Position numbers and translations under genes: made by a program. Below are positions 1-64,000 of a stretch of 64,000 nucleotides of DNA, piece by piece. How positions within the stretch are numbered: the stretch's first letter is position 1; every line of letters starts with the position of its first letter. The DNA lies in contig NZ_JNIK01000016.1 of NCBI RefSeq assembly GCF_000701365.1, forward strand, positions 186,001-250,000. The letters run 5' to 3'. The notes beneath the pieces are model-generated. The model saw only the letters and a program-made list of their open reading frames with translations. It made no database searches and was not told where the DNA came from. The stretch is from Blastococcus sp. URHD0036. Its GTDB lineage: Bacteria; Actinomycetota; Actinomycetes; Mycobacteriales; Geodermatophilaceae.

Positions 1-1
1 C

Positions 2-1621
2 CCGGCGGTGCTCGGGACCATCGGGGTGCTGCACGACCGCGGCGAGCCCTACCTCCCGTTCGGGGACCAGGCGATCCTGGAGCTGAACGTCCGCGAGGTG
101 GGGACCTCGGACGTCCTGCTCGGTGCCTACTCGCGGTTCGGCTGGTACCACCCGGGGCCGATGCTGGCCTATCTGCTGGCCGTTCCCTTCCACGCCATGG
201 ACGGGGCGCACGAGGCGCTCGCCGTCGGCGCGCTCGCCGTCGCCGGGATCAGCTCCGTCGGGGCGGTGTTCCTGGTCCGCCGTCGCCTCGGTCTGGTGGT
301 GGCGCTGTGGGCGGTCGTCGTCCTGACCGTCACGGTGCGGCTGCTCGGCGACGGCTTCCTGCGGGACTCCTGGAACCCCTACCTGCCGGTGCTGCCGCTC
401 CTGGCCGCCGCGCTGCTGTGCTGGACGGCGGTCCGCGGCGATGCCTGGGCGCTGCCGGTGGCCGTCGTCCCGATGACCCTGGCGGTGCAGTCCCACGTCG
501 GCTACCTCCCGCCGGTCGGCGCCATGGGCGCGGTGCTCGCGGCCGGGCTGCTGGTCCGCGCGGGACAGGCGCGGGCCGGGTGGCGGAGCGGGGAACGCCC
601 CCGGGACCGGCGATGGCTCCGGTGGCCGGTGGCCGTGCTCGCCGCGGTCGTCGTCGGCCTGCTGCTCTGGCTGCCGCCGATCGCGGAGCAGCTGACCACG
701 ACCCCGGGCAACCTCGGCCTGCTGGCCGACTACTTCCGCGAGGGCGGGACCGACGGCGAGCTCTCGCTCGCCCGGGCCCTGCACGCCGTCGCCGACCAGT
801 TCGCGCTGGTGCCCACCTACGCGGCCGGAGACCAGCCGCCCACCCGTCTGCTGCTCCCCGCCGGCTGGCCGGTGTGGGCGATCGTCGTCGGCCTGGTCGC
901 CTTCGTGGCGGCGCTCGCCAACGGGGTGCGCCGGCGCCGCGGGGACGTCGTGTGGCTCGGGGTGATGACGCTGGCGATCGGGGTCTCGGGCGTCGCCGCC
1001 ATCGTCCGCCTGCAGGGTGCCCCCTTCGTCTACATCACCCGGTGGACCGTCGTCGTCGGCGTCCTCGCGTGGATCACCGTGGGAGCGAGCCTGCTCCCGG
1101 AACTCGTGGGGCTGGTCCGCCGCGTCGTCGGCGGCGCCCGCTCGCGAGTGGGCCCCGACGTGGTGGTCGCCGTGCCCCTCACAGCGCTGGCGACCGCGGC
1201 CGTCGTGGTCGCCGGGACCGCCGTCGCCCGCGCGGAGACGCCGATGACCGACACGACCGGCGACATCCCCCGGCTCGAGGAGGCCGTCCTCGCCGACCTC
1301 GAGCGCGCGGGGCTGGCCGGGCAGGACCCGGTCGTGCGGGTCGACTTCCCCGGGACGACCCGGCCGGGCGACATCATCGGCACCTTCTGGCCGGGCACCG
1401 GACTGGTGCTGGAACTGCTCCGGGACGGCGTCGACACCCAGGTCGCGGCGTTCTGGGTGGCGCCGTTCGGGACCCGCTACACCGACCGCGCCGACGACGC
1501 CGACTACGTGGTGACCCTTGCCTACTCCGACGGCAGCTCGCCGCCGCCGGCGGAGTGGCAGCGCGTCCTCGACGTCCAGGGCGAGCTCATGGTCTACGGC
1601 GGGGTGGCGCCGGCGCAGTGA
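2..1621 (+). CDS. Multi-spanning membrane protein, 5' end cut by window edge
   Basis: The frame is open from base 2 to a TGA at 1619-1621, so the gene probably begins upstream; the first GTG in view is at base 8. About nine to ten hydrophobic segments lie in the first two thirds, followed by a soluble C-terminal part of about 130 residues that should face outside. An acidic first loop (PFGDQAILEL near the visible N-terminus) followed by many membrane helices recalls GT-C type glycosyltransferases, but I see no decisive motif. Function is therefore unassigned; a lipid-linked sugar transferase is only a guess. It converges on the hydrolase gene at 1634 with a 12-base gap. Confidence 0.75.
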   Translation, partial: PAVLGTIGVLHDRGEPYLPFGDQAILELNVREVGTSDVLLGAYSRFGWYHPGPMLAYLLAVPFHAMDGAHEALAVGALAVAGISSVGAVFLVRRRLGLVVALWAVVVLTVTVRLLGDGFLRDSWNPYLPVLPLLAAALLCWTAVRGDAWALPVAVVPMTLAVQSHVGYLPPVGAMGAVLAAGLLVRAGQARAGWRSGERPRDRRWLRWPVAVLAAVVVGLLLWLPPIAEQLTTTPGNLGLLADYFREGGTDGELSLARALHAVADQFALVPTYAAGDQPPTRLLLPAGWPVWAIVVGLVAFVAALANGVRRRRGDVVWLGVMTLAIGVSGVAAIVRLQGAPFVYITRWTVVVGVLAWITVGASLLPELVGLVRRVVGGARSRVGPDVVVAVPLTALATAAVVVAGTAVARAETPMTDTTGDIPRLEEAVLADLERAGLAGQDPVVRVDFPGTTRPGDIIGTFWPGTGLVLELLRDGVDTQVAAFWVAPFGTRYTDRADDADYVVTLAYSDGSSPPPAEWQRVLDVQGELMVYGGVAPAQ

Positions 1622-1633
1622 GGCCGGCCGGTC

Positions 1634-2344
1634 CTACCGGGCGAGGATGTCGGCGATGAACGGGTCGACCGCGTCCCGGGCGCCGGTGTTGGCGTAGAGG
1701 AACCACAGCGCCGCCACGACGAACGCCGGTGCGAGCACCGCCTTCTCCAGGAACGCGCCGGTGTGCATGGGCGTGAGCATGAGCCGGCAGCGGTGCAGGA
1801 TCCAGATCAGCGGCACCGGCACGCCCTGCCGGGTGATCATGTCGCCGGCGATGTGCACCAGGCACCCGACGCCGACCGCCCACGGCAGCCACATGGGTTG
1901 CGGCGTGTGGTCCAGCAGGAACCAGGCGCCGGCCCACGAGAGCACCAGGTTGCCGACGACGGTGTTCTCGATCCGGCCGGGGATCACGAAGTTCAGCGCG
2001 TGCAGCGCGAGTCCGATCGCCAGCGCCATGAACAGCAGGCTGGACCAGTAGTTCCGGGCGGCCAGCACCGCCAGGCCGCCGAAGGCCAGCGGGCCGAGAA
2101 CGGCGTCGTGGGTGCCCCAGCGGTGCCCCTGGGCCAGGCGGCCGATGGCACCGGAGGGGACGTCGGTCAGCGGACCCCACATGTCCGAGACGGTCGAGCC
2201 GTGGGCGTCGAGGTCGGGGAGCATCGCGAACCCGCCGACGGCGGCGACCCACGCGACCTGGGCGACCGTTCCCTCGACGGGTGCCCACGGCAGCGTCGCC
2301 GCGCCGACGGCCAGGCCGGACAGGGCGTGGGAGTGACCGAGCAC
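1634..2344 (-). CDS. YdjM-type metal-dependent hydrolase (DUF457 family)
   Basis: The 236-residue protein starts MLGHSHALSG and has the family's pattern: an N-terminal GHSH, a PDLDAHGS segment, HRWGTHD and a late HIAGDM in membrane-spanning helices. These His/Asp residues match the LexA-regulated inner-membrane hydrolase family DUF457/YdjM, whose substrate is unknown. Several transmembrane helices are visible. The GTG start at 2344 has no Shine-Dalgarno sequence; a CACCCT box ends six bases before it, so it may be translated from a nearly leaderless mRNA. The family assignment is good; the biological role is not known. Confidence 0.8.
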   Translation of the reverse strand: MLGHSHALSGLAVGAATLPWAPVEGTVAQVAWVAAVGGFAMLPDLDAHGSTVSDMWGPLTDVPSGAIGRLAQGHRWGTHDAVLGPLAFGGLAVLAARNYWSSLLFMALAIGLALHALNFVIPGRIENTVVGNLVLSWAGAWFLLDHTPQPMWLPWAVGVGCLVHIAGDMITRQGVPVPLIWILHRCRLMLTPMHTGAFLEKAVLAPAFVVAALWFLYANTGARDAVDPFIADILAR

Positions 2345-2396
2345 GCGCGCAGGGTGCCGCGCCGGCGGCCGCCGCAGGGGGAGGCGCGCGGAGGAC

Positions 2397-3635
2397 TCAG
2401 GCGGACGGGGTCGCCGACGGGGCGGCGTCCGGGACGGCCGCGGTCAGGGCTCCGGCCGGCGGGGTCCGGCCGGCCAGGACCGTGCCGGCCAGCCAGGCCA
2501 CGGTCACGGAGCCGAGCATGACCACCGCCATCGGCAGCAGCGTGCCCGCCTCGCCCAGTCCGGCCAGCGGGGAGACCGCGGCGGCGATCGCGAACTGGCC
2601 GGTGCCCAGCAGGGCCGACCCCGTGCCGGCGCTGCGCGCAGCGCCGGACATCGCCAGCGCCGTGGCGTTCGGGAAGACCAGGCCGGCGACGGCGACGACG
2701 AGGCAGAGCGTGGGCAGCACGACCGGCAGCCCGGCACCGGCCACCGCGGCCCCGACCAGCACCGCGGTGCCGGCGACCTGGACGCTGAGCCCGGTCACCA
2801 GCAGCAGCCGCGGCCCGGTCCGGCGGACCAGGAGCCGGGAGAGCTGCGCGGCCAGCATGATCCCGACGCCGTTCAGGGCGAAGACGAGGCTGAACTGCTG
2901 GGCGGACAGGCCGTAGCCGTCCTGCAGCGTGAACGACGACGTCGAGATGTAGGTGAAGAGCGCGCCGAAGCCGAACCCCTGGGTCAGGACGAACCCGAGG
3001 AAGCGGCGGTCGGTCAGCAGCTGCCGGGCGTTGGCCAGCGTGGTCCGCAGCCCGCCGGGCACCCGTCGCTCCGGCGGCAGGGACTCGGGCAGGGTCCGGA
3101 GCGTGGTGAGGAAGAGGACGAGCCCGATGAGCGAGAGCGCGACGAAGATGCCGCGCCACTCGGTGACCCGCAGGAGCTGTCCGCCGAGCACGGGGGCGAG
3201 GACCGGTGCAGCCGTGCTGACCGAGGCGAGCAGCGCGTACACCCGGGCGGCCTCGGTGCCGGACCAGATGTCCCGGACGACCGCCCGAGCCAGGACGATG
3301 CCCGACGCCCCGGCCATCCCCTCGAGCACCCGGATCACGACGAGCACCCACACGGCCGGGGCGAAGGCGCTCAGCAGCGTGCTGACGGTGTAGGCGGCGA
3401 GACCGAGCAGCAGCGGTCCGCGGCGGCCGAACCGGTCCGACAGTGGTCCGGCCACCAGTTGCCCCGCGGCGAGGCCGACCGCCGCGGCGGTGAGGGTCAG
3501 CTGGATCGCCGACTGGCCGCCGCCGAACTCGGCCTCGAGGTCGGGGAGGGCGGGCAGGTAGAGGTCGAGAGAGAGCGGCGCCATCGCCGACAGCGCGCCG
3601 AGGAGCAGGATCGGCGCCGAGCGGGGAGGGCTCAC
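2397..3635 (-). CDS. MFS multidrug efflux transporter, Bcr/CflA family
   Basis: A 412-residue, 12-helix major facilitator. The loop between helices 2 and 3 holds the classical GPLSDRFGRRGPLL motif, and helix 1 begins with the LDLYLPALP segment typical of Bcr/CflA drug:proton antiporters. It acts at the cytoplasmic membrane and would export small hydrophobic compounds; the true substrate cannot be told. Its GTG start overlaps the stop of the DUF6104 gene by four bases (GTGA), so it is translationally coupled to that gene and probably shares the kgd transcript. The last 15 residues are Ala/Pro-rich and probably disordered. Confidence 0.88.
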   Translation of the reverse strand: MSPPRSAPILLLGALSAMAPLSLDLYLPALPDLEAEFGGGQSAIQLTLTAAAVGLAAGQLVAGPLSDRFGRRGPLLLGLAAYTVSTLLSAFAPAVWVLVVIRVLEGMAGASGIVLARAVVRDIWSGTEAARVYALLASVSTAAPVLAPVLGGQLLRVTEWRGIFVALSLIGLVLFLTTLRTLPESLPPERRVPGGLRTTLANARQLLTDRRFLGFVLTQGFGFGALFTYISTSSFTLQDGYGLSAQQFSLVFALNGVGIMLAAQLSRLLVRRTGPRLLLVTGLSVQVAGTAVLVGAAVAGAGLPVVLPTLCLVVAVAGLVFPNATALAMSGAARSAGTGSALLGTGQFAIAAAVSPLAGLGEAGTLLPMAVVMLGSVTVAWLAGTVLAGRTPPAGALTAAVPDAAPSATPSA

Positions 3636-3814
3636 TCCTCGTCGTCGTCGGTACCGCCGCGCGCGAGCCAGGTGGCCAGCCGCTCGACGGGCACCTCGAA
3701 CTCGGGGTGGGCGTCCACGAACGCCTGGAGCTGGTCGGCCAGCCAGGCGAGGGAGACCTGCTCCTCGCCGCGCCGGTCGACCAGCTCCTCCAGGCCGCGG
3801 TCGGTGAAGTACAC
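3632..3814 (-). CDS. Small DUF6104 family protein
   Basis: A 60-residue acidic protein starting VYFTDRGLEEL and ending in a run of Asp/Glu. It matches the small actinobacterial DUF6104 family, which I know as a frequent neighbour of kgd: TDRG near the start, an RRGEEQV stretch, and FEVPVERLATWL near the end. The GTG start at 3814 lies 11 bases after the kgd stop, and its stop overlaps the MFS start (GTGA). It is too short to be found by length filters. Function is unknown; the persistent neighbourhood suggests a link to 2-oxoglutarate metabolism, but that is inference. Confidence 0.82.
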   Translation of the reverse strand: MYFTDRGLEELVDRRGEEQVSLAWLADQLQAFVDAHPEFEVPVERLATWLARGGTDDDEE

Positions 3815-3825
3815 GAGCGCCGTCC

Positions 3826-6800
3826 TCAGTCCGCGAAGGCCTGCGCGATCAGCTGGCGCTGCTCGACCTCGTGGACCTTCGCCGAGCCGACGGCCGGGCT
3901 CGCCGAGGCCCGGCGGCTGATCGGCCGCAGCGTCCGGCCGGCCGGCATGTTGGCGTACAGGTGCACGGCCATGAACTGCCAGGCGCCCATGTTGGCCGGC
4001 TCCTCCTGCACCCAGACGACGTCCGAGGCGTTCGGGTAGCGCTCGAGCTGCGCGAAGATCTGCTCGGTGGGCAGCGGGTAGAGCTGCTCGACCCGGACGA
4101 CCGCGGTGTCGCCGCGCTTGCCGGAGTCGCGCTGGCTGAGCAGGTCGTAGGCGACCTTGCCGCTGCAGAGCAGCACCCGCCGGACGGCGTCGGCGTCGAG
4201 CTCGCGACCACCGGTACCGGGGTCGGGCAGGACCGGGCGGAAACCCTCGTCGGTGAACTCCGACACCGCGCTGACCGCCGCCTTGGAGCGCAGCAGCGAC
4301 TTCGGCGTGAAGACGACCAGCGGACGGTGCACGTCCGACAGCGCCTGGCGCCGGAGCAGGTGGAAGTAGTTGCCGGGGGTGGTGCAGTTGGCGACCGTCA
4401 TGTTGTTCTCGGCCGACAGCTGCAGGAACCGCTCGATCCGGCCGCTGGAGTGGTCGGGGCCCTGACCCTCGAGGCCGTGCGGCAGCAGCAGGACGACGCC
4501 CGAGCGCTGACCCCACTTCGCCTCGCCGGAGCTGATGAACTCGTCGATGACCATCTGCGCGCCGTCGACGAAGTCGCCGAACTGGGCCTCCCAGAGGACG
4601 AGCGCCTGGGGGTTGGCCACCGAGTACCCGTACTCGAAGCCGAGCGCGGCGTACTCGCTCAGCAGCGAGTCGTAGACGAAGAACTTGGCCTGGTCCCCGC
4701 CCAGGTGCAGCAGCGGCGTGTACTCCGCGGCGCTCTCCCGGTCGATGAGGACGGCGTGCCGCTGGACGAACGTGCCGCGGCGGGAGTCCTGGCCGGCCAG
4801 CCGGACCGGGATGCCCTGCAGGAGCAGCGACCCGAAGGCGAGCAGCTCGCCCATCGCCCAGTCGATCCCGCCCTCGCTGACCATCGCGGCACGACGCTCG
4901 AGCATCTTCTGCAGCTTCGGGTGCGGCGTGAAGTCGGGCGGGAACGAGACGTGCGCATCCCCGATGGCCTTGAGCACCTCGGTGGAGATCGCCGTCTCGA
5001 CGGCGGACTCGTGCGCGCTGCGCGGGTCCATGACCGGCTCGGGCTTGGAGGTGTCCCGCGCGTCGTGGGTCTCGGCGAAGGCGCGCTCCAGCTGGCCGCG
5101 GTAGTCCTTCAGGGCCTCCTCGGCCTCGGCCAGCGTGATGTCGCCGCGGCCGATGAGCGCCTCGGTGTACAGCTTCCGGACCGACCTCTTGCGGTCGATG
5201 ATGTCGTACATCAGCGGCTGGGTCATCGAGGGGTCGTCGCCCTCGTTGTGCCCGCGGCGGCGGTAGCAGACCAGGTCGATGACGACGTCCTTGCGGAACG
5301 CCTGCCGGTAGTCCACGGCCAGCCGGGCGACCCGCATGCAGGCCTCGGGGTCGTCGCCGTTCACGTGGAAGACCGGGGCGCCGATCATCCGCGCGACGTC
5401 GGTCGAGTAGAGGCTGGAGCGCGACTGCGCCGGGCTGGTGGTGAAGCCGACCTGGTTGTTGACGACGACGTGCACCGTGCCGCCGGTGCGGTAGCCGCGC
5501 AGCTGGGAGAGGTTGAGCGTCTCGGCGACCACGCCCTGGCCGGCGAACGCCGCGTCACCGTGCAGGAGCACGGGGAGGACGGTGAAGCCGCTCTCGCCCT
5601 TGTTCAGCAGGTCCTGCTTGGCGCGGACGATGCCCTCGAGGACGGGGTTGACCGTCTCCAGGTGCGAGGGGTTGCTGGCGAGGGAGACCGCGATCTCGGC
5701 GCCCTCGCGGAACGGGTTGCGGAAGGTGCCGGTGGCGCCGAGGTGGTACTTCACGTCGCCGGAACCCTGGACGGTGCCCGGGTCGATGTTGCCCTCGAAC
5801 TCGCCGAAGATCTTCGAGTAGCTCTTGCCGAGCACGTTGGCCAGCACGTTGAGCCGGCCGCGGTGCGGCATGCCGATCGCGACCTCGTCGAGCTCGTAGT
5901 CGGTGGAGGCGACGAGCACCTCGTCGAGCACCGGGATGAGCGACTCGCCGCCCTCGAGGCTGAAGCGCTTCTGCCCGACGTACTTGGTCTGCAGGAAGGT
6001 CTCGAAGGCCTCGGCGGCGTTGAGCCGGCCCAGGACGTGCTTCTGCTTCTCCCGGTCGGGCTTCTCGGCCTTGAGCTCGACCCGCTTCTGGATCCACTCG
6101 CGCTCTTCTGGGTCGGTGATGTGCATGTACTCCACGCCGACCGTGCGGCAGTAGGAGTTGCGCAGCACGCCGAGGATGTCGCGCAGGGCCATCATCCGCT
6201 CGCCGGCGAACCCGCCGACGGGGAACTCGCGGTCGAGGTCCCACAGCGTCAGCCCGTGCTGGAGGATGTCCAGGTCGGGGTGGGTGCGGACCTTGAACTC
6301 CAGCGGGTCGGTGTCGGCCATGAGGTGGCCGTTGCGCCGGTAGGCCTCGATGACCTCGATGACCCGGGCTTCCTTGTCGATCTGCCCCTCGCGGCCGACG
6401 CGGACGTCGGGCATCCAGCGCACCGGCTCGTAGGGGATGCGCAGCGAGCGGAAGACGTCGTCGTAGAAGCCGTCCTCGCCCAGCAGCAGCGCGTGCAGCC
6501 GGCGCAGGAAGTCGCCGGACTCGGCGCCCTGGATGATCCGGTGGTCGTACGTCGAGGTGAGCGTGATGATCTTGGAGATGCCGAGGTCGGTCAGCGCCTC
6601 GGGGCTCATCCCCTGGAACTCGGCCGGGTACTCCATCGCGCCGACGCCGATGATCGCGCCCTGGCCGGCGGTCAGCCGCGGCACCGAGTGGTTGGTGCCG
6701 ATCGTGCCCGGGTTGGTCAGGCTGATCGTGGTGCCGGAGAAGTCCTCGAGGGTCAGCTTGTTCTGCCGCGCGCGGCGGATGACGTCCTCGTAGGCGGCCC

Positions 6801-7692
6801 AGAACTGGGCGAAGTCCATCGCCTCGGCGCCCTTGATGGACGCGACGACGAGCGACCGGGAGCCGTCGGGCTTGGGCAGGTCGATCGCCAGACCGAAGTT
6901 GACGTGCTCGGGCTGGACGAGCATCGGCTTGCCGTCGATCTCGGCGAAGGCGTTGTTCATGTTCGGGAAGTCGTCCAGCGCCCGGACCAGCGCGTAGCCG
7001 ATCAGGTGCGTGAAGGAGACCTTCCCGCCGCGGGCGCGGGCGAGGTGGTTGTTGACGACGATGCGGTTGTCGGCCAGGAGCTTGGCCGGCACCGCGCGCA
7101 CGCTGGTGGCCGTGGGCACGGTCAGCGAGGCGTTCATGTTCTTGACGACGCTGGCGGCGGCGCCGCGCAGCGGCGAGCGCTTCGGGCCCTCGGTCGCGGG
7201 CGCCGCCGGCGCCGCCGGCTTGGGTGCCGGTGCGGCCTGGACCTGCTGGTCGGCGCGGTCGGCGGCCCGGTGCACGACGGTGGCCTCGGTCTTCGGCTCG
7301 ATCCCGGCGCCGGCGACCGGTGCCGCAGCGGCACCGTTCTGGCGCGGCGCGGCGGGCGGGCCGCTCTTCTCGGCGCTCTGCTGGGCCTTCGCCGGACCCG
7401 GAGCCGGAGCCGACGGGGCAGGCGCGGCCGGTCGCTGAGCCGGGGCGGCCGGCGCCTGCTCGCGGTCGTTCCCGGGGGACACCGGGCTGCCGGGGCGGTA
7501 GTCGGCGAAGAACTCGTGCCACGCCTGGTCGACGCTGGAGGGATCGACGAGGTACTGCTGGTACATCTCCTCGACCAGCCACTCGTTGGTGCCGAAGCCG
7601 GCCACCGAGGAGGCGTGGGAGGAGGGGGTGGACGGCCGGGAGGGGCTCACGCTTGACACGGGGTCGAGTGCCTTCTTCGTCGTGGGTTGCAC
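3826..7692 (-). CDS. kgd: Multifunctional 2-oxoglutarate dehydrogenase E1/E2-like subunit (Kgd/OdhA)
   Basis: The 1288-residue protein has the actinobacterial layout. A short N-terminal segment ([12 protein letters not shown], about residues 33-45) is followed by an Ala/Pro linker with no lipoyl domain. A succinyltransferase-like domain (about 170-410, with the [15 protein letters not shown] active-site motif) precedes the thiamine-diphosphate E1 region. The E1 region carries [19 protein letters not shown] and [19 protein letters not shown]. It decarboxylates 2-oxoglutarate in the TCA cycle and works with E2 and lipoamide dehydrogenase encoded elsewhere. In relatives, the FHA protein GarA/OdhI inhibits it; none is encoded here. 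The GTG at 7692 is taken as start, although a GTG about 11 codons downstream also fits. Confidence 0.96.
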
Positions 7693-7697
7693 GTGTT

Positions 7698-7717
7698 CGG
7701 ACCGGTGTCCGACTCTA
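7698..7717 (-). promoter_or_regulatory. kgd -10 box and palindrome in the short leader
   Basis: On the minus strand a TAGAGT -10 box (7712-7717) precedes the kgd start by 19 bases. Most of the gap is a palindrome, CGGAC-CGGT-GTCCG (7698-7711), which could fold in the mRNA or bind a protein at the transcription start. No clear Shine-Dalgarno sequence is present. The promoter call rests on the -10 box only. Confidence 0.45.
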
Positions 7718-7784
7718 CGCCCGCCGGGTGCGGCGGACCGGCCGACGTGGGGGCCTGCGGTCCGGCGGGACAGGCGTGACCGGT

Positions 7785-7820
7785 GGTGTCCCCGCCGGGC
7801 GCCGGGCCGGCGGGGACACC
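7785..7820 (-). terminator. Hairpin after the ABC permease gene
   Basis: A perfect 12-bp inverted repeat, GGTGTCCCCGCC (7785-7796) with GGCGGGGACACC (7809-7820), begins five bases after the permease stop codon. There is no T run, as is common for actinobacterial terminators. It also insulates the ABC operon from kgd. Confidence 0.65.
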
Positions 7821-7824
7821 TGCC

Positions 7825-8585
7825 TCAGACGACGTCGCGCCGGGAGGCGAGCAGGGTCCCCACGACCGCGGCCACCAGCCCGTAGGCCAGCAGCAGCAGC
7901 GCGCCCTGCCACGGCTCGAGCAGGTCCGGGGCCTCGAAGTCGGACGTGACGGCCTGGACCGCGCCACCGGGCAGCCACTTGTAGGCCCCGGAGATCGCGC
8001 CGATGGAGGACACGATCGGCTCGATGACGTTGAGGTAGACCAGCGCGCCGACGATCGCCCCCACCTGGTTGCGCACGAGCGCGCCGACGCCCACGCCGAT
8101 GACGGTGAACACCACCAGGACCAGACCCGAGGCCGCCAGGGTCTGCAGGTTGTCCGCGTCCAGGGACGGCGCGTTCCCGCGGGCGCCGGCGTAGACCAGG
8201 ACGACGGCGACGGTCACGGCCAGGACCACCAGCGCCATGGGGACGGCGACCGCCCCGTAGGCGAGCAGCTTGGCCGCGACGACCCGCCCCCGGCGGGGGG
8301 TGGTGAGGAAGGTCGGGGTCGCCGTCCGGTGCCGGTACTCCTGGGTCATCCCGATGATCCCGAGGATCAGCAGGAAGACGCTGGCGTTGGCCGCCACGGA
8401 GAACACGACCTCGGCGTACTCCGGGTCGTCGAGCGCCGGGATGCCGGGGCCGTCCTCGCCGTCCTGCCCGGCCAGGCCGGTGAAGAGGGCGGCGAAGCCG
8501 CCGGCCAGGGCGCAGGAGCCCAGCAGCAGCCCGATCCAGACACGGGTGGTGAAGAGCTTCGTCCACTCGGCGCGGACCAGTGCGG

Positions 8586-8589
<4 letters not shown>
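7825..8589 (-). CDS. ABC transporter permease (ABC-2 type)
   Basis: A 254-residue membrane protein beginning MTALVRAEWTKLFTTR, the usual opening of ABC-2 type permeases, with an amphipathic stretch and then about six hydrophobic helices. The motif after helix 2 (TQEYRHRT) is the conserved permease signature seen in BcrB/NatB-like exporters. The ATG overlaps the stop of the ATPase gene upstream by four bases (ATGA), so the two are made together. The exported substrate is unknown; antibiotic or peptide export is usual for this type. Confidence 0.88.
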
Positions 8590-9620
<1,031 letters not shown>

Positions 9621-9688
9621 CGAGCGTTCACCGTGTCCGACCTGGGCCGTCGTCGTTGAAGCCGGCAGCAGGGAGGTCGCCGGTCACC

Positions 9689-9694
9689 TACAGT
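9689..9694 (+). promoter_or_regulatory. -10 box upstream of the universal stress protein gene
   Basis: TACAGT at 9689-9694 would give a leader of about 33 bases ending in a GGGAG ribosome binding site nine bases before the GTG. No convincing -35 element is seen at the right spacing. Confidence 0.4.
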
Positions 9695-9733
9695 CCGGCG
9701 ACGACGCAGTCGAGAGATCGGGAGCGCAGGCAC

Positions 9734-10192
9734 GTGAGCACCTATCGCACGGTGGTCGTCGGGACGGACGGCTCGGAGTCCTCGCTGCGCGCGGTCGAGC
9801 GCGCCGGCGCCCTGGCCGGTGCCTGCGGCGCCACGCTCGTCGTCGCGTGCGCGTACCTGCCGGCGGAGGCCGACGACCGGGAGCTCTCCCGGGCCCAGGA
9901 CGTGCTGGGCGACGAGGCCTACCAGGTGATGGGCTCCTCGCCGGCGGAGGAGACGGTGCGCACGGCCACCGACCGGGCCACGTCGGCGGGTGCGGGCCAG
10001 GTGAAGCCGGTCGCGGTCGCGGGGTCGCCGGTCGAGGTGCTGCTGGACGTCGTCCGCCGCGAGCAGGCCGACCTGCTGGTGGTCGGCAACCGCGGGCTGA
10101 ACGGCATCAAGGGCCGGCTGCTGGGCTCGGTGCCGGCCGATGCGACCCGCCGGTCGGGGTGCGACGTCCTCGTCGTCCACACCACCGGCTGA
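9734..10192 (+). CDS. Universal stress protein (UspA family)
   Basis: A 152-residue single Usp domain opening YRTVVVGTDGSESS. The ATP-binding signature is intact: GNRGLNGIKGRLLGSV followed by the conserved Val-rich last strand CDVLVVHTTG. This places it with ATP-binding Usp proteins (MJ0577 type), cytosolic proteins induced by stress or hypoxia. The GTG at 9734 is preferred because GGGAG lies upstream and the first beta strand follows immediately. It is divergent from the ABC operon and 19 bases ahead of the adenylate cyclase gene, so the two may be co-transcribed. Confidence 0.9.
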   Translation: MSTYRTVVVGTDGSESSLRAVERAGALAGACGATLVVACAYLPAEADDRELSRAQDVLGDEAYQVMGSSPAEETVRTATDRATSAGAGQVKPVAVAGSPVEVLLDVVRREQADLLVVGNRGLNGIKGRLLGSVPADATRRSGCDVLVVHTTG

Positions 10193-10211
10193 GCCGCGGG
10201 CGCTCCCGGCG

Positions 10212-11306
10212 ATGGACGAGCCCGGCACGCAGGCGGGGACCCCGGACGACTCGGCGGCGCGCGACGCCCTCGAGCGGCTGCTGCTCGGCGGGCCCCGGCG
10301 GTGGACCCGCGGCGACGTCGCCCGGATGGCCGGCATGGCGCCGGAGCGCACGCAGCGGCTGTGGCGGGCGCTGGGGTTCCCCGACGCCGCCGACGACGAC
10401 CGGGTCTTCACCGACGCCGACGTCCACGCGCTGAGCCTGGTGTCGTTGCTCGTCGACGAGGGCTTCGTCGACGAGCGGACCGAGGCCTCCATCGCCCGCG
10501 CGCTGGCCCAGGCGCTGTCCCGGCTGGCCGACTGGCAGGCCGACCTGCTGGCCGAGGTCCTGACCCGCGGCGGCGACGAGCCGGGGCAGCTGGACCCGGA
10601 GCGGGCGGTCGCGAGCACCCAGCGGGTGCTGCCGCTGCTGCGCGCGGTGCAGGACTACGTGTGGCGCCGGCACCTGGCCGCCAACGCCGAACGGCTGCTG
10701 GCCGGGCCGGGTGCCGCGGGGGACCGGCGGGAGCTGGCCGTCGGCTTCGCCGACCTGGTCGGCTACACCTCCCGCAGCCGCGGCATGGGCGGGCGGGAGC
10801 TGGGCGCGATGATCGAGGACTTCGAGTCGATCGCCGCCGAGGTGGTCGCCCGCCGGGCCGGCCGCGTGGTCAAGACCGTGGGCGACGGTGTCCTCTTCAC
10901 CGCGACGACGGCGGTCGCCGCGACCCAGATCGCCCTGGACCTGCCCGAGGCCTGGGACGCCGAGGACCGCCCGCAGCTGCGGGTCGGGGCCGCGTACGGG
11001 CCGGTGCTGACCCACCTCGGCGACGTGTACTCACCGGTCGTCAACCTGGCCAGCCGGCTCACCTCGCTGGCGCGGCCGGGCACGGTGCTCGTCGACCGCG
11101 AGCTGGCGACGTTCCTGCGCGACCTGCCCGGATACCGCGTGCGGCCGCTGCGCCGGGTGTCGGTCCGCGGGTACGACCACCTGCAGCCGTGGCTGGTCCG
11201 CCGCCGGCCCGTGGGCGGCGGCGACGAGGACCACGGGGACGGGTACGGCCCCGACGACTACGGCTCCGAGGACGACGGCCACCGGGACGACGCAGAACCC
11301 GGTTGA
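10212..11306 (+). CDS. Class III adenylate cyclase with helical N-terminal regulatory domain
   Basis: A 364-residue soluble protein. Residues about 15-165 are helical and resemble the autoinhibitory domain of mycobacterial Rv1264-type cyclases. The catalytic domain follows: metal-binding Asp in FADLVGYT, adenine-selecting Lys in VVKTVGDG, second metal Asp in the same segment, Asp in GDVYSPVVN and the transition-state Asn/Arg pair in VNLASRL. All residues needed for ATP cyclisation to cAMP are present. The last 30 residues are an acidic Gly/Asp/Glu/His-rich tail of unknown purpose. The ATG at 10212 is used because the conserved helical domain begins right after it. It follows the Usp gene closely. 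Confidence 0.87.
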   Translation: MDEPGTQAGTPDDSAARDALERLLLGGPRRWTRGDVARMAGMAPERTQRLWRALGFPDAADDDRVFTDADVHALSLVSLLVDEGFVDERTEASIARALAQALSRLADWQADLLAEVLTRGGDEPGQLDPERAVASTQRVLPLLRAVQDYVWRRHLAANAERLLAGPGAAGDRRELAVGFADLVGYTSRSRGMGGRELGAMIEDFESIAAEVVARRAGRVVKTVGDGVLFTATTAVAATQIALDLPEAWDAEDRPQLRVGAAYGPVLTHLGDVYSPVVNLASRLTSLARPGTVLVDRELATFLRDLPGYRVRPLRRVSVRGYDHLQPWLVRRRPVGGGDEDHGDGYGPDDYGSEDDGHRDDAEPG

Positions 11307-11330
11307 ACCGCCCTGGCAGGGTGGTGTCCC

Positions 11331-12968
11331 GTGAGTGCCACCCTCGTCGCCCGGGAGCTGGCCGCCGGTCACGGCGCCCGCGTGCTGTTCTCCGGCCTGG
11401 ACCTGGTCGTCGCCCCCGGTGACGTCGTCGGGCTGGTCGGCGTCAACGGCGCCGGCAAGTCGACGCTGCTGCGGATCCTCGCCGGGGAGCTGCCGGCCGA
11501 GGGCGGGAGCATCGCGCTCAGCCCACCGCACGCGACGGTCGGCCACCTCCCGCAGGAGACCGAGCGGCGGCCGGGGGAGACCGTGGCCGGGCTGCTGGCC
11601 CGGCGGACCGGGGTGGCCGCCGCGCAGACGGCGATGGAGGCCGCGGCCGAGCGCCTGGCCGACGGTGCTCCCGGTGCCGACGACGCCTACGCCGAGGCGC
11701 TCGAACGCTGGCTGGCCCTCGGCGGTGCCGACCTCGACGAGCGGGCGGTCCAGGTCGTGGCCGAGGTGGCCCCCGGCGTGTCGGCGGAGGCGCTCACCTC
11801 CGGGCTGTCCGGTGGTCAGGCGGCCCGGGTGGGGCTGGCCGCGCTGCTGCTGTCCCGCTACGACGTCCTGCTGCTCGACGAGCCGACCAACGACCTGGAC
11901 CTGGCCGGCCTCGACCAGCTGGAGCGGTTCGTGACCGGCAACCGCGGTGGCGTGGTCGTGGTGAGCCACGACCGCGAGTTCCTCGCGCGCACCGTGACCC
12001 GGGTCGTCGAGCTGGACCTCCCGCAGCAGCTGGTGCGGGTGCACGACGGGAGCTACGACAGCTACCTGGTCGAGCGGGAGGTCGCCCGACGGCACGCGCG
12101 CGAGGAGTACGACGAGTTCGCCGACACCAAGGCCGACCTCGAGGCGCGGGCGCGGATGCAGCGGAACTGGCTGGCCAAGGGCGTGCGGGACTCGATCAAG
12201 AAGAAGAAGGACCCCGACAAGCACGTCACCGCGCACGCCCGGTCGACCGCCGAGAAGCAGGGCGCGAAGGCCAAGCAGACCGAGCGGCGGATCGAGCGGC
12301 TGGAGGTGGTCGAGGAGCCGCGCAAGGAGTGGGAGCTGCGGATGGAGATCGCCGCCGCCCCGCGGGCCGGTGCGGTCGTCGCGACGCTGCGCGGTGCCGT
12401 CGTCCGCCGGGGGGACTTCGCGCTCGGCCCGGTGGACCTGCAGGTCGACTGGGGCGACCGGGTCGCGATCACCGGTCCGAACGGCTCGGGCAAGACGACG
12501 CTCCTGGCGGCGCTGCTGGGCCGCGTCCCGTTGGACGAGGGGAGCGGGTCGCTCGGGCCGGCGGTGCGCGTCGGGGAGATCGACCAGGCGCGCGGCCGGT
12601 TCCTCGGGCCGGAGCCGCTGCTGGACGTCTTCGGCGCCGAGGTGCCCGACTGGCCGACGGCCGAGGTACGCACGCTCCTGGCGAAGTTCGGGCTGGTCGC
12701 CGACCACGTGACCCGCCCGGCCGAGACGCTGTCGCCGGGGGAGCGCACCCGCGCCGGCCTGGCACTGCTCCAGGCACGCGGGGTGAACGTGCTGGTCCTC
12801 GACGAGCCGACCAACCACCTGGACCTGCCGGCCATCGAGCAGCTGGAGCAGGCGCTGGCCTCCTACCGGGGCACGCTGCTGCTGGTCACGCACGACCGCC
12901 GGATGCTGGCGGCGGTGGAGACCACGCGCCGGCTCGACGTGCTCGACGGGCGGGTCAGCGCGAGCTGA
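11331..12968 (+). CDS. ABC-F family ATPase
   Basis: A 545-residue protein with two nucleotide-binding domains and no membrane segment. The first has Walker A GVNGAGKST and signature LSGGQAARVGLA; the second has GPNGSGKTT and LSPGERTRAGLA. The helical linker between them carries the charged KKKKDPDKH segment typical of ABC-F proteins. These bind the ribosomal E site and act in translation or in resistance to ribosome-targeting antibiotics. Which ABC-F subgroup this is cannot be settled by eye. It starts at a GTG 24 bases after the cyclase gene and overlaps the 3' end of the opposite gene by 14 bases. Confidence 0.9.
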   Translation: MSATLVARELAAGHGARVLFSGLDLVVAPGDVVGLVGVNGAGKSTLLRILAGELPAEGGSIALSPPHATVGHLPQETERRPGETVAGLLARRTGVAAAQTAMEAAAERLADGAPGADDAYAEALERWLALGGADLDERAVQVVAEVAPGVSAEALTSGLSGGQAARVGLAALLLSRYDVLLLDEPTNDLDLAGLDQLERFVTGNRGGVVVVSHDREFLARTVTRVVELDLPQQLVRVHDGSYDSYLVEREVARRHAREEYDEFADTKADLEARARMQRNWLAKGVRDSIKKKKDPDKHVTAHARSTAEKQGAKAKQTERRIERLEVVEEPRKEWELRMEIAAAPRAGAVVATLRGAVVRRGDFALGPVDLQVDWGDRVAITGPNGSGKTTLLAALLGRVPLDEGSGSLGPAVRVGEIDQARGRFLGPEPLLDVFGAEVPDWPTAEVRTLLAKFGLVADHVTRPAETLSPGERTRAGLALLQARGVNVLVLDEPTNHLDLPAIEQLEQALASYRGTLLLVTHDRRMLAAVETTRRLDVLDGRVSAS

Positions 12969-13569
12969 GGGCGGCGAGCGCGCGCCGCGCGCCCTCGGCC
13001 AGAGCCGCGGCGTCGCCGGCCGCGCCGGCCACCTCCGGCAGCAGGTGGAGCTCCACGACGGTGGAACCCGGGCCCGGCCGGCTGCGGACGGCGACCGGGC
13101 AGACCGCGGCACCGACCGCCGCGGCGGCCTCGAAGCCGGCGGTGGGGAGGCGGCCGTCGGCGCCGGGGCGGACGGTCACCGTCGTGCCGGCGCGCAGCGC
13201 CGCGGTGATGGCGTCGGCCGTCACCGGCAGGACGGGCAGCCGCAGCGCGCGGGCGGAGCGACCCGGCCGTCTCCCCGGCACGGCGACCGCGCCCGGGACG
13301 GCGGTGGCCAGCGCGAGGTGGGCGAGGTCGGAGCGGGAGTCGGCGACCACGAGGAGGCCCGGCGAACCGGGGCGGACGCGCGGCCAGGCGACCAGCGGCG
13401 CCTGGACGCGCACCCGGATCCCGAGGGCGGTCAGCAGCCGGGCGGCGCCGCAGACGGCGGCGCGACGGGAGGTGCCCGGCCGCAGTCCGGCGCCGGCCAG
13501 CACCGCGGCGGTGCGGACCCAGCGGAAGGAGGGGGCGGCGGGCTCGGGCGCGATCAGCATCGGGCTCAC
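12955..13569 (-). CDS. Degenerate PlsC-like acyltransferase homologue
   Basis: A 204-residue protein with the overall layout of small actinobacterial 1-acylglycerol-3-phosphate acyltransferases: AARLLTALGIRVRV, then LLVVADSRSDLAHLALA, then TVTVRPGADGRLPTAGFEAA and AVCPVAVR. In active enzymes these segments hold the catalytic NHxxxxD and the FPEGT motif. Here the His is replaced (ADSRSDL) and FPEGT reads RPGAD. It is therefore probably catalytically dead or altered. The similarity is by eye and needs a profile search. The GTG at 13569 is chosen over an upstream TTG because the domain begins right after it; an ATG at 13560 is also possible. Confidence 0.6.
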   Translation of the reverse strand: MSPMLIAPEPAAPSFRWVRTAAVLAGAGLRPGTSRRAAVCGAARLLTALGIRVRVQAPLVAWPRVRPGSPGLLVVADSRSDLAHLALATAVPGAVAVPGRRPGRSARALRLPVLPVTADAITAALRAGTTVTVRPGADGRLPTAGFEAAAAVGAAVCPVAVRSRPGPGSTVVELHLLPEVAGAAGDAAALAEGARRALAALSSR

Positions 13570-13806
13570 GGGGGCCACCCTCGTGCGCGGACGTGTCGGC
13601 TCGGTGACGCCCCGGCAGCGGCAGGCGGTCGGCTGTCGGACGTCCGCGCGCGGTCGGACCGGGAGGAACCGGAACAAGCCGTCCGCGTCGCCCGGGTTTC
13701 CGACCTCCGAGCACGGCTAGAGAGGCCCCAGCCCGAGGGGCGCCGGCTCAGCCCGTGGCCGGATCCCTCCTGACCGGCCAGAAGCGCCGGGATCGAGACG
13801 ACGGAC

Positions 13807-13995
13807 ATGGATGCCAGCGAGCGCGTGACGTGGGAGGACTGCCCGACCTGCCGGCGGCCGGCCGCGGTGGGGTGGGTGGGCGGTCAGCCGACGGAGTTCG
13901 ACTGTCCGGGCGGCTGCCGGCTGAGCGTGGCGCAGATCGACGTCTTCGCCGCCCGGCGGGCCCGGCCCGCCGTCGAGTGGCTGAGACGCCAGTAG
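13807..13995 (+). CDS. Small zinc-ribbon-like protein
   Basis: A 62-residue protein with two cysteine pairs, CPTC (residues 12-15) and CPGGC (33-37), spaced as in a zinc ribbon, followed by a helical Arg-rich tail. I do not recognise the family. No strong ribosome binding site is visible, and the region upstream (13570-13806) holds nothing else I can support. The opposite-strand GNAT gene ends two bases after its stop. The coding potential rests on the well-placed cysteines and on codon bias like the neighbours. Confidence 0.6.
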   Translation: MDASERVTWEDCPTCRRPAAVGWVGGQPTEFDCPGGCRLSVAQIDVFAARRARPAVEWLRRQ

Positions 13996-13997
13996 CG

Positions 13998-14552
13998 CTA
14001 CCCGGCCCGGTCGCCGAGCGCGTCCGCCAGCCCGATCGCGCTCATCCCGGCCCAGGTGTCGCCGACGTGGTGGGCCAGCACCATGAGGTCGCGCAACCGG
14101 CCGTCGCGGTCGCGCACGTGGTCGATCAGGACGGCCTCGCCGCGGAACCCCAGGCGGGTGAACAGCGCCAGCGCGGCGCCCTGCTCGGCCACCACCTCGA
14201 CCACGAGCTTCGTGAGCCCGGCCGACACCGACTGGACGAGGGCGTGCCGCGCCAGGTCCCGGCCGAGCCCCGACCCGCGGGCGCCGGGTGCCACGACCAG
14301 GCGCAGCCGGCCGACGTGGTCCGACCAGCCGGGCAGCGGGCGGACGGCGACGTAGCCGGTCACCACCGGGTCGCCGGACCCGTCCGCCACCGCGACCCAG
14401 CGGGAGCCGCCGCCCTCTCCGCGCGCCCACGACCGGACGACGCCGGGGTCGGTGACCTCCTCCTCGATGAAGGTGAGGTCCTCTTCGGGCAGGGTGCGGA
14501 AGAACTGCAGCAGCGCCTCGGCGTGCTCGGGGCGCAGGTCGGTCACCGGCAT
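13998..14552 (-). CDS. GNAT family N-acetyltransferase
   Basis: A 184-residue GCN5-related acetyltransferase. The acetyl-CoA binding motif A is clear: LRLVVAPGARGSGLGRDLARHAL, with the R/QxxGxG/A pattern. It is followed by VVAEQGAALALFTRLGF, the usual strand-helix that closes the fold. Substrate unknown. The start lies two bases beyond the phaC stop, and its GGAGG ribosome binding site lies within the phaC 3' end region. It is thus the last gene of the PHA operon on this strand, although a functional link is not shown. Confidence 0.87.
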   Translation of the reverse strand: MPVTDLRPEHAEALLQFFRTLPEEDLTFIEEEVTDPGVVRSWARGEGGGSRWVAVADGSGDPVVTGYVAVRPLPGWSDHVGRLRLVVAPGARGSGLGRDLARHALVQSVSAGLTKLVVEVVAEQGAALALFTRLGFRGEAVLIDHVRDRDGRLRDLMVLAHHVGDTWAGMSAIGLADALGDRAG

Positions 14553-14553
14553 G

Positions 14554-15690
14554 TCAGGCCTCCGCGGCGGCGGGTCGGACGGAGGGCGCGGGGGAGACCT
14601 CGTCGCTGCGCCGCTCGAGGAAACTGATGATCGTCGGCACCGTCGTCCGCGCCGCCGTCCGCCCGACCACCAGGCCCATGTGCCCGGCCGGCAGCCGGAG
14701 CTCGTGCCTGTCCGGGGAGCCGACGAGGTCGATCAGCGGTGCCGTCGCGTCCGGCGGCACGATGTGGTCGCGCTCGGCCAGCACCGTCAGGAACGGCACC
14801 CGGACGTCGCTCAGGTGGACGCGGTCGCCGGCGATCGCCAGCCGGTCGGTGAGCATCCCGTTGGCGCGGACGAGCATGTCCACCGTCTCCCGCGCGGCGG
14901 CGCCGGGGAACGGCACGTGGTCGTCGGACCAGCCGGTCATGGCCTGGTAGGCGTTCACGTACTCGTCGCTCCAGAGCCGCTCCCACAGCGTCACGTAGCG
15001 CGTGACCTCGGCGGTCGGCGTCAGCGACTTGAAGCCCTGCAGGACCACGCGGGGCGGCACGTTGCCGTCCACGTCGACCACCTGGTCCACCTCCAGGCCG
15101 CCGACGCGGAAGATGTCGGCCAGCGGGCCCATGTGCCGGAAGTCGACCGGCGTCGCGAGCACCGACAGGCTGCGCAGCGGGGCGTCCGGGTGGTGCGCGG
15201 CGTACAGCAGTGCGAGGTCGCCGCCGAAGCAGTAGCCGAACAGGTTGACCTCGCCGCAGCCGGAGATCTCCAGCACCCGGTCGACGGCGGCCGGGATGTA
15301 GTCGTCGACGTAGTCCTCGAGGCGGTTCTGCGCGTCCCGCTCGTCCGGCTCGCCCCAGTCGAGCATGTACACGTCGAAGCCCGCGGTGAGCAGCTGCTCG
15401 ACGAAGCTGTTGCCCGGCTGCAGGTCGAGGATGTAGCTGCGGCTGACCATGCTGAACACGATCAGCAGCGGCGGGGAGTGGCGGACGCCGCCGTGGGCGT
15501 CCAGGTCGTTGCGGTAGTGCCACAGCTGGCTGCGGCCGCGCTGCCAGACGACGTCCTTGGCCGTGCAGCCCACGCCGGGGCGGTCGACGCCGGCGACCAG
15601 CTTGATCCCGTTACGCGCGCGGAGGGCGTTGCGCTCGACGTCGCGGCGGACCCGGTCGAGCACCGTCTGTGGCGTCGGCAGCGTGGGCAT
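14554..15690 (-). CDS. phaC: Class III-like polyhydroxyalkanoate synthase catalytic subunit (PhaC)
   Basis: A 378-residue alpha/beta hydrolase with the PHA synthase features: LLIVFSMVSRSYILDLQPG near residue 80, the nucleophile Cys154 in the FGYCFGG box (Gly-x-Cys-x-Gly in place of the lipase Ser), an Asp in ERDHIVPP and a His in PAGHMGL. Length near 360 residues is that of class III synthases, which need a PhaE partner, and a PhaE-like gene lies directly upstream. It would polymerise 3-hydroxyacyl-CoA on granule surfaces. A GGAG precedes the ATG. The gene's first 80 bases overlap the end of the PhaE-like gene in another frame. Confidence 0.88.
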   Translation of the reverse strand: MPTLPTPQTVLDRVRRDVERNALRARNGIKLVAGVDRPGVGCTAKDVVWQRGRSQLWHYRNDLDAHGGVRHSPPLLIVFSMVSRSYILDLQPGNSFVEQLLTAGFDVYMLDWGEPDERDAQNRLEDYVDDYIPAAVDRVLEISGCGEVNLFGYCFGGDLALLYAAHHPDAPLRSLSVLATPVDFRHMGPLADIFRVGGLEVDQVVDVDGNVPPRVVLQGFKSLTPTAEVTRYVTLWERLWSDEYVNAYQAMTGWSDDHVPFPGAAARETVDMLVRANGMLTDRLAIAGDRVHLSDVRVPFLTVLAERDHIVPPDATAPLIDLVGSPDRHELRLPAGHMGLVVGRTAARTTVPTIISFLERRSDEVSPAPSVRPAAAEA

Positions 15691-16003
15691 CGTCGGTCTC
15701 CGTTCCCGCGGCGCCGGCCCGGCGTCGCTCGGTCTCCAGCTGGAGGTTCAGCCGCCGGACCTCGCGGTCGAGGGCGCCCAGCTGGGCGCGCAGCCGGGCG
15801 ACGTCGCTGCCGGCCGGCAGGTTGACCAGGTGCCAGGCCCGCGCGGTGGCGCCCTGGACGGTGTCGCGGGCCAGCAGCTGTGTCCGCCGGAGCAGGGTGA
15901 CGCCGCGGGCGAACCCGGGCGTGCGGGTCAGCCGGTCGGCGTGCGGCGTGACGCGGTGCTCCACCGCGTCGAACGCCTGGCGCCACAGCGGGGCCTCGCT
16001 CAC
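15611..16003 (-). CDS. PhaE-like/phasin-like PHA synthase accessory subunit
   Basis: A 130-residue helical protein. Its centre reads [18 protein letters not shown] followed by a heptad-like segment, which resembles the conserved C-terminal piece of class III synthase subunit PhaE (NLPT..EV/L..L..R...LRRE). The N-terminal helix and the disordered Arg/Pro-rich tail are unremarkable. It is much shorter than typical PhaE (about 350 residues), so a minimal PhaE or granule-bound phasin is likelier. The GTG overlaps the acyl-CoA ligase stop (GTGA), and the last 80 bases overlap phaC. The assignment is by motif and context. Confidence 0.6.
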
Positions 16004-17502
16004 GGACGGGCCTCCTCGGGCACCTCGACCGCGCGGCGCAGGATCTTGCCGGTCGGGCCCTTGGGCAGGGCGTCGACCAGCCAGAGGTACCGGGGGTACT
16101 TGTAGGCCGCGACCCGTTCCTTGACCCAGGCCTTGAGCTCGTCGACCTCCGCCGAGGCACCCGGCTTGAGGGCCACCGCGGCGGCGACCTCCTCGCCGAG
16201 GTCGGGATGGGCGACGCCGACGCACGCGGCCTCGGCGACCGCGGGGTGCTCGTAGAGCGCCTCCTCGATCTCCCGCGGGTACACGTTGTAGCCGCCGCGG
16301 ATGATCATCTCCTTCTTGCGGTCGACGATGGCGTAGTAGCCGTCGGCGTCGCGCCGGGCGAGGTCGCCACTGCGGAACCAGCCGTCGGGGATCGCCTTCG
16401 CCGTCTCCTCCGGGCGCTGCCAGTAGCCGCGCATGACGTTCTCGCCGCGGATGGCGATCTCGCCGACCTCGCCCTCGGGGACGTCGCGGCCCTCGTCGTC
16501 CACCAGCCGCATCTCGACCCCGCGGATCGGCGTGCCGATCGTGCCGGGCTTGCGCTCGGCGTGCGGGTGGTTGAAGGAGGCGACCGGCGAGGTCTCCGAC
16601 AGCCCGTAGCCCTCCAGCACGATGCAGCCGAACGCCTCCTCGAAGCCGCGCATGACCTCCACCGGCATCGCCGAGCCGCCGGAGACGCACAACCGCAGGC
16701 TCGAGACGTCGTACCGGCTCGCGTCGGGCTGGTGCAGCATCGCGGCGAACATCGTGGGCACGCCCTGGAAGACCGTGACGTGGTCCCGCTCGACGATCTC
16801 CAGCGCCCGGGCGCCGTCGAAGCGCGGCAGCAGGGTGAGACAGGCCCCGGCGAGGACGCCGGCGTTCAGCGAGCAGGTCAGCCCGAAGACGTGGAACAGC
16901 GGGAGGCAGCCCATGATCACGTCCTCGGGACTGCCCTCGAGCAGCGTCTCCTGCGTCGTCCGGGCGTTGCCGCGCAGGTTCGCGTGGGTCAGTTGGGCGC
17001 CCTTCGGCTGCCCGGTGGTCCCGGAGGTGTAGAGGATCACCGCGTCGTCCTCGTCGGCACGGTCGGCCACCTCGGCGTCCGGGGTCGCGGCGCCCAGCGC
17101 CGAGCCGGGGTCGACCGGGCCGACGGCCACCGCCTCGACGCCGACCGTGCCGGCCGCCTCGGTCGCGGCGTCGGCGACGGAGTCGAGGGCGACGACGAGC
17201 CGGGCGCCGGAGTCGCGGAGGTAGTACTCGACCTCGCGCGCCTTGAGCAGGGGGTTCATCGGGACGACGGCGGCCCCGGCCATCAGGGCGCCGTAGAAGA
17301 CGACGGGGAAGCTGACGACGTTGGGGAGGACCAGGCCCACCCGGTCGCCGGGCTGCACGCCGCGGTCCCGCAGGCCGGCGGCCACCCCCGCGGCGGCGTC
17401 GCGGAACTGCGCGTAGGTGAGGACGGTGTCGTCCATCCTCAGTGCCGTCCGGTCGCCGTGGCCGGCCGCGGTGTCGACGAGGTGCTGGGCGAGATTGGTC
17501 AT
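16000..17502 (-). CDS. Long-chain fatty acid-CoA ligase (FadD type)
   Basis: A 500-residue ANL-superfamily ligase. The P-loop [18 protein letters not shown], the GYGLSETSP motif, the [21 protein letters not shown] hinge (in two parts) and the catalytic Lys in GPTGKILRR are all present, so it should adenylate a fatty acid and transfer it to CoA. Lying first in an operon with the PhaE-like gene and phaC, it may supply acyl-CoA for PHA synthesis, or hydroxyacyl-CoA from free acids. A GAGGGGGA ribosome binding site precedes the ATG. The operon is divergent from the SDR gene at 17648. Confidence 0.92.
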
Positions 17503-17647
17503 CGTGGGTCCCCCTCGGGCGTCGGCGGGGGACTACCCGGAGCCGGATGTGCTCTACCCCACATCCGCGCGCCGTCCGGGGTGGCACGCTCCTCCCGCGG
17601 AGGACAGGCTCGGCACCGACGACCCGACCGACGACAGGAGCGCACGC

Positions 17648-18418
17648 GTGGCCGACAGGCAGATCCTCGACATGTTCCAGCTCGACGGGAAGGTGGCGAT
17701 CGTGACCGGGGCGTCGTCCGGTCTCGGCGTCGTCTTCGCCCAGGCGCTGGCCCAGGCCGGGGCGGACGTGGCCCTCGCCGCGCGGCGCGAGGACAAGCTG
17801 GCCGCCACCCGTCAGGCGGTCGAGGCGGCCGGGCGGCGGGCGATCACGGTGCGCACCGACGTCGCCCGGACCGAGGACTGCCAGGCGCTGGTCGACGCCA
17901 CGATGGCGGAGTTCGGCCGGGTCGATGTCCTGGTCAACAACGCCGGTATCGGCACCGCCGCGCCGGCCACCCGCGAGGCCCCTGAGCACTTTCGGCAGGT
18001 CATCGACGTCAACCTCAACGGCTGCTACTGGATGGCGCAGGCCTGCGGGCGGGTCATGCAGCCGGGCAGCTCGATCGTGAACATCTCCAGCGTGCTCGGG
18101 CTGACCACCGCGGGGCTGCCGCAGGCCGCCTACGCCGCCAGCAAGGCCGGGCTGATCGGGCTGACCCGCGACCTCGCCCAACAGTGGACCGGCCGCAAGG
18201 GCATCCGCGTCAACGCCCTCGCCCCCGGCTTCTTCGCCTCCGAGATGACCGACCAGTACCCGGAGGGCTACCTCGACCAGCAGATGGGCCGGGTCCTGGC
18301 CGGGCGGCCCGGGGACCCGATGGAGCTGGCCGCGGCGCTGGTCTTCCTGGTCAGCGACGCCGGCGGCTACGTGACCGGGACGACGATCCCGGTCGAGGGC
18401 GGCATGCTGACCAGTTGA
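17648..18418 (+). CDS. Short-chain dehydrogenase/reductase (3-ketoacyl reductase type)
   Basis: A 256-residue classical SDR: cofactor motif TGASSGLG, NNAG in VLVNNAGIG, catalytic Ser in NISSVLG and YAASK as the YxxxK pair, with the C-terminal GTTIPVEGG. The Arg residues after the second strand (AARRED) favour NADPH. A reductase of 3-oxoacyl intermediates or a related alcohol dehydrogenase is likely. It is divergent from the acyl-CoA ligase/PHA operon, so a PhaB-like role giving 3-hydroxyacyl-CoA is possible but not shown. The GTG start has a clear AGGAG 11 bases upstream. Confidence 0.9.
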   Translation: MADRQILDMFQLDGKVAIVTGASSGLGVVFAQALAQAGADVALAARREDKLAATRQAVEAAGRRAITVRTDVARTEDCQALVDATMAEFGRVDVLVNNAGIGTAAPATREAPEHFRQVIDVNLNGCYWMAQACGRVMQPGSSIVNISSVLGLTTAGLPQAAYAASKAGLIGLTRDLAQQWTGRKGIRVNALAPGFFASEMTDQYPEGYLDQQMGRVLAGRPGDPMELAAALVFLVSDAGGYVTGTTIPVEGGMLTS

Positions 18419-18437
18419 GCCGGCGGCCGGGGCGCCC

Positions 18438-18443
18438 TAGCCT
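18438..18443 (+). promoter_or_regulatory. -10 box, probable leaderless start of the GH16-like gene
   Basis: TAGCCT ends seven bases before the GTG at 18451, with no Shine-Dalgarno sequence between. Confidence 0.5.
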
Positions 18444-18450
18444 GCCGCGG

Positions 18451-19218
18451 GTGCGCGCCGAACTCGACGAGCGGTTCCCGGGGGACGCCCTCGACCCCGG
18501 CGTGTGGTTCCCGTACTACCTGCCGCACTGGAGCTCGCGGGCCGGCTCGGCGGCGACCTGGCAGGTGCGCGACGGGGAGCTGCACCTGACGATCCCGGCC
18601 GACCAGCCGACGTGGTGTCCCGACCTGCACGAGGAGCCGCTGCGGGTCTCCTGCCTGCAGACGGGGAGCCTCGCCGGACCGCTCGGGAGCCCGCGTGGCC
18701 AGCAGCCCTTCACCGAGGGGCTCGTCGTCCGCGAGGAGCAGCCGGACTTCCGCGGCTACACACCCACGTACGGGCACGTCGCGGTGACGATGCGCGCCAC
18801 CGTGACCGCCCGGTCGATGGTCGCGTTCTGGCTCTCGGGGATCGAGGACGAGCCCGAGCACTCCGGCGAGATCTGCGTCGCGGAGGTCTTCGGGGACACG
18901 GTGTCCGACGGGACGGCGGCGGTCGGGATGGGCCTGCACCGCTTCCGCGACCCCCGCCTCGGCGAGGACTTCGCCGCGGAGCGGCTGGCCCTCGACGTGA
19001 GCCGGGACCACACGTACGCCGTCGACTGGGCGCCGGGCTCGCTGGTCTTCCGCGTCGACGGGGAGGTCGTCCGGCGGGTGGACCAGGCCCCCGACTACCC
19101 GGCGCAGCTGATGCTCGGGGTCTTCGACTTCCCGTCCCGGGCACCGGCCGGGGAGACCGGGACCCCGGTACCCGAGCTGGTCGTCTCCTCGGTGGTGGGC
19201 CGGCCACTGCCCGGCTGA
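18451..19218 (+). CDS. Glycoside hydrolase family 16-like protein
   Basis: A 255-residue jelly-roll type protein without a signal peptide. Order of motifs follows GH16: an N-terminal YYLPHWSS, a central GEICVAEVFGD segment and a late YAVDWAPGSLVFRVDGEVVR, which is the usual GH16 strand pair. The catalytic consensus ExDxxE reads E-I-C-V-A-E here: both Glu are kept but the middle Asp is Cys. Activity is thus doubtful. Without an export signal it may act in the cytoplasm or be non-enzymatic. It appears to have its own promoter, 32 bases after the SDR stop. Confidence 0.7.
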   Translation: MRAELDERFPGDALDPGVWFPYYLPHWSSRAGSAATWQVRDGELHLTIPADQPTWCPDLHEEPLRVSCLQTGSLAGPLGSPRGQQPFTEGLVVREEQPDFRGYTPTYGHVAVTMRATVTARSMVAFWLSGIEDEPEHSGEICVAEVFGDTVSDGTAAVGMGLHRFRDPRLGEDFAAERLALDVSRDHTYAVDWAPGSLVFRVDGEVVRRVDQAPDYPAQLMLGVFDFPSRAPAGETGTPVPELVVSSVVGRPLPG

Positions 19219-19222
19219 CCGG

Positions 19223-20116
19223 TCAGCGGGCGCCCTCGCCGCGCTGCACGACCGCGGAGATGCGGTCGACGACGTCCGGCCACAGCTCGCGCGGCAAGTC
19301 GTGCCCCATGCCCTCGACCACCCAGAGGTCGGCGCCGGGGATCGCGGCGGCGGTGGCGCGCCCACCGCTGACGTCGACGAGCGTGTCCTGCGCGCCGTGG
19401 ACCACCAGGGTGGGGACGGTGATCTCGCCGAGGTGCGCCGTCCGGTCGTCGGTCGTGAGGATCGCGGCCAGCTGGCGGGCGACCCCGGCGGGGTCGTAGG
19501 CCCGGTCGAAGGAGAGGCCGGCGCGCTCGCGCAGGGCCGCCTCGTCGAACTCGAAGCCGGGGGAGCCGATCACCCGGTAGGTGTCGACGGCGCGCTGCAG
19601 CGCCTCGTCGCGGCTCGTCGCCGGCGGCGCGAAGAGGACGCCGAGCGCCACCTCGGCCGGGCTCCCGACGCTGCGGTCGCCCGTCGTGGACATGATCGAC
19701 ACCAGGCTGCGCACCCGGTGCGGGTGCCGGATGGTCAGCGACTGGGCGATCATGCCGCCCATCGAGGCGCCGACGACGTGGGCGCTCTCCCAGCCGAGGG
19801 CGTCGAGCAGGCCCGCGGTGTCGTCGGCCATGTCGGCCAGCGAGTAGGGCGCGGTCCCGGCGCCGGCGAACAGGCTCATGACGTCCGGGGCGCCGGCGTC
19901 GTCCAGGTGCGTCGAGAGCCCGATGTCGCGGTTGTCGAAGCGGACGACGTGGTGGCCCCGGTCGGCCAGGGCCCGGCAGAACCCGTCCGGCCAGCCGACC
20001 ATCTGCGTGGCCAGGCCCATGACCAGCAGCAGGGGGGTGTCGCCGGGCGAGCCGAAGCTCTCGTAGGCGAGCTCGACGTCCCCGACGGTGGTGCGCTGCA
20101 CCTCGCTGTGCTCCAT
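19223..20116 (-). CDS. Alpha/beta hydrolase
   Basis: A 297-residue alpha/beta hydrolase with oxyanion segment LLLVMGLATQMVGWP, nucleophile elbow VVGASMGGMIAQ (Ser in GASMGG), acid in VHGAQDTLVDV and base His in VEGMGHDLP. The sequence type matches the large actinobacterial group annotated as hydrolases close to aclacinomycin methylesterase RdmC; the substrate is unknown. The ATG at 20116 is seven bases after a TAGCGT box, so it is probably leaderless. It converges on the GH16-like gene with a four-base gap. Confidence 0.88.
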   Translation of the reverse strand: MEHSEVQRTTVGDVELAYESFGSPGDTPLLLVMGLATQMVGWPDGFCRALADRGHHVVRFDNRDIGLSTHLDDAGAPDVMSLFAGAGTAPYSLADMADDTAGLLDALGWESAHVVGASMGGMIAQSLTIRHPHRVRSLVSIMSTTGDRSVGSPAEVALGVLFAPPATSRDEALQRAVDTYRVIGSPGFEFDEAALRERAGLSFDRAYDPAGVARQLAAILTTDDRTAHLGEITVPTLVVHGAQDTLVDVSGGRATAAAIPGADLWVVEGMGHDLPRELWPDVVDRISAVVQRGEGAR

Positions 20117-20123
20117 GACCGGG

Positions 20124-20129
20124 ACGCTA
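20124..20129 (-). promoter_or_regulatory. -10 box, probable leaderless start of the alpha/beta hydrolase
   Basis: On the minus strand TAGCGT lies seven bases before the ATG at 20116; no ribosome binding site. Confidence 0.5.
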
Positions 20130-20189
20130 ACCCGGGCCGATCCGCCCGGCGCGGAGACGGCCGGCGGTGCGAACAGCGGTGTCGTGAGG

Positions 20190-20261
20190 TGCCCCCGGCA
20201 GGATTCGAACCTGCGCCCCTGCCTCCGGAGGGCAGTGCTCTATCCCCTGAGCTACGGGGGC
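20190..20261 (-). tRNA. tRNA-Arg (anticodon CCG)
   Basis: The minus strand folds into a complete 72-base cloverleaf: acceptor GCCCCCG/CGGGGGC, D arm GCTCAGGGGATAGAGC, anticodon arm CTGCC-CTCCGGA-GGCAG and T arm GCAGG-TTCGAAT-CCTGC. The anticodon CCG reads CGG, one of the commonest Arg codons in this GC-rich genome. The 3' CCA is not encoded. It stands alone between the hydrolase and DUF305 genes. Confidence 0.96.
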
Positions 20262-20319
20262 TCGGGGCAGGACAGAAGTTACCAGCCCCGCTCCGGCCGT
20301 CCGACGGCGGTGCCTGCCG

Positions 20320-21030
20320 TCAGGGCGGCGGGAGCGGGGTCCCGCCCCGGGCGGTGAGCATGTCGGTCATCAGCTCCGTCTCGGCGGTCTGCGCCTCGAC
20401 GATGGAGCGGGCGAGGGAGCGGACGGCGTCCTCGTCCGCGTGCTCGGCCGCGTACTGCGCCATGCCCAGGCCGCCCTGGTGGTGGCGGATCATGAGCCGG
20501 AGGAACTCGACGTCGAACTCGGCGCCGGACAGCTGCCGCAGCTGCGCCAACTCCTCCTCGGTGGCCATCCCCGGCATGAGGGCTGCGCCCCCGGCGGCCG
20601 TTCCGTCCATGCCCTCCATGCCCGACATGTCATGGCCGGAGTGGCCTCCCATCCAGGACATCCGTTCGCCACCGGTCAGCGAGACGCCCCAGAGCGAGAG
20701 CCACCCCTGCATCCGGCCGGCCTGGTTGTTCTGCGTCTCGGCGATGTCGAAGGCCAGGCCGCGCACCTCGGGGTCGGTGCTCCGGTCCAGCGCCAGGTTG
20801 GCCATCTCGACGCCCTGGGTGTGGTGCAGGGCCATGTCGCGGCTGAAGCCGGCGTCCACCGACTCGGCGTCCGGTACCGACGCCTCGTCCCGGCCGATGC
20901 CGAGGGCCACCGCCAGCCCCCCGCCGAGCACGACCAGCGCGACGGCGATGACGGCGAGCAGGGCGGTGCGCAGCGGTCCGCGGCCCGTTCCGGTCGGTGT
21001 GGGGGTGTCCATGCCGGCGGCTCCGGTCAC
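20320..21030 (-). CDS. DUF305 family metal-associated membrane protein
   Basis: A 236-residue protein with an N-terminal membrane anchor and an outside ferritin-like DUF305 domain. The two family motifs are present, MALHHTQGVEMANLA and MIRHHQGGLGMAQYA. Between them lies a Met/His-rich stretch (WMGGHSGHDMSGMEGMDG), which suggests copper or silver binding. The GTG at 21030 overlaps the stop of the DUF3105 gene (GTGA), implying coupling; an ATG at 21013 is the alternative start. DUF3105 and DUF305 genes commonly pair in actinobacteria. The exact function is unknown; periplasmic metal handling is the most reasonable inference. Confidence 0.85.
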   Translation of the reverse strand: MTGAAGMDTPTPTGTGRGPLRTALLAVIAVALVVLGGGLAVALGIGRDEASVPDAESVDAGFSRDMALHHTQGVEMANLALDRSTDPEVRGLAFDIAETQNNQAGRMQGWLSLWGVSLTGGERMSWMGGHSGHDMSGMEGMDGTAAGGAALMPGMATEEELAQLRQLSGAEFDVEFLRLMIRHHQGGLGMAQYAAEHADEDAVRSLARSIVEAQTAETELMTDMLTARGGTPLPPP

Positions 21031-21866
21031 TCGGCCGGCGCCGTGGTGGAGCTCTCCGCGGCCGTGGGGGCGGCGCCGTCGGCCGGTGCCGCGGCGTCCT
21101 CGGACGCCAGTCGCGGAGCGGCGATGAAGTCGGGGTTCTCGCAGCTGGCGCCTGGCTCCGGCGTGAACTCGGAGTTGAGCGTCAGGAAGTCGGCGAACTC
21201 CTCCAGGCGCGGGTCGTCGGCGCTGTCGACCTTGAGCTGGTGACCCCAGGCCTGGATGCTCACCGGCGCGTCGAGGCCCTCGTAGGGCGACATCATCCGG
21301 CCGGCTCGCCCCTCGACGAGGTCGGCGAGGGTGGCGATGTCGTCGTCGGAGAGCGCGGCGGGGTCGTAGGTGATCCACACCGCGCCGTGCTCGAGGCTGT
21401 GGACGGCGTTCTCGTGCCGGATGTCGACGTCGTAGACGGTGCCGGTGCAGTCCGCCCAGCCCGGCGGCGGCTCGTGCGGACCGCCCACGGGGGGCGACTG
21501 CTCGTAGGTGACGGTCGCGGTCGTGTGGTCCTGGGACAGATCCGTGTAGGTCTGGACGCCGTCGATCTCGCTGACGGAGTCGATCGCGTTGGCGTCGGCC
21601 TCGCGCACCTTGAGGACGGCGTAGGTCAGCACGGCCCCGGCGAAGACGACGACCGCGATCGCGGCGGCGATGAGTCCCCACGGCCGCTGCGGGCTGACCA
21701 CGTTGGTCACCGGGCGGGTGCGACCGCCCTTGCCGGCGGGACCCTTCCCGCCGGAGGTGCGCGACCCGGCCGGACGGGAGCCGCTCGAGCCCCGGCCGGA
21801 CGACCCGGAGCTGCCGGACGCTCCGCGCGCGCTCCGGGGGTCTCCGGGCTTACCGTCCTTGGGCAC
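21027..21866 (-). CDS. DUF3105 domain membrane protein
   Basis: A 279-residue protein. The first 60 residues are Ser/Gly/Lys-rich and disordered, then one transmembrane helix (about 65-85) and the DUF3105 domain with its marks: CTGTVYDVDIRHENAVHSLEHGAVWITYDP. The His pairs in that region are typical. The tail is Ala/Thr-rich. The GTG at 21866 is chosen because GAGGAG lies five bases upstream; an in-frame ATG at 21899 is less well placed. It leads the operon with DUF305 and is divergent from argS. A TAGACT sequence about 75 bases upstream may be its -10 box. Confidence 0.85.
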   Translation of the reverse strand: MPKDGKPGDPRSARGASGSSGSSGRGSSGSRPAGSRTSGGKGPAGKGGRTRPVTNVVSPQRPWGLIAAAIAVVVFAGAVLTYAVLKVREADANAIDSVSEIDGVQTYTDLSQDHTTATVTYEQSPPVGGPHEPPPGWADCTGTVYDVDIRHENAVHSLEHGAVWITYDPAALSDDDIATLADLVEGRAGRMMSPYEGLDAPVSIQAWGHQLKVDSADDPRLEEFADFLTLNSEFTPEPGASCENPDFIAAPRLASEDAAAPADGAAPTAAESSTTAPAE

Positions 21867-22016
21867 AGCATCTCCTCGCTCGTCGGCGCGGGCCGACATC
21901 CCGCGGCCCGCGGGGGGAGCGCTCCGGCTCCTCCCGTCGATCGAGTCTAGGTCGGCTCCCTGGCAGGAGCCTGGAACCCGGACGAGACCTCGGCCGGGGC
22001 GCGGCGGCCTGCCCCG

Positions 22017-22022
22017 TACGAT
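22017..22022 (+). promoter_or_regulatory. -10 box, leaderless argS promoter
   Basis: TACGAT, then exactly six bases, then the argS GTG at 22029. There is no Shine-Dalgarno sequence, so transcription likely begins at the start codon. Confidence 0.55.
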
Positions 22023-22028
22023 CGCGCG

Positions 22029-23690
22029 GTGACACCCGAGCACTTGCGCGACCTCGTCCGGACCGCGGTCGGGGCGGCAGTCGAGCACGGCTCGCTCGCC
22101 GTCGACGTCCCCGACGACCTCGTCATCGAGCGGCCCCGGAACCCCGAGCACGGCGACTACGCCACCAACGTGGCGATGCGGCTGGCGAAGCCGGCCGGCC
22201 GCCCACCGCGTGAGGTCGCCGAGGTGGTCGCCGCGGAGCTGCGGGCCCTCGACGGCATCGACCGGGTCGACGTCGCCGGTCCGGGGTTCCTCAACATCAC
22301 CCTGGCCAAGGACGCGCTGGGGCAGATCGCCGTCCGCGCGGTCACCGCGGGGGAGGACTACGGGCGCACCGACACCCTCGCCGGGCAGCGGCTGAACCTG
22401 GAGTTCGTCTCGGCGAACCCGACCGGGCCGGTGCACATCGGCGGCACCCGGTGGGCCGCCGTCGGCGACGCGCTGGGCCGGCTGCTCACCGCCAGCGGCG
22501 CCGACGTCAGCCGGGAGTACTACTTCAACGACGCCGGCTCGCAGATCGACCGCTTCGCCCGCAGCCTGCAGGCCGCGGCGCTGGGGCAGCCCGTCCCGGA
22601 GGACGGCTACGCCGGGGACTACATCGGCGAGATCGCCGCGCAGGTGGTGGCCGCGGAGCCGGGCATCCTGGAGCTGCCCGCCGAGGAGCAGCAGGAGCGC
22701 TTCCGCGTCCGCGGCGTCGAGCTGATGTTCGCCGAGATCAAGCGCAGCCTGGCCGGCTTCGGCGTCGTCTTCGACACCTACTTCTCCGAGAAGACGCTGC
22801 ACGACAGCGGCGCGCTGGAGAAGGCGGTCGCGCGGCTGCGCCAGCAGGGGCACGTCTACGAGGCCGACGGCGCCGTGTGGCTCCGGACGACGGACTTCGC
22901 CGACGACAAGGACCGCGTCCTGGTGAAGAGCGACGGCGAGCCGACCTACTTCGCCGCGGACTGCGCCTACTACCTGGACAAGCGCGAGCGCGGCTTCGAC
23001 CGCGTCGTGATCATGCTGGGCGCCGACCACACCGGCTACGTCGGCCGGTACAAGGCGTTGGTCGCGGCCATGGGCGACGACCCGCAGACCAACCTCGAGA
23101 TCCTGATCGGCCAGCTGGTCAACCTCGTGCGCAACGGCGAGCCGGTGCGGATGAGCAAGCGGGCCGGCACGGTGGTCAACCTCGAGGACCTGGTCGACGC
23201 GATCGGCGCCGACGCGGCCCGGTACGCGCTGGCCCGCGCCTCGGTCGACCAGCAGATCGACCTCGATCTCGACGCCTGGACCCGGCAGACCAACGACAAC
23301 CCGGTCTTCTACGTGCAGTACGCGCACGCCCGCATCTCCTCGCTGCTGCGCAACGCCGCCGACCTGGGGCTGCACCTGGGCGAGGCGGCCGACGTCGAGA
23401 CCGCGGCGCTCGCCCACCCGCGGGAGGGCGACCTGCTCCGGGCGCTCGGCGAGTTCCCCCGGGTCGTCGCCTCGGCCGCGGAGCTGCGCGCCCCGCACCG
23501 GGTGGCCCGGTACCTCGAGGAGCTGGCCGGCACCTACCACCGGTTCTACGACGAGTGCCGGGTGCTGCCCCGGGGTGACGAGGAGGCGACCGCGCTGACC
23601 ACCGCCCGGCTGTGGCTGTGCGCGGCCACCGCCGTCGTCCTGCGCAACGGCCTGGCCGTGCTCGGCGTCTCCGCTCCGGAGCGGATGTGA
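22029..23690 (+). CDS. argS: Arginine-tRNA ligase
   Basis: A 553-residue class I synthetase charging tRNA-Arg. It has the N-terminal Arg-specific domain, the HIGH-type motif as [13 protein letters not shown], the KMSKS-type loop as RMSKRAGTV and the DALR anticodon-binding domain at the C-terminus ([18 protein letters not shown] onward). It heads the five-gene argS-lysA-hom-thrC-thrB operon; all but the last junction overlap by four bases, a layout long known in actinobacteria. Its stop overlaps the lysA GTG (GTGA). Confidence 0.97.
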
Positions 23691-25180
23691 GGGCGCACCC
23701 GGCCGGGCCGCTCCACGGCGCCTTCGAGATCGCGTCCGCCGTCGGTGCGCCGCCGGCCGACCTCGGCGCGCTCGACCCGCAGGTGTGGCCGCGCTCGGCG
23801 TCCCGCGTCGACGGCGAGCTGCACCTGGCCGGCCGCCCGGTGACCGAGCTGGCCCGCGAGCACGGCACGCCGCTGTTCGTCCTCGACGAGGCCGACTTCC
23901 GGGGCCGCGCCGCCGACTTCGCCACCGCCTTCAGCGACGCCGACGTCCACTACGCCTCGAAGGCGTTCCTGTGCGGGCAGGTCGCCCGCTGGATCGCCGA
24001 GGACGGGCTGCACCTGGACGCCTGCAGCGGCAACGAGCTCGCCGTCGCGCTGGCCGCCGGCTTCCCGGCTGAGCGGATCGCGCTGCACGGCAACAACAAG
24101 TCGCTGGTGGAGCTGCAGCTGGCGGTCGAGGCCGGCATCGGTCACGTCGTCGTCGACTCCTTCGACGAGATCGACCGGCTGGTCCCGCTGGCCGCCGCCC
24201 GGGTCGCCGCGGGCGGGTCGCCGGTGCCGGTGCTGATCCGCACCACGGTCGGCATCGAGGCACACACCCACGAGTTCATCGCCACGGCACACGAGGACCA
24301 GAAGTTCGGCTTCTCCCTCGCCACCGGGGACGCGCTCACCGCCGCGGTGCGGATCATCCGCGAGCCCGCGCTGCACCTGACCGGCCTGCACAGCCACATC
24401 GGCTCGCAGATCTTCGACACCGCCGGCTTCGAGGCCGCCGCGCACCGGGTGGTCGGCCTGATGGGCCAGATCGCCCAGGCGACCGGGCAGGTGCTCGGCG
24501 AGCTCAACCTCGGCGGCGGTTTCGGCATCGCCTACCTGCCCGACGACGACCCGGTGACCCCCGGGGACGTCGCCCGCCGGCTGCGCGCCGTCGTCGCGGC
24601 CGAGTGCGCGGCCCTGGACCTGCCGGTCCCGCGGCTGGCCGTGGAGCCCGGCCGGGCGATCGCCGGGCCCGGCACGGTGACGCTGTACGAGATCGGCACG
24701 ATCAAGCCGGTCCGGCTGGGTGCCGGCGGGACGTCGGGTGCCCCGGCGGTCCGCAACTACGTCTCGGTCGACGGCGGGATGAGCGACAACATCCGCACCG
24801 CCCTCTACGACGCCTCCTACACCTGCGTGCTGGCCAACCGGACCTCCACCGCGCCGCCGGCCCTGTGCCGGGTGGTGGGCAAGCACTGCGAGAGCGGCGA
24901 CGTGCTGGTCCGCGACCTCTGGCTGCCCTCGGACGTCGTTCCCGGTGACCTGCTCGCGGTGGCCGCGACCGGCGCCTACTGCTGGTCGATGGCGAGCAAC
25001 TACAACTACCTGCTCAAGCCCCCGGTGGTCGCCGTCCGGGACGGCGCCGCCACGGAGATCGTCCGGCGTCAGACACTGTCCGACGTGTTCGCCCTCGACG
25101 CCGTCCTCGCCGGGACACCCGCCCCCTCGCCGGCGATCGACCAGCCCGCTCCCGAGCACGCCGCGGGAGCCCGCTCGTGA
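23687..25180 (+). CDS. lysA: Diaminopimelate decarboxylase
   Basis: A 497-residue fold-type III PLP enzyme that decarboxylates meso-diaminopimelate to L-lysine, the last step of lysine synthesis. The PLP Lys lies in [28 protein letters not shown] and EPGRAIAGP bind cofactor or substrate, and [10 protein letters not shown] supplies the active-site Cys from the partner subunit. The N-terminal 40 residues before the barrel are longer than in E. coli but usual here. It starts at the GTG that overlaps the argS stop and ends in the GTGA that starts hom. Confidence 0.96.
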
Positions 25181-26481
25181 CGCGCCCGCTGCGGGTGGCC
25201 CTGCTCGGCTGCGGCACGGTCGGGGGGGCGGTGCTGCGGCTGCTCGACCAGCAGTCCGGTGACCTCGCCGCGCGCATCGGCCGGCCGGTCGAGGTCGCCG
25301 GGGTCGCCGTCCGCCGTCCCGACCGGCACCCCGAGGTGCCCGCCGGCCTGCTCACCACCGACGCGCACGCCCTGGTCACCCGGGACGACGTCGACCTCGT
25401 CGTCGAGGTGATCGGCGGCATCGAGCCGGCCCGCACGCTGATGCTGGCCGCGTTCGCCGCGGGGAAGTCGGTGGTCAGCGCGAACAAGGCGCTGCTGGCC
25501 GACGACGGCGTGGCGCTGCACGAGGCCGCGGCGAAGGCCGGCGTCGACCTCTACTACGAGGCCGCGGTCGCCGGGGCGATCCCGATGCTGCGCCCGCTGC
25601 GCGAGTCGCTGGCCGGTGACCAGCTGCGCCGGGTGGTCGGCATCGTCAACGGCACGACCAACTACATCCTGTCCCGGATGGCCGAGACCGGCGCCGGCTT
25701 CACCGAGGCCCTGGCCGAGGCCACCGACCTCGGGTACGCCGAGGCCGACCCCACCGCCGACGTCGACGGGTTCGACGCCGCCGCCAAGGCCGCGATCCTC
25801 GCCTCGCTGGCCTTCCACACCGCCGTGACCGCCGCCGACGTCTACCGCGAGGGCATCTCCGCGGTCACCGCCGTCGACGTCGCCCGGGCCGCGGAGATCG
25901 GCTGCACGGTCAAGCTCCTGGCGATCTGCGAGCGGGTGCCGGCACCCGAGGGCAGCGGCGAGCCGGACTCGGTTGCCGTCCGCGTGCACCCGGCGATGAT
26001 CCCGACGACGCATCCGCTGGCCGCCGTCGGCGGAGCGTTCAACGCCGTCTTCGTCGAGGCCGAGGCCGCCGGGGAGCTGATGTTCTACGGCCGTGGCGCC
26101 GGCGGTGAGCCGACCGCCAGCGCCGTGCTCGGCGACCTCGTGGCCGTGGCCCGCAACCGGGTCGCCGGCGTCGCCGGTCCCGGCATCACCACCTACGCGG
26201 GGCTGCCCGCGCGGCCGATCGCGGAGACGCCGACGCGGTACCACGTGAGCCTCGACGTGGCCGACCGGCCCGGCGTTCTGGCGACCGTGGCCCAGGAGTT
26301 CGCCCGGCACGGGGTGAGCATCGCGACCGTGCGCCAGGACGGCCACGGCGACGCCGCGACGCTGGTCATCGTCACCCACAGCGCGCCCGACGCGGCGCTG
26401 TCGACGACGGTGACCGCGCTGCGCGAGATGCCCGCGGTCCGCGGGGTCACCAGCGTGCTTCGAGTGGAGGGGCTGTCATGA
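25177..26481 (+). CDS. hom: Homoserine dehydrogenase
   Basis: A 434-residue enzyme reducing aspartate semialdehyde to homoserine, the branch point toward threonine and methionine. It has the Rossmann motif [12 protein letters not shown], the NGTTNYILS catalytic segment, the conserved [16 protein letters not shown] region and a C-terminal ACT domain ([15 protein letters not shown] onward), which in relatives senses threonine for feedback inhibition. GTGA overlap with lysA and ATGA overlap with thrC show tight coupling. Confidence 0.97.
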
Positions 26482-27557
26482 CCGGAACGCTGCGCGGGGC
26501 CGTGTCGCCGCACTGGCCGGGGCTCATCGAGGCCTACCGCTCCCGGCTCCCGGTCAGCGACAGCACGCCGGTGGTGACCCTGCAGGAGGGGGCGACCCCG
26601 CTGGTGCCGGCCGTCGAGATCTCCCGGCGCACCGGCTGCGAGGTGTACCTGAAGGTCGAGGGGGCCAACCCCACCGGGTCCTTCAAGGACCGCGGGATGA
26701 CGATGGCCATCACCAAGGCCAAGGAGGAGGGCGCGCAGGCGGTCATCTGCGCCTCCACCGGCAACACCAGCGCGAGCGCGGCCGCCTACGCCGCGCGCGC
26801 GGGGCTCACCTGCGCCGTCCTGGTCCCGACCGGGAAGATCGCCATGGGCAAGCTGGCCCAGGCGCTGGTGCACGGCGCCAAGCTGCTGCAGGTCGACGGC
26901 AACTTCGACGACTGCCTCGCGCTGGCCAGCAAGCTCGCCATCGACTACCCGGTCAGCCTGGTCAACAGCGTCAACCAGTACCGGATCGAGGGGCAGAAGA
27001 CCGCGTCGTTCGAGATCGTCGACGTCCTCGGCGACGCCCCGGACATCCACTGCCTGCCGGTCGGTAACGCCGGCAACATCACCGCCTACTGGCAGGGGTA
27101 CCGCGAGTACGCCGCCGACGGGATCGCGACCCGCACCCCGCGGATGTGGGGCTTCCAGGCGGCCGGCTCGGCACCGATCGTCGACGGCGCCGTGGTGGAG
27201 CACCCGCAGACCATCGCGACGGCGATCCGCATCGGCAACCCCGCCTCGTGGACCAAGGCGCTGACCGCCCGCGACGAGTCCGGCGGCCGCATCGACGCCG
27301 TCACCGATCGGGAGATCCTGGCCGCCTACCGGCTGGTCGCCCGTACCGAGGCCGTCTTCGTCGAGCCGGCCTCGGCCGCCTCGGTCGCGGGGCTGCTCAA
27401 GGTCGCGGCGGCCGGTGAGCTGGAGCCGGGCCAGCGGGTGGTCTGCACGGTCACCGGCAACGGGCTCAAGGACCCGGAGTGGGCGATCTCCGGCGCGCCC
27501 GCGCCGGTCACGATCCCCGTGGACGCGACCGCTGCGGCCGCGCAGCTCGGCCTGTGA
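26478..27557 (+). CDS. thrC: Threonine synthase
   Basis: A 359-residue fold-type II PLP enzyme converting O-phosphohomoserine to threonine. The PLP Lys is in [11 protein letters not shown], the phosphate-binding Gly loop in PVGNAGNI, and [15 protein letters not shown] matches the family. Length fits the short bacterial type found in actinobacteria. The ATG overlaps the hom stop (ATGA); thrB follows 19 bases downstream. Confidence 0.97.
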
Positions 27558-27576
27558 ACCGGTCGGGGAGCCGGCG

Positions 27577-28527
27577 GTGAGCGGGGCCCGCACCTCGGTG
27601 CGGATCCGCGTGCCGGCGACCAGTGCCAACCTCGGTCCGGCGTTCGACTGCGCCGGCCTGGCGCTGAGCTGCGCCGACGACCTGGACTTCACCGTCACCG
27701 ACGGTGGCCTGTCGGTGGAGATGACCGGCGAGGGCGCCGACGAGCTGCCCACCGACGAGTCGCACCTGGTGGTGCGGGCCTTCCGCGCCGCGTGCGACGA
27801 GCTCGGGTGGGCGCCCCCGGGGCTGCGGCTCGCCACGACGAACGCCATCCCGCAGGGCCGGGGGATGGGCTCGTCGGCCGCCGCCGTCGTCGGCGGGGTG
27901 TTCGGTGCCTGGGCGCTGTGCCCCGACGTGGGCGCGATCGACCTGGGCGCCGTCCTGCGCCTGGCGGACCGGTTCGAGGGGCACGCCGACAACGTCGCCG
28001 CCTGCCTGCACGGCGGGGTCACCCTGGTCTGGGCGGGCGACGACGGCCCGGTGGCCGAGCGGCTCGACGTCGACCCGCGGATCCAGCCGCTGCTCCTCGT
28101 GCCCGGGAGCACGCTGTCGACCACCGCCGCCCGCGGGCTGCTGCCCGAACTGGTGCCGCACGGCGACGCGTCGTTCAACGCCGGCCGCTCGGCTCTGCTC
28201 GTCGCCGCGCTCACCTGGGACCCCGGCCTGCTCCTGCCCGCCACCGAGGACCGGCTGCACCAGCGGCAGCGCGCCGCGGCCATGCCCGACAGCCTGGCCC
28301 TGGTCGAGCGGCTGCGCGCCGAGGGGCTGGCGGCCGTCGTCTCGGGGGCCGGGCCCAGCGTCCTGGTGCTCACCAGCCGGCAGCCCGGCGACGACCTCGT
28401 CGACTTCAGCGATGGCGCCGAGGTGCGCCGCGTCGCCGGCCTCGTCCCGACGGGCTGGCGGCTGCTGCCGCTGTCGGTCGACGGGACGGGGGCGCGGGTG
28501 CTGTCCGGGGCTCAGGTAACATCCTGA
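27577..28527 (+). CDS. thrB: Homoserine kinase
   Basis: A 316-residue GHMP kinase phosphorylating homoserine, the substrate supplier for ThrC. The three family motifs are clear: VRVPATSANLGPAFDCAG-like N-terminus, PQGRGMGSSAAAVVGG phosphate loop and VVSGAGPSVLVL near the end. The GTG at 27577 has a GGGAG upstream and starts directly before motif 1. It ends the amino-acid operon; the rho promoter lies about 30 bases after its stop. Confidence 0.96.
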   Translation: MSGARTSVRIRVPATSANLGPAFDCAGLALSCADDLDFTVTDGGLSVEMTGEGADELPTDESHLVVRAFRAACDELGWAPPGLRLATTNAIPQGRGMGSSAAAVVGGVFGAWALCPDVGAIDLGAVLRLADRFEGHADNVAACLHGGVTLVWAGDDGPVAERLDVDPRIQPLLLVPGSTLSTTAARGLLPELVPHGDASFNAGRSALLVAALTWDPGLLLPATEDRLHQRQRAAAMPDSLALVERLRAEGLAAVVSGAGPSVLVLTSRQPGDDLVDFSDGAEVRRVAGLVPTGWRLLPLSVDGTGARVLSGAQVTS

Positions 28528-28557
28528 TGACGAGGAACAGGCCGGGAACGACCGGTG

Positions 28558-28586
28558 TTGTCCTGCCCGTGAGCTGCATCTAGGCT
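28558..28586 (+). promoter_or_regulatory. Housekeeping promoter of rho
   Basis: TTGTCC (28558-28563) and TAGGCT (28581-28586) are separated by exactly 17 bases, close to the actinobacterial primary sigma consensus. Transcription should begin near 28593, giving a leader of about 185 bases ahead of rho. The leader starts with a small GCCCC-AGT-GGGGC hairpin (28599-28611). Such a long leader would allow Rho autoregulation, known for rho genes in other bacteria. Confidence 0.65.
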
Positions 28587-28777
28587 CATGGTGTAGCCGC
28601 CCCAGTGGGGCAGGCCTCGCCGCGGGGCGTTGCAGACGAGAGTCCATCGCCGCAGATCCCGCCCCGCACCCATCGGACCCCTCCTTCGTGTCGACCCCGG
28701 AAAAAGACCGGACGGCAGGCGGAGTGGGTCATCCCCTGTGCCGGTAGGCGCAGGTCACCGCAGGGAAGGACCTGTAC

Positions 28778-31003
28778 GTGAGCGAAACCACCGACCTCGT
28801 CGCCGTGCCCCAGGGCGCCGGTGACGAGGCACCTGCCGCTTCTGGGCAGGCGGGCCGATCCCGCCGCCGCGGCAGCGGGCTGTCGGGGATGCTGCTGCCC
28901 GAGCTGCAGCGCCTGGCGGCCGAACTGGGCATCTCGGGCACCGCCCGGATGCGCAAGGGCGACCTCGTCGCCGCGATCTCCGCCCAGCAGGTGGGCGGCG
29001 ACGACACCCCGGGCGCGACCGACGCCGGCTCGCGGGACGGCGTGCCGGCCCCGCGCGGCGTCGCGGCGACCGCCGCCCCCCTCGAGGCCCCCATCAGCGG
29101 CGGCGCCAACGGCGGTCCGCTGACCACCGCCGACGCCGACACCCCGGCGCAGGCGGAGACCCCGGCCGCGGCCCCGACCGAGCAGCCGCGCCGTCGCCGG
29201 GCGGCCAGCCGTCCGGCCGGCGCCCCGGCCGCCGACGCGGCCCCCGGCGACGGGCAGACCGCCGACGTGTCCGCGCCGGAGACCCCGGTCGCGGAGAGCC
29301 CGCGGAGCGACGACGACCGCGGTCCGCGCACCGACGACGAGCGCGGCGACGACGAGCGTCCCGCCCGCAACCGCGACCGCAACCGCACCCGCGACCGGGA
29401 CGGCAACCGCGAGAGCGGTGACCGCGCGCCCCGCGAGGCCAACCGCGAGAGCGGTGACCGCGCTCCCCGCGAGGCCACCCGCGAGCGCAGCGAGCGTGCT
29501 CCCCGCGACGGCAACCGCGAGGGCGGCGAGCGTGCTCCCCGCGACGGTCAGCGCGAGGGCGGCGAGCGTCCGGCTCGCGACGGCCAGCGGGACGGCGGCG
29601 AGCGTGCCGCCCGCGACGGTGACCGGGACGGCAACCGCGGTCCCGACCGCGGCGACCGCAACGGTCGTCCCGACAACCGCGCCGACGGCAACCGCCCGGA
29701 CGGCAACCGGGTCGACGGGCGCGGCGACAACCGCGTCCGCGACGACGAGGACGACGACGACTTCGAGGGCGGCCGCGGTCGCCGGGGCCGTCGCTACCGC
29801 GACCGGAACCGCCGCAACGGCCGGGACCGCTTCGACCAGCCGACCGAGCCGACCGTCGGCGAGGACGACGTCCTGCTCCCGGTGGCCGGCATCCTCGACG
29901 TGCTCGACAACTACGCCTTCGTCCGGACCTCGGGGTACCTGACCGGTCCCAACGACGTGTACGTGTCGCTGTCGCAGGTCCGCCGCTACGGGCTGCGCCG
30001 CGGTGACGCCATCACCGGCGCCGTCCGCCAGCCCCGCGAGGGCGAGCGCAAGGACAAGTACAACGCGCTGGTCCGGCTCGACACGGTCAACGGCCTGGAC
30101 CCCGAGCAGGCCAAGGAGCGGCCGGAGTTCACCAAGCTCACCCCGCTCTACCCGCAGGAGCGCCTGCGGCTGGAGACCGAGCCCCAGCAGCTGACGACGC
30201 GGATCATCGATCTGGTCATGCCGATCGGCAAGGGCCAGCGCGCGCTCATCGTCAGCCCGCCCAAGGCCGGCAAGACGATGGTGCTGCAGGCGATCGCCAA
30301 CGCGATCACGACGAACAACCCCGAGTGCCACCTCATGGTCGTCCTCGTCGACGAGCGGCCCGAGGAGGTCACCGACATGCAGCGGTCGGTGAAGGGCGAG
30401 GTCATCGCCTCGACCTTCGACCGCCCGCCGGCCGACCACACCACGGTCGCCGAGCTGTCGATCGAGCGGGCCAAGCGCCTGGTCGAGATGGGCCACGACG
30501 TCGTCGTCCTGCTGGACTCGATCACCCGGCTGGGCCGCGCCTACAACCTGGCCGCCCCGGCCAGCGGCCGGATCCTCTCCGGCGGTGTGGACTCCACGGC
30601 GCTGTACCCGCCCAAGCGCTTCCTCGGCGCCGCCCGCAACATCGAGAACGGCGGCTCGCTCACCATCATCGCCTCGGCGCTGGTGGAGACCGGGTCCACG
30701 ATGGACACGGTCATCTTCGAGGAGTTCAAGGGCACCGGGAACGCGGAGATCAAGCTCGACCGCCGGCTGGCGGACAAGCGGATCTTCCCGGCGGTCGACG
30801 TCAACGCGTCAGGCACCCGCAAGGAGGAGATCCTCCTCGCGCCCGACGAGCTGGCGATCATCATCAAGCTGCGCCGGGTGCTGTCGGCACTGGAGCCGCA
30901 GCAGGCGATCGAGCTGCTGACCGACAAGCTGCGCAAGACGCGCAACAACATCGAGTTCCTGATGCAGATCCAGAAGACGACGCTCGGCCCCAACGGCGAG
31001 TAG
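28778..31003 (+). CDS. rho: Transcription termination factor Rho with long charged N-terminal insert
   Basis: A 741-residue hexameric RNA helicase ending transcripts. The Rho N-terminal helical domain is at about 34-68. A low-complexity stretch of about 270 residues follows, rich in Arg, Asp, Gly and Asn with repeats of the type [18 protein letters not shown] (nt about 29390-29755). The OB-fold RNA-binding domain begins near residue 362, and the ATPase carries Walker A PPKAGKTM (about 494) and [10 protein letters not shown]. Inserts of this kind are known in actinobacterial Rho and add RNA affinity or phase separation. The GTG start has GGGAAGGA upstream. Confidence 0.97.
29390..29755 (+). 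repeat. Degenerate in-frame repeats in the rho insert
   Basis: About 30-base units coding for variants of [11 protein letters not shown] are repeated at least eight times with drift toward the 3' side. They expand the Arg/Asp-rich part of Rho and stay in frame, so they are a protein feature and not a separate element. Length variation between strains would be expected. Confidence 0.7.
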
Positions 31004-31138
31004 CCCACCCGGCTGCCGGGCGGCCGCACCGATCGGGGATACTCGACGGTCGACGTACCGCCCGGCAGCCCTGGAATGCCGCACCGGTAGGCGGCGTTCA
31101 GTCAGACAGCACCGACACCTGCGGAAGAGGTCCACGGC
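31004..31138 (+). promoter_or_regulatory. Structured leader of rpmE (candidate L31 leader RNA)
   Basis: The rho-rpmE gap holds a 12-base inverted repeat, GGCTGCCGGGCG (31011-31022) with CGCCCGGCAGCC (31059-31070), enclosing a GATACT box. It also holds a second hairpin at 31075-31098 with an 8-bp stem and loop ACCGGUAG, then AAGAGG before the rpmE ATG. The first pair may act as rho terminator or leader stem. L31 leader motifs of actinobacteria have been described as autoregulatory candidates; I cannot confirm a match without the covariance model. Confidence 0.45.
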
Positions 31139-31372
31139 ATGAAGCCCGGCATCCACCCCGAGTACCACACCACCACGGTGACCTGTGGTTGCGGGAACAC
31201 CTTCACCACGAAGAGCACCGTCCCCAGCGGTCAGCTGACCGTCGAGACCTGCTCCGCCTGCCACCCGTTCTACACGGGCAAGCAGCGGATCCTCGACACC
31301 GGTGGTCGCGTCGCCCGCTTCGAGAAGCGGTTCGGCAAGCGCGCCGACTCCAAGGTCCCGGCCGGCGAGTAG
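31139..31372 (+). CDS. rpmE: 50S ribosomal protein L31, zinc-binding form
   Basis: A 77-residue ribosomal protein with the zinc cysteines CGCG and CSAC, the C+ type of L31. The start [10 protein letters not shown] and the HPFYTGKQR segment are typical. The C+ form is normally expressed under zinc-replete conditions, and a C- paralogue under Zur control may exist elsewhere. Located between rho and prfA as in many actinobacteria. Ribosome binding site AAGAGG. Confidence 0.97.
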
Positions 31373-31471
31373 CTCTCCCGACGGCGCCCGTTCCCACCTC
31401 GTGCAGGGGTGGGGCGGGCGCCGTCGCCATGTCCGCACCGGGATCCCCACCCCCTCCGAGAGGCCGCCGCC

Positions 31472-32548
31472 ATGAGCACACCCGACGCCGGGACCGACCG
31501 GCTCAGCGGGCTGCTCGACGAGCACGCGGCGCTGGAGCTCGAGCTCGCCGACCCCGCCGTGCACGCCGATGCGGGCCGCGCCCGCCGGCTGGGCCGGCGC
31601 TACGCGCAGCTCTCGCCGGTGGTGGAGACCGCCCGCGCGCTCGACCAGGCGCGCGACGACCTGGGCACCGCCCGCGAGCTCTCCGCCGAGGACGCCTCGT
31701 TCCGCGCGGAGGCCCAGGCGCTGGAGCAGCAGATCGAGGAGCTGACCGGCCGGCTGCGCGAGCAGCTGCTGCCCAAGGACCCCGACGACGACAAGGACGT
31801 CATCCTCGAGATCAAGGCGGGGGAGGGCGGTGCCGAGTCCGCGCTCTTCGCCGGCGACCTGCTCCGGATGTACCTGCGCTACGCCGAGCGGCGCGGCTGG
31901 TCCACCGAGGTGCTCGACGCCGTCGACGCCGACCTCGGCGGGTACAAGGACGTCGCCGTGGCGATCAAGTCGCGCACCGACGAGGGCATCTGGTCGCGGC
32001 TGAAGTTCGAGGGCGGGGTGCACCGCGTCCAGCGGGTGCCGGTGACCGAGAGCCAGGGGCGGATCCACACGTCCGCGGCCGGCGTCCTGGTGCTGCCCGA
32101 GGCCGAGGAGGTCGACGTCACCGTCGACCCGAACGACCTGCGGATCGACGTGTTCCGCTCCTCCGGCCCCGGTGGCCAGAGCGTGAACACCACGGACTCG
32201 GCCGTCCGGATCACCCACCTGCCGAGCGGCATCGTGGTCAGCTCGCAGAACGAGAAGAGCCAGCTGCAGAACAAGGAGTCCGCGCTCCGCGTGCTCCGCT
32301 CCCGCCTCCTGGCCGCCGCCCGCGACGAGGCCGCCGCGGTCGCCAGCGACCAGCGCCGCAGCCAGGTGCGGACCATGGACCGCAGCGAGCGGGTCCGGAC
32401 CTACAACTTCCCGGAGAACCGGATCGCCGACCACCGGGTCGGCTACAAGGCGCACAACCTCGACCAGGTCATCGACGGCGACCTCGACGCGGTGATCGAC
32501 GCCCTGACCGCCGCGCACACGGCCGAGTTGCTGGCGGCCGGCTCCTGA
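31472..32548 (+). CDS. prfA: Peptide chain release factor 1
   Basis: A 358-residue class I release factor reading UAA and UAG. The peptidyl-hydrolase motif is in [10 protein letters not shown], and the stop-codon reading tripeptide is of the RF1 type (PVT in RVPVTESQG). The ATG at 31472 is chosen because the conserved N-terminal helix follows it; upstream in-frame codons lack a ribosome binding site. Its GGQ glutamine is the substrate of PrmC, encoded next, and the two reading frames overlap. Confidence 0.96.
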
Positions 32549-33423
32549 GCGAGACCCGGACGCTGCTGGCCGACGCCGCCCGCCGGCTCGCCGCGGCGGG
32601 CATCGAGTCCGCCCGTGTGGACGCCGAACTGCTGCTCGCGCACGCGACCGGCCGCAGCCGTGCCGGCCTGCTGACCCTCGACGAGCTCGACGGCCCCACC
32701 GCGGACCGGTTCGCCGGCCTCGTCGAGCAGCGCGCCGACCGCGTGCCCCTGCAGCACCTCACGGGACACGCGCCCTTCCGGTACCTCGAGCTCGCCGTGG
32801 GCCCCGGCGTGTTCGTCCCGCGTCCGGAGACCGAGCAGATCGTCGAGTGGTGCCTGGGCCGGCTGGCCGGGGGAGCGGAGCCGGTCGTCGTCGACCTCGG
32901 CACGGGGTCCGGGGCGATCGCGCTGTCGCTCGCGCACGAGCACCCCGGAGCGCGCGTGACCGCCGTCGAGCGCGACCCCGAGGCCATCGAGTGGACACGG
33001 GTCAACGCCGCCGCACGGGCCGCCGCCGGGGACCGGCCGGTCGAGGTGCTCGCCGGTGACATGACCGATCCGCGGCTGCTGACCGGCCTCGAGGGCCGGG
33101 TCGACCTCGTCGTCTCCAACCCGCCGTACGTGCCCGACGGCGCCCGGCTGCCCCGGGAGGTCGCCGACCACGACCCGCCGCTGGCGCTGTGGGGCGGCCC
33201 CGACGGTCTCGACGTCGTCCGCGGGCTGCTGACCACCGCCGCCCGCCTTTTGCGGCCCGGGGGCGCACTGGCCATCGAGCACGCCGACCAGCAGGGCACC
33301 GCGCTGCCGGCCCTGGTGCGCGCGCACGGCGGCTGGGACGACGTCGCCGACCACCCCGACCTCGCCGGCCGCCCCCGCTTCACCACCGCCCGGCGGGTCG
33401 GCACGACGCCTGGGGGAGACTGA
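32545..33423 (+). CDS. prmC: Release factor glutamine methyltransferase, CTG start likely
   Basis: A 292-residue SAM-dependent methyltransferase that methylates the GGQ glutamine of RF1/RF2. Motifs: N-terminal helical domain with [19 protein letters not shown]-binding [17 protein letters not shown], and catalytic NPPY in VVSNPPYVP. No ATG, GTG or TTG lies in frame between the upstream prfA coding region and the conserved N-terminal helix. The only sensible start is CTG at 32545, which overlaps the prfA stop as CTGA. Downstream GTG codons would remove part of the conserved domain. The next gene, tsaC, is six bases away. Confidence 0.9.
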
Positions 33424-33429
33424 CCCCCC

Positions 33430-34071
33430 GTGGCCGACCTCTACGACTGCTCCGACCCGGAGGCCCGCTCTGCCGGACTCGATGCCGCGGCCGCGGCGAT
33501 CGGTCGCGGCGAGCTGGTGCTCATGCCCACCGACACCGTCTACGGGGTCGCGGCCGACGCCTTCGCCCCCGCCGCCGTCACCCGGCTGCTCGCCGCGAAG
33601 AACCGTGGCCGCGCCATGCCCGTCCCCGTCCTCATCGGCGAGGCCTCGACGCTCGCCGGCCTGGTCGTCGACCTGCCGGACGTCGCGCACCGGCTCGCCG
33701 AGGAGTTCTGGCCCGGCGGCCTGACGCTCGTCCTCGAGCACGCGCCGTCGCTGGCCTGGGACCTCGGCGACGCCGAGGGCACCGTCGCCGTCCGCCTGCC
33801 CGACGACGAGGTCGCCCGCGAGTTGCTGCGCCGCACCGGCCCCCTCGCCGTCTCCAGCGCCAACCGGTCCGGCCGGCCCGCCGCCACCGACGCCGCCGGC
33901 GCGGTCGAGCAGCTGGGGGAGCGGGCGGCGGTCGTCCTCGACGCCGGACCCCGCGCCGGGTCGGCGGCCAGCACCATCGTCGACTGCACCGCGCCCACCC
34001 CGCGGGTGCTGCGGGTCGGCGCCGTCGACGTCGACCGGCTGCGTGCCGTCGTCCCCGAGCTGACCGACTAG
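33430..34071 (+). CDS. tsaC: L-threonylcarbamoyladenylate synthase (TsaC/Sua5 family)
   Basis: A 213-residue YrdC-domain protein that makes threonylcarbamoyl-AMP from threonine, bicarbonate and ATP for the t6A37 modification of ANN-decoding tRNAs. Typical segments are GELVLMPTDTVYGVAADA, KNRGRAMPVPVLI, FWPGGLTLVL and SSANRSGRPAATDA. No Sua5 C-terminal domain is present. It sits in the prfA-prmC-tsaC order usual in actinobacteria, starting at a GTG six bases after prmC. Confidence 0.94.
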   Translation: MADLYDCSDPEARSAGLDAAAAAIGRGELVLMPTDTVYGVAADAFAPAAVTRLLAAKNRGRAMPVPVLIGEASTLAGLVVDLPDVAHRLAEEFWPGGLTLVLEHAPSLAWDLGDAEGTVAVRLPDDEVARELLRRTGPLAVSSANRSGRPAATDAAGAVEQLGERAAVVLDAGPRAGSAASTIVDCTAPTPRVLRVGAVDVDRLRAVVPELTD

Positions 34072-34129
34072 GCCGCGCCGGGGCGTTACCGTGGACCGAC
34101 CAACGCCGTCCAGCCCGGGAGATCCCGCG

Positions 34130-34183
34130 ATGTGCATCCCCGGCCGCAGCACCCCGCGCGCGACGCCGCCCGGCACCGTCTGA
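34130..34183 (+). CDS. Possible 17-codon leader peptide upstream of wecA
   Basis: An ATG at 34130, eight bases after a GGGAG ribosome binding site, opens a 17-codon frame (MCIPGRSTPRATPPGTV) whose TGA ends three bases before the wecA ATG. The wecA gene has no ribosome binding site of its own, so ribosomes finishing this peptide may restart on wecA. A TACCGT -10-like box at 34087-34092 lies 37 bases upstream. The peptide could be regulatory or merely a translational relay. Coding is not proven. Confidence 0.4.
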   Translation: MCIPGRSTPRATPPGTV

Positions 34184-34186
34184 GCC

Positions 34187-35449
34187 ATGCGCGAGTACCT
34201 CGTCGTCCTCCTCGTCGCCGGGCTGGTGACCTTCCTCGCCACCCCGGTGGTGCGGGTCGCCGCCGTGCGGCTGCGGATGATGGCCGCCCCCCGCGAGCGG
34301 GACGTGCACGTCATCCCGACGCCGCGCGGCGGGGGAGTGGCGATGTACCTGGGCGTCGCCGCCGCGGTCCTCGTGGCCACCCGGCTGCCGGCGCTGCAAC
34401 GCACCTTCGACGACTCGCAGACCGCCGCAGTCCTGGCGGCCGGCGGGCTGATCTGCCTGCTCGGCGCGCTGGACGACAAGTTCGGCCTGGACGCGCTGAC
34501 CAAGCTGACCGGCCAGATCGCCGCCGCCGGGGTCATGGTGCTGCTGGGCGTGCAGCTGTCGTTCGTCTTCCTGCCCGTCGCCGACCTCGGCACCATCTCG
34601 CTCGGACCCGACGTCGGGGTCCCGCTCACCATCCTGCTGACCGTGCTGACGGTGAACGCGCTGAACTTCATCGACGGCCTGGACGGGCTGGCCGCCGGGG
34701 TCTCGGCGATCGCCGCGCTGGCCTTCTTCGCCTACAGCTACAACCTGGGGCTGACCGGTTACGACGACGTCGCGAGCGCCCCGGCCCTGATCACGGCGGT
34801 GCTCGCCGGGGCGTGCCTGGGCTTCCTGCCGCACAACTTCAGTCCGGCCCGGATCTTCATGGGCGACTCCGGGTCGATGCTCGTCGGGCTGATGCTCGCC
34901 GCCGCGACCGTGTCGGCCACCGGCAACGTCGACCCGCAGTCGTTCGACTCGGCCGCCAGCCTGCTGCCGCTGACCCTGCCGCTGCTCGTGCCGATCGCCG
35001 TCCTCTTCATCCCGTTCATCGACCTGCTGATGGCGGTGATCCGCCGGACGCGCCGTGGCCGGTCGCCCTTCTCGCCGGACAAGATGCACCTGCACCACCG
35101 GCTGCTGGCCATCGGGCACTCGCACCGCCGCGCCGTGCTGGTCATGTACTTCTGGGCGGCGCTGCTCTCCAGCGGTGCGGTGGCGCTGTCGATCACCGGC
35201 GGCCGGGCGGAGCTGCTCGTGGCGATCGGCGCCCTCCTGGTGGTCGGCGTGGTCGTCGTCCTCGCCCCACGGACCCGGCGGGCGGCGCGGGAGGCCCGGG
35301 CCGCCGACCTGCTGGCCCAGCGCACGCGCAGCCGGGCCGCGCACCCCACGGCGCGGGCGGTGCGGCCGGCCGAGGACGGGCCCCCGGCGGGCTCGGCCCC
35401 CGTGGTGCGCACCCCCCGTCCGCCCGGTGCCGAGCAGGTGGTCCGATGA
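34187..35449 (+). CDS. wecA: MraY/WecA-family undecaprenyl-phosphate GlcNAc-1-phosphate transferase
   Basis: A 420-residue polyprenyl-phosphate sugar-1-P transferase with about ten or eleven helices. Catalytic motifs: PTPRGGGVAMYLG, LDDKFGLDALTKL (the DD pair), NALNFIDGLDGLAAG, ARIFMGDSGSMLVG and the DKMHLHHRLL loop that favours WecA/TagO/Rfe substrates over MurNAc-pentapeptide. It starts synthesis of a cell-wall linker or polysaccharide at the membrane, probably with UDP-GlcNAc. The last 60 residues are a charged disordered tail. The stop overlaps the next gene (ATGA). Mycobacteria have the same rfe-atpI-atpB order. Confidence 0.92.
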   Translation: MREYLVVLLVAGLVTFLATPVVRVAAVRLRMMAAPRERDVHVIPTPRGGGVAMYLGVAAAVLVATRLPALQRTFDDSQTAAVLAAGGLICLLGALDDKFGLDALTKLTGQIAAAGVMVLLGVQLSFVFLPVADLGTISLGPDVGVPLTILLTVLTVNALNFIDGLDGLAAGVSAIAALAFFAYSYNLGLTGYDDVASAPALITAVLAGACLGFLPHNFSPARIFMGDSGSMLVGLMLAAATVSATGNVDPQSFDSAASLLPLTLPLLVPIAVLFIPFIDLLMAVIRRTRRGRSPFSPDKMHLHHRLLAIGHSHRRAVLVMYFWAALLSSGAVALSITGGRAELLVAIGALLVVGVVVVLAPRTRRAAREARAADLLAQRTRSRAAHPTARAVRPAEDGPPAGSAPVVRTPRPPGAEQVVR

Positions 35450-35901
35450 GCAGCATGTCCCGTCGAGCGAGCCGTCCCATGCCCCGCGAGGAGGCCGGCT
35501 GGGACCTGTCGTTCCTGCGGGTCGGCGCCCTCGCGACGCTCGCCGTGACCGCCGTCGCCGCGCCGGTCACCGGCCTGCTGGCCGGGTGGGACGACGCCGT
35601 CGGCGTGCTGGTCGGGGCGGCCGTCGTGACGGCGTTCTTCGTGGTCAGCGGCCTGGTCGTGGCCTGGGCGGGGCGGATCGACGACACGTTCACCCTGCCC
35701 GCGGCGATGGGCGCCTTCTTCGTCAAGGCGATCGTGCTGTTCGGCCTGCTGAACGCGCTCCCCGAGGACGGCTGGCTGGACCGGCTGACCCTCGCCTGGT
35801 CGGTCATCGTCGGTGCGCTGCTCTGGAGCGGCGTCCAGTTGCGCTGGGTCTGGACGCGCCCGATCTACTACGTCGCGCCACCCCGCCCACCCGCCGGCTG
35901 A
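35446..35901 (+). CDS. AtpI-like membrane protein
   Basis: A 151-residue protein with four predicted transmembrane helices after a charged N-terminus. It lies between wecA and the ATP synthase genes, the place taken by the AtpI-like protein (Rv1303 in M. tuberculosis). AtpI proteins help assemble the c ring or move Mg2+. Sequence similarity cannot be shown by eye, so the call rests on topology, length and position. The ATG overlaps the wecA stop (ATGA). A second AtpZ-type protein follows, so two accessory proteins precede atpB. Confidence 0.65.
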   Translation: MSSMSRRASRPMPREEAGWDLSFLRVGALATLAVTAVAAPVTGLLAGWDDAVGVLVGAAVVTAFFVVSGLVVAWAGRIDDTFTLPAAMGAFFVKAIVLFGLLNALPEDGWLDRLTLAWSVIVGALLWSGVQLRWVWTRPIYYVAPPRPPAG

Positions 35902-35967
35902 CCACCCGGTCGGGTGGTCTGCCCGGCTCCTCCGGCGCACCCCGGGAGACCCGCGACACGCGGCTGA

Positions 35968-35973
35968 TAGTGT
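35968..35973 (+). promoter_or_regulatory. Possible -10 box of the ATP synthase operon
   Basis: TAGTGT ends nine bases before the AtpZ-like ATG at 35983, in an 81-base gap after the previous gene. No clear -35 element. It would yield an mRNA with a leader of only a few bases. Confidence 0.35.
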
Positions 35974-35982
35974 CCGGAACCG

Positions 35983-36309
35983 ATGGCCGAGGACGACCCG
36001 AGACCTGGGTCCGCGCGGCCTTCGCCCGACAGACCCTCCGGGGGCGGCAGTGGTGCCGAGACCGGATGGGCGGTCACCGGGACGTTGATCTCCGGCATGG
36101 CCGTGTGGGGCGGAGCCGGGTGGCTGCTCGACCAGTGGCTGGACACGCGTGTGTTCTTCCCGGTCGGCATCATCCTCGGCATGGCGGTGGCGATCTACGT
36201 GGTCGTCCTCCGGTTCGGCGGCCTGCCCTCGCCATCAGGGGCGTCGCACACCAGCACCAGCCAGGGCGGACGACGGAGCCGGCCCGGGACGCAGAAGGGA
36301 CAACGGTGA
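35983..36309 (+). CDS. AtpZ/AtpI family protein
   Basis: A 108-residue protein with two transmembrane helices: TGTLISGMAVWGGAGWLLDQWL, in which the GxxxGWxLD pattern is the AtpZ hallmark, and a second helix around FFPVGIILGMAVAIYVVVL. The N-terminus is Pro/Ser-rich and the C-terminus is basic. AtpZ proteins are small Fo accessory subunits with a role in Mg2+/Ca2+ transport or c-ring assembly. The stop overlaps the atpB GTG (GTGA), so it belongs to the ATP synthase operon. Confidence 0.8.
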   Translation: MAEDDPRPGSARPSPDRPSGGGSGAETGWAVTGTLISGMAVWGGAGWLLDQWLDTRVFFPVGIILGMAVAIYVVVLRFGGLPSPSGASHTSTSQGGRRSRPGTQKGQR

Positions 36310-37133
36310 CCTCCAGCGCCCTCGCGCTAGCAGGCGTGCTCGCTGCCGAGTCCGGCTCGGGTGACGGGTTCGAGGCCCCCGGCCTCGGCGAGTTCTACCC
36401 CGAACCCCTCACCGAGTTCTCGGTGTTCGGCGTCGACTTCGAGATCACCCGCATCACGCTCGGTCTGTGGTTCGCCACCCTCGCGATGATCGTGTTCATG
36501 GTGCTGACGGTGCGCAAGCCGTCCATCGTGCCGGGGAAGATGCAGTTCATCGGGGAGAGCGGCTACTCGCTCGTCCGCGACGGGATCGCCCGCGACGTGG
36601 TGGGGCCCCGCGGGCTCCCCTTCGCGCCGTTCCTCGCCTCGCTGTTCTTCTTCATCCTCGCGAACAACTTCATGTCGATCCTGCCGCTGGCGCAGATTTC
36701 GCCGATGTCGAAGTTCGCCTTCCCGCTGGTCCTCGCGGTCATCTGCTGGGTGCTCTACATCTACATCGGCATCCGCGAGCAGGGTGTCGGGAAGTACTTC
36801 AAGGACATCCTCTTCCTGCCCGGCGTGCCGAAGCCGATGTACATCCTCGTCACGCCGATCGAGATCCTCCAGAACTTCATCGTCCGGCCGTTCACCCTGG
36901 CCGTCCGACTCTTCGCGAACATGTTCGCCGGCCACATGCTGCTGGTCGTCTTCTCGCTGGGTGCGGTGTACCTGTTCCAGCGGGACAACTTCTCGGTCAT
37001 CTTCGGCCCGATCTCGGCCCTCATGGCGATCGTGATGACCTTCTTCGAGCTGCTGGTCATCTTCCTGCAGGCCTACGTCTTCACCGTCCTGATGGGCACC
37101 TACCTCAACGGGTCGATCGAAGCCGAGCACTGA
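36306..37133 (+). CDS. atpB: ATP synthase Fo subunit a
   Basis: A 275-residue membrane subunit forming the proton half-channels. The essential Arg is in the AVRLFANMFAGHML segment facing the c ring, and the last helix has LQAYVFTVLMGTYL. The extended N-terminus before helix 1 is usual in actinobacteria. The GTG start overlaps the AtpZ stop, with an AAGGGA a few bases upstream. Confidence 0.96.
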   Translation: MTSSALALAGVLAAESGSGDGFEAPGLGEFYPEPLTEFSVFGVDFEITRITLGLWFATLAMIVFMVLTVRKPSIVPGKMQFIGESGYSLVRDGIARDVVGPRGLPFAPFLASLFFFILANNFMSILPLAQISPMSKFAFPLVLAVICWVLYIYIGIREQGVGKYFKDILFLPGVPKPMYILVTPIEILQNFIVRPFTLAVRLFANMFAGHMLLVVFSLGAVYLFQRDNFSVIFGPISALMAIVMTFFELLVIFLQAYVFTVLMGTYLNGSIEAEH

Positions 37134-37259
37134 TCGCCTGGTACTGAGTCCAATACGGTTCGGTCCACACCGGCCGGGACCCCCGAATGGCACCACCCCG
37201 CACCACCCCCGAAAGCCGCCCGGCAGACGCCGGGTGACGACACAGGAGGATCACCTCGC

Positions 37260-37487
37260 ATGGACCTGTTGGCAGAGCTGACCGGCAGCATCGGTTCGGT
37301 GGGCTACGGCCTCGCCGCCATCGGCCCCGGTATCGGTGTGGGCATCGTGTGGGCGGCCTACATCCAGGCCACCGCCCGCCAGCCCGAGTCGGCCGGCCTG
37401 ACCCGCACCTACGCCTTCCTCGGCTTCGCGCTCTCCGAGGCGCTGGCCCTGATCGGCTTCGTCGTCCCCTTCGTCTTCGGCACCTGA
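37260..37487 (+). CDS. atpE: ATP synthase Fo subunit c
   Basis: A 75-residue hairpin of two helices with the Gly-rich first helix (GPGIGVGIVWA) and the ion-carrying Glu60 in ALSEALALIGF. Glu and the absence of a Na+ ligand set indicate H+ coupling; in mycobacteria this Glu is the bedaquiline target region. AGGAGG lies upstream. The 126-base gap before it contains only the ribosome binding site and a CACC-rich stretch. Confidence 0.97.
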   Translation: MDLLAELTGSIGSVGYGLAAIGPGIGVGIVWAAYIQATARQPESAGLTRTYAFLGFALSEALALIGFVVPFVFGT

Positions 37488-37536
37488 TCCGTACCTCCGG
37501 GTACGGGCTCCGACACCAGACAGGGACACTGACAGC

Positions 37537-38097
37537 ATGAGCATCCTCGCTGCAGAGGAACACAACCCGCTCCTGCCGCCGCTGGGCGAGATCATCATCG
37601 GGTTCATCGCCTTCGCGGTGGTCATGGTGGTGTTCTTCTGGTTCATCGCCCCGCGGTTCGAGCAGGTCTTCCGGGCTCGCCGAGAGGCGATCGAGGGCGG
37701 CATCGAGCGCGCCGAGGCGATGCAGGTCGAGGCCAAGGCGGCGCTGGAGCAGTACCGCGCCCAGCTGGCCGAGGCCCGCACCGAGGCCGCTCAGATCCGC
37801 GACCAGGCCCGGGCCGAGGGCCAGCAGATCCTCGAGGAGCTGCGCACCCAGGCCCAGGACGAGTCGGCTCGCATCGTCGCCCGCGGCGAGGAGCAGCTCG
37901 CAGCGTCCCGCCAGCAGGTCCTCAACGAGCTGCGGACGCACATCGGCACGCTCGCCGTGGACCTGGCCGGCCGCGTGGTCGGCGAGTCCCTCGACGACGA
38001 CGCCCGCCGTCGCGGCACGGTGGACCGGTTCCTCGACCAGCTCGAGGGCATGGCCGACGGCCGCGCCGGCGCGACCGTCTCCGAGGGCAGCCGCTGA
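37537..38097 (+). CDS. atpF: ATP synthase Fo subunit b
   Basis: A 186-residue protein with one N-terminal membrane helix (about 15-38) followed by a long Ala/Glu/Arg/Gln-rich helix that dimerises into the peripheral stalk. It is a separate b subunit, unlike mycobacteria where a second b is fused to delta. The stop and the atpH ATG share one base (TGATG). Confidence 0.94.
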
Positions 38098-38969
38098 TGG
38101 ACGCCGCCAGTCGTGCAGCCATCGCCGAGGCGCGCGAGCGCCTCGGCGAGCTGACCCGGCCGGCGTCGGGTCTGCTGGAGCGGGCCCGCGACCGGGTGAC
38201 CGGTCAGCCCCGGGCCGTCACCGCGGAGGAGCTCGCCGGCCTGGCCGACGAGCTGTTCGCCGTGGCCCGGCTGCTGGACGCGCAGCCGTCGCTGCGGCGT
38301 GCACTGTCGGACCCGGCGGGCAAGCCCGCCGACCGCGCCGCGCTGGCCCAGCGGCTGTTCACCGGGAAGGTGTCCGCCTCGGCTCTCGACCTCGTCGAGA
38401 CCCTCGCCCGGCAGCGCTGGTCGCGGCCGTTCGACCTCATCGAGGCGGCCGAGACCCTGGCCACGGAGGCGGCGCTCGACGCGGCCGACGTGCGCGGCGA
38501 GCTGGAGGGCGTGGAGGACGAGCTCTTCCGCTTCGGCCGGATCGTCGCCGGCGACCCGCAGCTGACGCGCATCCTCAGCGACCGGGCCGCCCCGGCGGCC
38601 GGGAAGACCGCGCTGCTGGACCAGCTGCTGGCCGGCCGGGTCAGCCCGGTCACCGAGCAGCTGCTCCGCAACCACCTGACCCGGCCCACCGTCGCCAACG
38701 CGGAGACGGCGATCGAGCGGCTCTCCGAGGTGGCCTCCCGCCGCCGCGGTCAGTCGGTCGCGCACGTCACCGCCGCCGCGCCGCTCACGGACCAGCAGCA
38801 GCAGCGGCTGTCCGCGGTCCTCGGCCGGGTCTACGGACGCGCCATCGGCCTGCAGGTCACCATCGACCCCGAGCTCCTCGGGGGTCTGGTGATCCGCGTC
38901 GGCGACGAGATCATCGACGGCAGCGTCCTGCGCCGCCTCGACGAGGCCGGCCGCCGGCTCGTCGGCTGA
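38097..38969 (+). CDS. atpH: ATP synthase F1 subunit delta
   Basis: A 290-residue delta subunit, longer than the 180 residues of E. coli but of the length seen in Streptomyces. The conserved C-terminal part, [28 protein letters not shown] (here with Val for the first Ile), joins the top of F1 to the b stalk. The N-terminal 100 residues are an extra helical region. It starts one base inside the atpF stop. Confidence 0.93.
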
Positions 38970-39028
38970 CCCGACCGCCACCACCCAGCCAGCACCACAC
39001 ACGACCCCTGCAGGGAAGAGGACGACCC

Positions 39029-40660
<1,632 letters not shown>

Positions 40661-40663
40661 CCC

Positions 40664-43095
<2,432 letters not shown>

Positions 43096-43133
43096 GGACC
43101 CCGCCGCCCCCCGCCGCTCGCAGGCTCGCACCG

Positions 43134-43151
43134 GGCCCCTGCGGCGGGGCC
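43134..43151 (+). other. Intercistronic hairpin between atpD and atpC
   Basis: A 6-bp all-GC stem, GGCCCC (43134-43139) with GGGGCC (43146-43151), six-base loop. It may stabilise the upstream mRNA or lower atpC expression relative to atpD. The stem is short for this GC content and may be chance. Confidence 0.35.
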
Positions 43152-43199
43152 GGTGGTGGTCGGTCCCCAGCAATTCAACGACGAATACCGAGGAGTGAC

Positions 43200-43589
43200 G
43201 TGGCGACCCTGCAGGTCGAGTTGGTGGCCGTCGAGCGGACGATCTGGTCCGGCGAGGCGACCATGGTCATCGCGCGCACCACCGAGGGCGAGCTCGGCGT
43301 CCTGCCCGGTCACGCGCCCCTGCTCGGCCAGCTGGCCGAGGGTGGCGTCGTCATCGTCCGCACCACCGAGGGCGAGGACCTGGTGGTCGCGGCACACGGC
43401 GGCTTCCTGTCCGTGTCGCCGCAGGGGGTCTCGATCCTCGCCGAGACGGCGGAGATCTCCGCCGAGATCGACGTCGAGCGGGCCCGCGAGGCACTGCGCC
43501 TCGCGAAGTCCGAGGGCGAGGGCCTCGAGGCACTCGCCGCCGCACGCCGGGCCGAGGGCCGGCTACGCGCCGCCGGCCAGGAGGCCTGA
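43200..43589 (+). CDS. atpC: ATP synthase F1 subunit epsilon
   Basis: A 129-residue subunit: beta-sandwich with [16 protein letters not shown] and [17 protein letters not shown], then the short two-helix C-terminus that regulates hydrolysis. GAGGAG lies just before the GTG start. It ends the ATP synthase operon. Confidence 0.95.
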
Positions 43590-43638
43590 GCTCCCTGCCG
43601 GACGTCGCGCAGCACCCCCGGCTCCCGGAACGGACGCC

Positions 43639-44049
43639 ATGACCACCGCCCTCCTGGTGCTGGTCGGGGTGCTGCTGCTCGTCCTCGTCGTCGCGTTCCT
43701 GCTGCGGCGGCGGTTCCTGCTCTCCGGCCTCGGCGCGGTCACGATGTGGCTGCGCCCGGGTGGGACGTCGCGCTGGTCGGTCGGCGTCGCCTGGTACGGC
43801 GGGGACGCGCTGCTCTGGTACCGCGCCATCTCGCTGTCGGTGCGCCCGCAGCACCGGTTGTGCCGCGCCGAGCTCGAGGTCCAGGGCCGGCGCGCGGCAA
43901 CCCGGGACGACGTCGCGCTCCCCGAGGACGTCGTCGTCCTCTCCTGCCGGACCGCCGCCGGGCCCCGCGACCTGGCGATGGACCCCTCGACGGTGACCGG
44001 CTTCCTCTCCTGGGTGGAGTCGGCGCCCCGCGGGCGCTCGGGCTCCTAG
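43639..44049 (+). CDS. DUF2550 family membrane-anchored protein
   Basis: A 136-residue protein with one N-terminal membrane helix (about 4-22) and a basic soluble part containing GTSRWSVGVAWYGGDALLWYRAISLSVRP. This is the DUF2550 family that follows atpC in most actinobacteria. The role is unknown; the synteny suggests an envelope or bioenergetic function. The ATG at 43639 has no strong ribosome binding site. Confidence 0.88.
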   Translation: MTTALLVLVGVLLLVLVVAFLLRRRFLLSGLGAVTMWLRPGGTSRWSVGVAWYGGDALLWYRAISLSVRPQHRLCRAELEVQGRRAATRDDVALPEDVVVLSCRTAAGPRDLAMDPSTVTGFLSWVESAPRGRSGS

Positions 44050-44060
44050 CCCCTCAGGGC

Positions 44061-44648
44061 TCAGGCCTCGCGGTCCTGGCGCCCGCCGCCGGGCCGCCAC
44101 AGGACGTCGCCGCCGGGGTTGGCGACCCGGGCGAGGATGAACAGCAGGTCCGACAGCCGGTTGAGGTAGCGCGCGGTCTCCGGGTTGGTGCGCTCCGGAT
44201 CGGCCTCGAGCAGCGCCCACACGCTGCGCTCGGCCCGCCGCGCGACCGTCCGCGCCTGGTGCAGCAGCGCCGCCAGCGGGGTGCCGCCGGGGAGGATGAA
44301 GCTGGTCAGCGCCTCGAGCCGCTCGTTGTGCTCGTCGCAGGCCGCCTCCAGCCGCGCGGTGTACTCGACGGTGACCCGCAGCGGCGGGTGGGCCGGGTCG
44401 GCGACGATCGGCGTCGACAGGTCGGCACCGACGTCGAACAGGTCGTTCTGCACGCCGCGCAGCAGCGTCGCGAGGTCGTCGCCCGGACCGCCCAGCGCGA
44501 GCGCGACCCCGAGCACGCTGTTGGTCTCGTCCACGTCGGCGTAGGCCACCAGCCGCGGATCGGTCTTGGCGACCCGGCTCATGTCGCCCAGGTGGGTCTG
44601 CCCCGCGTCACCGGTGCGGGTGTAGATGCGGGTCAGCCGGACGGTCAT
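44061..44648 (-). CDS. Cob(I)alamin adenosyltransferase, PduO type
   Basis: A 195-residue trimeric ATP:corrinoid adenosyltransferase. Family motifs: YTRTGDAGQTHLGD at the N-terminus (ATP binding), YADVDETNSVLGVA, FILPGGTPLAALLHQARTVARRAER and YLNRLSDLLFILAR. It makes adenosylcobalamin, the cofactor of the mutase encoded at 46380, and may load the mutase directly as PduO-type enzymes do with methylmalonyl-CoA mutase. It seems leaderless: TAGGCT ends six bases before the ATG. Confidence 0.94.
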   Translation of the reverse strand: MTVRLTRIYTRTGDAGQTHLGDMSRVAKTDPRLVAYADVDETNSVLGVALALGGPGDDLATLLRGVQNDLFDVGADLSTPIVADPAHPPLRVTVEYTARLEAACDEHNERLEALTSFILPGGTPLAALLHQARTVARRAERSVWALLEADPERTNPETARYLNRLSDLLFILARVANPGGDVLWRPGGGRQDREA

Positions 44649-44654
44649 GGGGAG

Positions 44655-44660
44655 AGCCTA
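44655..44660 (-). promoter_or_regulatory. -10 box, leaderless adenosyltransferase promoter
   Basis: On the minus strand TAGGCT is followed by six bases and the ATG at 44648; no ribosome binding site. Confidence 0.55.
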
Positions 44661-44704
44661 TGCGGGGCCCGACCGCCGGACCGGCTCGCCCGGGACGGCC
44701 GCCG

Positions 44705-44710
44705 TAGGGT
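44705..44710 (+). promoter_or_regulatory. -10 box, leaderless murA promoter
   Basis: TAGGGT, six bases, then the murA GTG at 44717. It is back to back with the adenosyltransferase promoter; the two -10 boxes are 44 bases apart, so their polymerase sites overlap and may exclude each other. Confidence 0.5.
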
Positions 44711-44716
44711 GATCAC

Positions 44717-45997
44717 GTGGAGTGCTTCGAGGTCACCGGTGGCACTGCTCTCGCCGGGCGGGTCCGCGTGACCGGGGCCAAGAACAGCGCCCTGAAGCTC
44801 ATGGCGGCCGCGCTGCTCGCCCCCGGCCGGACGACGATCGACGAGGTCCCGGACATCCTCGACGTCTCGATCATGAGCGAGGTCCTGCGGCGGCTGGGCT
44901 GCGGCGTCACCTACGATCGCATCCCCGGCACCGGCGGCGGGGGCCGGGTGACCATCGACGTCCCGGAGCAGCCGGGCACCGAGACCGACTACGACCTCGT
45001 CCGCAAGATGCGCGCCTCGATCAGCGTGCTCGGGCCGCTCGTCGCCCGCTGCGGCAGCGCCCGCGTCGCGCTGCCCGGCGGGGACGCGATCGGTTCGCGC
45101 GGCCTGGACATGCACATCTCCGGCCTCGAGCGGCTCGGCGCCACCATCGACAGCGAGCACGGGTTCCTCGTCGCCACCGCGCCACGGCTCGTGGGGACGA
45201 CGATCTGGCTCGACTTCCCCTCCGTCGGCGCGACCGAGAACCTGGTGATGGCCGCGGTATTGGCCCAGGGCACGACCGTGGTCGACAACGCCGCGCGCGA
45301 GCCCGAGATCGCCGACCTCTGCGCCATGCTCAACGCGATGGGCGCCCGCATCGACGGCGCCGGCACCTCGACGATCACCGTCGAGGGCGTGACCGCGATG
45401 CAGCCGGTCGCCTACACGACCGTCACCGACCGGATCGTGGCCGGCACGTGGGCGATCGGCGCGGTGATGACCCTCGGCGACGTCGTCATCGAGCGGGCGG
45501 TGCCCGAGCACCTCACGGTCGCGCTCGACAAGCTGACCGACGCCGGCGCGACGATCGAGGTGGTGCCCGAGGGGCTGCGCGTCGTCATGACCGAGCGGCC
45601 GAGGTGCGTGGACATCGTGACGCTGCCGTTCCCCGGGTTCCCGACCGACCTGCAGCCGATGGCGGTGGCGCTGGCGGCGGTGTCGTCAGGGACGGCGCTG
45701 ATCACCGAGAACGTGTTCGAGGGCCGGTTCATGTTCGTCAACGAGCTGGTGCGGCTCGGCGCGCACGTGCGGATCGACGGCCACCACGCGGTCGTCCGCG
45801 GACGGGAGCGGCTGTCCAGCGCCCCGGTGCTCGCCACCGACATCCGTGCCGGCGCCGGGCTGGTGCTGGCGGGGCTGGTCTCCGACGGGGTCACCGAGGT
45901 GGCCGAGGTGCACCACGTCGACCGCGGCTACCCCGACTTCGTCGACCAGCTGCGCGGGCTCGGCGCCACGATCGAGCGGGTCCCCCGACCCGACTAG
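44717..45997 (+). CDS. murA: UDP-N-acetylglucosamine 1-carboxyvinyltransferase
   Basis: A 426-residue enzyme adding enolpyruvate to UDP-GlcNAc, the first committed peptidoglycan step. It has the N-terminal [17 protein letters not shown] segment and a C-terminal [14 protein letters not shown] region. In the loop where fosfomycin-sensitive enzymes carry Cys, this protein reads [18 protein letters not shown]: the position expected for the reactive Cys (P-G-G-x-x-I motif) is Asp, as in actinobacterial MurA, so intrinsic fosfomycin resistance is expected. The last four bases overlap the opposite gene. Confidence 0.94.
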
Positions 45998-46305
45998 GCC
46001 CCCGGGAAGGTCGCGGCCAGGGCGCGCGCCCGCTCGGCGTCCTCGGGGAAGACCAGCACCTCGGCCCGGTGCGGCGCGGGGACGCGGACGGTCGAGCGGA
46101 TGCCGGCGTCGGAGAGGACCGCCCGCAGGGCCAGCGCGGACTCCCGGCTGGAGGCGGTGGCCACGCGGAGCAGCAGCCCGTCGTCGGACGGCGTGGCCGG
46201 CCGGCGCCGGGAGTCGCCGGTGCCGAAGGCCCAGCGCAGGAACAGGGCGAGCAGCGCGAGGACGGCGAAGGCCACCACCGGCCCGACGGCGTAGTGCACA
46301 CCCAC
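45994..46305 (-). CDS. Small membrane-anchored DUF2007-like protein
   Basis: A 103-residue protein with one N-terminal transmembrane helix (about 8-27), a short charged linker and a domain of about 65 residues. The domain has a beta-alpha-beta pattern, [25 protein letters not shown] then [15 protein letters not shown]. This resembles DUF2007/putative signal-transducing protein domains. Function unknown. The GTG has no ribosome binding site; CACACT lies six bases upstream. It overlaps the murA stop by four bases. Confidence 0.7.
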
Positions 46306-46346
46306 CGTTCGAGTGTGCCACCGGACGCACTCCCCGGGGCGGGGAT

Positions 46347-46362
46347 GCTACTGGCCGGTAAC
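46347..46362. promoter_or_regulatory. Palindromic operator candidate at meaA/ecm
   Basis: GCTACT-GGCC-GGTAAC, an imperfect 16-bp palindrome, ends five bases before the TATCCT -10 box of the mutase gene and so covers the -35/spacer region. The same motif lies at 53321-53336 and 61072-61087. Position suggests repression of the mutase promoter. Confidence 0.55.
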
Positions 46363-46367
46363 CGCCC

Positions 46368-46373
46368 TATCCT
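46368..46373 (+). promoter_or_regulatory. -10 box, leaderless mutase promoter
   Basis: TATCCT, six bases, then the ATG at 46380, with no Shine-Dalgarno sequence. Confidence 0.55.
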
Positions 46374-46379
46374 CCCTCC

Positions 46380-48407
46380 ATGCCGTTCCCCTCGTCGCCG
46401 GAGGAGCGCGACCGCCCCTGGGTCATGCGCACCTACGCGGGTCACTCCTCGCCTGCCGAGTCCAACGCCCTCTACCGCCGCAACCTGGCCAAGGGCCAGA
46501 CCGGTCTGTCGGTGGCCTTCGACCTCCCGACGCAGACCGGTTACGACCCCGACGACGAGCTCGCCGTCGGTGAGGTCGGCAAGGTCGGCGTCCCGGTCAC
46601 GCACATCGGCGACATGCGGGCGCTGTTCGACGGCATCCCCCTGGACGAGATGAACACGTCCATGACGATCAACGCCACGGCCATGTGGCTGCTCGCGCTC
46701 TACCAGGCGGTCGCCGAGGAGCACGGGCACGACGTCAGCAAGCTGGCCGGCACGACGCAGAACGACATCATCAAGGAGTACCTGTCGCGCGGGACCTACG
46801 TCTTCCCGCCCGGGCCCTCGATGCGGCTGATCACCGACATGGTCGCGTACACGGTGACGGCCATGCCGAAGTGGAACCCGACCAACATCTGCAGCTACCA
46901 CCTGCAGGAGGCCGGCGCGACGCCGGTGCAGGAGATCGCCTACGCGCTCTCCACCGCGATCGCCGTCCTCGACTCGGTGCGCGACTCCGGCCAGGTGCCG
47001 CAGGAGGCCTTCGGCGAGGTGGTCGCCCGCATCTCCTTCTTCGTGAACGCGGGTGTCCGCTTCGTGGAGGAGATGTGCAAGATGCGCGCCTTCACCCAGC
47101 TCTGGGACGAGCTGACGGAGGAGCGCTACGGCGTCGAGAACCCGAAGCACCGCCGGTTCCGCTACGGCGTCCAGGTCAACTCCCTCGGCCTCACCGAGGC
47201 GCAGCCGGAGAACAACGTCCAGCGCATCGTGCTGGAGATGCTCGCCGTGACCCTCTCCCGGGACTCCCGCGCCCGCGCCGTGCAGCTGCCGGCCTGGAAC
47301 GAGGCGCTCGGCCTGCCCCGCCCGTGGGACCAGCAGTGGTCGCTGCGGCTGCAGCAGGTGCTCGCCTACGAGACCGACCTGCTGGAGTACGACGACCTGT
47401 TCACCGGCTCGGTCGTCGTGGAGCAGAAGGTCGCCGACCTCGTCGAGGGTGCCCGCGCCGAGATGGCGCGGGTCGAGGAGATGGGCGGCGCGGTGGCCGC
47501 GGTCGAGTCCGGTTACATGAAGGGCCAGCTCGTGGCCTCGCTGGCCGAGCGGCGGCGGCGGATGGAGAGCGGCGACGACGTCGTCGTCGGCGTCAACAAG
47601 TTCGACAGCACCGAGCCCAACCCGCTCACCGCCGACCTCGACGCCGCGATCATGGTCGTCGACCCGGCGGTCGAGAACGCGGCCCAGGAGGCCGTCCGGA
47701 CGTGGCGCGCCGAGCGCGACCCGGAGCCGGTGGAGCGGGCGCTGGAGCGGCTGCGGCAGGCCGCCGGCACCGACGAGAACCTCATGGCGGCCACCCTCGA
47801 GTGCGCCCGGGCCGGCGTGACGACGGGGGAGTGGTCCGGGGTCCTGCGCGAGGTGTTCGGGGAGTACCGGGCGCCCACGGGCGTCTCGGCGGCATCCGGC
47901 GGCGGGGCGGGCGAGGGCCTGGCCGAGATCCGCGAGCGGGTGCGGTCCACCGGCGAGGAGCTGGGCGGCCGGCTGCGGTTCCTGGTCGGCAAGCCCGGCC
48001 TCGACGGCCACTCCAACGGCGCCGAGCAGATCGCGGTGCGGGCCCGGGACGCCGGCTTCGAGGTGGTCTACCAGGGCATCCGGCTCACGCCCGCCCAGAT
48101 TGTGTCGGCCGCCGTGGAGGAGGACGTGCACGTCGTCGGCCTGTCGGTGCTGTCGGGCTCGCACCTGCAGGTGGTGCCTGCGGTGCTGCGCGGCCTGAAG
48201 GAGGCCGGGCTGGACGACGTCCCGGTCGTGGTCGGCGGGATCGTGCCCGACAGCGACGCCCGGCGGCTGCGCGAGCAGGGCGTGGCCCGGGTGTTCACCC
48301 CGAAGGACTTCGGGCTGACCGACATCATGGGCGAGATCGTCGACGTCGTCCGCGCCGCCAACGGCCTCCCCGCCCACCCCGACGACCGGGTGCCCGCGCC
48401 GGCATAG
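46380..48407 (+). CDS. meaA: Ethylmalonyl-CoA mutase (MeaA/Ecm), B12-dependent
   Basis: A 675-residue mutase with TIM-barrel substrate domain and C-terminal B12 domain in one chain. The start RPWVMRTYAGHSSPAESNALYRRN is that of Ecm/MeaA and differs from methylmalonyl-CoA mutase large subunits. The barrel has GLSVAFDLPTQTGYD, GTTQNDIIKEYLSRGTY and NICSYHLQEAGATP. The B12 domain has the base-off motif GKPGLDGHSNGAEQIA (DxHxxG) with GLSVLSGSH and VGGIVP. It converts ethylmalonyl-CoA to methylsuccinyl-CoA in the ethylmalonyl-CoA pathway; the close relative in Streptomyces is MeaA. Partners here: adenosyltransferase, ccr, epimerase and meaB. Confidence 0.92.
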   Translation: MPFPSSPEERDRPWVMRTYAGHSSPAESNALYRRNLAKGQTGLSVAFDLPTQTGYDPDDELAVGEVGKVGVPVTHIGDMRALFDGIPLDEMNTSMTINATAMWLLALYQAVAEEHGHDVSKLAGTTQNDIIKEYLSRGTYVFPPGPSMRLITDMVAYTVTAMPKWNPTNICSYHLQEAGATPVQEIAYALSTAIAVLDSVRDSGQVPQEAFGEVVARISFFVNAGVRFVEEMCKMRAFTQLWDELTEERYGVENPKHRRFRYGVQVNSLGLTEAQPENNVQRIVLEMLAVTLSRDSRARAVQLPAWNEALGLPRPWDQQWSLRLQQVLAYETDLLEYDDLFTGSVVVEQKVADLVEGARAEMARVEEMGGAVAAVESGYMKGQLVASLAERRRRMESGDDVVVGVNKFDSTEPNPLTADLDAAIMVVDPAVENAAQEAVRTWRAERDPEPVERALERLRQAAGTDENLMAATLECARAGVTTGEWSGVLREVFGEYRAPTGVSAASGGGAGEGLAEIRERVRSTGEELGGRLRFLVGKPGLDGHSNGAEQIAVRARDAGFEVVYQGIRLTPAQIVSAAVEEDVHVVGLSVLSGSHLQVVPAVLRGLKEAGLDDVPVVVGGIVPDSDARRLREQGVARVFTPKDFGLTDIMGEIVDVVRAANGLPAHPDDRVPAPA

Positions 48408-48457
48408 AGTCCCGAGTTTTCGTGCCGGAACGTGTGTGCACGGTGACGCTCAGCGGT

Positions 48458-48463
48458 TAGCCT
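48458..48463 (+). promoter_or_regulatory. -10 box, leaderless GGDEF gene promoter
   Basis: TAGCCT, seven bases, then the ATG at 48471; no ribosome binding site. Confidence 0.5.
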
Positions 48464-48470
48464 GACCGGG

Positions 48471-49775
48471 ATGGAGTCACCCCGCAGCGCCGTCGCCGAC
48501 CCTGCCCGGCTCGCGGCTCTCGCCAGCTACCGGCTGGACGGCCACGCCGGGGACGACGACCTGGACGCGGTCGTCGCCCACATGGCGCGGGCCCTCGACG
48601 CGCCGATCGCGGTGATCAACCTGGTCGGCCCGGACCTGCAGTGCTACGCGGCCGAGATCGGCGTCGGGACGCCGTTCACCGAGGTGCCCGACGAGCTGTC
48701 GTTCTGCGCCTACGTGGTGGCCACCGGGGAGCCGCTCGCGGTCGACGACGCCCTGGCGCACCCGGTGTTCGCCGACAACCCGGCCGTGGCCGCCGGGGCG
48801 ATCCGGTCCTACCTCGGCGTCCCGCTGGTCGATGCGGACGGCTTCGTGCTGGGCTCGCTGGGGGTCTTCGACGACGACGTCCGCACCTTCGTCGACGCGG
48901 ACCTCGAGATCCTGCAGATCCAGGTCCGGCTGGTGCGCAGCGTGCTGTCGCTGCGCCGGCAGGTGGCCGCGCACCGGTGGGACGCTCGGCTGCTGGCACT
49001 GCAGAGCAGGGCGTTGGAGTCGGTCGCGACCGGCTGCCCGCTCGAGGAGGTCCTCGACCTGGTCGCCGCCACCGTGCGCGAGCTGGCCCCCGAGGCGGAC
49101 GGGCAGCAGCGGCTGGCCCTGGACGACACCGTGGCGCGGCTGTCCGCGATCGCCATCGACGCCGACGGCTGGCGCGGGGCCCTCACCCGTACCGCGCGCC
49201 AGGACCCGCTGACGGGGCTGGCCAACCGTGGTCACCTGCTGGAGGCCGGCCAGGAGGCGCTGTCGCCGCGCGGGGGCGCCGTCCTCTTCGTCGACGTCGA
49301 CCGGTTCAAGGAGGTCAACGACCGCGCCGGTCACGCCGTGGGCGACCAGTTGCTCGCCCGGCTGGCCGGGCGCCTGGAGTCGGGACTGGCCACGTTCCCC
49401 GGCGCGGTGGTCGGCCGGCTCGGCGGCGACGAGTTCGCGGTCGTGCTGCCCGGCCTGGGCTGGGACGACGCCGCCGCGGTCGGCGAGCGGCTGGTCAGCG
49501 AGCTGGTGGACCAGATCGAGGTGGGCCGGCGGACCGTGCGGGTCTCGGTGAGCATCGGGCTGGCCGTGGCCGAGCAGGGGACCACCTTCACCGACGTCCT
49601 GGCCGAGGCCGACCTGGCCATGTACGGCGCGAAGGCCCGCGGGCGGGGCCTGCTGCACGCGGGGAGCCGCGACGGCGGACTGCCGATGCCGCGGTCCGGC
49701 GGGTACGGCGTGCCGTCGCTGCCGTCGCTGCCGTCGCTGCCGGCGCAGGGTGCCCCGGGGCCCGGCACTCGCTAG
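48471..49775 (+). CDS. GAF-GGDEF diguanylate cyclase
   Basis: A 434-residue cytosolic protein. An N-terminal GAF domain (about 25-165, with [18 protein letters not shown] and [22 protein letters not shown]) is joined by a helical linker to a GGDEF domain (about 235-400, [14 protein letters not shown]), which makes cyclic di-GMP from GTP. No RxxD inhibitory site is seen five residues before GGDEF, so product inhibition may be lacking. The C-terminus has a [11 protein letters not shown] repeat from three 9-base units. The GAF ligand is unknown. Confidence 0.9.
49711..49740 (+). repeat. Short tandem repeat in the GGDEF gene tail
   Basis: Three in-frame copies of CCGTCGCTG encode Pro-Ser-Leu repeats just before the C-terminus. 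Slippage would change only the tail length. Confidence 0.6.
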
Positions 49776-49778
49776 CGT
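49773..49778 (+). promoter_or_regulatory. -10 box overlapping the upstream stop codon
   Basis: TAGCGT begins with the TAG stop of the GGDEF gene and ends six bases before the ATG at 49785. The next gene is therefore likely leaderless from its own promoter and not a simple operon partner. Confidence 0.5.
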
Positions 49779-49784
49779 CGGAGC

Positions 49785-50555
49785 ATGAGCGAGGGCGCAC
49801 CCCGGGTCGAGCGCGACGGCGACGTCGTCACCCTCACGATGTGCCGGCCCGCCCGGCGCAACGCGCTGTCCCGCGAGCACCTCACCCAGCTCCTGGCGGC
49901 GGTCACCGACGTCGGGGGGACCGACGCCGCGGGGCTCGTGCTGGCCGCCGAGGGGCCGGTGTTCAGCGCCGGCCACGACTTCGCCGACGTCTCCGGGCGC
50001 CCGCTGCCGGAGGTGCGCAGCCTGCTGGCGCTGTGCACCGAGCTCATGCAGACGCTGCAGCAGGTGCCGCAGGTCGTGCTCGCCCGCGTGCACGGGCTGG
50101 CGACCGCGGCCGGCTGCCAGCTGGTCGCCTCCTGCGACCTCGCCGTCGCCGCCGAGTCGGCCGGGTTCGCCGCTCCCGGCGGGAAGGGCGGCTGGTTCTG
50201 CCACACCCCGATGGTCGCGATCTCCCGCAACGTCGGCCGCAAGCGCGCCATGGAGCTGGCGCTGACCGGGGACGTGATCGACGCGCGGACCGCGCTGGAG
50301 TGGGGACTGGTCAACCGGGTCGTGCCCGACGGCGAGCTCGACGCCGCGGTCGCCGACCTGATGGCCCGGGCCACCCGCGGTTCCCGGGCCAGCAAGGCGT
50401 GGGGCCGGTCGACGATGTACGCCCAGCTGGACCGCCCCGAGCGCGACGCCTACGACGTCGCCGTCGAGGTGATGGCGGCGGCGAGCCAGTTGGACGGCGC
50501 CCGTGAGGGGATGGCCGCCTTCCTGGAGAAGCGCCCGCCGGTCTGGACCGACTGA
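49785..50555 (+). CDS. Crotonase-family protein, ECHDC3-like
   Basis: A 256-residue crotonase-fold protein with the CoA-binding FSAGHDFADVSG loop, HGLATAAGCQLVASCDLAVA and the GKGGWFCHTPMVAISRNVGRKRAMEL stretch seen in ECHDC3-type proteins. In enoyl-CoA hydratase two Glu act at the positions that here read Gln (GCQLV) and Gly (APGGKGG). It is thus unlikely to be a normal hydratase; the reaction is unknown. It could bind acyl-CoA or catalyse isomerisation or hydrolysis. Confidence 0.82.
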   Translation: MSEGAPRVERDGDVVTLTMCRPARRNALSREHLTQLLAAVTDVGGTDAAGLVLAAEGPVFSAGHDFADVSGRPLPEVRSLLALCTELMQTLQQVPQVVLARVHGLATAAGCQLVASCDLAVAAESAGFAAPGGKGGWFCHTPMVAISRNVGRKRAMELALTGDVIDARTALEWGLVNRVVPDGELDAAVADLMARATRGSRASKAWGRSTMYAQLDRPERDAYDVAVEVMAAASQLDGAREGMAAFLEKRPPVWTD

Positions 50556-50606
50556 CGCGGGACCCTCGTGCCCGGCCGGGTCCGCTCGGACGTCGTCGGA
50601 TAGAAA

Positions 50607-51143
50607 GTGCCGGTGACCGACGTGACCGAGTCCGACACCGGCTGGCTCTCCCCGGAGGAGATGGACGCCGCCCGTCAGCGGCTGCCGATCCTCTACGTGG
50701 ACGCGGTGCCCGTGCGGGTGGACGCGCAGGGGACGGTCACCGCCGTCGGGCTGCTGCTGCGGATGGGCGAGGACGGCCAGGTCAAGCGGGCCCTGGTGTC
50801 CGGCCGCGTGCTGTACCACGAGCGGGTGCGCTCGGCGCTGCTGCGCCACCTGGAGAAGGACCTCGGTCCGCTGGCGCTGCCGAGGGTCCCGCCGGCGCCG
50901 CAGCCGTTCACGATCGCGGAGTACTTCCCGACGCCCGGGGTGACGCCCTTCCACGACCCGCGGCAGCACGCGGTGTCGCTGGCCTACGTCGTCCCGGTCG
51001 AGGGCGACTGCGCGCCGCAGCAGGACGCGCTCGAGCTGACCTGGTTCACCCCGGACGAGGTGCGGGACCCGGCCGTGCTGGCCGAGCTGGCCGGCGGGCA
51101 GGGCACCCTGCTGCTCCAGGCGCTGGCCCACCTCGGCGCCTGA
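50607..51143 (+). CDS. NUDIX-like DUF4916 family protein
   Basis: A 178-residue protein of the actinobacterial DUF4916/NUDIX-fold group: LPILYVDAVPVRVD, VSGRVLYHERVRSALLRHLEKDLGPLALP and EYFPTPGVTPFHDPRQHAVSLAYVVPV are characteristic. A regular Nudix box (GX5EX7REUXEEXGU) is not intact, so hydrolase activity is doubtful. The start may be GTG 50607 or GTG 50613; a TAGAAA box ends six bases before the latter, which favours 50613 if the mRNA is leaderless. Confidence 0.8.
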   Translation: MPVTDVTESDTGWLSPEEMDAARQRLPILYVDAVPVRVDAQGTVTAVGLLLRMGEDGQVKRALVSGRVLYHERVRSALLRHLEKDLGPLALPRVPPAPQPFTIAEYFPTPGVTPFHDPRQHAVSLAYVVPVEGDCAPQQDALELTWFTPDEVRDPAVLAELAGGQGTLLLQALAHLGA

Positions 51144-51158
51144 GCGGGAGGGGCGGGG

Positions 51159-52037
51159 TCAGCCGCCGAGGTCGGCGCAGCCGGTCTCGTGCGGCAGGAG
51201 GGGGCGGAAGGTCAGCGCCCAGCGGGAGCCGTCCGCCGCGAGCCAGCCCGTGCGTGCGTTCGCACTGGCCGCCGCCTCCAGCACCGGTGCGAGGTCGGTG
51301 CCGGTCACGGTCAGGCAGGACAGGCCGAGCCCGGCCGCCAGCGGCTCGCCGGGAAGGGGCGGCCCGGGCCACGTGACGTCGGGCTGCGGCAGCTCCGGGT
51401 CGACGTCGCCGTCGGTCCACGGGCGGGTCACCACGGCCATGGTGGCGGGGGCGTAGGACTCGGCCGCCGCGTCGGTGGTCGCGGTCAGCGCGTCGAGCAG
51501 CTCCTGCAGCGCGGCGCGGCCCGCCCGCTGCTCGGGGGTCAGGCCGTCGTCGGCGCCGACGGACTCGGCGAGGGTGTAGACCTCGCGCACGTACGTGCCC
51601 TCGCCGGTGACCAGCGTGAAGCGGGTGGACGGCGCGTCCGCGATCGGCGGTGAGCCGAGGTCGGCGGTCTCCGCGACCCCGGCGGCCAGCGCCTGCTCGG
51701 CCAGCTGCTGGACGGTCTCCCCGGGGATCGGTGTCACCTGCACGTTGGGCAGCGCGGGTCCCGGGTAGATCGCGATGACCGGGCCCTCGGTGACGACCCG
51801 GCCGTCGGAGTAGACGCCGACCAGCGGCAGCCGGGAGGCCGTGGTGTCCGGGGTGACGAAGCCCCCGGTGTGCTCGACCAGGAGCACCAGGCTGCCGGCG
51901 GGCGGCAGGGACACCGGCGGGGACGACGACCCGGGGGACGCCGCGTCGCCGTCGTCGTCGGCCGGCCGGTCGGCGCAGGCGGCCAGCGCGAGCAGGGCGA
52001 GCACTGTGAGCGCCGCGCGCAGTGGGGTCCGGGTCAC
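51159..52037 (-). CDS. Putative lipoprotein
   Basis: A 292-residue exported protein. The N-terminus has a charged start, a hydrophobic stretch and the lipobox LALAAC (Cys near residue 21), so it should be lipid-anchored outside. A Ser/Pro/Asp-rich linker follows. The mature domain has a repeated beta-type pattern and a late pair of Cys (LGLSCLTV and [10 protein letters not shown]) that may form a disulphide. I do not recognise the family. The GTG at 52037 is the start that gives a proper signal peptide. It converges on the DUF4916 gene and is divergent from nucS. Confidence 0.8.
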
Positions 52038-52101
52038 ACCCGCAGGACGTCCACCGGCGCGTCCGGGTTCCCGCGGCGTCCCGGCCGCCCCGGGCGTCCC
52101 G

Positions 52102-52107
52102 TACCGT
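52102..52107 (+). promoter_or_regulatory. -10 box of nucS
   Basis: TACCGT ends eight bases before the GTG at 52116; no ribosome binding site, so the leader is at most a base or two. Confidence 0.45.
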
Positions 52108-52115
52108 CGCTCCCC

Positions 52116-52787
52116 GTGCGTCTGGTCATCGCCCGCTGCTCGGTCGACTACATCGGGCGGCTCACCGCCCACCTCCCCATGGCCTCGCGGCTGCTGCTGG
52201 TCAAGGCCGACGGCTCGGTGTCGGTGCACGCCGACGACCGCGCCTACAAGCCGTTGAACTGGATGAGCCCGCCGTGCTCCCTGCGCGAGGAGCTCGCCGA
52301 CGGGGCCGGCACCTGGACGGTCACGAACAAGGCCGGCGAGCAGCTGGTCATCACCATCGAGTCGGTGGAGCACGACTCCTCGCACGAGCTGGGCGTCGAC
52401 CCGGGCCTGCAGAAGGACGGCGTGGAGGCCGAGCTGCAACGCCTGCTGGCGCTGCACGTCGAGACCTTCGGTGACGGCTGGTCGCTGGTCCGCCGGGAGT
52501 TCCCGACGGCGATCGGCCCGGTCGACCTGCTCTGCCGGGACGCGAGCGGAGCGACGGTCGCCGTGGAGATCAAACGGCGGGGCGAGATCGACGGCGTCGA
52601 GCAGCTGACCCGCTACCTCGAGCTGCTCAACCGCGATCCGCTGCTCGCGCCGGTGAAGGGCGTCTTCGCCGCGCAGGAGATCAAGCCCCAGGCCCGCGTC
52701 CTCGCCGCCGACCGTGGCATCGACTGCGTGACCGTCGACTACGCCGTCCTCAAGGGGACCGACGACCCCTCCCAGCGGCTGTTCTAG
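52116..52787 (+). CDS. nucS: Mismatch-specific endonuclease NucS (EndoMS)
   Basis: A 223-residue nuclease of the MutS/MutL-independent mismatch repair pathway of actinobacteria and archaea. N-terminal DNA-binding/dimerisation domain begins [21 protein letters not shown]; the RecB-like nuclease core has GPVDLLCRD and [22 protein letters not shown], giving the Asp and Glu-x-Lys metal ligands. The protein ends in QRLF, matching the C-terminal beta-clamp binding motif of actinobacterial NucS. It cuts both strands at G:T and similar mismatches. The last 38 bases overlap the opposite kinase gene. Confidence 0.96.
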
Positions 52788-53271
52788 CCGCGAGGACCCC
52801 GAGCACCCGGTCGGCCACGTCGGCCACCGGTGCGCGGGTGTCGACCTCCGCGTCCGCCGTGGCCCGGAGCCGTGGCTCCACGACGGCGAGGTCGGCCAGG
52901 ACGCGTCGCCGCTCGCCCGCCGTCCGCCCGAAGTCGTTGGTGGTCCGCGTGGCCAGCCGCTCCAGCAGCACCTCGACCGGCGCGCTCAGCAGGACGACGG
53001 CCGCGAAGCGGGAGCGGAAGACCCCCTGGTTGGAGACGCAGCCGGACACGAACAGCGGCTCGTCCGGCAGCTCCTGCTCGTGCCGGGTGAGCAGCGCGTC
53101 GATGCGGTCCTCGCGCCACACGGTCTCCGGCTGCGACTCCTCCGCGCACCACCGCTCGGTGCTGTAGCCGTCGTCGTCGGTGTCGACGACGCGGAAGCCG
53201 CGCGCGGCCAGCTCGGCGAGCACCGTGGTCTTGCCGGCACCGGACATGCCCGTGAGGAGGACGGCGACCAC
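52750..53271 (-). CDS. Small P-loop kinase-like protein
   Basis: A 173-residue P-loop NTPase with Walker [10 protein letters not shown], a [10 protein letters not shown] segment like the substrate Asp of shikimate/gluconate-type kinases, [15 protein letters not shown] and a lid [18 protein letters not shown]. This looks like an AAA_18/kinase-type enzyme for a small metabolite or nucleoside; the substrate is unknown. The 3' end lies antisense over nucS by 38 bases. The GTG is leaderless by sequence and is divergent from the dehydrogenase gene, with the 53321 palindrome between them. Confidence 0.82.
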
Positions 53272-53277
53272 CCGCGC

Positions 53278-53283
53278 ACCGTA
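53278..53283 (-). promoter_or_regulatory. -10 box, leaderless kinase promoter
   Basis: On the minus strand TACGGT is followed by six bases and the GTG at 53271; no ribosome binding site. Confidence 0.5.
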
Positions 53284-53320
53284 GCCAGGCAGACGGGTCG
53301 GTGCTCGGGCCGGGACGCTC

Positions 53321-53336
53321 GTTACTCGCCAGTAAC
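53321..53336. promoter_or_regulatory. Perfect palindromic operator candidate
   Basis: GTTACT-CGCC-AGTAAC has perfect 6-bp arms. It lies 68 bases before the 3-hydroxyacyl-CoA dehydrogenase gene and 49 bases before the divergent kinase gene, at about the -35 region of the kinase promoter. It is the best copy of the motif also present at 46347 and 61072. Confidence 0.6.
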
Positions 53337-53404
53337 CCCGGTGAGCGGCGGGCTGCCCAGGGTGGGAGACTCCCGTCGATCAACGATCGGGAGGAGATGG
53401 CAGC

Positions 53405-55186
53405 GTGGCCAGAGAACTGACCGAGGTCGGCGTCGTCGGCCTGGGGACCATGGGCGCCGGGATCAGTGAGGTGCTCGCCCGCGCGGGCCTGTCGGTGACC
53501 GCCGTGGACGTCGACGACGACGCGGTCGCCCGCGGCCGGGGGCACGTCGAGCAGTCCACCGGGCGCGCGGTCAGCCGGGGCAAGCTGGAGGCGGCCGACC
53601 GGGACGAGATCCTGGGCCGCATCCGGTTCAGCACGTCGCTGGAGGACCTGGCGGAGGCCGAACTGGTCATCGAGGCCGTCCCCGAGCGGATGGAGCTGAA
53701 GACCGAGGTCTTCGGCAAGCTCGACGCGATCTGCCCGCCGGACACGATCCTGGCCACCAACACGTCCAGCCTCTCGGTCACCGAGCTGTCGGTGGCCACC
53801 GCCCGGCCCGGCCGCGTGATCGGGATGCACTTCTTCAACCCGGCGCCGGTGATGAAGCTCGTCGAGGTGGTGCGCACCGTCGTCACCGAGCCGTCGGTGG
53901 TCGAGGACGTCGAGGCGCTGGCCATCCGCCTGGACAAGGTCGACGTCACCATCGGCGACCGTGCCGGCTTCATCGCCAACGCGCTGCTGTTCGGCTACCT
54001 CAACCACGCGGTCTCCATGTACGAGGCCCGGTACGCCTCCCGCGAGGACATCGACGCGGCCATGCGGCTGGGCTGCGGCCTGCCGATGGGCCCGCTGGCG
54101 CTGATGGACCTGATCGGGATCGACACCGCCTACGAGATCCTCGACACGATGTACAAGCAGTCGCGCAACCGGCTGCACGCGCCCTCACCCGTCATCAAGC
54201 AGATGATGACGGCGGGGCTGCTGGGCCGGAAGTCCGGCCGGGGCTTCTACACCTACGCGCAGCGGGACTCCGCCGAGGTCGTCGCCGACGCGCTGACCCC
54301 GACGCCGGGCGGGGCCGCCGAGGGTGCACGGCCGGTGCAGCTGGTCGGCGTCATCGGCTCCGGGACCATGGCCACCGGCATCATCGAGGTCGTCGCCAAG
54401 GGCGGCTTCGACGTGGTCTTCCACGCCCGCTCGGCGGAGAAGGTCGCCGCCGTCGTCACGGCGCTGACCAAGTCGCTGGACAAGCAGGTCCAGCGCGGCC
54501 GTCTCGACGAGGCCGCCCGCGACGAGGCCCTGGGCCGGGTGCGGGGGACCACCGTCCTCGACGACATGGCCGACCGCGACCTCGTCATCGAGGCCGTCGT
54601 CGAGTCGCTGCCGGTCAAGGAGGCGCTGTTCGCCAACCTCGGCGAGATCGCCAAGCCCGGTGCCGTGCTCGCCACGACCACCTCGAGCCTGCCGGTCATC
54701 GAGTGCGCCCGGGCCAGCGGTCGCCCGGCCGACGTCGTCGGCATGCACTTCTTCAACCCGGCGCAGGTCATGAAGCTGGTCGAGGTCGTGTCCACGATCT
54801 CCACGGCGCCGGACGTGGCCGCCACCGTGCACGCGGTCTCGGCGAAGCTCAACAAGCACGCGGTCTCGTGCACCGACCGCGCCGGGTTCATCGTCAACGC
54901 GCTGCTGTTCCCGTACCTGAACGACGCGGTGAAGATGCTCGAGGCGCACTACGCGACCGCCGACGACATCGACGCCGCCATGAAGGTGGGCTGCGGGTAC
55001 CCGATGGGGCCGTTCGAGCTCCTCGACGTCGTCGGCCTCGACGTCTCGCTGGCGATCGAGCGGGAGCTCTACACCGAGTTCCGCGAGCCCGGGTTCGCCC
55101 CGGCCCCGCTGCTCGAGCACCTGGTCACCGCGGGCTACCTCGGCCGCAAGACCGGGCGCGGCTTCCGCGACCACGCCAGCCGCTGA
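53405..55186 (+). CDS. Tandem-duplicated 3-hydroxyacyl-CoA dehydrogenase
   Basis: A 593-residue protein made of two complete 3-hydroxyacyl-CoA dehydrogenase units (about 1-285 and 310-593). Both keep the NAD loop (GLGTMGAG and GSGTMATG), the His of GMHFFNPAPVMKLVEV / GMHFFNPAQVMKLVEV and the GRKSGRGFY / GRKTGRGF end. It oxidises (S)-3-hydroxyacyl-CoA, or in reverse makes 3-hydroxybutyryl-CoA from acetoacetyl-CoA. Such duplicated forms are common in actinobacteria. A GGGAGGAG ribosome binding site precedes the GTG. The upstream palindrome links it to the ccr and mutase genes. Confidence 0.93.
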   Translation: MARELTEVGVVGLGTMGAGISEVLARAGLSVTAVDVDDDAVARGRGHVEQSTGRAVSRGKLEAADRDEILGRIRFSTSLEDLAEAELVIEAVPERMELKTEVFGKLDAICPPDTILATNTSSLSVTELSVATARPGRVIGMHFFNPAPVMKLVEVVRTVVTEPSVVEDVEALAIRLDKVDVTIGDRAGFIANALLFGYLNHAVSMYEARYASREDIDAAMRLGCGLPMGPLALMDLIGIDTAYEILDTMYKQSRNRLHAPSPVIKQMMTAGLLGRKSGRGFYTYAQRDSAEVVADALTPTPGGAAEGARPVQLVGVIGSGTMATGIIEVVAKGGFDVVFHARSAEKVAAVVTALTKSLDKQVQRGRLDEAARDEALGRVRGTTVLDDMADRDLVIEAVVESLPVKEALFANLGEIAKPGAVLATTTSSLPVIECARASGRPADVVGMHFFNPAQVMKLVEVVSTISTAPDVAATVHAVSAKLNKHAVSCTDRAGFIVNALLFPYLNDAVKMLEAHYATADDIDAAMKVGCGYPMGPFELLDVVGLDVSLAIERELYTEFREPGFAPAPLLEHLVTAGYLGRKTGRGFRDHASR

Positions 55187-55189
55187 CCC

Positions 55190-55495
55190 GTGCCCCGACG
55201 GCGCGCACGGGCCGGGTCCCGTCCTGCCCGGACGGACCCGGCCCGGCGTGCCGAACGGGTGGAGGAGGCCGCCGACGGTGACTGGGTCGTCCGCTCGCTC
55301 ACCGGGGCGGCCAGCACCAAGAGCTACCGCTGCCCGGGGTGCGACCAGGAGATCCGGCCCGCGACGCCGCACCTGGTGACCTGGCCGGCCTACGCCCGTG
55401 ACTCCGACCTGGACCCGTGGGACACCGACTCGGCCGCGGACACCCGCCGGCACTGGCACACCGCCTGCTGGCGCGCCCGGGACCGCCGCCGCTGA
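55190..55495 (+). CDS. Small protein with Cys/His zinc-binding pattern
   Basis: A 101-residue basic protein with CPGC (residues 48-51) and a late RRHWHTACW, giving Cys and His residues spaced for one zinc, as in a group of actinobacterial proteins often annotated as ATP/GTP-binding. No P-loop is present, so that name is not supported. It starts at a GTG three bases after the dehydrogenase stop and is likely co-transcribed. Its function is unknown. Confidence 0.7.
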   Translation: MPRRRARAGSRPARTDPARRAERVEEAADGDWVVRSLTGAASTKSYRCPGCDQEIRPATPHLVTWPAYARDSDLDPWDTDSAADTRRHWHTACWRARDRRR

Positions 55496-55496
55496 C

Positions 55497-56162
55497 TCAG
55501 GTGGCGGAGGCGAAGACGACGACGTTGTCCCGGTAGCTGCGCACCGAGCGGTCGAAGTCGCCGCCGCAGGTGATGAGCCGCAGCTCCGCTCCGGTCGTGG
55601 GTCCGTACACCTCGTCGGTGGGGAACGCGTCCTTGGGGTGGCGCTCGACGCGGGTCACGGTGAACCGTCCCGTCGTCCCGTCCGCGCGGTCGACGAACAC
55701 CTCGTCGCCGGGGACCAGGTCACGGAGCCGCCAGAAGACCGCGGGACCGCGGGTGGAGTCCACGTGCCCGGCCAGCACCGCCGGCCCCACGTCGCCGGGA
55801 GCCGGCCCGCCGGTGAACCAGCCGGCCAGGTCGTAGTCGGCGGGGGTCTGCAACGCGCCGCTGCCGTCGATGCCCAACCGCTCCAGCGGGCTGTCGACGC
55901 CGATGCCCGGGACGCGGACCCGCACCGGCTCGGCGACCGCCCGGGTGGTCACCGCCGAGAGGACCACCGGCGGACCCGGCCGGGCTCCCGCGGCGGCCGG
56001 CTCCTCCGGGGTACCGGCGGGGGAGGGGCCGGGGGCGAGCAGCGCGACCGCACCGGCCACCACGGCGACCACGGCGAGCAGCAGGCGCACGGTCGCCGGC
56101 CGCCGCCAGCGCGGCACCCGGTGCCGGGACGCCGGCCGGCGGTGCCGCGCGGACGCCCGCAC
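55497..56162 (-). CDS. Class F sortase
   Basis: A 221-residue sortase with a short basic cytoplasmic start and one membrane helix (about 25-43). Catalytic residues are His133 (AGHVDS), Cys199 (LITCGG) and Arg211 (YRDN), in the class F arrangement with VPGIGVDSPLERLGID at the start of the barrel. It cleaves a sorting signal and anchors or releases surface proteins. The GTG at 56162 with GAGG upstream follows the DUF4397 gene by eight bases, so the two form an operon. Confidence 0.92.
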   Translation of the reverse strand: MRASARHRRPASRHRVPRWRRPATVRLLLAVVAVVAGAVALLAPGPSPAGTPEEPAAAGARPGPPVVLSAVTTRAVAEPVRVRVPGIGVDSPLERLGIDGSGALQTPADYDLAGWFTGGPAPGDVGPAVLAGHVDSTRGPAVFWRLRDLVPGDEVFVDRADGTTGRFTVTRVERHPKDAFPTDEVYGPTTGAELRLITCGGDFDRSVRSYRDNVVVFASAT

Positions 56163-56170
56163 CCGGCGCC

Positions 56171-57025
56171 TCAGGAGCCGGTCGAGTGCCGGCCGGCCGG
56201 AACGCGGCGGCCGGTCCGGCCGGCGAGCGCCAGCAGACCGGTGACGACGGCGAGCGCGACCAGGAGACCCGTCCCGATCAGTGGCCACGGCGACGTGGCC
56301 GCGGCGCCTCCGGCACCGGCCTCCACGCCCCCGGCCGGCACGGCCTCCGTGCCGGCGGCGTCGAGCGTGGGCCGGACGGTCAGGCCGCCGTCGGGGGAGT
56401 CGAGGACGAGGACGCTGTAGACCGAGCCGCCGGCGACGTCCACCGGCAGGGAGACGGGCTGGCCGCCCGCCGGGGTCACCTGCAGCGTCGAGGCACCGGC
56501 GGGCACCTCGACGTAGTCGCTGGTGTCGGCGAACGCCAGGTCGCCGGCCACGGACGTGCCGTCGGCGAGGGTGACCCCCAGCTGCTCGGCCGATGCCGCG
56601 GCGGCCACCACGCGCACGCGGGCCGTGCCGGGCGGCGGCGGGGTCAGGTCGTCCTCGAGCACCTCCAGGCCGAGGCTGGCGAACGGTCCGACACCGGCGA
56701 CGGTGCGCGCCTGGCCGGCGTCGACCTCGACCGTGGTGGAGAGCACCGGCGGGCTGCCCGGGTCGGCGCCGGCCTGCCGCATGCTGACCGCATACGTGCC
56801 GGGCGGCACCTGCTGGTAGTCCGAGACGGTGCCGTAGCCGACCCCGGGGAAGGTCTGGCCCGCGCCCGGCGAGGACACCGAGTCGACGTACACGTCGACC
56901 TCGGGGGTGTCCGGCGAGAGGTGGGCGAGCCGCAGCAGCCCGGTGTCGGCGGCCTGCGCCGTGGTCAGTGGCAGGGCGGTGCACAGCGCCGCGAGCAGCG
57001 CGACGACGACGGCACGGGTGATCCG
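56171..57025 (-). CDS. DUF4397 surface protein
   Basis: A 284-residue exported protein: signal peptide (about 1-27, ending AQA-AD), two DUF4397 repeats (LRLAHLSPDTPEVDVYVDSV and ARVRVVAAAASAEQLGVTL), then a Gly/Ala stretch and a C-terminal membrane helix with a basic end. The end is built like a sorting signal, yet no LPxTG is present, only SPWPLIGTG. It is paired with the class F sortase, its probable processing enzyme. The GTG at 57025 has AGGGGGAA upstream. Confidence 0.87.
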   Translation of the reverse strand, partial: RITRAVVVALLAALCTALPLTTAQAADTGLLRLAHLSPDTPEVDVYVDSVSSPGAGQTFPGVGYGTVSDYQQVPPGTYAVSMRQAGADPGSPPVLSTTVEVDAGQARTVAGVGPFASLGLEVLEDDLTPPPPGTARVRVVAAAASAEQLGVTLADGTSVAGDLAFADTSDYVEVPAGASTLQVTPAGGQPVSLPVDVAGGSVYSVLVLDSPDGGLTVRPTLDAAGTEAVPAGGVEAGAGGAAATSPWPLIGTGLLVALAVVTGLLALAGRTGRRVPAGRHSTGS

Positions 57026-57138
57026 CACGATGAGTTCCCCCTGGAGATGGTCCCGGCCCCCGTGACCGCTGCGGTGCCGTGGCGTCCGCTGCCCAGGACA
57101 ACGTGTACCCGCACGACGGCCGGTCCGCACGGCGACGG

Positions 57139-58110
57139 TCACGGGGTGACCGCCGCGACGACGGCGTCCGGGCCCGGGACGTAGTCGAACGCGATCAGGA
57201 CGCCGTCCCCGGTGACCTCCACGACGTCCGGGGCGAAGGGGGGCAGCTGCGCGTCGAGCCAGGCCACCAGGCGCTGGGTGGCCGCCCCGTCGGCCGGGAC
57301 CGGCTGCCCGCCCACGGAGTCGACGACGACCCGACGGGCGGGGGCGGCCCCCGGCTCCTCGCCCGGGAGCGGGGGGAAGGCCCACAGGCCGACGCCGTCC
57401 TGGGCGGTCAGGCCGGCGACGAGGGCCAGGAGGCGGGCATCGACGTCGGCGGTCTCCAGGACGGAGCGGGCGTTCCCCTCGACGCGCGTCGTGGGGTTCG
57501 CGAGCACGGCCGCGGCCAGGGTCTGCCGGCGCTCGAGCTGGTCGGCCGTCGGCTCGACGGGCGCCGGGTCGACGAGCAGCAACGGATCGGCCGACCCGTC
57601 CCCGGCGAAGCGGGCCAGGAGCCGGCTGCCCTCCGGTTGGGTCGTCGTCAGGGCCAGCGCCGGGGTGCCCGCGTCCCCGCGGCTGCCTGACTCCGGCAGG
57701 ACGGTGGGGTCCACGCCCGCCTGCACGAGCGCTGCGCGCACGTCCGGCTCGGCCGTGACGGTGCCCCCGGAGGGCAGCTCGGTGGCCAGCCAGTCCGTCA
57801 GCTCCACCGGGGGGCCGCCCGCGGCGGGCGCGGGGGAGGACCCGCCGTCGTCGTCCCGGACGAGGCTCACGACCAGCACCACCGCGAGGGCGACCACGGC
57901 GGCGACCACGGCGGCGAGCAGCGCCCAGCGACCGCGGCCGGCTCCGGAGCCGCCGCGGCGGTGGCGTGTCGACCGGCTCCCGGAGGGCGTGCCCGGGCTC
58001 TGCCACGCGACGGCACCCGCCGGGAGCTCCTCGGGCGCCGCGTGCCGGGGCCCGGGAGGGCGGGGGGTCCCCGGCTGTGGCGCCGGTGCGGCCCCGGAGG
58101 GGTCGTGCAC
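57139..58110 (-). CDS. Membrane-anchored protein of unknown function
   Basis: A 323-residue protein with a Pro-rich disordered N-terminus (about 1-65), one transmembrane helix (about 66-90) and an outside alpha/beta domain of about 230 residues with no catalytic motif I can name. Within it LERRQTLAAAVLANPTTRVEG and the closing FAPDVVEVTGDGVLIAFDYVPGP look structured. GGAGGA precedes the GTG at 58110. No family recognised. The gap to the DUF4397 gene (57026-57138) holds no gene. Confidence 0.75.
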   Translation of the reverse strand: MHDPSGAAPAPQPGTPRPPGPRHAAPEELPAGAVAWQSPGTPSGSRSTRHRRGGSGAGRGRWALLAAVVAAVVALAVVLVVSLVRDDDGGSSPAPAAGGPPVELTDWLATELPSGGTVTAEPDVRAALVQAGVDPTVLPESGSRGDAGTPALALTTTQPEGSRLLARFAGDGSADPLLLVDPAPVEPTADQLERRQTLAAAVLANPTTRVEGNARSVLETADVDARLLALVAGLTAQDGVGLWAFPPLPGEEPGAAPARRVVVDSVGGQPVPADGAATQRLVAWLDAQLPPFAPDVVEVTGDGVLIAFDYVPGPDAVVAAVTP

Positions 58111-58183
58111 GGTTCCTCCGTACCGCACCGGCTCCGTCGGGGCGCGGTGGAGCTGGGGTGCCCGGCCGGACGGCCGGAACGGG

Positions 58184-59557
58184 TCAGCGACGAGCGGCGG
58201 GCGCGGAGGCGTCGTTCTCGGCGCCCTCGGTGCGGGTGGCACCGGCGGCGGGCTCCTCCGTGCGCTTCGCCGCGTCGGCGGCGACGTCGGCAGCCGAGAC
58301 GGCCGGCTGGACGAGCGTCTGCGGCTCGGCCGGGCGCGAGGTCCCGGTGCCCGGCTGGGGGCGCACGACCGGCTGCGGGCCGCTGACCGGGCGGATGACC
58401 TGGGTCTGCTGGGCCGGGGGAGTGCTGACGTGGTCGCCGCTGACCGTCTGCATGGCGACCTGCGTGGTCGGCCCCTGCGGGGTGACGGCGGGCTGCGCAC
58501 CGGTCTGCGTGCGGTGCGCTCCGGTGCGCTGGACGGCGGGCTGCGCCGGCGGTGCGGGCGGACGGACGGGCTGACGTGCGGCGGCGGCCTCACCGGCTCC
58601 GGTGGCGGGCCCGCGGGCCGGTGCCGGCTGGTCCGGGGTCGCCTGCGCCGGAGCCCCCTGCTGGGGAGCCGTCTGCTGCGGGGGCGTCGGGGTGGGGGAG
58701 GTCTGGTGGGGGCGGGTCTGGTCACCGCTCGGGCGGGCCGGCTGCGGGGTCTGCTCGGCCGGGCGGTCACCGAGATCGGGCAGCGAGCCCAGCAGCCGGC
58801 GGGCCTCGAGCAGCCGGCCGGTCAGCTCGTCGCGGACGTTCCGGATGGCCTGGGCCGCGGCCTCGGCCTCGGCGACCATCTGGGCCGCGTGCTGCTCGGC
58901 AGCGGCCACCCGCTGGCGGGCGGCCTCGGTCGAGGCGCGGTCGCGCTCCTCCTCCAGGCGGGCGGCCTCCGTACGGCGCGCACGCTGGGTGAGCTCGAAG
59001 TCCTCCTCGACCTTGGCGCGGCGGGCCTGGGACTCGGCGTCCAGCCGGGCGACCTTCTCCTGCGCCTTGGCGACGAGCTCGTCGGCCCGGATCTGGGCCT
59101 TGGTGGCGATCTGCTCGGCGTTGTGCCGGGCCTCCGACAGCAGCCGCTCGACCTCGGCCTGCCCGGCGGCGTGCCGCTCGAGCATGGCGCGCTCCTCGGC
59201 GGCGGTCTGCTCGCGCAGTGCCTGGGCCTCCTGGGTGGCGGCCTGCCGGATCTCCGCGGCCTCCTCCTCGGCCAGCCGGAGCATGTGCGAGATCCGCTCG
59301 CTCATGTTCTCGAACGTCGTGGGACCGGCGCTCGCGGCCTTGCGGCGCAGCTGGTCGATCTCGCCGTGCATCGCCTGGAGCTGGCCGGCGAGGTCCGTCG
59401 AGCGGGTCATCGCCGCGTCGCGGTCGGCGAGCGCGACCCGGATGTCGGCCTCGAGCCGCTCGATCGTCTCCGCCACCTGGTGGCGGTCGAAGCCCCGCAG
59501 GACCACGTCGAACGAGTGCTGGGCCTCGCGCATCAGGTCGCGGCGGGGATCGGTCAT
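58184..59557 (-). CDS. DivIVA/Scy-FilP-like coiled-coil protein
   Basis: A 457-residue protein. The N-terminus (FDVVLRGFDRHQVAETIERLEADI) is a DivIVA-type start, then a long coiled coil with Ala/Glu/Arg heptads (about 60-265) and a disordered Gln/Pro/Thr-rich tail. Streptomyces Scy and FilP, cytoskeletal proteins of hyphal tips, have this build and, as I recall, also lie next to mce. A role in polar growth or cell shape is inferred. The ribosome binding site is GAGG; a TATCGT -10 box lies about 75 bases upstream. Confidence 0.82.
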   Translation of the reverse strand: MTDPRRDLMREAQHSFDVVLRGFDRHQVAETIERLEADIRVALADRDAAMTRSTDLAGQLQAMHGEIDQLRRKAASAGPTTFENMSERISHMLRLAEEEAAEIRQAATQEAQALREQTAAEERAMLERHAAGQAEVERLLSEARHNAEQIATKAQIRADELVAKAQEKVARLDAESQARRAKVEEDFELTQRARRTEAARLEEERDRASTEAARQRVAAAEQHAAQMVAEAEAAAQAIRNVRDELTGRLLEARRLLGSLPDLGDRPAEQTPQPARPSGDQTRPHQTSPTPTPPQQTAPQQGAPAQATPDQPAPARGPATGAGEAAAARQPVRPPAPPAQPAVQRTGAHRTQTGAQPAVTPQGPTTQVAMQTVSGDHVSTPPAQQTQVIRPVSGPQPVVRPQPGTGTSRPAEPQTLVQPAVSAADVAADAAKRTEEPAAGATRTEGAENDASAPAARR

Positions 59558-59629
59558 GCGGTCATCCTCGCAGAGTCTTCGGTGCTGGGCGGCGTGTCGG
59601 TCCGGGCCCGGCCCGGTCGCCGTGCCTCG

Positions 59630-59635
59630 ACGATA
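59630..59635 (-). promoter_or_regulatory. -10 box of the coiled-coil protein gene
   Basis: On the minus strand TATCGT lies just downstream of the ccr terminator and would give a leader of about 65 bases. No -35 element could be identified. Confidence 0.4.
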
Positions 59636-59651
59636 GAACGTGGAACTGTGA

Positions 59652-59681
59652 GGGGAGGTGCTCCCGGAGGAGCACCTCCCC
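59652..59681 (-). terminator. Strong hairpin terminator after ccr
   Basis: A perfect 13-bp stem, GGGGAGGTGCTCC (59652-59664) with GGAGCACCTCCCC (59669-59681) and a CGGA loop, begins five bases after the ccr stop codon. It should end ccr transcription and insulate the coiled-coil gene. No T run follows. Confidence 0.8.
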
Positions 59682-59686
59682 CTTCG

Positions 59687-61018
59687 TCACACGCCGCGGA
59701 AGCGGTTGATCGCGTCGATGTGCTTCTCGCGCTTCTCTGCGTCCTTGACGCCCAGGCCCTCCTCGGGGGCGAGGGTCAGGACGCCGACCTTGCCCTGGTG
59801 GGCGTTGCGGTGGACGTCGAGGGCGGCCTGGCCGACCTGCTCCATCGGGTAGACCTTCGACAGGGTCGGGTGGACGAGGCCCTTGTCGATGAGCCGGTTG
59901 GCCTCCCACGCCTCCTTGTAGTTGGCGAAGTGCGAGGAGAGGATCTTCTTGAGGTTCATCCAGAGGTAGCGGTTGTCGTACTGGTGCATGTAGCCGGTCG
60001 TGGACGCGCAGGTGACGATCGTGCCGCCCTTCTTGGCGACGTAGACGCTCGCGCCGAAGGTCTCCCGGCCGGGGTGCTCGAAGACGATGTCGACGTCCTC
60101 GCCGCCGGTCAGCTCACGGATCTTCTTCCCCAGCCGCTGCCACTCCTTGGGGTCCTGGGTGTTCTCGTCCTTCCAGAACTTGTACTGCTCCGCCGACCGG
60201 TCGATGACCAGCTCGGCGCCCATCGTGCGGACGATCTCGGCCTTCTCCGGGCTGGAGACCACGCAGACGGGGATGGCGCCGCCGTTGAGGGCCATCTGAG
60301 TGGCGTAGGACCCCAGGCCACCGGAGGCACCCCAGATCAGGACGGTGTCGCCCTGCTTCATGTTGGCGCCGTTGCGGCTGACCAGCTGCCGGTAGGCGGT
60401 GGAGTTCACCAGCCCGGGCGCGGCCGCCTCCTCCCAGGACAGGTGGGCGGGCTTGGGCATCAGCTGGTTGGACTTCACCAGGGCCAGCTCGGCCAGCCCG
60501 CCGAAGTTGGTCTCGAAGCCCCAGATCCGCTGCTGCGGGTCCATCATCGTGTCGTCGTGGCCGGCCGGGTCCTCCAGCTCCACCGACAGGCAGTGGGCGA
60601 CGACCTCGTCACCGGGCTTCCACTTGTTCACGCCCGGGCCCACGCGCAGCACGACACCGGCCAGGTCGGAGCCGACGACGTGGTAGGGCAGGTCGTGCTT
60701 CTTGGTGAGCTCGGAGACCCGGCCGTAGCGCTCCAGGAACCCGAACGTGGAGACCGGCTCGAAGATCGACGTCCACACGGTGTTGTAGTTCACCGAGGAC
60801 GCCATGACGGCCACGATCGCCTCGCCCGGGCCCAGCTCCGGGGTCGGCACCTCCTCGACGTGCAGCGACTTGCGCGGGTCCTTGTCCTTGGTGGCCAGCC
60901 CCTCGAACATGTCCTGCTCGTCCTTGCGGACGAGGACGGCACGGTAGGACTCCGGTACGGCCAGCCCTCCGATGTCGCTCAGCTGGTCGGCGAGGATGGC
61001 GTCCCTGATCTGGTCCAC
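59687..61018 (-). CDS. ccr: Crotonyl-CoA carboxylase/reductase
   Basis: A 443-residue MDR-family enzyme that reduces and carboxylates crotonyl-CoA to ethylmalonyl-CoA with NADPH and CO2, the key step of the ethylmalonyl-CoA pathway. Residues known to hold CO2 in Kitasatospora Ccr (Asn81, Phe170, Glu171, His365) are all conserved: Asn79 in VNYNTV, Phe168-Glu169 in WGFET and His363 in SSHFANY. The cofactor loop is IWGASGGLGSYATQ. It is thus a true carboxylase. Ccr also supplies ethylmalonyl-CoA to polyketide synthesis in other actinobacteria. Start GTG with GGGAG; a TAACAT -10 box overlaps the operator candidate. Confidence 0.96.
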   Translation of the reverse strand: MDQIRDAILADQLSDIGGLAVPESYRAVLVRKDEQDMFEGLATKDKDPRKSLHVEEVPTPELGPGEAIVAVMASSVNYNTVWTSIFEPVSTFGFLERYGRVSELTKKHDLPYHVVGSDLAGVVLRVGPGVNKWKPGDEVVAHCLSVELEDPAGHDDTMMDPQQRIWGFETNFGGLAELALVKSNQLMPKPAHLSWEEAAAPGLVNSTAYRQLVSRNGANMKQGDTVLIWGASGGLGSYATQMALNGGAIPVCVVSSPEKAEIVRTMGAELVIDRSAEQYKFWKDENTQDPKEWQRLGKKIRELTGGEDVDIVFEHPGRETFGASVYVAKKGGTIVTCASTTGYMHQYDNRYLWMNLKKILSSHFANYKEAWEANRLIDKGLVHPTLSKVYPMEQVGQAALDVHRNAHQGKVGVLTLAPEEGLGVKDAEKREKHIDAINRFRGV

Positions 61019-61069
61019 GGTGTCTCCCGGGTCTTCGTCGGCTCGGAGGAGGGGGTGCGGTGGGGGCAG

Positions 61070-61075
61070 ATGTTA
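61070..61075 (-). promoter_or_regulatory. Probable -10 box of ccr
   Basis: On the minus strand TAACAT overlaps the palindrome at 61072-61087 and would give a leader of about 45 bases with GGGAG before the GTG. Confidence 0.45.
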
Positions 61076-61087
61076 CTGACGGGTAGC
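61072..61087. promoter_or_regulatory. Palindromic operator candidate between ccr and phyH
   Basis: GTTACT-GACG-GGTAGC, two mismatches from perfect symmetry, overlaps the -10 box of ccr and lies 57 bases before the divergent dioxygenase -10 box. Binding here would block ccr and may touch both promoters. Confidence 0.55.
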
Positions 61088-61144
61088 GAGCGGGGCGAGA
61101 CGAGTCCTCGCGACCTTCGCCACTGGGCGGGCGGACCGGGTCCC

Positions 61145-61150
61145 TACGCT
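61145..61150 (+). promoter_or_regulatory. -10 box, leaderless dioxygenase promoter
   Basis: TACGCT, six bases, then the GTG at 61157; no ribosome binding site. Confidence 0.5.
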
Positions 61151-61156
61151 GCGCCC

Positions 61157-61966
61157 GTGGACACGGCCGCGGTGAGCCAGGACCAGGTCGAGCAGTTCGC
61201 CCGCGACGGGGTGGTCTGCGTGCGCGGGGTGTTCGACCCTGCCGAGGTGGCGCGTGCCGAGGCGGCGATCGAGGAGGTGCTGCGCCGGCCGGGCGACCTG
61301 GCCCTGGTCGCCAGCGGCGAGGACGACCCCGGCCGCTTCGTCGAGGACTTCCGCCGCTGGACCGACGTCCCGGGGATCGAGCAGCTGGCGCGGCACTCGC
61401 GGGTCCCGGAGATCGCCGCCGCGCTGCTGCGCAGCCCGCGGGTGCGGCTCTACCACGACCACGTGCTGGTCAAGGAGGGTCGGACGGCGCAGCGGACGCC
61501 GTGGCACCAGGACCAGCCGTACTACGACGTCGACGGGCGCGGCGTGAGCGCCTGGATCCCGGTCGACCCGGTGCCGGCGGCCGGCAGTCTGGAGCTGCTG
61601 GCAGGCACTCACGCCGGACCCTGGCTGATGCCCCGGACGTTCCTGACCGGCGAGGCCCGCTGGTTCCCCGAGGGGTCGCTGGAGGAACTGCCCGACGTCG
61701 AGGCCGACCGTGCGGCGTTCGACATCCGGGCCTACGAGCTGGAGCCCGGCGACGCGGTGTTCTTCGACTTCCTCACCGTGCACGGCGCTCCCGGTTTCCC
61801 GTTCCCCGGCCGCCGTCGGGTGCTGTCGCTGCGCTACCTCTCCGACGAGGCGCGGCATGCGCCGCGGTCGTGGCGGACGTCGCCGCCGTTCGAGGAGCTG
61901 GCCGGGCAGCTGCCCGCCGGGGCGGAGCTGGACCACCCGCTGTTCCCGGTGGTCTGGCCGCGCTGA
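61157..61966 (+). CDS. Phytanoyl-CoA dioxygenase family protein
   Basis: A 269-residue Fe(II)/2-oxoglutarate dioxygenase of the PhyH family. The iron ligands are HxD in TPWHQDQPYYD and a distal His in LTVHGAPGF; the 2-oxoglutarate Arg is in RRRVLSLRY. Segments such as GVSAWIPVDPVPAAGSLELLAGTH follow the family. The substrate is unknown; a hydroxylation of a lipid or small acid is likely. It is divergent from ccr, 138 bases apart, with the palindrome between them, so it may belong to the same regulon. Confidence 0.88.
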   Translation: MDTAAVSQDQVEQFARDGVVCVRGVFDPAEVARAEAAIEEVLRRPGDLALVASGEDDPGRFVEDFRRWTDVPGIEQLARHSRVPEIAAALLRSPRVRLYHDHVLVKEGRTAQRTPWHQDQPYYDVDGRGVSAWIPVDPVPAAGSLELLAGTHAGPWLMPRTFLTGEARWFPEGSLEELPDVEADRAAFDIRAYELEPGDAVFFDFLTVHGAPGFPFPGRRRVLSLRYLSDEARHAPRSWRTSPPFEELAGQLPAGAELDHPLFPVVWPR

Positions 61967-61986
61967 CCCGGCGGGCGAGCGGTGCG

Positions 61987-62442
61987 TCAGTGCGCCGGCG
62001 TCGCAGCGGGCTGGACCAGCTCCACGAGCACGCCGCCGGCGTCCTTGGGGTGCACGAAGTTGACCCGGCTGTTCGAGGTGCCGCGCTTGGGGGCGTCGTA
62101 GAGCAGGCGCATCCCGCGCTCGCGCAGGGTCTGGCTCACCGCCTCGACGTCCTCCACGCGGAACGCCAGCTGCTGCAGCCCGGGGCCGGAGCGCCCGATG
62201 AACTTGGCGATCGTCGACTCCGGCGTCAGCGGCGCGAGCAACTGGATGCGGGTGTCGCCGTCGCCGACGGCGAGCATGGCCTCGCGGACGCCCTGCTCCT
62301 CGTTCACCTCCTCGTGCACGGAGTGCACGCCGAAGGTCTTCGCGTAGAAGGCCAGGGCCTCGTCCAGGTCGGGGACGGCGATGCCCACGTGGTCGATCGT
62401 GGTGAACAGCTCCGCGGGCAGGCCGGTCTGGGTCTCGGTCAC
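61987..62442 (-). CDS. mce: Methylmalonyl-CoA/ethylmalonyl-CoA epimerase
   Basis: A 151-residue VOC-fold enzyme with metal ligands His in IDHVGIAVPDLDEAL, His/Gln in QQLAFRVEDVEAV and Glu in GGVLVELVQP, all in the order of methylmalonyl-CoA epimerase. In the ethylmalonyl-CoA pathway the same enzyme also epimerises (2S)-ethylmalonyl-CoA made by Ccr for the mutase. GGGAGGA lies upstream of the GTG. It is divergent from the thiolase gene. Confidence 0.94.
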   Translation of the reverse strand: MTETQTGLPAELFTTIDHVGIAVPDLDEALAFYAKTFGVHSVHEEVNEEQGVREAMLAVGDGDTRIQLLAPLTPESTIAKFIGRSGPGLQQLAFRVEDVEAVSQTLRERGMRLLYDAPKRGTSNSRVNFVHPKDAGGVLVELVQPAATPAH

Positions 62443-62563
62443 GGCGGCATCCTCCCGCAGGACGTCCCGGACGTCAGGTCCGGGTGACCGGAGGGCCGCC
62501 CGGACGGGTGTGGCGCAGGCGACAGTGGCCGTCCGCCCGGTCCCCTCGTTGCATCGGGCGTCC

Positions 62564-62569
62564 TATTCT
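62564..62569 (+). promoter_or_regulatory. -10 box upstream of the thiolase gene
   Basis: TATTCT at 62564-62569, in the 225-base gap between mce and the thiolase gene, would give a leader of about 90 bases. No -35 element at a good spacing and no copy of the G[T/C]TACT palindrome in this gap. Confidence 0.45.
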
Positions 62570-62667
62570 GTCCGTCAGCCCACCCGGTTCGCGGCGGCAT
62601 CGGCCGCTCCACCGGATCGCACCGACCCGGTCGCCAGCGTCGGCGCCCGGCGCACCTGGAGGCCCTC

Positions 62668-63876
62668 ATGAGCCAGCCCACCCAGTCCCGTTCGGTCATC
62701 GTGTCCGGAGCCCGCACGCCGATGGGTCGGCTGCTCGGCGGCCTCAAGGACTTCTCGGCCGCCGACCTCGGCGGTGTCGCGATCAAGGCCGCGCTCGAGC
62801 GGGCCGGCATCTCCGGCGACCAGGTCGACTACGTGATCATGGGTCAGGTCATCCAGGCCGGTGCCGGCCAGAACCCGGCGCGTCCGGCCGCGGTCGCCGG
62901 CGGCATCCCGATGTCGGTGCCCTCGTTGACCATCAACAAGGTCTGCCTCTCGGGTCTGTCCGCGATCGCGATGGCCGACCAGCTGATCCGCGCCGGGGAG
63001 TACGACGTCGTCGTCGCCGGGGGCATGGAGTCGATGACCCAGGCCCCGCACCTGCTGGCGAACGGGCGCACCGGCACCAAGTTCGGCAACTCGACGCTGA
63101 TCGACTCGATGGCCCACGACGGCCTGTCCGACACCTTCGACCAGGTGGCGATGGGCGAGCTGACCGAGCAGGCGAACTCCCGCTACGACCTGACCCGCGA
63201 GGAGCAGGACGAGTTCGCCGCCGGCAGCCACCAGAAGGCCGCCCGCGCCCACAAGGACGGCATCTTCGCCGAGGCGATCACCCCGGTGCTGATCCCGCAG
63301 CGCAAGGGCGACCCGATCGAGTTCACCGACGACGAGGGCATCCGCCCCGACACGACCGCGGCGAGCCTGGCCAAGCTCAAGCCGGCGTTCGCCAAGGACG
63401 GCACCATCACCGCCGGCACCGCGTCGCAGATCTCCGACGGGGCCTGCGCGGTCGTCGTCATGAGCGCGGCCAAGGCCGCGGAGCTCGGCATCACCCCGAT
63501 CGCCGAGATCGGCGCCCACGGTGTCGTCGCCGGGCCGGACGCCACGCTGCAGTCCCAGCCGTCGCGGGCCATCCAGAAGGCCTGCGAGCGCGAGGGCATC
63601 GACCCCAAGGAGCTCGACCTGGTCGAGCTCAACGAGGCGTTCGCCGCCGTCGCGCTGGTCTCCACCCGCGAGTTGGGCATCGACCCGGAGAAGGTCAACC
63701 CCAACGGTGGTGCCATCGCCCTGGGTCACCCGGTCGGCATGAGCGGCGCCCGCGTGGTGCTCGACGTCGCGCTGGAGCTGCGCCGCCGCGGTGGCGGCGT
63801 GGGCGCCGCCGCGCTGTGCGGTGGCGGTGGCCAGGGCGACGCCCTGATCCTGCACGTGCCCGCGCCCGCAGCGTGA
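62668..63876 (+). CDS. Acetyl-CoA C-acetyltransferase (thiolase)
   Basis: A 402-residue thiolase with nucleophile Cys93 in [23 protein letters not shown], the [18 protein letters not shown] His motif and second Cys in [14 protein letters not shown]. It condenses two acetyl-CoA to acetoacetyl-CoA, the entry to the ethylmalonyl-CoA pathway and to 3-hydroxybutyrate polymers, or runs in reverse for fatty-acid oxidation. The stop overlaps the GTG of meaB (GTGA). The order mce, thiolase, meaB is kept in other actinobacteria. Confidence 0.95.
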
Positions 63877-64000
63877 CCTCGGGGGACCTCGGGGGAACCG
63901 CGGTCCAGACGCCCGGCCCCGCCGCCCCCTCGGGGAGGCGGGGCCGGCGTGCTGTCGACGTCCCCGCACTGGTCGACGGCGCCCGCGCGGGGGACCCGCG
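63873..64000 (+). CDS. meaB: 5' end of MeaB, mutase-associated GTPase (cut by window edge)
   Basis: A GTG at 63873 overlapping the thiolase stop (GTGA) opens a frame that runs to the window end without a stop. After about 26 disordered residues it reads [17 protein letters not shown], the first helix of MeaB/ArgK GTPases (VxELVxGVRAGDRRALAR). MeaB guards and reloads B12-dependent acyl-CoA mutases, here probably the MeaA/Ecm at 46380. The catalytic GTPase part is outside the window. The strong GC hairpin at 63913-63947 lies inside this coding sequence. Confidence 0.75.

Follow-up and report, generated by a model that had tools for sequence, protein, structure and literature searches.

What reads the palindrome that recurs in this 64-kb stretch of DNA (hereafter the window), and which genes does it mark? 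The initial annotation had described three 16-letter palindromes, and each word was found at exactly the coordinates it gave (Table 1), with GYTACY-N4-RGTARC as the common pattern. It had also reported no further copy, and a pattern scan of the 64-kb window allowing one mismatch indeed returned only these three places. The three palindromes are genuine, match exactly and far exceed what chance would give: there are 6 strand matches, where 100 dinucleotide shuffles of the window averaged 0.18 and never gave more than 2.

Table 1. Predicted operators, likely -10 boxes and associated genes (window positions, except in the last row).
Feature	Position	Strand	Remark
Predicted operator GCTACTGGCCGGTAAC	46347..46362	+	just 5' of meaA -10 box
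Likely -10 box TATCCT of meaA	46368..46373	+	putative assignment
B12-dependent acyl-CoA mutase, 675 aa, meaA (ethylmalonyl-CoA mutase) type	46380..48407	+	
Predicted operator GTTACTCGCCAGTAAC	53321..53336	+	perfect 6-bp arms; 5' of 3-hydroxyacyl-CoA dehydrogenase
Two-copy 3-hydroxyacyl/3-hydroxybutyryl-CoA dehydrogenase, 593 aa	53405..55186	+	two stretches of same models
ccr, crotonyl-CoA carboxylase/reductase	59687..61018	-	TIGR01751, 607.5 bits (cut-off 378.55)
Likely -10 box TAACAT of ccr	61070..61075	-	overlaps operator arm; putative assignment
Predicted operator GCTACCCGTCAGTAAC	61072..61087	-	ccr/phyH divergent region
PhyH-domain dioxygenase	61157..61966	+	PF05721, 84.8 bits
Candidate FasR-clade TetR regulator	G000:C15:107472-108110	-	~78 kb outside window

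The promoter geometry is as annotated, with TATCCT beginning five bases past the meaA site and TAACAT overlapping the ccr site. Because the ATG of meaA starts six bases after its likely -10 box, the transcript is probably leaderless. At the meaA loci of relatives, the site-to-start distance was 20 bp in all seven fetched, with a likely -10 box of TACACT or TAGACT. The name meaA rests on context, the mutase scoring under the equivalog cut-off with methylmalonyl-CoA mutase models in a profile search. A T stands at +2 after the site in 10/10 ccr promoters, including the window copy. The window PhyH protein had no match in the ccr regions fetched from nine relatives, and PhyH is not a conserved neighbor of the operator.

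Genome-wide, the exact pattern occurs nine times, vs. 0 for the reversed pattern, with fatty-acid or ethylmalonyl-CoA (EMC) pathway genes downstream of seven sites and unrelated genes, few among exact sites, downstream of two (C11:434882 and C18:318766). Across 38 Geodermatophilaceae genomes we counted 249 sites vs. 18 for the reversed pattern, with an excess in 35 genomes. When sites were fetched by motif alone from ten relatives in three genera, 56 of 60 preceded a gene of one fatty-acid/EMC set (meaA, ccr, hydroxyacyl-CoA dehydrogenase, mcl, fadA, fadE, fadD, etfB, etfD, acyl-CoA dehydrogenase, phaZ), the 60 being drawn from listed sites less those of G173 (5), G184 (9) and one of G166. One listed G048 site and 5/6 G082 sites likewise lay outside the fetched sets. 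Among these 60, the site was found in the ccr promoters of nine relatives and the dehydrogenase promoters of four, and 31 preceded beta-oxidation or storage genes (fadA 8, etfB 8, etfD 8, fadD 3, fadE 2, acyl-CoA dehydrogenase 1, phaZ 1). Sites before the same genes in relatives, meaA, ccr and the dehydrogenase included, thus lend good support to the proposal that the palindrome serves a conserved regulon as its operator. Since fadA, fadE, etfB, etfD, fadD, acyl-CoA dehydrogenase, mcl and phaZ carry it, the predicted operator marks, at the level of sequence, general fatty-acid catabolism and acetyl-CoA assimilation.

A TetR_N profile search of the genome gave 77 matches among 150 of 179 candidates scored, none of them in the window, so that the earlier statement that the window holds no regulator gene stands for TetR_N, to which this search was confined. 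The search for a regulator gene preceded by the motif led to a FasR-clade gene, the only one of the 77 with a listed site (≤1 mismatch) directly upstream (11 bp; lists compared by eye). The TetR-type regulator suggested by the initial annotation is well supported. The best PDB matches of this protein were M. tuberculosis FasR structures (6O6P, 192.7 bits; 6O6N, 178.3; next match 70.0), and the helix-turn-helix (HTH) stretch MDEIADRAGVSKPVLYQHF is identical in the two proteins. Its score against the mycobacterial equivalog NCBIfam NF053731 was 244.1 bits, below the cut-off of 330, and we therefore file it as FasR-clade rather than as that equivalog. The genome also encodes four FasR paralogues, two of which fell inside the FasR part of a tree in which 5 of 21 inner branches were well supported and which carried a long-branch warning.

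The fasR promoter itself carries a degenerate, conserved operator copy. Among 44 close relatives (FasR 78–94% identical), the right arm was kept in every promoter (GGTAAC 41, GGTAGC 3), and the whole palindrome had at most one mismatch in 25, two in 13 and three in 6. The conserved arm falls on a TAACAT -10 box, however, and this overlap could by itself account for the conservation. At more distant fasR loci, a site (≤1 mismatch) within 200 bp was found in 10/59 (vs. 0 reversed and 0.2 shuffled), these ten including mutually close relatives, and none in 49/59, upstream sequence being available for 58. In a class-wide sample, from which G010, G034 and G052 were dropped as a dispersed repeat inflates their counts, the motif outnumbered its control 521 to 235 in 126 FasR-bearing genomes (counts that ignore kinship), and gave 17 vs. 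29 in 19 genomes without FasR, of which six were <90% complete. Four FasR-bearing genomes had no motif excess (motif/control: G129 4/4, G139 5/6, G012 1/1, G035 0/0), and the FasR-negative G053 had one (5/0).

The stretch ACTCGCCAGTA occurs both in the window site at 53321 and in the 25-base DNA oligonucleotide with which M. tuberculosis FasR was co-crystallized (PMC7382501). The matrix scores of this oligonucleotide are modest alone (chance 0.003–0.006) because it cuts both sites short. Four FAS-I promoters gave 9 matrix hits in 2.8 kb, whereas 13.8 kb of coding DNA gave none and the shuffled expectation was 0.15; judged by these matches, FAS-I promoters carry the same word as the predicted operator, including the stretch co-crystallized with FasR. 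FAS-I (PF08354) was present in 4/4 genomes tested of family f2 and absent in 5/5 Geodermatophilaceae genomes tested, and isocitrate lyase was absent in 9/9 tested. An exact operator precedes icl in two of seven other genomes possessing isocitrate lyase; in the Geodermatophilaceae the EMC genes carry it, and the operator may follow whichever acetyl-CoA route is in use.

We thus consider, with a probability of roughly 0.72, that GYTACY-N4-RGTARC serves as operator for a regulon of fatty-acid catabolism and that its most likely binder is the FasR-clade TetR protein, acting as an acyl-CoA-relieved repressor. The sites, target set, conservation, promoter geometry and helix identity that suggest this are all features of sequence. 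Binding by the FasR-like protein, its ligand and the sign of its action are inferences; since the operators overlap or abut -10 boxes, we take the action to be acyl-CoA-relieved repression. M. tuberculosis FasR is described as released from DNA by long-chain acyl-CoA (PMC7382501). Without long-chain acyl-CoA, a FasR-like dimer on or beside the -10 boxes would block RNA polymerase at genes for beta-oxidation, ETF/EtfD, acyl-CoA synthetase, polyhydroxybutyrate (PHB) depolymerase and the EMC pathway, and at its own fasR-like gene. When fatty acids are present, acyl-CoA would release the dimer, and acetyl-CoA production and its assimilation via the EMC pathway would be switched on together.

The initial annotation had read the palindrome more narrowly, as the operator of a C4 acyl-CoA regulon. 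This holds insofar as meaA, ccr, the dehydrogenase and mcl all bear a copy, but it is too narrow: fadA, fadE, etfB, etfD, fadD, acyl-CoA dehydrogenase and phaZ bear one too, and with beta-oxidation and storage genes on the target list we rejected a C4-only regulon. An operator specific to C4/EMC genes is thus highly improbable, given the 31 of 60 family sites before beta-oxidation or storage genes and the copies that mycobacteria-like genomes bear before etfD, etfB and fadE, and in two cases before icl. Just as improbable is that the arms are simply -10 boxes (TANNNT) and the palindrome incidental. A T at +2 after the site does complete TANNNT in 28/28 rows of ccr, fadA and etfB promoters, but both arms and their spacing are conserved, and in the meaA, etfD and fadD promoters the complete palindrome is retained, followed downstream by a likely -10 box.

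Within the regulon reading, the operator could instead belong to an FdmR-type repressor, FasR being merely a paralogue of similar specificity. In mycobacteria, FdmR (Rv0238) is reported to repress fatty-acid degradation and to respond to long-chain acyl-CoA, with a regulon of the same kind of targets (PMC12403877). The FdmR-like protein is 29–30% identical to the FasR of this genome, SKPxLY is common to their recognition helices, and in G053, which lacks FasR but has an excess of the motif, the FdmR-like query found a match of 99 bits. A gene that we take, from synteny, to be FdmR-like lies near fadE in G003 and G049, but in the regions read there no site (≤1 mismatch) lies upstream of it. In this genome, moreover, the FdmR-like query matched FasR alone at E ≤ 1e-20 (30%, 83.7 bits) and no FdmR orthologue was seen, among the 20 of 81 candidates scored. 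The motif excess persists (374 vs. 183) in 105 FasR-bearing genomes where the FdmR-like query gave no match of ~99 bits or more, and fatty-acid genes stand at 9/20 sites fetched from four families lacking such a match. We rank FdmR second, after the FasR-clade protein, and hold it unlikely. A similarly low probability attaches to some other TetR or non-TetR regulator, e.g., one of the FasR paralogues: the genome has 77 TetR_N matches and four such paralogues, with one TetR gene ~1.7 kb from an acyl-CoA dehydrogenase site and another ~1.8 kb from a fadE pair, but none of these genes has a listed site directly upstream, and the FAS-I promoters, a reported FasR target, bear the same word.

In our search of the open-licence literature, the papers listed described neither this operator nor a catabolic FasR regulon, nor an EMC regulator for the Geodermatophilaceae. 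The FasR-clade protein would give this family a probable regulator of its fatty-acid and EMC metabolism, along with a concrete list of targets, for which our search brought up no earlier description. These results suggest that FasR, known as a FAS-I activator, belongs to a clade mainly governing fatty-acid burning, and they may offer a case of an operator kept while the controlled pathway is exchanged. It is tempting to speculate, at somewhat less than even odds, that the FasR clade is an old acyl-CoA sensor of the whole class Actinomycetia that originally repressed fatty-acid catabolism, that its operator tends to stay on a lineage's acetyl-CoA assimilation route (icl in some mycobacteria-like genomes, EMC in the Geodermatophilaceae), and that FAS-I activation was a later recruitment in FAS-I bearers.

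Mycobacterial FasR (Rv3208) is, as reported, a TetR activator of fas-acpS and not a repressor. It is the closest solved relative of our candidate, with an identical HTH stretch and the same operator word in FAS-I promoters; the present system differs in its catabolic targets, in the absence of FAS-I from all five Geodermatophilaceae genomes tested, in a promoter geometry that suggests repression, and in a protein scoring below the equivalog cut-off. CcrR of the alphaproteobacterium Methylorubrum is a TetR regulator of ccr and an activator of that one gene; the candidate would likewise be a TetR protein acting on ccr. The proposed logic and the kind of target genes are those of FdmR (PMC12403877), although no FdmR orthologue was seen in this genome among the 20 of 81 candidates scored. 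SCO3201 was set aside as a relative since its reported site TGGCAGATTCTGCCA differs (PMC7324645), as was Rv0158, whose motif is unlike the operator (PMC10501769), and likewise MftR (PMC8728441). RamB of Paracoccus belongs to the ScfR family, uses two boxes with an 18-bp spacer and activates the glyoxylate cycle, in all of which it differs from the system proposed here, but it likewise ties acetyl-CoA assimilation to CoA esters (PMC10370305).

As judged from sequence, the palindrome GYTACY-N4-RGTARC is a true operator, of a regulon wider than first proposed. The three palindromic words of the initial annotation match exactly at their coordinates, and its statement that the window holds no further copy extends to one mismatch, at which there is no fourth place (6 strand matches observed vs. 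a shuffle mean of 0.18 and a maximum of 2). Across the whole genome (5.18 Mb, 19 contigs), GYTACTN4RGTARC occurs at 6 places and the relaxed GYTACYN4RGTARC at 9, with none for the reversed control pattern in either case. Allowing one mismatch yields 44 places vs. 32 for the control, and one-mismatch matches are therefore mostly noise. Fatty-acid or ethylmalonyl-CoA (EMC) pathway genes lie downstream of 7 of the 9 exact sites, and the genome scan gave few matches before unrelated genes (2/9). The remaining one-mismatch sites inspected adjoin no gene of such kind. The proposed operator of a C4 acyl-CoA regulon thus stands as an operator and a regulon, but not in its C4 limit, the targets being wider.

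Operator sites in the Blastococcus sp. URHD0036 genome (C, contig) and associated genes
Feature	Position	Gene or remark
Exact site	window 46347-46362	before meaA
Exact site	window 53321-53336	before two-copy hydroxyacyl-CoA dehydrogenase
Exact site	window 61072-61087	before ccr
Exact site	C3:55216	before fadA
Exact site	C13:202269	before acyl-CoA dehydrogenase gene
Exact site	C18:35214	before EtfD-like iron-sulfur protein gene (named by resemblance; Pfam, 4Fe-4S domains only)
Exact site	C19:95696	divergent fadD/SRPBCC pair
Exact site	C11:434882	adjoins solute-binding protein gene and recR, apparently unrelated
Exact site	C18:318766	adjoins nfo, apparently unrelated
One-mismatch site	C15:280183	etfB
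One-mismatch tandem pair, 23 bp apart	C18:87663 and 87686 (87663-87701)	before fadE5-like gene (presumably FadE5)
One-mismatch site	C16:60130	phaZ
One-mismatch site	C12:343143	CitE/Mcl-like lyase gene
One-mismatch site	C17:165800	MlaF-like ATPase gene
One-mismatch site	C15:108122	fasR-like gene itself
fasR-like TetR gene	C15:107472-108110 (minus)	
GGDEF diguanylate cyclase gene	window 48471-49775	63 bp after meaA, same strand, ahead of enoyl-CoA hydratase gene
Dehydrogenase	window 53405-55186	one chain carrying the 3-hydroxybutyryl-CoA dehydrogenase domain set twice

Within the Geodermatophilaceae, the motif was found in all 38 genomes sampled (own included), with 249 sites vs. 18 reversed and an excess in 35 of the 38. 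Sixty listed sites were fetched from ten further genomes, which span three genera, and genes were labelled by tblastn with own-genome proteins. The same gene set lay downstream of 56 sites, the initially annotated targets recurring in these relatives at ccr (9 of 60), meaA (7) and the dehydrogenase (4), alongside fadA (8), etfB (8), etfD (8), mcl (5), fadD/SRPBCC (3), fadE (2), an acyl-CoA dehydrogenase (1) and phaZ (1, on 30% tblastn identity). The site-to-meaA distance was 20 bp at 7/7 loci, and in aligned promoters the flanks drift and the palindrome is kept. None of the 60 sites is next to nfo, recR or the solute-binding protein gene, hence C11:434882 and C18:318766 are not conserved in this sample. 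Four fetched regions carried no label (L155, L166, L186, L191); at L155:1571 and L166:1535, from two genera, the operator stands by a shared glycosyltransferase-like gene, named by resemblance and lacking an NCBIfam match.

A candidate regulator gene preceded by the motif, which the initial annotation had proposed to seek in the genome, was found in the TetR-type fasR-like gene, with a one-mismatch copy 11 bp ahead of its start. This is the only one of 77 TetR_N matches (among 150 of 179 candidates scored) with a listed site directly upstream (44 sites compared). The best solved relatives of its product are both Mycobacterium tuberculosis FasR (6O6P, 192.7 bits; 6O6N, 178.3 bits; next 70.0), with which it shares the identical stretch MDEIADRAGVSKPVLYQHF. 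FasR is also its top NCBIfam match, at 244.1 bits; the mycobacterial model's cut-off of 330 bits is not reached, and we therefore name the protein FasR-clade, not FasR. Among 44 close fasR loci (FasR 78–94% identical; 43 titled Geodermatophilaceae, one unverified Bacillus), the right arm reads GGTAAC in 41 and GGTAGC in 3, and the whole palindrome shows at most one mismatch in 25 promoters, two in 13 and three in 6. Of 59 distant loci (one without upstream sequence), 10 have a site within 200 bp at ≤1 mismatch, two of them exact (reversed 0, shuffled 0.2); L112, a divergent Geodermatophilaceae MAG in this set, has none. The operator is probably read by this FasR-clade TetR protein.

The DNA oligo co-crystallised with FasR (PMC7382501) contains ACTCGCCAGTA, eleven bases identical to the window site at 53321, and FasR is described there and in PMC7652896 as binding three inverted repeats in the FAS-I promoter. 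In two comparison genomes (G003, G049), the stretch homologous to this oligo upstream of FAS-I can be read as a pair of overlapping palindromes, positioned at -83 and at -70 relative to the first in-frame start; the latter has a low matrix score (3.3). With a matrix built from Geodermatophilaceae sites (threshold score ≥7), four FAS-I promoters gave 9 matches in 2.8 kb upstream, with 0.15 expected in all by shuffling; 13.8 kb of coding DNA gave no match. FAS-I (PF08354) was present in 4/4 genomes tested of another family, f2, and absent in 5/5 Geodermatophilaceae tested and in G095, G002 and G018.

Together with the two bases that follow, the right arm spells TANNNT in 28/28 aligned rows of the ccr, fadA and etfB promoters, possibly a -10 box within the operator. 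At meaA, the likely -10 box begins five bases past the site, with the start codon six bases past the box, and the arm found in fasR promoters is GGTAACAT, some ten bases upstream of ATG. Such positions would fit repression by occlusion, the regulatory logic probably being acyl-CoA-relieved repression.

Isocitrate lyase (icl) was absent in 9/9 Geodermatophilaceae tested and present in 7/8 other genomes (G010 without). The exact operator lies upstream of icl in G003 and G049, and before icl in none of the listed places of icl-bearing G031, G082, G095, G118 and G002 (one G118 site unlisted); as icl is a target in only 2/7 icl-bearing genomes (exact matches only), we offer as a suggestion that the operator may follow an exchange of acetyl-CoA routes (icl vs. 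EMC). Further targets outside the family, some named by resemblance of the protein start only, are etfB, fadE, fadA, thiolases, korA-like, sucC, citrate synthase, icd and mutA-like genes, and exact tandem pairs 25 bp apart precede etfD in G003, G049 and G118 (L197, L217, L209). Apt-target rates by region, in our reading (G003 7/12, G049 7/12, G031 7/13, G118 5/8, G095 4/7, G010 3/7 with one being fasR, G082 0/1) are lower than within the family. In family f12 (G034, G052, G010), the palindrome occurs in pairs 53 bp apart (e.g., L250:1493-1561, L254:1495-1563), with 93 sites counted in G034, apparently a dispersed repeat imitating the operator.

Across a class sample of 148 genomes (three repeat-laden ones excluded from sums; FasR counted as present at E<1e-50, FdmR at about 99 bits), motif excess follows FasR in a comparison that ignores phylogeny: 521 sites vs. 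235 control in 126 genomes with FasR, and 17 vs. 29 in 19 without, 6 of these <90% complete. Exceptions occur on both sides (G129, G139, G012, G035; G053). The other candidate reader is FdmR (Rv0238), which PMC12403877 presents as a repressor of fatty-acid degradation responsive to long-chain acyl-CoA. The motif excess remains without an FdmR orthologue (374 vs. 183 in 105 genomes), and in four families lacking one, 9/20 fetched sites precede fadD, fadA, fadE, etfB, acyl-CoA dehydrogenase or thiolase genes. An FdmR-like query, a G049 gene that we take as such from presumed synteny with fadE, has as its sole own-genome match at E≤1e-20 FasR itself (30%, 83.7 bits; 20 of 81 candidates scored). 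In mycobacteria, either FasR or FdmR may read the sites. In three f2 genomes, a thiolase gene close to fadE is directly preceded by the related palindrome CTTACTC-N2-GAGTAAG (L256:7417, L257:16719, L258:19346), which could be a distinct operator, perhaps FdmR's.

Our literature search, from which some key papers were missing, found no published report of the operator. The novelty is in the regulator assigned, the set of target genes and a possible route exchange; the kind of system is already known.
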